A DNA stretch of 20,716 nucleotides from Gemmatimonadota bacterium (GTDB lineage Bacteria > Gemmatimonadota > Gemmatimonadetes > Gemmatimonadales > GWC2-71-9). Below are positions 1-20,716 of the stretch, in pieces. The stretch covers positions 1-20,716 of the forward strand of contig JAOTWK010000020.1 in assembly GCA_029862935.1 (NCBI GenBank). Direction: 5' to 3'. How positions within the stretch are numbered: position 1 is the first letter of the stretch; each line of letters starts with the position of its first letter. A program made the position numbers and the translations under genes. Under the pieces are notes generated by a model that ran no database searches, was not told where the DNA came from, and worked only from the letters and a program-made list of their open reading frames with translations.

Positions 1-716
1 GGCGGGACAATTGGACAGCCGCCGTAGCCGACGCCGCCCAGGTTCCCACTGACTTCGAGTACGTCGCGTTCTTCGCCGTTACCAGCGGCAGAGAGAACAA
101 CGTGATCTGGGATGAGACGTGGGGGCGGGAAGAGATGTCGGCATTTAACACCTTGGCCGATCGGCTCGGGCCCGATCCACGCGCTCCGTGGGTGGACGAG
201 GGTGCCACCGGAGCTGACGGTGTCCACCCCCACTACAAGCAAACCAAGTACAGTGACCTCGGCTCCGACATTCCGGTGGTCAAGGGCACTGAAATGCGCT
301 TGATCGAGGCCGAGGCGTTCTTGCGCAACAGCGACCTGGGTAACGCAGTCCTCAAGATCGACGAGGCACGTGCCGAGTACGGCCTTGGGAACGTGACACC
401 TGCTCCAACGACCATCAACGACGCGTGGGTGCTGCTCGACAACGAGCGGCTTCTGACACTGTGGATGGAAGGTCGTCGCTGGCACGATGCCCGCCGGTGG
501 GACGAGGCTGGCATGAGTTTCATGCCAGCCGTGCAGTATGTCTACGGCAATTCGATGTCGGTCTATAACGATCCGACCCCCCTCACCCCGATATTCGAGA
601 AGGATGTGTCTCTCTCGAAACGGGCAGCGTGCATTCCGATCTCACTGGCGGAGTGCGACACGAATGAGAACCTCGTTGGCGCACCGGAGTGCGCGGGTGC
701 TTTTGTCGCACCGTAA
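1..716 (+). CDS. SusD/RagB-like nutrient-binding outer-membrane lipoprotein, C-terminal part (5' end cut by window)
   Basis: The reading frame is already open at base 3 and runs to TAA at 714-716, so this is the last ~237 residues of a longer protein; SusD proteins are usually 450-600 aa. Seen: the block EMRLIEAEAFLR followed by a helical repeat region, and near the end the pattern LDNERLLTLWMEGRRWHDARRW, which matches the C-terminal SusD signature (ER..EL..EG.RW.D.RRW). In the family, SusD is a surface lipoprotein that caps a SusC/RagA TonB-dependent channel and captures glycans or peptides. The SusC partner would be expected to the left, outside the window. The substrate cannot be told from this part. 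The next genes encode exported peptide- and amide-cleaving enzymes, so a peptide or amide substrate is a reasonable inference. The GTG at 102 is internal, not the start. Confidence 0.85.
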   Translation, partial: RDNWTAAVADAAQVPTDFEYVAFFAVTSGRENNVIWDETWGREEMSAFNTLADRLGPDPRAPWVDEGATGADGVHPHYKQTKYSDLGSDIPVVKGTEMRLIEAEAFLRNSDLGNAVLKIDEARAEYGLGNVTPAPTTINDAWVLLDNERLLTLWMEGRRWHDARRWDEAGMSFMPAVQYVYGNSMSVYNDPTPLTPIFEKDVSLSKRAACIPISLAECDTNENLVGAPECAGAFVAP

Positions 717-743
717 GGCACCGGTGATCTGAAGGAGCAAAAT

Positions 744-784
744 ACCGTCCCATCGGGCTTCGCTCGGTGGGACGGTCGGTTTTT
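744..784 (+). terminator. Rho-independent terminator after the SusD-like gene
   Basis: A perfect 9-bp stem (ACCGTCCCA at 744-752 with TGGGACGGT at 768-776) continues inward with six more pairs (two of them G-U) around a TTC loop. It is followed by CGG and five T's (780-784). It lies 27 nt after the SusD stop and before the next ribosome-binding site, so it separates the two transcription units. Confidence 0.9.
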
Positions 785-847
785 GCGAACATATCTCGCC
801 AACGCTGCGCTCCGACCGTGACTCGACGGGCGGAGGCGGAGGACTTC

Positions 848-1891
848 ATGAAAACTTTGCGAACGTTTGTATCTGCCGCTGTGCTCCTGCTCGTCGCAGG
901 CTCGGTGGCTGCTCAGGAGGATGCCTCGATCGAGCGCGTCCACCGCATGCTGGAACAGCACATCCAAAGCCTGGATCACCAGATCGATGCGCTGAGCCGC
1001 CAGATCGACGACATCATGTTCATGCAACGGCTGGGCGACATTGCTGAGGTCGACATCGCACGCATCACGGGCCCGCCACTTCGCCATCAACCGAACCCCA
1101 CGGCCCAAGGAGCGGGAAATCCGTTTCGGTTTTACACCTACGTCTTCATCCCGAAAGACCTGAATCGAGGCAGAAAGCACCCGCTGATCGTGTTTCCTCA
1201 TGGCGGAGTGCACAGCAACTTCACCACGTACTACACGCACATTCTCCGTGAGCTATTGACCGAGGGATATACGGTCGTGGCACCGGAGTATCGCGGCAGC
1301 ACGGGATACGGCGGTGGTACGTATCGCGCCATCGACTACGGCGGGCTCGAAACTGAAGACACCTACGCCGCACGCAACTGGGCACTCGAGACCTACGGCT
1401 TTCTCGATGGCAACCGAGTGGGAATCATCGGGTGGAGCCACGGCGGTCTCCACGCGCTGATGAACATCTTCGATCACCCGAATGACTACGCTGTGGCTTA
1501 CGCCGGCGTCCCAGTGAGCGACCTCATCGCGCGGATGGGCTACAAGACCCAAGGCTATCGCGACCTCTATTCCGCGGAATACCACATCGGCAAGACGGCC
1601 TACGAAGATGTCGAGGAGTACCGGCGGCGCTCGCCGTCGTGGCAAGCCCACCGATACGATGGCACGCCACTCCTCATCCACACCAACACGAACGACGGTG
1701 ACGTCAACGTGCTGGAAGTGGAGCGGTTGATCCAGGCCTTGAAGGCCGAAGGCAAAACCGGCTTCGAGTACAAGATCTACCAGGACGCGCCCGGAGGGCA
1801 CAGTTTCAACCGGCTCGACAACCGACTCGCCAAAGAATCGCGACGGGAGATCTGGGCATTCTTGGCGCAGCATCTGAGGCCGGGGAGATAG
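848..1891 (+). CDS. Secreted alpha/beta hydrolase of the prolyl oligopeptidase (S9) type
   Basis: 347 aa from ATG 848, preceded by the purine-rich stretch GGAGGCGGAGGA. An upstream in-frame start at 767 lies inside the terminator stem and is rejected. Residues 1-22 are a Sec signal peptide ending AAQ. Residues ~25-60 are charged, heptad-like and probably a short coiled coil. The catalytic domain has PHGG (117-120, oxyanion region), the nucleophile elbow GWSHGG with Ser197, an acid in NTNDGD (Asp283 or Asp285) and GGH with His318. This is the S9C/DAP-like catalytic domain without the usual N-terminal beta-propeller, so it is much shorter than full S9 peptidases. It probably hydrolyses peptides or small esters in the periplasm. 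An esterase cannot be excluded. It is the first gene after a strong terminator and may lead the hydrolase run that follows. Confidence 0.85.
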   Translation: MKTLRTFVSAAVLLLVAGSVAAQEDASIERVHRMLEQHIQSLDHQIDALSRQIDDIMFMQRLGDIAEVDIARITGPPLRHQPNPTAQGAGNPFRFYTYVFIPKDLNRGRKHPLIVFPHGGVHSNFTTYYTHILRELLTEGYTVVAPEYRGSTGYGGGTYRAIDYGGLETEDTYAARNWALETYGFLDGNRVGIIGWSHGGLHALMNIFDHPNDYAVAYAGVPVSDLIARMGYKTQGYRDLYSAEYHIGKTAYEDVEEYRRRSPSWQAHRYDGTPLLIHTNTNDGDVNVLEVERLIQALKAEGKTGFEYKIYQDAPGGHSFNRLDNRLAKESRREIWAFLAQHLRPGR

Positions 1892-1941
1892 CTGATAGCT
1901 ATCAGCGTTCAGCCGTCAGCGATCAGCTATCGGCTGTCAGC
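1891..1941 (+). repeat. Heptamer tandem repeat array, consensus GCNNTCA
   Basis: Seven consecutive 7-nt units, all in register, starting on the last base of the TAG stop of the hydrolase. Units include GCTGATA, GCTATCA, GCGTTCA, GCCGTCA, GCGATCA, GCTATCG and GCTGTCA. The first two units create the perfect 16-nt palindrome GCTGATAGCTATCAGC (1891-1906). The array fills most of the 68-nt gap before the next gene. Confidence 0.8.
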
Positions 1942-1959
1942 ATTTTCGTAGGGGGTATC

Positions 1960-3384
1960 GTGAGACGCATCGCAGTGCTCCTGTTGGCCTCGATTGGCAC
2001 AGGCTCGGTCCCGCTTGCCGCCCAGCAGCAGGGTGATGTCGCGATCGTGAATGGCCGAGTGATGGATCCGGCGAGCGGGCTCGCCGCGGTTCGCAATGTG
2101 CTCATCCGCGGCGACCGGATTGAGGCGATCACCGAAGAAGCCGTGCAGGCCACACGGACGATCGATGCGCGAGGACTCGTGGTGGCCCCGGGATTCGTCG
2201 ATATCCTCGCGCGCATCCGACCCCAACGTGAGCCACAGCGCTACAAGATCAAGGACGGGGTCACGACCGTGATCTCGATGCACGGCGGCCCGGTGGACGT
2301 GCGCGGCTGGTACGCCGCGTTCGAGCCCGAGGGCTCACTCCTGAACTACGGGACCACCGTTGGGCACCCCGACGTTCGGGAGGCCGCGGGGGCCACCGAT
2401 CTGTACGCACCGGCCACGCGGGAGCAACGCCGGGCAATGAAACGGATTGCCTCGCAGGCCATCGAAGACGGCGCCGTGGGGATCGGCTTCGGCATCAACT
2501 ACACGCCTGGCGCCTCCTACGAGGAGATCGTCGACATGTTTGCCGTGGCCGCGGACCAAAATGTCCCGGCTCACGTGCACTCCCGCTACAAAGGGTCGGT
2601 CTTCCCCGAGACGATCGTCCAATCCGTGCAGGAGGTGATCGCCGCCGCCGCGATCACAGGCGCGAGCGCGCAGGTTGTCCACCTCGCCTCCTCTGCCATT
2701 GGCTCGATGGAGGCGAGTCTCGAGATGATCGCCGGTGCCAAGGCGAACGGTGTCGACGTGATGACAGACATTCATCCCTACCTGGCCAACAGCACGCGAC
2801 TGGAATCGGCGCTCTACGACCCAGGTTGGGAGCAACGGTTCGGCGGTGCCGCGGTCGACTCCATCATGTTGGTGGAGACCGGTGAGCGGCTGAATGACGA
2901 GACGTTTGCCTATTGGCGAGAGAAGGGGGCCACCATCGTCACGTTCTTCATCCCGAAGAACGAGATGGTGATGGCCCTCAAACATCCGTTGGTCATGATC
3001 ACGAGCGATGGCATCATCCTCGACGGTAAGGGCCATCCGCGCGGCGCGGGCACCTTTGCACACGTGTTGGGACAACTCACGCGGGAAGAAGGCCACCTGA
3101 CCCTCATGGAAGCCCTCCGCAAGATGACCATCATGCCCGCCGAGCGGCTGGCGCGCGGGGCACCATCCATGGCTCAGCGCGGCCGCCTAGCCGTGGGCGC
3201 GTACGGCGACATCACCGTGTTCGACCCCAACGCGATCATCGACCGCGCCACCTACCTCAACTCGGCGCAGTATTCCGAAGGCGTGCGCCACGTGCTGGTG
3301 AACGGGGTCGTGGTGCTGGAAGACGGAGAGTTCGTGGAGGGAGCAGCGCCGGGGAGGGCGATACGGCACGGGAGTGAGAGATGA
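1960..3384 (+). CDS. Exported amidohydrolase-family protein (D-aminoacylase/dihydroorotase-like) lacking the HxH metal motif
   Basis: 474 aa from GTG 1960, with AGGGGGT just upstream. Residues 1-22 form a Sec signal peptide (…PLAAQ). The fold signatures of the amidohydrolase superfamily are all there: DVAIVNGRVMDP, the strand APGFVD (77-82), AHVH (204-207), VVH (His241), the C-terminal catalytic Asp in ITSDG (Asp350), GHPR.AGTF, and the closing composite-sheet motif VGAYGDITVFDP. The canonical HxH that should follow PGFVD is replaced: Leu83 and Arg85 sit where the two metal-binding His are expected. The bridging Cys found in D-aminoacylases is also absent. Relatives I recall carry DLHAHGQ here, so the loss looks specific. 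It may be inactive, use one metal, or have a new role. It is 30 nt from the next gene and probably cotranscribed. Confidence 0.82.
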   Translation: MRRIAVLLLASIGTGSVPLAAQQQGDVAIVNGRVMDPASGLAAVRNVLIRGDRIEAITEEAVQATRTIDARGLVVAPGFVDILARIRPQREPQRYKIKDGVTTVISMHGGPVDVRGWYAAFEPEGSLLNYGTTVGHPDVREAAGATDLYAPATREQRRAMKRIASQAIEDGAVGIGFGINYTPGASYEEIVDMFAVAADQNVPAHVHSRYKGSVFPETIVQSVQEVIAAAAITGASAQVVHLASSAIGSMEASLEMIAGAKANGVDVMTDIHPYLANSTRLESALYDPGWEQRFGGAAVDSIMLVETGERLNDETFAYWREKGATIVTFFIPKNEMVMALKHPLVMITSDGIILDGKGHPRGAGTFAHVLGQLTREEGHLTLMEALRKMTIMPAERLARGAPSMAQRGRLAVGAYGDITVFDPNAIIDRATYLNSAQYSEGVRHVLVNGVVVLEDGEFVEGAAPGRAIRHGSER

Positions 3385-3385
3385 G

Positions 3386-3541
3386 GCAGCGGCAGGGCGG
3401 CAGAGGAGACGACAATGACGACGAAGACGACAACGACGACTAGCTCGTCGAACACCCACAGTCGTCCATGTCGTCTCAGTCGTCTGAGTCGTCCATCCCA
3501 TCACAGTCGTCTCAGTCGTCTGCATTTCAGTCGTGGTTTCA
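3386..3541 (+). repeat. Composite short tandem repeats (CGGCAGGG, GACGACNNN, NNNGTCGTC) over the start of the next gene
   Basis: The stretch begins with ~1.7 copies of CGGCAGGG (3390-3403). Four 9-nt units of the form GACGACNNN follow (3408-3443), and the ATG at 3415 is embedded in the first. From 3458 come 9-nt units ending GTCGTC (for example TCAGTCGTC, twice), to ~3529. The second array is the reverse complement of the first in its GAC/GTC core, so the mRNA could fold into a long imperfect hairpin. Because the period is 9, it encodes a three-residue repeat of the SRL/SRP kind. Confidence 0.8.
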
Positions 3542-5169
3542 TAGTCGTCGCAGTTCTGGCAATCGCCTGCGCCCCGCCCCCCGAAATCGTCGAGCATCCG
3601 GCCTACGCAAGCGGCCAAATCGTGCGGTCGAACCGTGGCATGGTCGTCAGTGGGAGCGCGATTGCTACGGAGATCGGGGTGCGGGTGTTGGAGTCGGGCG
3701 GCAACGCCGTCGACGCCGCTGTCGCCACCGCCCTGGCACTCGCGGTAGTCGAACCCACCATGTCCGGCCTCGGGGGCCGCACCCAGATATTGGTCCGCAC
3801 CACCAGCGGCCAGTTTCACGGCGTCGACGGCACCACCGAGGTACCGCGCGGTGCACCCACTGATCCCACGAGTGACGAGGGCGCTTACGGATACCACACC
3901 ATCGGCATCCCCGGAACGGTCGCGGCCCTCGAGAGGGCGCTCACGGCCTTCGGCACCCGGTCCTTCGCAGAGCTGCTCACTCCTGTCATCGCGCTCGCCG
4001 ATACCGGGTTCTTGTTGCCTAACCCCGAAGCGGAACGCCTGGCGCGCGTCGCCGACCAGCTCAGGGAGTTCACGGGATCCGCAAGGTATTTCCTCAAACC
4101 TGATGGCTCGACATATCGGGGTGGTGAGCGACTGGTGCAGGCGGATCTGGCGAACACGCTCTCTGCACTCGCCACCGGTGGCGCGGAGGCCTTCTATGGC
4201 GGCTGGATTGCCGATACGCTCGCTGCCGACTTGGCGCGACACGGTGGGTTCGTCACAACCACCGATCTGTCGCGCTATCGCGCGCCGTGGAGCCGTATCG
4301 TACAGGGGAGTTACCGTGGCTTCGATTTGGTCGGTACGTATCTCCCGGCGTCGGGAGCAACGACAATCGAGGCGCTCCATCTGCTCGAACAGTTCGACCT
4401 GAGCGACCGCGCCGGAGGTGCGGAGTGGGCGGCGCTGCTGGCGCAGGCGTTGCTCTTGAGCTTTGAAGATCGTGTAGCGGATCTCGGAACTCCGGACGAG
4501 CACGCTCAAGTGTTGGCGTCCAAGGAGTGGGCCGCGACGCGCGCCGTCGACATCATGGACCCGGCACAACGGGAGGATCCCGTGGTCGTCTCGATGGCCG
4601 CGGCGAGTGACGAGTCTCCTTACACGACCCATCTCTCGGTGACCGACCGTGACGGTATGGTTGTCGCACTGACGCAGTCGCTCGGACCGACCATGGGCTC
4701 CAAGGTGGCCGCACCAGGGCTTGGCTTCGTCTACGCCGCGACCATGGGCTATCTCGGCGGGCTCCAGCCGGGCGATCGCCCGTTCTCGTCACAGTCGCCC
4801 CTCATCGTGCTGCACGATGGCGAGCCGGTGCTGGTGCTCGGCGCGGCGGGCGGCCGGCGTATTCTCTCCGCGATTGTGTCCGTCGTCAGTCGCTGGGTCG
4901 ACCAGCAACTCTCGCTACCCGACGCCATGGCCGCCCCACGGCTGCACCCCGACGTGCAGGCGGTGCACATGGAAGCTCGCGATGGCACCGCCTGGTCACC
5001 GGAAGATCTCACGGATCTCGCGAGCTATGGATTCGTCGTGGACGTGCGAACGGTCGCCTCCTATTTCGCACGCATCCACGGCATCGAAATCGACCCAGTG
5101 ACCGGCGACCACCTAGGCGTCGCCGATCCCCGCTGGAACGGAACGGCCGGAGCGCCGGGAGGGCGTTAA
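3415..5169 (+). CDS. Gamma-glutamyltransferase-family lipoprotein (Ntn hydrolase) with atypical substrate pocket
   Basis: 584 aa. ATG 3415 has AGAGGAG six bases upstream and is the only conventional start before the lipobox. The N-terminus is unusually long: an Arg/Ser-rich tail coded by the repeat array, then a hydrophobic stretch ending LAIAC, with Cys52 the predicted lipid-bearing residue. Large-subunit signatures: SGSAIATEIGVRVLESGGNAVDAAVA, EPTMSGLGG, IGIPGTV. The self-cleavage site and nucleophile are in TTHLSV (Thr404), and the small subunit has RPFSSQSP and GAAGGRRI. GGT enzymes cleave gamma-glutamyl bonds (glutathione, gamma-Glu peptides) outside the cytoplasm. Here residues that hold the glutamyl group in E. 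coli GGT seem changed: DGTTEVP replaces DFREMAP (Arg to Thr140), SLGPT replaces TLNTT, and NNQMDDF has no counterpart. A different acyl substrate is possible. It ends 3 nt before the next gene. Confidence 0.9.
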   Translation: MTTKTTTTTSSSNTHSRPCRLSRLSRPSHHSRLSRLHFSRGFIVVAVLAIACAPPPEIVEHPAYASGQIVRSNRGMVVSGSAIATEIGVRVLESGGNAVDAAVATALALAVVEPTMSGLGGRTQILVRTTSGQFHGVDGTTEVPRGAPTDPTSDEGAYGYHTIGIPGTVAALERALTAFGTRSFAELLTPVIALADTGFLLPNPEAERLARVADQLREFTGSARYFLKPDGSTYRGGERLVQADLANTLSALATGGAEAFYGGWIADTLAADLARHGGFVTTTDLSRYRAPWSRIVQGSYRGFDLVGTYLPASGATTIEALHLLEQFDLSDRAGGAEWAALLAQALLLSFEDRVADLGTPDEHAQVLASKEWAATRAVDIMDPAQREDPVVVSMAAASDESPYTTHLSVTDRDGMVVALTQSLGPTMGSKVAAPGLGFVYAATMGYLGGLQPGDRPFSSQSPLIVLHDGEPVLVLGAAGGRRILSAIVSVVSRWVDQQLSLPDAMAAPRLHPDVQAVHMEARDGTAWSPEDLTDLASYGFVVDVRTVASYFARIHGIEIDPVTGDHLGVADPRWNGTAGAPGGR

Positions 5170-5172
5170 GTA

Positions 5173-6804
5173 ATGGGTTTCTCGACGAAAGCTCGAATGC
5201 GGCAGGGCGGCAGGGCGGCAGGGCGGCAGTTGCTGGTCGCCGCGCTGTTGGTGCCGCTCCTGCCCCGTCTGCCTCCTAACGCCCCCACTGCCTCCGCTCA
5301 ACAGTTTGACCTCCTCATCCAGAACGGTCGCCTGCTCGACGGCATGGGGAATCCGTGGTACTACGCTGACGTGGCGGTGACTGGGGACCGCATAGTGGCC
5401 GTGGGACGGCTCGAGGGTGCGACCGCCCGCCGCGTCATCGATGCGCGCGGACTCTACGTGGCACCGGGGTTCATCGACCCGCACACCCATGCGGGGACCG
5501 GGTTGGTGCGCGAGGACCTGAGTCACGCGCAACCGCTCCTCGCACAGGGCATCACGTTCGCGCTGCTCAACCCGGACGGCGGGGGGCCCGTCGATCTCGC
5601 GGCACAGCGTGACCAGCTGCTCGCGCACGGGTTGGGCATCAACGTGGGCCTGCTGGTGCCACATGGGTCGGTACGTCGCGCCGTGCTCGGCATGGACGAC
5701 CGCGCCCCGTCGGCCGCAGAGCTTGCCCAGATGCAGCAGCTGGTTCGCGATGGCATGGAGCGTGGTGCGTTCGGCATGTCGAGCGGGCCGTACTACGCTC
5801 CCGGCAGCTACTCGACGACCAGGGAGTTGGTCGAGCTCGCGAGGGTTGTCGCCGAGTACGACGGAGCCTATACAAGTCACATCCGCGACGAAGCGGACTA
5901 CAACATCGGCGTTGTGGCGGCAGTGGAAGAAGTCATCACGGTCGCTCGCGAGGCACGGCTCCCCGGGGTCGCGACGCACCTCAAGGTGTTGGGCCCCCGG
6001 GTCTGGGGATACTCGATGGCCGTGGTGGAACGGATCGAGCGCGCACGGGAGGCAGGTGTCGAGGTGTTTGCCGATCAGTACCCGTATCTCGCATCCGGCA
6101 CCAGCGTCACGGGCGCATTGGTGCCGCGATGGGCGCAAGTCGGTGGCCGTGATGCCCTGCTTGCTCGGATCGACTCACCGACGGAGCGCGCGCGGCTTCG
6201 TGCGGACATGATCGAGAACCTCGACCGTCGGGGTGGCGCTGACAAGCTCCAGTTTCGCTACCACACGGCCGATCCGTCTGTCGAGGGACGAACCCTGCAG
6301 GCCGTCGCCGACGAGCGGGGCGTGGAACCGGTGGATCTCGCCATCGCCCTCGTCCAAGCTGGTGGAGCCGGCGTCGTGTCGTTCAACATGCACCCACGAG
6401 ACGTCGACCTCATCATGCGCCAACCGTGGACGATGACCTCTTCCGACGGCGGGCTCGTGCCGATGGGTCAAGGTGTGCCGCATCCGCGCTACTATGGGGC
6501 GTTCCCGCGCAAGATCCGCCAATACGTCGTCCACCAAGACGTGATCGGCCTCGAGCATGCGGTGCGCAGCATGACGAGCCTCACGGCGGCCGTATTTCGG
6601 ATTCCCGATCGCGGCACCGTCCAGCCGGGTGCGATCGCCGACGTCGTCGTGTTCGATCTCGAGAGCCTGACGGACCGAGCCACGTACAACGATCCGCATC
6701 AACTCTGCGAAGGGATGCAGTACGTGTTGGTGAATGGGAGGCTTGCGATTGACGGGGGAGCGTTCACGGATGAGCTCGCCGGACGGGTGGTGCAAAGACG
6801 CTAG
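5173..6804 (+). CDS. N-acyl-D-amino-acid deacylase (D-aminoacylase), exported
   Basis: 543 aa from ATG 5173, with GGAGGG nine bases upstream. ATG 5197 (residue 9) is the main alternative. The signal peptide runs to about residue 43 (…TASAQQ), and its N-region is coded by the GGCAGGGC octamer repeat. Amidohydrolase motifs are intact: PGFIDPHTHAG (His104, His106), SHIRDE (His236), THLKVLGP (His269), and SSDGG (Asp425), followed by GVPHPRYYGAFPR, typical of D-aminoacylases. The bridging-metal Cys of characterised D-aminoacylases (in GNCG) is replaced by NPDGG (133-137). The family removes acyl groups from N-acyl-D-amino acids. With the GGT-family and amidohydrolase genes just upstream it forms a compact amide-cleaving operon, perhaps for peptidoglycan-, lipopeptide- or D-amino-acid-derived nutrients (inference). 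Confidence 0.88.
   Translation: MGFSTKARMRQGGRAAGRQLLVAALLVPLLPRLPPNAPTASAQQFDLLIQNGRLLDGMGNPWYYADVAVTGDRIVAVGRLEGATARRVIDARGLYVAPGFIDPHTHAGTGLVREDLSHAQPLLAQGITFALLNPDGGGPVDLAAQRDQLLAHGLGINVGLLVPHGSVRRAVLGMDDRAPSAAELAQMQQLVRDGMERGAFGMSSGPYYAPGSYSTTRELVELARVVAEYDGAYTSHIRDEADYNIGVVAAVEEVITVAREARLPGVATHLKVLGPRVWGYSMAVVERIERAREAGVEVFADQYPYLASGTSVTGALVPRWAQVGGRDALLARIDSPTERARLRADMIENLDRRGGADKLQFRYHTADPSVEGRTLQAVADERGVEPVDLAIALVQAGGAGVVSFNMHPRDVDLIMRQPWTMTSSDGGLVPMGQGVPHPRYYGAFPRKIRQYVVHQDVIGLEHAVRSMTSLTAAVFRIPDRGTVQPGAIADVVVFDLESLTDRATYNDPHQLCEGMQYVLVNGRLAIDGGAFTDELAGRVVQRR
5201..5229 (+). repeat. Octamer tandem repeat GGCAGGGC, 3.6 perfect copies
   Basis: Three exact copies (5201-5208, 5209-5216, 5217-5224) plus GGCAG. 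The array lies within codons 10-19 of the D-aminoacylase and encodes a Gly/Arg/Ala-rich signal-peptide N-region. The same unit occurs at 3390-3403. Confidence 0.9.
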
Positions 6805-7021
6805 CTCGAAGGCGCTCGACAACTCACCGGGGACACCCAGCCTCCCGACCTGCTGCTCGAGCCACTACCTTTCGCGGGCGCGTGCCGGTCGAGCGCAACG
6901 ATTCCCACCTCCCACACGTAGTGCAGAGGGTGGCCTCTCACTATCATCGCTGGCATTTGGCCGCGGCACGGGTCGGCAATGAGCCGATCGGTTGTGGCCT
7001 GAACGCACGTTCACGGACGCT
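6805..7021. other. Gap of ~217 nt with no recognised feature
   Basis: It lies between the D-aminoacylase stop and the outer-membrane protein start. I see no convincing gene, strong hairpin with a T-tract, or short tandem repeat of the kind found at other junctions. It presumably holds the promoter of the downstream gene, but no clear -35/-10 pair stands out. Confidence 0.5.
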
Positions 7022-8308
7022 ATGCATCGACGAATCCTGATCTCTTTACCAGTGGCGCTTGCGGTGAGCATTCCTCTCGCCGCAGCCAACGCGCAGGACG
7101 CCGGGGCGTCTCAAGCTCAGGGTTCGTTCGTGTTCCTCGACTGCCATACACGGCTCTGTGACTTCAGCCACTTCCGGCGGGAGATCACGTTCGTCAATTG
7201 GGTCCGCGACCGTCAGGACGCGGACGTGCATCTTCTCGTGACACAGCAGGGGACGGCCGGTGGCGGGTCGCGGATCACCCTGACCCTCTTCGGGTTGCGG
7301 GAGCTGCAGGGTCGCTCGGACACGCTCCACGTGGTCACTGCCGCCGACGACTCGTACGAAGAGGAGCGAGCCGCGCTGACCCGTGCCCTTGCATTGAGCC
7401 TGATCCCCTATGTTTGGCACTCCGACGTCTTCCAGCGACTCTCGCTCGACTACACCCCCGCGGTCGATCGGCCCGGCGGCGGCGTGACCGAGAACATCCG
7501 CGACCCCTGGAACTACTGGGTGTTCCGCACCGGTGTTGGCGGCTCTGTAGAGTCTGAGAGCCAGGAGCGGTTCCTGTCCGGCGATATCAGGATGGATGCC
7601 AGCCGGATCACTGAGGATCTCAAGCTCGAGCTCGAGATCGACGTGGAAGGCAATCGGTCGGAGTTCGACTTCGTCGACGAGGCGGAGGGCATCGACACGA
7701 CGTACGTCAGCGTCCGTACCTTCTACGGCTTCGAGGGCCTGGCCGCATGGAGCATCGGCCGGCACTGGTCGGCCGGCGGTCTGGCCGATGTCAGCCGGTC
7801 GAGCACCCGCAACACGGACCTCCGGATGGAGGCAGGACCCGCGATCGAGTACAACATCTTCCCTTACGAAGAGTCCACCTGGCGCCGGTTCACGCTCCGC
7901 TACGCGGTGGGCGTGGCGGCGTTCAACTGGGCAGACACAACCATCTTCGATCGGACCTCCGAGGTACATCCAGTCCACGTGTTCGAGATAGAGATCGGGG
8001 TTCAGCAGCCGTGGGGGACAATCCGCGGTTCACTCGACGCCTTCCAATACCTTCACGATCTGAGTAAGCACAGCATCAGCGTGGGCGGACATATCGGAGT
8101 GCGTGTGGTAAGGGGCCTCGAATTCCAGATTGGCGGCAACTTCTCCCGCATCAAGGACCAGATATACCTCTCCAAGGAGGGGCTCACGTCGGATGAGGTC
8201 CTCCTCCAACAACGTGAGCGCGGGACGGATTACCGGTTGGGGCTTGACCTTGGGCTGAGCTTCCGGTTCGGCTCCAAGTTCGCCAACGTGGTGAATCCCA
8301 GGTTCTAA
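7022..8308 (+). CDS. Unassigned outer-membrane beta-barrel protein
   Basis: 428 aa from ATG 7022. A TTG 30 nt upstream is possible, but the signal peptide fits the ATG. Residues 1-25 are a signal peptide ending ANAQ. Residues ~35-160 look like a periplasmic domain beginning FLDCHTRLCDF (Cys41 and Cys46 may form a disulfide), then FVNWVRDRQDADVHLLVT. From ~170 (NYWVFRTGVGG) to the end, alternating polar/hydrophobic strands with Gly and aromatic residues indicate a beta-barrel. The protein ends in NPRF; a terminal Phe is the usual BAM recognition signal. I recall similar hypothetical proteins in Bacteroidota and Gemmatimonadota but cannot name a function. The ribosome-binding site is weak. It could be a barrel with a small secreted domain for surface binding. 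Confidence 0.7.
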   Translation: MHRRILISLPVALAVSIPLAAANAQDAGASQAQGSFVFLDCHTRLCDFSHFRREITFVNWVRDRQDADVHLLVTQQGTAGGGSRITLTLFGLRELQGRSDTLHVVTAADDSYEEERAALTRALALSLIPYVWHSDVFQRLSLDYTPAVDRPGGGVTENIRDPWNYWVFRTGVGGSVESESQERFLSGDIRMDASRITEDLKLELEIDVEGNRSEFDFVDEAEGIDTTYVSVRTFYGFEGLAAWSIGRHWSAGGLADVSRSSTRNTDLRMEAGPAIEYNIFPYEESTWRRFTLRYAVGVAAFNWADTTIFDRTSEVHPVHVFEIEIGVQQPWGTIRGSLDAFQYLHDLSKHSISVGGHIGVRVVRGLEFQIGGNFSRIKDQIYLSKEGLTSDEVLLQQRERGTDYRLGLDLGLSFRFGSKFANVVNPRF

Positions 8309-8356
8309 CGAGGCGGCCGCTCCACTTCGCCAAGATGTCCTGACGATGATGATGAG

Positions 8357-8381
8357 CCACAGATCAGGAACGCATCTGTGG
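8357..8381. other. Perfect 8-bp hairpin in the gap before the MOSC gene
   Basis: CCACAGAT (8357-8364) and ATCTGTGG (8374-8381) are perfect inverted repeats with a 9-nt loop. No T-run follows, so it is not a classical terminator. It could be an mRNA-stabilising hairpin at the end of the barrel transcript or an operator. Confidence 0.35.
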
Positions 8382-8432
8382 GCGCCCCAGCAGCGGCATC
8401 GCGCCTGGTTACACCACTGGATAAGTTGGGAC

Positions 8433-8888
8433 ATGGCCCCAACCGAGAACTCCGACGCACGTCTCGACGCCATCTGGATCAAACGGGCACACCGCGGTCC
8501 GATGGACGCGGCCCAGCGGGTCTCGCTCGAGCGCGGACAAGGCATCACCGGCAATGCGGACCAGGGTGGCAAACGACAGGTGACCGTGATCGACGGGGAT
8601 CTGTGGGACTCGCTGCAACACACCCTCCACCCCGACGTAGAACCTTCGATGCGTCGCGCCAATCTCTTGGTGCGTGGCGTTCGGCTCGCGGACTCGCGCG
8701 GGCGAATTCTGAGGATTGGTGATTGCCGTATTCAGCTCCTCGGCGAAACCAAGCCCTGCGAGCGGATGGACGCTGCTCACGCCGGTCTGCGCGCAGCTCT
8801 GATGGCCGACTGGGGCGGTGGTGCCTTTGGGGAGGTGCTGGACGGCGGCGAGATCACCGTGGGCGACGCGGTGGAGTGGGAAGCCTGA
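8433..8888 (+). CDS. MOSC-domain protein
   Basis: 151 aa from ATG 8433. The frame is open back to ATG 8346, but that extension is His/Trp-rich and unlike the family, whose members start close to the LDAIWIKRAHRGPMD segment seen at residues 11-25. Other family features: GQGITGNADQGGKRQVTVID (35-54), RANLLVRGV, and the signature GETKPCERMD with the conserved Cys109. MOSC domains occur at the C-terminus of molybdenum-cofactor sulfurase and in standalone proteins thought to carry sulfur to metal centres or to reduce N-hydroxylated compounds with Mo cofactor. This is the small standalone type, so its substrate is unknown. The ribosome-binding site is poor, leaving some doubt about the exact start. 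Confidence 0.82.
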   Translation: MAPTENSDARLDAIWIKRAHRGPMDAAQRVSLERGQGITGNADQGGKRQVTVIDGDLWDSLQHTLHPDVEPSMRRANLLVRGVRLADSRGRILRIGDCRIQLLGETKPCERMDAAHAGLRAALMADWGGGAFGEVLDGGEITVGDAVEWEA

Positions 8889-8911
8889 AAGTTGCCGGCG
8901 GCACGAACTGA

Positions 8912-9078
8912 GACGGCGGCAGAAGCGGCAGGATCTGCCGGGCAGGAGGAACAGACGAGTCGACTCTGACGACTGGGACGACTTAGACAACGAGCGACGA
9001 CCGGCACAGGGAACAGCCGATAGCTGAAGGCAGATGGCAGATGGCTAACAACTGAGAACTGAGAACTGATGACTGAAT
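8912..9078 (+). repeat. Mosaic of CGGCAG, GACGACNNN and heptamer tandem repeats running into msrB
   Basis: Degenerate CGGCAG units (8912-8946) are followed by 9-nt GACGAC-type units (8968-9000). Nine heptamers in strict register follow (9016-9078): GCCGATA, GCTGAAG, GCAGATG twice, GCTAACA, ACTGAGA twice, ACTGATG, ACTGAAT. The ATG of msrB (9069) is the last three bases of the eighth unit. The CGGCAG-then-GACGAC order repeats that at 3390-3443. Confidence 0.8.
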
Positions 9079-9461
9079 CCTCTGACTGGAAGTCCAAACT
9101 CACACCGGAGCAGTACCGCATCACCCGCAAGAAGGGCACGGAGGCGCCTTTCAGCGGGGAGTATGTCGACTGCAAGACACCCGGTACGTACCGCTGCGTA
9201 TGCTGCGGGAACCAGTTGTTCTCCTCGGACACAAAGTTCGACTCGGGCACGGGATGGCCCAGCTTCTACGCCGCCGCCGCCACAGGTGCGGTTCGCATGG
9301 AGGCGGACAACAGCCTGTTCATGCGCCGCACCGAGGTGCTGTGCGCCTCGTGCAATGCGCACCTCGGACACGTGTTCGATGACGGACCGCAGCCGACGGG
9401 GAAGCGCTACTGCATCAACTCCGTGGCCCTCGATCTGGATCCCGAAGACTCGACCACCTGA
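9069..9461 (+). CDS. msrB: Peptide-methionine (R)-S-oxide reductase MsrB
   Basis: 130 aa, a full-length single-domain MsrB. It reduces methionine-R-sulfoxide in proteins using thioredoxin. Seen: [26 protein letters not shown] at the start, structural zinc ligands in [11 protein letters not shown] (Cys43, Cys46) and CASC (Cys92, Cys95), substrate-pocket GTGWPSFY (60-67), GHVFDDGP, and the catalytic Cys115 in RYCINSVAL. No signal peptide is visible, so it is probably cytoplasmic. The start codon sits inside a heptamer repeat array and has no recognisable Shine-Dalgarno sequence. It ends 20 nt before the biotin ligase gene. Confidence 0.95.
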
Positions 9462-9481
9462 GCCGCCGCCCTCACGATTGC

Positions 9482-10414
9482 ATGATTGTCTACACCGATA
9501 GCATCGAATTCGCGGATAGCCTCTTCTCCAATGGCCGAGCGACGTGGGGTCCGGCGACGTTCACCGAAGCCACGCGCCTTCTTGGCCACCAGTTGTTTGG
9601 CGATCAGCCCGTGTCCTGCCGGGAACTCGATCCCGTCGAGCCGTTCACGATCCTATTCGCAACCAAGACGGCATCGCAGTCGCAGTACGACATCCTGACC
9701 GGTCTCGGCGGCGCGGGAACGGCGCTGCCCGGTGCTGTGTTGTGTCTTGCCGGCTCGGGTCGCGGATTCCACGGCCAGCGAGGACGCCCATGGTCGGCAT
9801 CAGAGGGGAATGTGCATCTGTCGGCACACTTCACCCTGCCCGTCTCGGCCCACACCACCGTGCCGGACTTCACCGCGCTCGCAGCCGTGTCCGTGGTCGA
9901 CACGATTGACGGCATCGACGACCTTCACGGGCGCGCTGGGATCAAGTGGGTGAACGACATCTTGATCGATGGCGCAAAGGTGTGCGGGATTCTCGCTGGC
10001 ACAGATACCAGTGGAGCCCATGTCAGTCGGGCCGTCATCGGCATCGGCCTCAACGTCGAGAATGTCCCGACGATAGCGCCCACACCGTTCGTGCCAAAGG
10101 TGGCTGCGCTGCGAACGTTTACCTCCGACGCCGCGTGCAACCGCGCGCACGTGCTGACGTCACTGTTGGCGATCTTGGGACGGAACTACCTCACGCTCAT
10201 CGGCAGCAATCCCACATCACTTGTGGATCGATACCGTGACCGGTCGTTGATCATTGGCAGTCACGTGACGATCTGTGCTGACAGCTCCGATGACCAGCCA
10301 GTCGTTCTTGCGAGCGGGCGGGCAGAGGCCCTCGGCGATCAACTCGAGCTGTACATCGGCGGAGTGAAGCAACCCTTCGCCCATGGCCGAGTGATCCTGG
10401 ACCCTCGACGCTGA
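9482..10414 (+). CDS. birA: Biotin-[carboxyl carrier] protein ligase, BirA catalytic-domain type
   Basis: 310 aa from ATG 9482. Biotin ligases make biotinyl-AMP and transfer biotin to a Lys on carrier domains. Seen: the nucleotide/biotin loop GRGFHGQRGRPWSASEGN (93-110; canonical GRGR.GR.W.S..G), the catalytic-lysine motif GIKWVNDILIDG with Lys155, GILAG, and GIGLNV (187-192), then a small C-terminal beta domain. There is no N-terminal winged helix, so it is not a DNA-binding repressor. Residues 1-88 are longer than usual before the GRG loop and contain a divergent first half of the BPL fold. It lies upstream of, and on the same strand as, the biotin-dependent decarboxylase genes, whose alpha subunit carries an EAMK site. 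That makes this subunit its likely target, alongside any acetyl-CoA carboxylase carrier. Confidence 0.88.
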   Translation: MIVYTDSIEFADSLFSNGRATWGPATFTEATRLLGHQLFGDQPVSCRELDPVEPFTILFATKTASQSQYDILTGLGGAGTALPGAVLCLAGSGRGFHGQRGRPWSASEGNVHLSAHFTLPVSAHTTVPDFTALAAVSVVDTIDGIDDLHGRAGIKWVNDILIDGAKVCGILAGTDTSGAHVSRAVIGIGLNVENVPTIAPTPFVPKVAALRTFTSDAACNRAHVLTSLLAILGRNYLTLIGSNPTSLVDRYRDRSLIIGSHVTICADSSDDQPVVLASGRAEALGDQLELYIGGVKQPFAHGRVILDPRR

Positions 10415-10550
10415 CGGCGCATGGATTCGCGGCACTCTTGCACTACCCACCGACGCTTGCGCAAAACCGGCCTTCACTGCCTATTCAAGATCTCGGATAT
10501 GTGGGCTGAGCGGTTGTTTGTCGGGAGCGGTACGGGAACGGGAGAAGCTC

Positions 10551-10763
10551 ATGGGATCGCCTGACATCGTCATCGTCTGCGTTTCCGCCTTCATTGCCGT
10601 CTTTCTGCTTCTTACCGTGCTCGCGCTCGTCATGCGCACCCTCATCTCCGTATTCCCCCAGCTCACCGGTGGCAGTGACGTTGCGGTCCTGGCGGCCGTC
10701 TCCGCAGCGGTAGCGGCTGCCTATCCAGGAGCTAGGATCACGAACATCGAGGAGCAACGATGA
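10551..10763 (+). CDS. oadG: Sodium-pump decarboxylase gamma subunit (OadG family)
   Basis: 70 aa. ATG 10551 has GGGAGAAG just upstream; a TTG 33 nt earlier is less likely. One membrane helix (about residues 6-28, IVIVCVSAFIAVFLLLTVLALVM) is followed by a short cytoplasmic tail with Ala-rich SDVAVLAAVSAAVAAAYPG, the usual OadG pattern. The gamma subunit anchors and stabilises the alpha/beta complex at the inner membrane. The final Cys/His zinc ligands of some OadG proteins are not seen. Its stop overlaps the next start (ATGA at 10760-10763), indicating translational coupling with the alpha subunit. Confidence 0.82.
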   Translation: MGSPDIVIVCVSAFIAVFLLLTVLALVMRTLISVFPQLTGGSDVAVLAAVSAAVAAAYPGARITNIEEQR

Positions 10764-12610
10764 TCTTCAGCGAGAAGCCCAAGAAGATCCGGGTGATGTT
10801 TACGCCGTTCCGGGATGGTCTGCAAAGCTCATTCGGCGGGAAGGTCCGCCTGAACGACTTTTTACCAGCTATGCAACTCTCCGTCGAGGCCGGCATTCGC
10901 CATTTCGAGTTCGGGGGTGGAGCCCGGTTCCAGGCACCGTTGTTCTACCTCGGGGAGAATCCATTCGAAGACATGGAGAAGATGCGGGAGGCAGTAGGGC
11001 CGGACGTGGACCTCCAAATTCTCACGCGCTCGGTCTCTGGCGTCACGCTCACCACACAGTCTCCCGAAGCCCTCGAGCTCCAGGCCAAGCTGATGAAGCA
11101 GGCCGGCACGACGTGGGACCGCAACTTCGACTACATGAATGACGTGAGGAACCTCGTCAAGACCGGGAAGCCGATCGTCGACGCGGGCATGCATCACCAG
11201 GTGGCTATTGCCTTGATGGGGTTGCCGTTCGAGTCCGACAAGGTTCATACGCCAGCCTTCTACATCGACATTGGCCGGAGGCTACTCGAGAGCGACGTGC
11301 ACATCGACAGCATCGTGCTCAAGGACGCGAGTGGCACGACAGATCCCAAGACCATTTACGACACCGCCGTCGGCCTGCGGAAGATCATGCCGCCCGAAAT
11401 GCCGCTGTGGATGCACACCCACGACACGGCGAGTACCGCGGTCTCGTGTTACATGGCTGCCATTGCGGGCGGTGCCGATGGTGTCGACCTCTCAGTGCGA
11501 CCATTGGCGAGCGGTACCGTCCAACCCGACGTGCGGTCGCTCGCCCATGCGCTCAAGGGCACCGGCTACTCGCTCGATCTCGATGTCTCGAAGATCGGGA
11601 AGATCGAGAAGCTGCTGACCGATCTCCTCGAGGACTATGCCTTCAACCCGACCACGACCACCGCTGACGCCCGCGTGCTTGGGTTTCCCATGCCGGGAGG
11701 CGCGATCGGGCCCAACGTGCACATGATGGAGAAAGCCGGGATCCTGGATCGGTACAGTGAGGTCCTGTCGGAGTTCCCAGTCGTTGTGGAGGCCGGCGGT
11801 GCCTGGACCAGTGTGACCCCTGGGAGTCAACAATACTGGCTGCAGGCCTTCAACAACGTGCTCTACGGCAGGTGGAAGAAGATCGACCCGGGATACGGCA
11901 AAGCCGTGCTCGGGTATTTCGGCAAGACCCCACTTCCGCCCGACGTGAACGTGGTCAAGATCGCGTCGGAGCAGCTGGACTTGGCGCCATTCGACGGCGA
12001 CCCGCTCGAGGCCGCGCCCAAGAACATCGAGCCGGCCAAGCACGCACTCGAAGAACGCGGGCTGCCTGTGACGGATCGCAACATCTTCCTCGTGCTGGCA
12101 TCCATGGTACCCAACAAGAAGTTGGAGGTGAACGAGGGCATCCGGCTGCTGACGGGGAAAGCGAAGATCGACATTCCACTCAAGAAGAAGCCCGAGGAGT
12201 CCAAGCCGGTACCGGCAGCTGCGGCAGCCACTCCGGTCGCGGCGCCGATCGCGGGGCCAATGACGTCCCGCTGCACGGTGGAAGAAAACGGCACTAAGCG
12301 CACTTTCGTGATCACGCTGGAGCCCACCACTGCTGGCGGCGCTCCCTCGTCCGCGCCGGCCGCGGTTGCCTCGGCCACCGCTACGGCACCGGGCACACCC
12401 GTGTTCTCCACCTTCGCAGGATCGGTCGAGGTCGTAGACATCCGAGTCAAGGTCGGCGACCCGGTGATCCGGGGTGGCGTCATCGCGCAGGTCGAGGCGA
12501 TGAAGGCGACGCACGACATCAAGGCTCCGTGTGACGGCACCGTGACGGAGATCAAGGTCAAGATCGGCGACGAGATCGACTCCTCGCATCCTATCATGGT
12601 TATCGCCTAG
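10760..12610 (+). CDS. oadA: Oxaloacetate decarboxylase-type alpha subunit (carboxyltransferase plus biotin carrier)
   Basis: 616 aa. The carboxyltransferase barrel comes first: FRDGLQSSFG (17-26, where Asp19 is the expected metal ligand; canonical LRDxHQS), FDYMNDVRNL (123-132), the carbamylated-Lys region VLKDASGTTDP (Lys188), and metal-binding HTHDT (His219, His221). A PYC_OADA conserved helical region follows (about 295-470), then an Ala/Pro linker (485-550), and a C-terminal biotin-carrier domain with VEAMKATHD (Lys582 biotinylated). The known reaction moves CO2 from oxaloacetate to biotin and releases pyruvate; the beta subunit then decarboxylates biotin and exports Na+. The N-terminal motif and residues 88-165 differ from typical OadA, so a related 2-oxo acid or pyruvate carboxylase B-type role is possible. 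Cytoplasmic face of the complex. Confidence 0.88.
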   Translation: MIFSEKPKKIRVMFTPFRDGLQSSFGGKVRLNDFLPAMQLSVEAGIRHFEFGGGARFQAPLFYLGENPFEDMEKMREAVGPDVDLQILTRSVSGVTLTTQSPEALELQAKLMKQAGTTWDRNFDYMNDVRNLVKTGKPIVDAGMHHQVAIALMGLPFESDKVHTPAFYIDIGRRLLESDVHIDSIVLKDASGTTDPKTIYDTAVGLRKIMPPEMPLWMHTHDTASTAVSCYMAAIAGGADGVDLSVRPLASGTVQPDVRSLAHALKGTGYSLDLDVSKIGKIEKLLTDLLEDYAFNPTTTTADARVLGFPMPGGAIGPNVHMMEKAGILDRYSEVLSEFPVVVEAGGAWTSVTPGSQQYWLQAFNNVLYGRWKKIDPGYGKAVLGYFGKTPLPPDVNVVKIASEQLDLAPFDGDPLEAAPKNIEPAKHALEERGLPVTDRNIFLVLASMVPNKKLEVNEGIRLLTGKAKIDIPLKKKPEESKPVPAAAAATPVAAPIAGPMTSRCTVEENGTKRTFVITLEPTTAGGAPSSAPAAVASATATAPGTPVFSTFAGSVEVVDIRVKVGDPVIRGGVIAQVEAMKATHDIKAPCDGTVTEIKVKIGDEIDSSHPIMVIA

Positions 12611-12622
12611 CCAGCGGCGCCG

Positions 12623-13744
12623 ATGAACACCGTCACCGAGCTGCTGCGACAGTCCGGACTCGTCAACCTGACTGTCGGCAACCTCGCCATGTTTGTCGTG
12701 GCGGCAGTGCTCATCTACCTCGCCATTCGCAAGCAATACGAACCCCTGCTGCTCATTCCCATCGGCTTTGGGGCCTTGCTGGCCAATCTGCCACTTGCCG
12801 ACATGGGTTCCTATGGCGAGGGGATCATTGCGTTGATCTACGAGAATGGTATCCGCACGGAGCTCCTCCCACCGCTGATCTTCCTGGGCGTGGGCGCCTT
12901 GACGGACTTCCGCCCACTCTTGGGCCGCCCTCTCACGTTTCTCTTGGGCGCCGCCGCGCAGTTCGGCATCTTCGCGGCAGCATTGATCGCGGCATTACTG
13001 CTGGGCTTCACACCCCAGGAGGCCGGGGCCATCGGGATCATCGGCGGCGCCGACGGGCCGACGACGATTTTTTTGGCCTCTCAGCTGGCCCCGCACCTGC
13101 TTGGTCCCGTGGCGGTAGCGGCCTACAGCTACATGTCGCTGGTTCCGATCATTCAACCGCCGATCATGCGGCTCCTCACGACGCAGGCTGAGCGTCAGAT
13201 CGACATGCCACAGGCAATTCCCGTTTCCCAGACTGCGGTGATCCTGTTCCCGGTCGTCACCGGCGTCATCGCGTCGCTGGCAGTACCGACGAGCGCGCCG
13301 CTCATCGGCATGCTGATGTTCGGCAACTTGCTGCGCGAGTCCGGTGTCACGGAACGGCTCCGGAAGACCGCCGGCGGATCGCTCATCGACATCGTCACCA
13401 TCTTCTTGGGCGTGGTGGTGGGAGCCACCATGGACGCGGAACACTTCATCACCTTCCAGACGATTCTCATCCTGGTCTTGGGGGCGGTCGCGTTCTCCTT
13501 CAGCACGGCCGGCGGTATCCTCTTCGCCAAAGGCCTGAACCTGTTCCTTCGGCACAAGATCAACCCCTGCATTGGGGCCGCCGGCGTATCGGCAGTGCCG
13601 ATGTCCGCACGGGTGGTGCAGCGCTTCGTATCGGAAGCAACGGACGGGCGTGTAAACCCGCTCATGCCTGCCATGGGCCCCAACGTCGCTGGTGTCATCG
13701 GCTCCGCCGTAGCTGCTGGCGTGTTCCTCACGCTTCTGGGCTGA
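12623..13744 (+). CDS. oadB: Na+-transporting decarboxylase beta subunit (OadB family)
   Basis: 373 aa, starting 12 nt after the alpha-subunit stop. Very hydrophobic, with about nine or more membrane segments plus re-entrant loops. Signatures: GNLAMF near the start, FLGVGALTDFRPLL (87-100), the key motif GIIGGADGPTTIF with Asp144 (equivalent to the Na+-binding Asp203 of Klebsiella OadB), GNLLRESGV (234-242), SAVPMSARV (323-331) and NPLMPAMGPNVAGVIGSA (345-362). It decarboxylates carboxybiotin on the alpha subunit and couples this to Na+ export across the inner membrane. It is shorter than Klebsiella OadB at the N-terminus but otherwise complete. A sodium gradient from this pump fits a marine or saline habitat (inference). 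Confidence 0.93.
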   Translation: MNTVTELLRQSGLVNLTVGNLAMFVVAAVLIYLAIRKQYEPLLLIPIGFGALLANLPLADMGSYGEGIIALIYENGIRTELLPPLIFLGVGALTDFRPLLGRPLTFLLGAAAQFGIFAAALIAALLLGFTPQEAGAIGIIGGADGPTTIFLASQLAPHLLGPVAVAAYSYMSLVPIIQPPIMRLLTTQAERQIDMPQAIPVSQTAVILFPVVTGVIASLAVPTSAPLIGMLMFGNLLRESGVTERLRKTAGGSLIDIVTIFLGVVVGATMDAEHFITFQTILILVLGAVAFSFSTAGGILFAKGLNLFLRHKINPCIGAAGVSAVPMSARVVQRFVSEATDGRVNPLMPAMGPNVAGVIGSAVAAGVFLTLLG

Positions 13745-13895
13745 CCGCCAGATCGTCATACTCCTGCCAACGTGAAGACCTTTTCAATGGGTCTTGTGGC
13801 TCGCATGAACTCGTTCTGAGTACTCTTCATGGTTGCGTATTCCCCTGCCGATCCGTCGTCGGCGATGGTCACGGATGCGGAGGGTGAGTGAGGGG

Positions 13896-13959
13896 GAGTT
13901 GCCGGTCGTAAGGACCGCAGCCAAGGCGGGCTGATGGCCCGCCAAGACTCGAGGAGGGG
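13896..13959 (+). promoter_or_regulatory. Candidate structured leader (three-way junction) ahead of malic enzyme
   Basis: In the 221-nt gap after oadB, a closing stem GAGTT (13896-13900) with GACTC (13946-13950, one G-U pair) can enclose two hairpins. These are CGGTC/GACCG (13903-13907 with 13913-13917) and GGCGGGC/GCCCGCC (13925-13931 with 13937-13943, loop TGATG). The closing stem abuts the Shine-Dalgarno GAGGAGGGG (13951-13959). I do not recognise a known riboswitch. The rest of the gap shows only a weak hairpin at 13775-13795. Confidence 0.35.
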
Positions 13960-13965
13960 TGATCC

Positions 13966-15684
13966 GTGCCTGCGAAGAAGTCAGCGAAGCGGCTTTCAAA
14001 GTCGGTGGCCTCGCGCACCACAAAGACGACCAAGCAAGTCAAAACAGCGTCAACAATGGCCTCGCATGCTCGAGGCGTCGAGCTGCTCCACGACCCGCGC
14101 CTCAACAAGGGAACGGCGTTTACCGAGACCGAGCGTGACGTGCTCGGTCTGCGTGGCCTGTTACCGCCACACGTGCATACCATGGAAGAGCAGCAGGCAC
14201 GTGTGCTGGAAAACTTCAAGGCCAAGCCGGATGCGTTGGAGAAATACATCTTCTTGACGGCCCTGCAGGACCGGAACGAGACGTTGTTCTACCGCACGGT
14301 GATCGACAACATCTACGATATGACGCCGATCATCTACACGCCGACCGTCGGGGAGGCATGTGCCAAGTACGGGCACATCTTTCGGCGGCCCCGCGGTCTC
14401 TACATCACCGCGCACGACAAGGGTCGTGTCGCGGACGTGCTGCGCAACTGGCCGTCCCGCGACGTCGCGATCGTCGTCGTCACCGACGGCGAACGCATCT
14501 TGGGTCTGGGGGACCTCGGGGCTGATGGGATGGGAATTCCCATCGGCAAGCTCTCGCTCTACACTGCCTGTGCCGGCGTCCATCCCGACCTTGCGCTTCC
14601 AGTGACGCTCGACGTCGGGACCAACAACGAAGAGCTCTTGCGGGATCCGCTGTACATCGGCCTCAAGCACCGGCGCTTGCGTGGCACAGACTACGATGCC
14701 CTGGTGGAAGAGTTCGTGGAAGCGGTGCAGAAGGTGTTTCCGGGAACGCTGATTCAGTTCGAAGACTTTGCCACACTCAACGCATTCCGACTCCTCGCAC
14801 GCTACCGCAATCGAATCTGCTCCTTCAACGACGACATTCAGGGTACTGCGGCGGTCACACTTGCCGGACTACTTGGGGCCATTCGGATCACCGGTCAGGC
14901 GATCACAGACCAACGTTTGCTCTTTTTGGGCGCCGGAGAGGCCGGGATCGGCATCGCCGATCTCATCACCTCGGCCATGGTCAAAGAGGGTCTTTCGCCG
15001 GCCAAGGCTAAGGACCGCGTGTGGTTCGTGGATTCCAAAGGCCTCGTGGTGGACTCCCGCACCGACCTTGCAGAGCACAAACGCCCGTACGCACGGAAAC
15101 ACGCTTTTCTCAAGAGTCTCGAGGAAGCGCTCACGGCGGCGAAGCCAACGGCCATCATCGGGGTCTCGGGCCGACCCCAGTCGTTCACCGAGCCGGTCGT
15201 CCGCAAGATGGCATCCCTCAACGAGCGACCGATCGTATTCGCGCTCTCCAACCCGACCTCGAAGGCCGAGTGTACGGCCGAGCAGGCGTATCGGTGGACC
15301 GACGGCCGTAGCATCTACGCGAGTGGGAGTCCGTTCGAGCCAGTCGAGATGAACGGCAAGCGGCACGTCCCGACACAGGGGAACAACGCGTACATCTTTC
15401 CGGGATTGGGCCTGGGCGCGATTCTGAGCGGTGCCAAGCACGTCACGGATGAGATGTTCTACACGGCCGCGCAGGCGGTTGCCAACATGACAACGGAGAG
15501 CATGCTGGCAGAAGGCTCGATTCTGCCCTCGCTCACCCAGATACGGCGCGTGTCGGCCACCATTGCCACCGCAGTGGCGAAGTACGCGTGGCAGGAGAAA
15601 CTGGCCACCAAGAAGCGACCGCGGAACATCGAGGCGTACGTCCGCGCCAACATGTACGATCCACGGTACGAGAGTTACGTGTAG
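13966..15684 (+). CDS. maeA: NAD(P)-dependent malic enzyme (large, SfcA/MaeA type)
   Basis: 572 aa from GTG 13966, with the very strong Shine-Dalgarno GAGGAGGGG seven bases upstream. An internal ATG (residue 31) has none. The first ~30 residues are a Lys/Thr/Ser-rich tail not found in most homologues. The enzyme oxidises malate to pyruvate and CO2. Motifs: RGVELLHDPRLNKGTAF, YTPTVGEAC (catalytic Tyr124), VVTDGERILGLGDLGADGMGI, GKLSLY (catalytic Lys195), metal ligands QFEDFA (Glu265, Asp266) and FNDDIQGTAAV (Asp289), the dinucleotide fold GAGEAG (322-327), and SNPTSKAEC, ASGSPF, QGNNAYIFPGLGLG. The length and motifs match the eukaryote-like/E. coli MaeA class, not the short MaeB class. It follows the oxaloacetate-decarboxylase pump, so both routes from C4 acids to pyruvate sit side by side. 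Cofactor choice (NAD or NADP) is not decided by the sequence. Confidence 0.95.
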   Translation: MPAKKSAKRLSKSVASRTTKTTKQVKTASTMASHARGVELLHDPRLNKGTAFTETERDVLGLRGLLPPHVHTMEEQQARVLENFKAKPDALEKYIFLTALQDRNETLFYRTVIDNIYDMTPIIYTPTVGEACAKYGHIFRRPRGLYITAHDKGRVADVLRNWPSRDVAIVVVTDGERILGLGDLGADGMGIPIGKLSLYTACAGVHPDLALPVTLDVGTNNEELLRDPLYIGLKHRRLRGTDYDALVEEFVEAVQKVFPGTLIQFEDFATLNAFRLLARYRNRICSFNDDIQGTAAVTLAGLLGAIRITGQAITDQRLLFLGAGEAGIGIADLITSAMVKEGLSPAKAKDRVWFVDSKGLVVDSRTDLAEHKRPYARKHAFLKSLEEALTAAKPTAIIGVSGRPQSFTEPVVRKMASLNERPIVFALSNPTSKAECTAEQAYRWTDGRSIYASGSPFEPVEMNGKRHVPTQGNNAYIFPGLGLGAILSGAKHVTDEMFYTAAQAVANMTTESMLAEGSILPSLTQIRRVSATIATAVAKYAWQEKLATKKRPRNIEAYVRANMYDPRYESYV

Positions 15685-15691
15685 TCGGGTC

Positions 15692-15761
15692 TCAGCTCTC
15701 AGATACCAGCCGTCGCCCTTCGGCTGTGACGTGTCACGGCTCACGGCGCACGGCGCCCCGC
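15692..15761. repeat. Heptamer tandem repeat array between convergent maeA and dodecin genes
   Basis: Ten 7-nt blocks read in register from 15692, clearest at the end: TCACGGC, TCACGGC, GCACGGC (15734-15754). The array also contains the hairpin CAGCCG/CGGCTG (15707-15712 with 15721-15726) and the palindrome GTGACGTGTCAC. It fills the whole space between the two stop codons and may act as a bidirectional terminator, though there is no T-run. Confidence 0.65.
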
Positions 15762-15971
15762 TCAGTCATCGAGCGTAAAGCCGATACGCAGCATTACCTG
15801 CCAGTGCGCCAGCGATCCGTCCTCGATATGCCCGCGAATTTGCGTTACCTCGAGCCAACGCATGTTGCGCACCGTGCTCTTGGCCTTGGCCAACGCGTTC
15901 GAGACGGCCGTTTCGATACTCTCGGGGGACGTGCCGACGACCTCGGTCAGCTTGTAGACGTGGTCGGTCAT
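15762..15971 (-). CDS. Dodecin flavin-storage protein
   Basis: 69 aa, preceded on the minus strand by an excellent AGGAGGT. Dodecins assemble as hollow dodecamers that bind flavins (FMN, lumichrome) and sometimes CoA, buffering them against light and redox damage. The family pattern is clear along the whole length: VYKLTEVVGTSPESIETAV, then ALAKAKSTVRNMRWLEVTQIRGHIEDG, then WQVMLRIGF. Trp39 in MRWLEV is the flavin-stacking Trp. Cytoplasmic. It converges with malic enzyme and diverges from the potassium channel gene. Confidence 0.95.
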   Translation of the reverse strand: MTDHVYKLTEVVGTSPESIETAVSNALAKAKSTVRNMRWLEVTQIRGHIEDGSLAHWQVMLRIGFTLDD

Positions 15972-16153
15972 GAACGGTACCTCCTACGTGCGAGAAGACA
16001 GACGCTGGATTGCATCCGGGTGCCCGATGCGGGCCGCAAGTCCGCTCACCAGCGAGCACCCCGGACTCGCTTGCCCGGCCGAGCAGAGGTCGGCATGTTA
16101 CCGCTCCGACACGTGGATGTCGAGAGCGTCTACGGCATGGGAGGCCGCTCATC

Positions 16154-17194
16154 ATGAGACGAAGATCGGCCAGAACGCGGCAGTTGCGGATGCGGCGGAA
16201 GCTCCTCCGAGTCGCGGTCGCGTTTGTCGCAGTCGTCGCAGCCGGAACGGCGGGGTACCTGCTCATCGAGGGATGGTCGCTCCTCGAATCGCTCTACATG
16301 ACCGTCATAACGCTCTCCACAGTCGGCTTCAAGGAAGTGCGACCGCTTTCGCCCCCAGGCCAGCTGTTCACCGCCGGGCTCATTGTCGCCGGAGTTGGGG
16401 CGGTGACCTATCTCTTTGCAGCCATCAGTCAATACATCGTGAGTGGCGAGCTCACGGGCTCCATCCGGAAGGCGCGTATGCAGCAACACATCGACGAGCT
16501 AAACGATCACTTCATCGTGTGCGGCTACGGCCGCGTGGGGCGGCAGGTGGTCCTGGACCTACTCGAGGAGCAGAGACCCTGCGTGGTGGTCGAACAGGGA
16601 GAGGAGCTGGTGAAGGACGTGCCGCGCGGCGCCTATGCGGTTGTCGGTGACGCGTCGGACGACGAGGTGCTGGAATGGGCGGGAATCGAGCGTGCGTCGG
16701 GCCTGGTAGCCGCGACCGGCGACGACGCCACCAATCTATTCATCACCCTGACGGCGCGAACGCTGAACCCCGCTCTCACCATCGTCGCCCGAGCAAATCA
16801 AACCTCAACGGAACCCAAGCTCCGTCGAGCCGGCGCTTCCCACATCATTGCCCCGCACACCATCAGCGGCCATCGTACTGCCCGACAACTGCTCTATCCG
16901 CAGATCATCGATTTTCTCGACGTCGTGATGCACTCGGGCAATCTGGAGCTGGTGTTGGAGGAATGCCGGGTGCAACCTGACAGTCACATGCATCGCAAGA
17001 CCGTGGCGGAGGCCGAAGTACGCAGACGCACCGGGGCCAACGTGCTCGCCGTGAGACGGCACGATCAGGGTACCATACTGACCAACCTCCCTTCCGAAAT
17101 GCGCTTTGAGCCGGGCGATGTCCTCATTGCCCTCGGTACACACGAGCAATTGCGCACGCTCGCTGGCCTTGCAGGTGAGACGGTGACCCGCTAA
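16154..17194 (+). CDS. Two-TM potassium channel with RCK (TrkA-N and TrkA-C) domains
   Basis: 346 aa from ATG 16154, with GGGAGG nine bases upstream; the frame is open further back but the extension is not channel-like. A basic N-terminus is followed by TM1 (about 17-38), a pore helix and filter LSTVGFKE (filter 56-61), and TM2 (about 70-96). The RCK N-lobe follows, with Rossmann motif FIVCGYGRVGRQV (120-132), an acid at the end of beta-2 (VVVEQ), GDAS (165-168) and AATGDDATNL. The C-lobe TrkA_C ends the protein (about 265-340; LPSEMRFEPGDVLIALG). The layout matches MthK-like channels, where ligand binding to a cytoplasmic RCK ring gates K+ flow in the inner membrane. The filter TVGFKE is a known variant of TVGYGD. 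The ligand (Ca2+, nucleotide or NAD(H)) is not determinable. Confidence 0.92.
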   Translation: MRRRSARTRQLRMRRKLLRVAVAFVAVVAAGTAGYLLIEGWSLLESLYMTVITLSTVGFKEVRPLSPPGQLFTAGLIVAGVGAVTYLFAAISQYIVSGELTGSIRKARMQQHIDELNDHFIVCGYGRVGRQVVLDLLEEQRPCVVVEQGEELVKDVPRGAYAVVGDASDDEVLEWAGIERASGLVAATGDDATNLFITLTARTLNPALTIVARANQTSTEPKLRRAGASHIIAPHTISGHRTARQLLYPQIIDFLDVVMHSGNLELVLEECRVQPDSHMHRKTVAEAEVRRRTGANVLAVRRHDQGTILTNLPSEMRFEPGDVLIALGTHEQLRTLAGLAGETVTR

Positions 17195-17202
17195 AAGACA
17201 AA

Positions 17203-17232
17203 CGCGGCCGGGTGTGCCTCCACCCGACCGCG
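17203..17232 (-). terminator. Intrinsic terminator between convergent channel and cytochrome genes
   Basis: A 12-position stem, CGCGGCCGGGTG (17203-17214) with CACCCGACCGCG (17221-17232), has one C-A mismatch and a 6-nt loop. Read on the minus strand it is followed by TTTGTCTTTTA, so it is best suited to end the cytochrome P460 transcript. The hairpin can also stop the plus-strand channel transcript. Confidence 0.75.
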
Positions 17233-17254
17233 CCCATACGAATCCGCCGTTTCG

Positions 17255-17776
17255 CTACTGACTCAGAGAGCCCGTGAACAGATAGTCGTTGTCCGCCCGC
17301 TGGGTATGACAACCCTGGCATCCGCCGACCCGACCCTGCGCCTCGACGGTTCCATCCGCCAGTCGTTTCACGAAGAACCAGTCGCCGAAGGCCGCGTTGT
17401 ACCCAGCCACCTTGTACATGATCGTCACGGCGGCGAGCATGCTGTCGGGCATGTAGTTCTCCTTCACGACGATCGCACCCGCGGGCATCGTGCCGGCCTT
17501 GCTCGTCAGCGCGTCGAGCGCACCATCGTTCACATACGTCGTGAGCAGCATTCCGTGCGGCTGGGTGCCGGTGTACAACTCGCTCTTGCCAGGCCAGAGC
17601 GGCCAGTTCGCCGAGTAGTCCGCGGCCTTGAGGTGCGCCCATAACGAAGCGGCCGTCGTGTCCGGCATCGTGGCCCGCATGGAAGGTGTGCCTTCGGCCT
17701 GCTCTTGTTCGGCCGGCGTACATGCTGCCATTGCCAACACGGCCGCTGCCAGCACCATCCCGGTGAATCGCCTCAT
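17255..17776 (-). CDS. Cytochrome P460-family lipoprotein (c-type haem)
   Basis: 173 aa from the ATG at 17776, which has GGAG six bases upstream; in-frame ATGs at 17788 and 17824 lack this. The signal peptide ends VLAMAAC, with Cys19 the predicted lipid-bearing residue. An acidic linker leads into the P460 domain: LWPGKSELYTGTQPHGMLLTTYVNDGA (60-86), GTMPAGAIVVKENY (95-108; this Lys region is where the P460 Lys-haem crosslink lies), MYKVAGYNAAFGDWFFVKR, and the haem site CQGCH (Cys153, Cys156, His157). Characterised P460s oxidise hydroxylamine or bind NO; many relatives, including this membrane-anchored form, have no proven substrate. It follows the M28 peptidase gene on the same strand after 51 nt and is probably cotranscribed. 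Confidence 0.85.
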   Translation of the reverse strand: MRRFTGMVLAAAVLAMAACTPAEQEQAEGTPSMRATMPDTTAASLWAHLKAADYSANWPLWPGKSELYTGTQPHGMLLTTYVNDGALDALTSKAGTMPAGAIVVKENYMPDSMLAAVTIMYKVAGYNAAFGDWFFVKRLADGTVEAQGRVGGCQGCHTQRADNDYLFTGSLSQ

Positions 17777-17827
17777 CTTCTTCTCCATTCGGTTCGTCAA
17801 AGAGATCTCTTCCAATGTTGCCATTCG

Positions 17828-19225
17828 TTATCGATCGCGCCGCGGCAACGGTTGAGGGAGATCGGCTACAACATAGGCCATGACGGCCATCGCTGCCACA
17901 CACCGCGCCATGTCGGCCGGATCCAGCTTGTCGATCGTGTCGGCATCCGTGTGGTGGTACCAGAAGTACTTCGATCCGTCAACCGAGAGTCCCATGCCGG
18001 GAACCCCTGCCCGCATGAGCGGCCCGATGTCGGCCCCGCCACCACGCGGCGCTATGGTACCAGCGTCGATGCGCTCCAAAAGGTTCCCGATCTCGGACAC
18101 GATGGCATAGGCCGCAGCCGATCCGCCAAATCCGAACCCTCGTGGGCGGAACACGCCAGCGTCCGACTCGATCGCGAGGACATGGCGATCCAGCTCGGCC
18201 TGATGGGCATCACGATAGCCGCGCGCGCCCCGCAGCCCGTTTTCCTCGTTGGTCCAAAGCACGACCCGCAGCGTCCGACGTGGCCTCAATCCAAGCCGCT
18301 GAATCAGCCGCACCGCCTCCCATGCCGCCACACTCCCACCGCCATCGTCCATCGCCCCCTGCCCCACGTCCCACGAATCGATATGACCGCCCAGTACGAC
18401 TACCTCGTCGGGGTACTCGGTACCACGGAGCTCCGCCACCACGTTGCGGGACTCGACGTCGGGCAGCGTGCGCGCGCTCAGCGTGAGCCGCACCTCGACC
18501 CGCTCGCCGCGGTCCACCATCCGCTGCAACATCTCCGCGTCTTCCACCGTGAGGGCGGCATACGGAATGCGCGGCACGCCCTCGGCGTAGCTCATGGCAC
18601 CCGTGTGCGGGGTCTGCAACGAGTGCGGCGTGACCGACCGCAGGAGGGCTGCCACCGCTCCGACTCGGGCCGCCGCAATGGCTCCGCCCCCACGGTAGCG
18701 CACCGTCTGGCCGTAGGTAGTGAACGGCACATTGAAGAGCACGATCTTTCCCCCAGCCTCTGCAGCACGCGATTCCAGCTCTTCGTAGCTGCCGACCACC
18801 ATCACCTCTGCCGTGATACCGTCACGCGGCGTCCCCACACTGCCACCGAGACTCAGCATGGGAAGTGCTCGACGCCGCGGCGCGATCAGCTCGGCCGATT
18901 CCTCACCCCGCACCCATTGGGGAACCATCACCGGCTCTCCGTGCACGTTCTCCAGCCCATCGCGCTCCATCTCAGCCAGAATCCAATCCAGCGCTCGCTC
19001 GAGGTTGGCGGTGCCGCTGAACCGGGGCCCGAATCGGTCCACAAGCTCTGCGAGCCGCTCGTAGGCCGAGCTATCCGAGACTGCGGCACTGATGATCCGG
19101 TTCGCAACCGGCTCGTACTGCTGGACGAGATCTTGGGCGGCAAGCGACGGGAGTGGTCTAACGCAGAACAACAACCCAGTGACAGCGCTCCGCCAAAGCA
19201 ACGATGCGACGGTGTAACGATTCAC
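17828..19225 (-). CDS. Secreted M28 metallopeptidase, carboxypeptidase Q-like
   Basis: 465 aa from GTG 19225, with AGGAAG five bases upstream. The signal peptide runs to ~residue 30 (…SLAAQ). Residues ~95-250 hold a protease-associated-like insertion. The co-catalytic zinc centre of M28 is complete: GGHIDSWD (His281), AMDDGGG (Asp293), TNEENG (Glu327 as catalytic base, Glu328 as ligand), ESDAG (Asp355) and YHHTDADTID (His424 or His425). Domain order and length match plasma glutamate carboxypeptidase/CPQ, which cleaves dipeptides and short peptides from one end. It probably acts in the periplasm or outside the cell on peptides, consistent with the S9-like and GGT-family enzymes elsewhere in the window. 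The P460 gene lies just downstream. Confidence 0.92.
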   Translation of the reverse strand: MNRYTVASLLWRSAVTGLLFCVRPLPSLAAQDLVQQYEPVANRIISAAVSDSSAYERLAELVDRFGPRFSGTANLERALDWILAEMERDGLENVHGEPVMVPQWVRGEESAELIAPRRRALPMLSLGGSVGTPRDGITAEVMVVGSYEELESRAAEAGGKIVLFNVPFTTYGQTVRYRGGGAIAAARVGAVAALLRSVTPHSLQTPHTGAMSYAEGVPRIPYAALTVEDAEMLQRMVDRGERVEVRLTLSARTLPDVESRNVVAELRGTEYPDEVVVLGGHIDSWDVGQGAMDDGGGSVAAWEAVRLIQRLGLRPRRTLRVVLWTNEENGLRGARGYRDAHQAELDRHVLAIESDAGVFRPRGFGFGGSAAAYAIVSEIGNLLERIDAGTIAPRGGGADIGPLMRAGVPGMGLSVDGSKYFWYHHTDADTIDKLDPADMARCVAAMAVMAYVVADLPQPLPRRDR

Positions 19226-19264
19226 GGTGTTCTTCCTGAAGAGGGATGACGCTGACGAATGTAA

Positions 19265-19331
19265 CCGGTCGTTCCACTAGCCGTGCCCCGACTCGGGATG
19301 GCAAGGGAGACTTCCAGACGACAACGACCGG
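19265..19331. repeat. Perfect 9-bp inverted repeat upstream of the M28 gene
   Basis: CCGGTCGTT (19265-19273) and AACGACCGG (19323-19331) are exact reverse complements 49 nt apart, in the 175-nt gap between the YbaK-like gene's stop and the M28 start. A separate short hairpin, CGGCGC/GCGCCG with loop GTCT, lies at about 19352-19367 and may help end the YbaK transcript. The large separation makes an operator pair or a looped mRNA only a possibility. Confidence 0.3.
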
Positions 19332-19400
19332 CCGCCGTGGGACTGGAACAGCGGCGCGTCTGCGCCGGTTGTCGCGACCTTCTCTGATAGATCGAGTCGC

Positions 19401-19868
19401 TCAGCTCCCGGCTGCGAACGCAAACACCTTGGGCTTCACGAGCCGTTCGAAATCCTTGTACGGCAGCATGATCAGTTCGGTGTGCGTGCAGGCGTTGAAG
19501 GCGATCTCGTCGTCTTCGGCCAGGTGACGGTCCGCAAACACTTGCATCCCATAAATGTTGCCGAACGGAGGCATGGCCCCGACTTCACATTCGGGAAACT
19601 TGTCCCGGAAGTCCTGCTCGCTGGCCAGCTCGACCGTGGCACCAGCGAGTCCCTCCTTGAGCCGCGCGAAATCGACTTGCAGCGGTGCCGGCAACACGGC
19701 CATCGCCAGCTTCCCGTCTACTTTGACCACGACCGTTTTCGCGAGCTCTTTGCCCGGCACATGCGCGGACGCCGCCGTCTTCTGGGACGTGTACGCGGGC
19801 GAATGCCGAACGGTTTCGTAGACTACCTTGTGTTCATCCAGGAACTTCTTGAGCATGTTGAGCGGCAT
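19401..19868 (-). CDS. YbaK/ProX-type aminoacyl-tRNA deacylase
   Basis: 155 aa from ATG 19868, preceded by GGAAGGGGG; the frame is open to 19976 but that extension is not family-like. The family hydrolyses mischarged tRNAs (for example Cys- or Ala-tRNA-Pro) in trans. Seen: FLDEHKVVYETVRHSPAYTSQ at the start, AKTVVVKVDGK (conserved Lys44), MAVLPAPLQVDFARLKEGL, the substrate-loop motif VGAMPPFG (96-103), and FNACTHTELIMLPYKDFERLVKP. Length is normal for a freestanding editing domain. The exact tRNA and amino acid cannot be read from the sequence. Its 5' side faces a 446-nt gap that holds a separate plus-strand transcription signal. Confidence 0.88.
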   Translation of the reverse strand: MPLNMLKKFLDEHKVVYETVRHSPAYTSQKTAASAHVPGKELAKTVVVKVDGKLAMAVLPAPLQVDFARLKEGLAGATVELASEQDFRDKFPECEVGAMPPFGNIYGMQVFADRHLAEDDEIAFNACTHTELIMLPYKDFERLVKPKVFAFAAGS

Positions 19869-20003
19869 GGTGTCCCCCTTCCCTGAGCCAATGTAATCCT
19901 GCGCTGTGAACACCGTGTCTGGCAAGCGGAAGAGCTTCATGCCTGCTTCACAGTCGTTTAAAGGCGTGAGGCACATTGTTTGTCCCGGCAGGGGTATGTC
20001 GCC

Positions 20004-20276
20004 CCCAGGCCCACCTCGACATGGCGCGCCGAGGTGCTGGGCGAGATAGGTGTTGCGCGACGCACCTTGACTCGAAGCGCTCGCATTGGCGAACCATGCG
20101 GCCGCGGCCGAGCCGTGTGGGAATGGAAACCGGAGCTTCCCATCGCCCTACCGCGAACCCGAAAGAGGCACCGGCGGCGAGGGAAAGAAGAACGGCGGGA
20201 GTAATCCCCCGTCCCCGGCTAACCGATGTGCGGGGCGCCCGATCAAATAGCGGATACGGGCGCCCCAGTTTTTTTT
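20004..20276 (+). ncRNA. Candidate structured non-coding RNA ending at an intrinsic terminator
   Basis: The 446-nt gap 19869-20314 holds no credible gene, yet on the plus strand it has several hairpins. The first pairs CCCAG+CACCTCG (20004-20018, with bulge GCC) with CGAGGTGCTGGG (20030-20041). The second is TGGGAA/TTCCCA (20118-20123 with 20137-20142). The third is ACGG(C)GGG/CCCCCGT (20192-20212, loop AGTAAT). The region ends at the strong terminator at 20232-20276. No plus-strand gene lies upstream within 2.8 kb, so the terminator implies its own transcript. Known RNAs (tmRNA, RNase P RNA, SRP RNA, common riboswitches) are not recognisable by their conserved motifs. The 5' end and promoter are not defined. 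Bases 20277-20314 are a short spacer. Confidence 0.4.
20232..20276 (+). terminator. Strong Rho-independent terminator on the plus strand
   Basis: A perfect 10-bp GC stem, GGGGCGCCCG (20232-20241) with CGGGCGCCCC (20257-20266), has a 15-nt loop and is followed by AG and eight T's (20269-20276). There is no matching T-run on the minus strand, so it works in the plus direction only, although both flanking genes are on the minus strand. Confidence 0.88.
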
Positions 20277-20314
20277 GTGTTGTGCGATGAAGGTCGCGAG
20301 GGCTCAGCTTCGGC

Positions 20315-20716
20315 TCAGGCCGACTTCGGACGAAACCGCTGTTCGAGTTCCTTGAGACCCGCAGGCGCGCCGATGATCGTGAGCCGATCTGCCTCGCGAA
20401 GCACGGTCCGTCCTTGCGGCACGATCATCTCTCCGTAACGACGAATCAGGGCGATCAGGCAACCCAGCGGCAGTGACAGGTCACGGATCGGGTGACCTAT
20501 CAGCGACTCGGTGGCTGTCCCGACTTGCAGTTTGAGGGACATGAATCGGTCGTCGCGTAGCAGTGTCTCCTTGAGCTCCTGCTCATGCCGGCTGCTGAGC
20601 CAATCATCCATGAAGTCCGGGTCCTCGACCCGCCCGGCCAGTTGCGCCAACACGCGAAGGTGTTGACCCGGATCGGCCTCACCACTGACAAGGAAGAAGA
20701 CGGCTCGGATCGGCTG
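20315..20716 (-). CDS. C-terminal part of an EIIA(PTS type 2)-like plus TrkA_C (RCK_C) protein; 5' end cut by window
   Basis: The frame is open from the right edge to the stop at 20315, giving the last ~133 residues. It begins IRAVFFLVSGEADPGQHLRVLAQLAGRVEDPDF, which fits the second half of a PTS EIIA type-2 (fructose/Ntr-like) domain (FLV..…D...HL..LA.LA). After ~60 residues comes a TrkA_C domain: IGHPIRDLSLPLGCLIALIRRYGEMIVPQGRTVLREADRLTIIGAP. TrkA_C domains regulate K+ channels and cation transporters by ligand binding. This order suggests the cytoplasmic tail of a membrane transporter or antiporter, with the membrane part outside the window. The GTG at 20653 is internal. The partner domain is inference only. 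Confidence 0.72.
   Translation of the reverse strand, partial: QPIRAVFFLVSGEADPGQHLRVLAQLAGRVEDPDFMDDWLSSRHEQELKETLLRDDRFMSLKLQVGTATESLIGHPIRDLSLPLGCLIALIRRYGEMIVPQGRTVLREADRLTIIGAPAGLKELEQRFRPKSA

Follow-up and report, generated by a model that had tools for sequence, protein, structure and literature searches.

Tandem heptamer arrays at gene ends in Gemmatimonadota, a candidate dispersed intergenic element with inverted pairs

Heptamer repeats have been reported from scattered bacteria, and their role is not agreed upon. The STRR heptamers of cyanobacteria are intergenic tandem units of 7 nt, and the REP and BIME palindromes are intergenic hairpins located after genes. TAACTGA repeats, i.e. 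intergenic heptamer direct repeats found in Beggiatoaceae, some cyanobacteria and Bacteroidetes, occur together with other heptamers in certain species (MacGregor 2015, PMC4679880). That paper describes indels between two Cyanothece strains as mainly 7-nt steps, and the repeats of the main genome as lying mostly just upstream of start codons, in 169 direct sets with one indirect repeat. Among long simple repeats, heptanucleotides are also reported to be the most frequent class in the majority of prokaryotic genomes examined, with slippage as the proposed origin (Mrazek, cited in PMC4679880; PMC4692102). The GGGAATC (GGGANTN) heptamers described from Xanthomonas (Rehm et al. 2015, PMC4692102) are of a kind that the arrays presented here closely resemble. 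The literature matches listed, drawn mainly from open-access papers, gave no account of arrays like these in Gemmatimonadota.

The window, i.e. the whole 20,716-nt stretch of Gemmatimonadota DNA analyzed here (contig JAOTWK010000020.1), had been predicted to carry 7-, 8- and 9-nt tandem repeats at no fewer than five gene boundaries. TRF detected short-period repeats at or near all five listed positions. Their period is 7 (or 21) at 1897-1941, 9029-9045, 9050-9069 and 15735-15756, 8 at 5199-5229, and 9 at 3407-3440 and 3459-3521, and the sites are indeed gene junctions. The recurrence of GGCAG followed by GACGAC modules was likewise borne out at 3386-3440 and 8912-9001, as read from the sequence, the second occurrence having no TRF call. 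The features are as follows:

1887..1899, minus strand: short piece in reverse orientation (GCTGATA, the complement of TATCAGC) that overlaps the TAG stop (1889-1891) of an S9-type peptidase ORF
1902..1943, plus strand: six heptamers TCRGCNN (TCRGNNN profile; TRF period 7/21)
3386..3403, plus strand: GGCAG-type units directly 3' of the stop (3384) of the first amidohydrolase ORF, by sequence
3407..3440, plus strand: nonamer array GACGACNNN, left arm of an inverted pair (TRF period 9)
3459..3552, plus strand: nonamer array GTCGTCNNN, right arm of the inverted pair (TRF for 3459-3521, remainder by eye)
5199..5229, plus strand: perfect octamer array GCGGCAGG x 3.9 (TRF score 62)
5257..5276, plus strand: inverted partner (CTCCTGCCCCGTCTGCCTCC) of the octamers at 5199-5229, decayed, by eye
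8912..9001, plus strand: degenerate GGCAG and GACGAC modules past the MOSC ORF stop at 8888, by sequence
9014..9076, minus strand: nine heptamers in a single register, the best run of the window (TCRGNNN profile, 29.5)
15685..15761, plus strand: 11 heptamers in a single register (TCRGNNN profile, 22.5)

The first heptamer array occupies the gap separating the S9 peptidase ORF from the first amidohydrolase ORF, which starts at 1960. Both the 9-nt (3407-3552) and the 8-nt (5199-5276) arrays have inverted partners and extend into the following ORF. Most of the 9-nt array, including its right arm, is in frame within the listed GGT ORF (3415-5169), its last unit (3544-3549) falling within the hydrophobic core of the signal, and the octamer array is found 30 nt past the GGT stop, where the second amidohydrolase ORF has its signal-peptide region. 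The minus-strand run spans the MsrB start codon at 9069 and consists of the units TCAGTCA, TCAGTTC, TCAGTTC, TCAGTTG, TTAGCCA, TCTGCCA, TCTGCCT, TCAGCTA and TCGGCTG. Finally, the spacer between maeB and dodecin, bounded by the malic-enzyme stop (15684) and the reverse-strand dodecin stop (15762), is exactly 11 x 7 nt (77 nt) long and wholly made up of heptamers, with C at position 2 in ten and T at position 1 in eight of the 11 units.

These arrays are real and exceed chance. With all 256 4-mer cores at 7-nt spacing, 106 runs scoring at least 13 were found in the window, compared to 2 to 22 in ten shuffles. The heptamers GCNNTCA, GCAGATG, ACTGAGA and TCACGGC, originally listed as separate units, are all the same 7-nt frame, TCRGNNN, read in different ways. 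Its profile, picked after inspection of the window, placed its three best runs at the three heptamer sites (1902-1985, plus strand, 22; 9014-9104, minus strand, 29.5; 15685-15775, plus strand, 22.5), whereas 100 shuffles gave 16 at most. When the 256 cores were ranked by run count at period 7, TCAG and TCGG came 10th and 9th in the window (tied at 3, best 4), and TCAG with its complement gave the highest single run, 28. Among the relatives, TCAG ranked 5th in genome G003, and TCGG 2nd in G002 and 9th in G004, while neither was within the first 200 in G054. A universal TCRG core across the phylum had to be rejected: TCRGNNN x 4 occurred in 154 of 390 genomes, but its reversed control in 123 (our own count of the table), so that heptamer arrays occur with several cores. 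No Rfam match was found in the window.

Genome-wide tests were carried out in relatives. By malic enzyme, G054 and G330 are nearest (74% and 72% shared residues, respectively); the statistics are based on long stretches of G002, G004, G003 and G054, some of the sequence used being partly masked as N. At a lowered threshold (a stricter one yielded few arrays), 194 kb of intergenic DNA from these four genomes held 20 arrays of period 7, 15 of period 8, 10 of period 14 and 7 of period 6, with 1, 1, 0, 3, 4 and 3 at periods 5, 9, 10, 11, 12 and 13, respectively. The anticipated intergenic enrichment of 7- to 9-nt periods is hence seen for 7 and 8, but not for 9. In an E. coli control, no arrays of period 7 or 8 were present in 21.7 kb of intergenic DNA. 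Called-coding DNA of the same four genomes contained 13 period-7 and two period-8 arrays, some of them possibly miscalled, and 23, 23 and 21 arrays at periods 6, 9 and 12. Intergenic lag-7 autocorrelation was modest in the window, G002 and G004 (z 3.5, 2.9 and 2.7) and absent in G054 and L003, in a lag spectrum blurred by missed coding DNA.

One or a few unit families recur genome-wide in each relative, with fixed core positions and variable others; G003 has several unlike families. In G002, 41 tracts comprise 222 units, in which positions 2, 4 and 5 are nearly invariant and positions 6-7 mainly purines. Several main families, TCGGTNN, TCAGCNN, GGCGGTTA and GCGGATT, lack G-triplets, which are found in e.g. 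TCAGGGG, CCAGGGG, AAAGGGG and TCCCCGAA, families of this type being present in G003, G002, G004 and G054. Octamer families exist alongside the heptamers. The pattern CGGTNNTCGGTNNTCGGT had 75 overlapping matches in the genome of one relative and none when reversed, and GCTGANN x 3 was found in 68 of 390 genomes against 26 for the reversed control (our own count of the table). These few families, together with the single frame of the window, do not support units that are arbitrary at each site.

Known intergenic heptamers had been proposed as a comparison, and an apt one it is. Like the cyanobacterial STRR heptamers, the arrays are 7-nt tandem units in intergenic DNA. The resemblance to TAACTGA is loose: its complement, TCAGTTA, fits TCRGNNN, whereas TRF gives the plus-strand unit of the window as AACTGAG, and AACTGAGAACTGA had no match in G001 to G004. 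With the Xanthomonas heptamers, the arrays of G002 and the window share units of 7 nt in which some positions are conserved and others vary; here, by contrast, several main units are without a G-triplet, octamer families occur as well, and related genomes favor different units at the junctions that they have in common. The carriers also belong to another phylum.

The predicted location at gene ends was confirmed in the relatives, and the placement at stop codons is shared with Xanthomonas. Of the arrays whose closest ORF end is a stop codon no more than 25 nt away, 29 of 31 have the G-richer strand as the sense strand, as do 33 of 38 at any distance, polarity by GC count being a crude measure that separates the strands in all but 2 of 60 arrays. 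Array-free stops, as a control, are near balance (336 G>C, 263 C>G, 55 equal). Two arrays of the window deviate: that preceding MsrB opposes the polarity when G is counted, and the maeB/dodecin spacer has a C-richer sense strand in its left part. Upstream of starts, the Xanthomonas repeats are described as lying on the non-coding strand; no such polarity was found here in arrays nearest a start codon (10 of 20 Xanthomonas-like, two more having no G-C difference), although the starts come from a simple codon-usage caller and are unreliable. Xanthomonas repeats are further described as rare between divergent genes, and here arrays occupy 6 of 171 divergent, 24 of 616 tandem and 17 of 132 convergent junctions (convergent versus rest, Fisher p 0.0001). 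Terminator-like sites are similarly frequent at convergent junctions with and without arrays (3/15 and 20/81, respectively).

Inverted pairing, a further trait in common with the Xanthomonas repeats, was seen in G002. There, neighboring tracts no more than 250 nt apart form 15 pairs. Fourteen of these are plus-then-minus, 13 of them falling in the 20 loci that were picked by a TCGGT pattern; the fifteenth is one tract interrupted by a base. All 14 folded with z between -2.1 and -9.4. In the window, pairing is clear at the second site (fold of 3386-3541, z -4.0 forward and -2.0 reverse) and partial at the first, where the fold of 1887-1945 beats shuffles (z -5.2 forward, -4.7 reverse); the octamer pair (5199-5276) is weakly above them (z -1.1 and -1.8). 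A partner is lacking for many arrays, including the maeB/dodecin spacer, which shows no strong hairpin and does not fold beyond chance (z -1.0 and 0.0). Compensation within loci, or arms copied from each other, was not supported, as own arms pair no better than swapped arms (p 0.97). Intergenic hairpins after genes are shared with REP and BIME, but the arms here are tandem arrays and not a single palindrome, and no Y1 (RAYT-type) transposase match was found in G002, G004, G164 or G003.

Orthologous junctions were then compared, the gene names GuaA, SOD, PntB, GspF, GcvPB, HemE and FabH being presumed from sequence. At all six junctions read in G002 and G004 the inverted pair is present in both genomes, while copy number differs at all six and the commonest unit at five. 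At four of four orthologous junctions in the more distant G164, the pair is absent. A terminator-like stem is conserved within the loop at the PntB junction (by eye). The favored unit is TCGGT in G002, whereas CCGGT is commonest at five of the six shared junctions in G004 (by eye, both arms); at the SOD junction, T is kept in 6/6 G004 units. Since the 20 TCGGT-picked loci of G002 favor T at position 1, this position was recounted in unselected DNA, giving T in 40 of 49 units in G002 and T 21, C 23, G 18 and A 1 of 63 in G004. Differences in copy number, and often in the unit, at orthologous junctions support the original view; the window heptamers, all fitting TCRGNNN, do not simply vary from site to site.

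In farther relatives arrays are not shared, and four junctions (8 of 98 directed conserved pairs) are one-sided. L001 and L002 have a short AH1/GGT junction that carries no array; their gene order is unchanged, which speaks against a deletion scar at that site. The octamer array is missing from the orthologous junction in L005. A deletion at maeB/dodecin is possible, since two relatives carry an extra gene between them. Inverted pairing, strand polarity at stops and persistence of pairs at junctions of two genomes had not been foreseen in the original prediction.

That prediction favored an ongoing repeat-making process over a copied element. Copy-number variation agrees with such a process; inverted pairing, polarity at stop codons and persistence of pairs at shared junctions, on the other hand, point to a maintained element and not merely to repeat formation. 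We propose, on a case that is about evenly balanced, that the arrays are slippage-renewed hairpins at mRNA 3' ends, dispersed as an intergenic element. The element is a series of 7-nt (sometimes 8-nt) units, fixed in their core positions and variable in others, at a gene end, often faced across the spacer by a second run of complementary units, and the two can pair as an imperfect hairpin in RNA from either strand. Copies would be gained and lost through slippage in 7-nt steps, and the pair may be retained for its action at mRNA 3' ends, i.e. end protection or separation of neighboring transcripts, some pairs apparently enclosing an ordinary terminator in the loop. Weighing against this reading are the swapped-arm result, the unpaired arrays, the missing polarity at start codons, the modest or absent lag-7 signal, the similar frequency of terminator-like sites with and without arrays, and the one-sided junctions at larger distances. 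The window is best read as a worn form of this element, found in part of the Gemmatimonadota.

Neutral slippage, in which 7-nt repeats expand by polymerase slippage and survive in low-harm spacers after genes with pairing and polarity as by-products, is a less probable account. It fits the reported prevalence of heptanucleotide repeats (PMC4679880, PMC4692102), the copy-number differences at every junction read, and the identity of 58 out of 181 neighboring units against 35.1 in a genome shuffle, i.e. units are more alike within arrays than between. The same identity, however, barely exceeds shuffling within arrays (50.3, sd 4.6), and slippage alone fits poorly with a core shared by dispersed arrays of a family, arrays facing each other in fixed polarity, the sense bias at stops, and both arms being kept at all six junctions of G002 and G004.

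Concerted evolution, whereby the favored unit of dispersed hairpin-forming arrays comes to differ between related genomes while their sites stay fixed, we regard as doubtful, the more so because of the retained T at the SOD junction and the mixed position 1 in G004. Sites for a sequence-specific RNA- or DNA-binding protein reading the core, a shift in whose preference would shift units genome-wide, would suit the fixed core with variable positions, the genome-wide families and the different position 1 of G002 and G004; with a purely hypothetical protein, a mixed rather than uniform G004 and the unlike families of G003, we consider this improbable. Templated synthesis or a copied mobile element, with a reverse transcriptase or REP-type transposase laying the units, would explain shared units and their joint shift, yet RVT_1 occurs in 7/26 array-rich and 6/26 array-poor genomes and Y1 transposase in 10/26 and 7/26 (hand-picked groups), and neither was detected in G002, G004, G164 or G003, leaving an origin through these two families largely refuted and the idea as a whole very unlikely. 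G-quadruplexes, as proposed for Xanthomonas and Nostoc heptamers, agree with the matching placement and pairing rules and with the G-triplets of some units, but are scarcely credible as the shared trait, since several main families have the same placement without triplets. Rho recognizes regularly spaced YC sites. A Rho-type reading was dropped because GGCGGTTA and GCGGATT have no YC in the G-richer strand, and a supply of stop codons because several units hold none.

Heptamers of another phylum follow the stop-codon placement and inverted pairing described for Xanthomonas, even where the unit has no G-triplet. This makes quadruplexes a weaker common explanation of such heptamers; what remains is hairpins, or recognition by a protein, at gene ends. 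With the same sites carrying different favored units in G002 and G004, the question of how a unit changes becomes directly testable. Concerted evolution, if true, would need a process that rewrites or homogenizes short arrays at distant sites, or a recognizer whose preference drives them.

Arrays of period 7, 8 and 9 were recovered by TRF at the places where the original prediction had put them. When all 256 four-letter cores were scored at 7-nt spacing, the window gave 106 runs with a score of at least 13, against 2 to 22 in ten shuffles. One profile, TCRGNNN, picked after inspection of the window, had its three top runs at the three heptamer sites, where the maximum in 100 shuffles was 16:

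9014-9104, reverse strand, TCRGNNN run, score 29.5, clear units to 9076
15685-15775, plus strand, TCRGNNN run, score 22.5, spacer ending at 15761
1902-1985, plus strand, TCRGNNN run, score 22, clear units to 1943

The separate heptamers originally proposed for each site therefore reduce to this one frame, which fits all three. Malic enzyme and dodecin are separated by a spacer of 77 nt, i.e. 11 heptamers that fill all bases between both stop codons. It stands alone there (window 15684-15762), and two relatives, G054 and G330, have a further gene at this place, encoded on the same strand as dodecin (loci L014 and L015). According to Pfam, the genes of the window are ordinary for a Gemmatimonadota-like bacterium, namely a partial SusD protein, an S9-type peptidase, two amidohydrolases, gamma-glutamyltranspeptidase (GGT), a MOSC protein, MsrB, biotin ligase, oxaloacetate decarboxylase subunits, malic enzyme, dodecin, a potassium channel, a P460 cytochrome, an M28 peptidase and others.

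The nonamer arms are opposed, with GACGACNNN at 3407-3440 and GTCGTCNNN at 3459-3552, and the stretch holding the pair folds better than its shuffles (z -4.0). The right arm lies inside the GGT ORF, and its final unit encodes part of the hydrophobic signal core. The N-terminus of this ORF (window 3415-3560) consists of the nonamer array, rich in Thr, Ser and Arg, followed by a lipoprotein-like signal; by eye, the ATG at 3415 is the sole in-frame ATG/GTG/TTG ahead of the signal core. Thirteen GGT relatives were found, at 54-66% identity in three Gemmatimonadota genomes and L001 and at 38-40% in the remainder. Two relatives' loci, L001 and L002, have the same gene pair around a short junction without the array, which argues that the array was probably added in the lineage of the window. 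Their GGT has a short ordinary signal where the window has the nonamers. The octamer array (5199-5229) lies in the next ORF, within its signal-peptide region; the ortholog of this ORF in locus L005 is without the array.

Intergenic DNA of four relatives (194 kb from G054, G002, G004 and G003) contained 20 arrays of period 7, 15 of period 8 and 10 of period 14, a multiple of 7. The other periods gave 1 (period 5), 7 (6), 1 (9), 0 (10), 3 (11), 4 (12) and 3 (13). Coding DNA of the same genomes was led by periods 6, 9 and 12 (23, 23 and 21 arrays), with 13 arrays of period 7 and 2 of period 8. The anticipated intergenic enrichment of 7-9-nt arrays thus held in these relatives at 7 and 8 and failed at 9, where a single array in 194 kb gave no enrichment outside coding DNA. 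No intergenic array of period 7 or 8 occurred in six other genomes of the phylum (G129, G078, G062, G133, G016 and G023; 63 kb together), in five further loci (9 kb) or in an E. coli control (21.7 kb), and G043 had two of period 8 in 9 kb. Since some genomes have arrays and others none, the trait is patchy across the phylum.

The heptamer pattern of the G002 units, CGGTNNTCGGTNNTCGGT, matched 75 times in G002 (overlaps counted), 18 times in G004 and once in G054, but not in seven other genomes; reversed, it matched in none of the same ten. Within the taxonomic family to which G002 belongs, three of eight genomes carry the pattern, the third being the more distant G164 with 74 matches. Its variable pair is mostly GG, AG, GA and AA in G002, and AT, AC and TT in G164, as read off the match list. 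Across 41 tracts with 222 units in G002, one core mismatch per unit being permitted, positions 2, 4 and 5 were near-constant. GCTGANN x 3, which is complementary to the TCAGC unit of the window, was found in 68 of 390 genomes, with up to 431 matches in one genome, and its reversed control in 26 of 390 (hand count). The 6.6-Mb genome G315 topped both pattern tables (GCTGANN x 3, 431 matches; TCRGNNN x 4, 412). In G054 an octamer family, GGCGGTTA, forms two inverted pairs alongside a few heptamer arrays (L061, L062 and L065).

Placement was analyzed in 60 junction arrays, two of them from the window. A stop codon was the nearest ORF end, at no more than 25 nt, in 31 of the 60, and the sense strand was G-richer in 29 of these 31; for stops nearest at any distance the fraction was 33/38. 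Arrays nearest a start showed no polarity (10 of the 20 with a G-C difference), and control stops free of arrays were G>C in 336 cases, C>G in 263 and equal in 55. Arrays occurred at 17 of 132 convergent, 24 of 616 tandem and 6 of 171 divergent junctions. Of 15 pairs of adjacent tracts in G002, 14 run plus-then-minus and one is a single broken tract; plus-then-minus is also the order, by reading, of all 14 opposite-strand neighbors within about 125 nt among the TCRGNNN x 4 matches listed. Terminator-like sites were found at 3 of 15 convergent junctions with an array versus 20 of 81 without. At the PntB 3' end of G002 and G004 (L205 and L214), a terminator-like stem appears by eye to be kept in the loop between heptamer arms.

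Orthologs of nine gene pieces beside G002 arrays, representing eight junctions, were searched for in two genomes; six of the junctions could be located and read in the related G004, and four in G164. Each of the six G004 junctions has an inverted pair of arrays in the same position. The suggestion that orthologous junctions might differ in unit or copy number was borne out, as copy number differs between G002 and G004 at all six and the commonest unit at five. C is commonest at unit position 1 at five G004 junctions, and the SOD junction retains T in 6/6 units; in total G004 has 33 C, 12 T, 4 A and 1 G (50 units) and G002 55 T, 4 C, 2 A and 1 G (62 units). Because the G002 sites had been chosen by their T, the count was redone on unselected DNA, giving T in 40 of 49 units in G002, and 21 T, 23 C, 18 G and 1 A of 63 in G004. 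The best matches of a literature search included no report of such a shift of the favored unit at shared junctions, nor of such arrays in Gemmatimonadota. By eye, arrays are absent from all four G164 junctions read, one of which has a plain terminator-like stem; at the GspF junction the downstream gene seems different. At larger distances, four array junctions have the array on one side only, which makes 8 directed cases out of 98 directed conserved pairs.

RNA of either strand allows the two arms to pair, as inverted arrays should (14 pairs, folding z -2.1 to -9.4). Own arms paired no better than arms swapped between junctions; therefore, they seem to be drawn from the unit family of the genome and not matched per locus. 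Identical neighboring units numbered 58 of 181 in G002, with 35.1 expected from a genome shuffle and 50.3 from a within-array shuffle. Adjacent units thus resemble each other more than they resemble units from different arrays, and barely more than they resemble the rest of their own array, as expected of array-level turnover. Between hand-picked groups of 26 array-rich and 26 array-poor genomes, neither reverse transcriptase (7 vs 6) nor Y1 transposase (10 vs 7) was clearly commoner, and neither was detected in G002, G004, G164 or G003. We favor slippage in 7-nt steps as the likely way in which the arrays are made.

Heptanucleotides are the commonest class according to Mrazek, as cited in MacGregor 2015 (PMC4679880), which itself deals with TAACTGA heptamers. 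The GGGANTN heptamers of Xanthomonas, as described in Rehm et al. 2015 (PMC4692102), are likewise placed at stop codons, form inverted pairs and persist in a sister species. Our arrays share the unit, the stop-codon polarity and the pairing, but several main families are without quadruplex capacity, polarity before starts is missing, and the depletion at divergent genes is not clear-cut (6/171 against 24/616 tandem and 17/132 convergent). On this comparison we class them as a variant of the Xanthomonas repeats rather than a member; they would work like these repeats and may be retained for a role at mRNA 3' ends.
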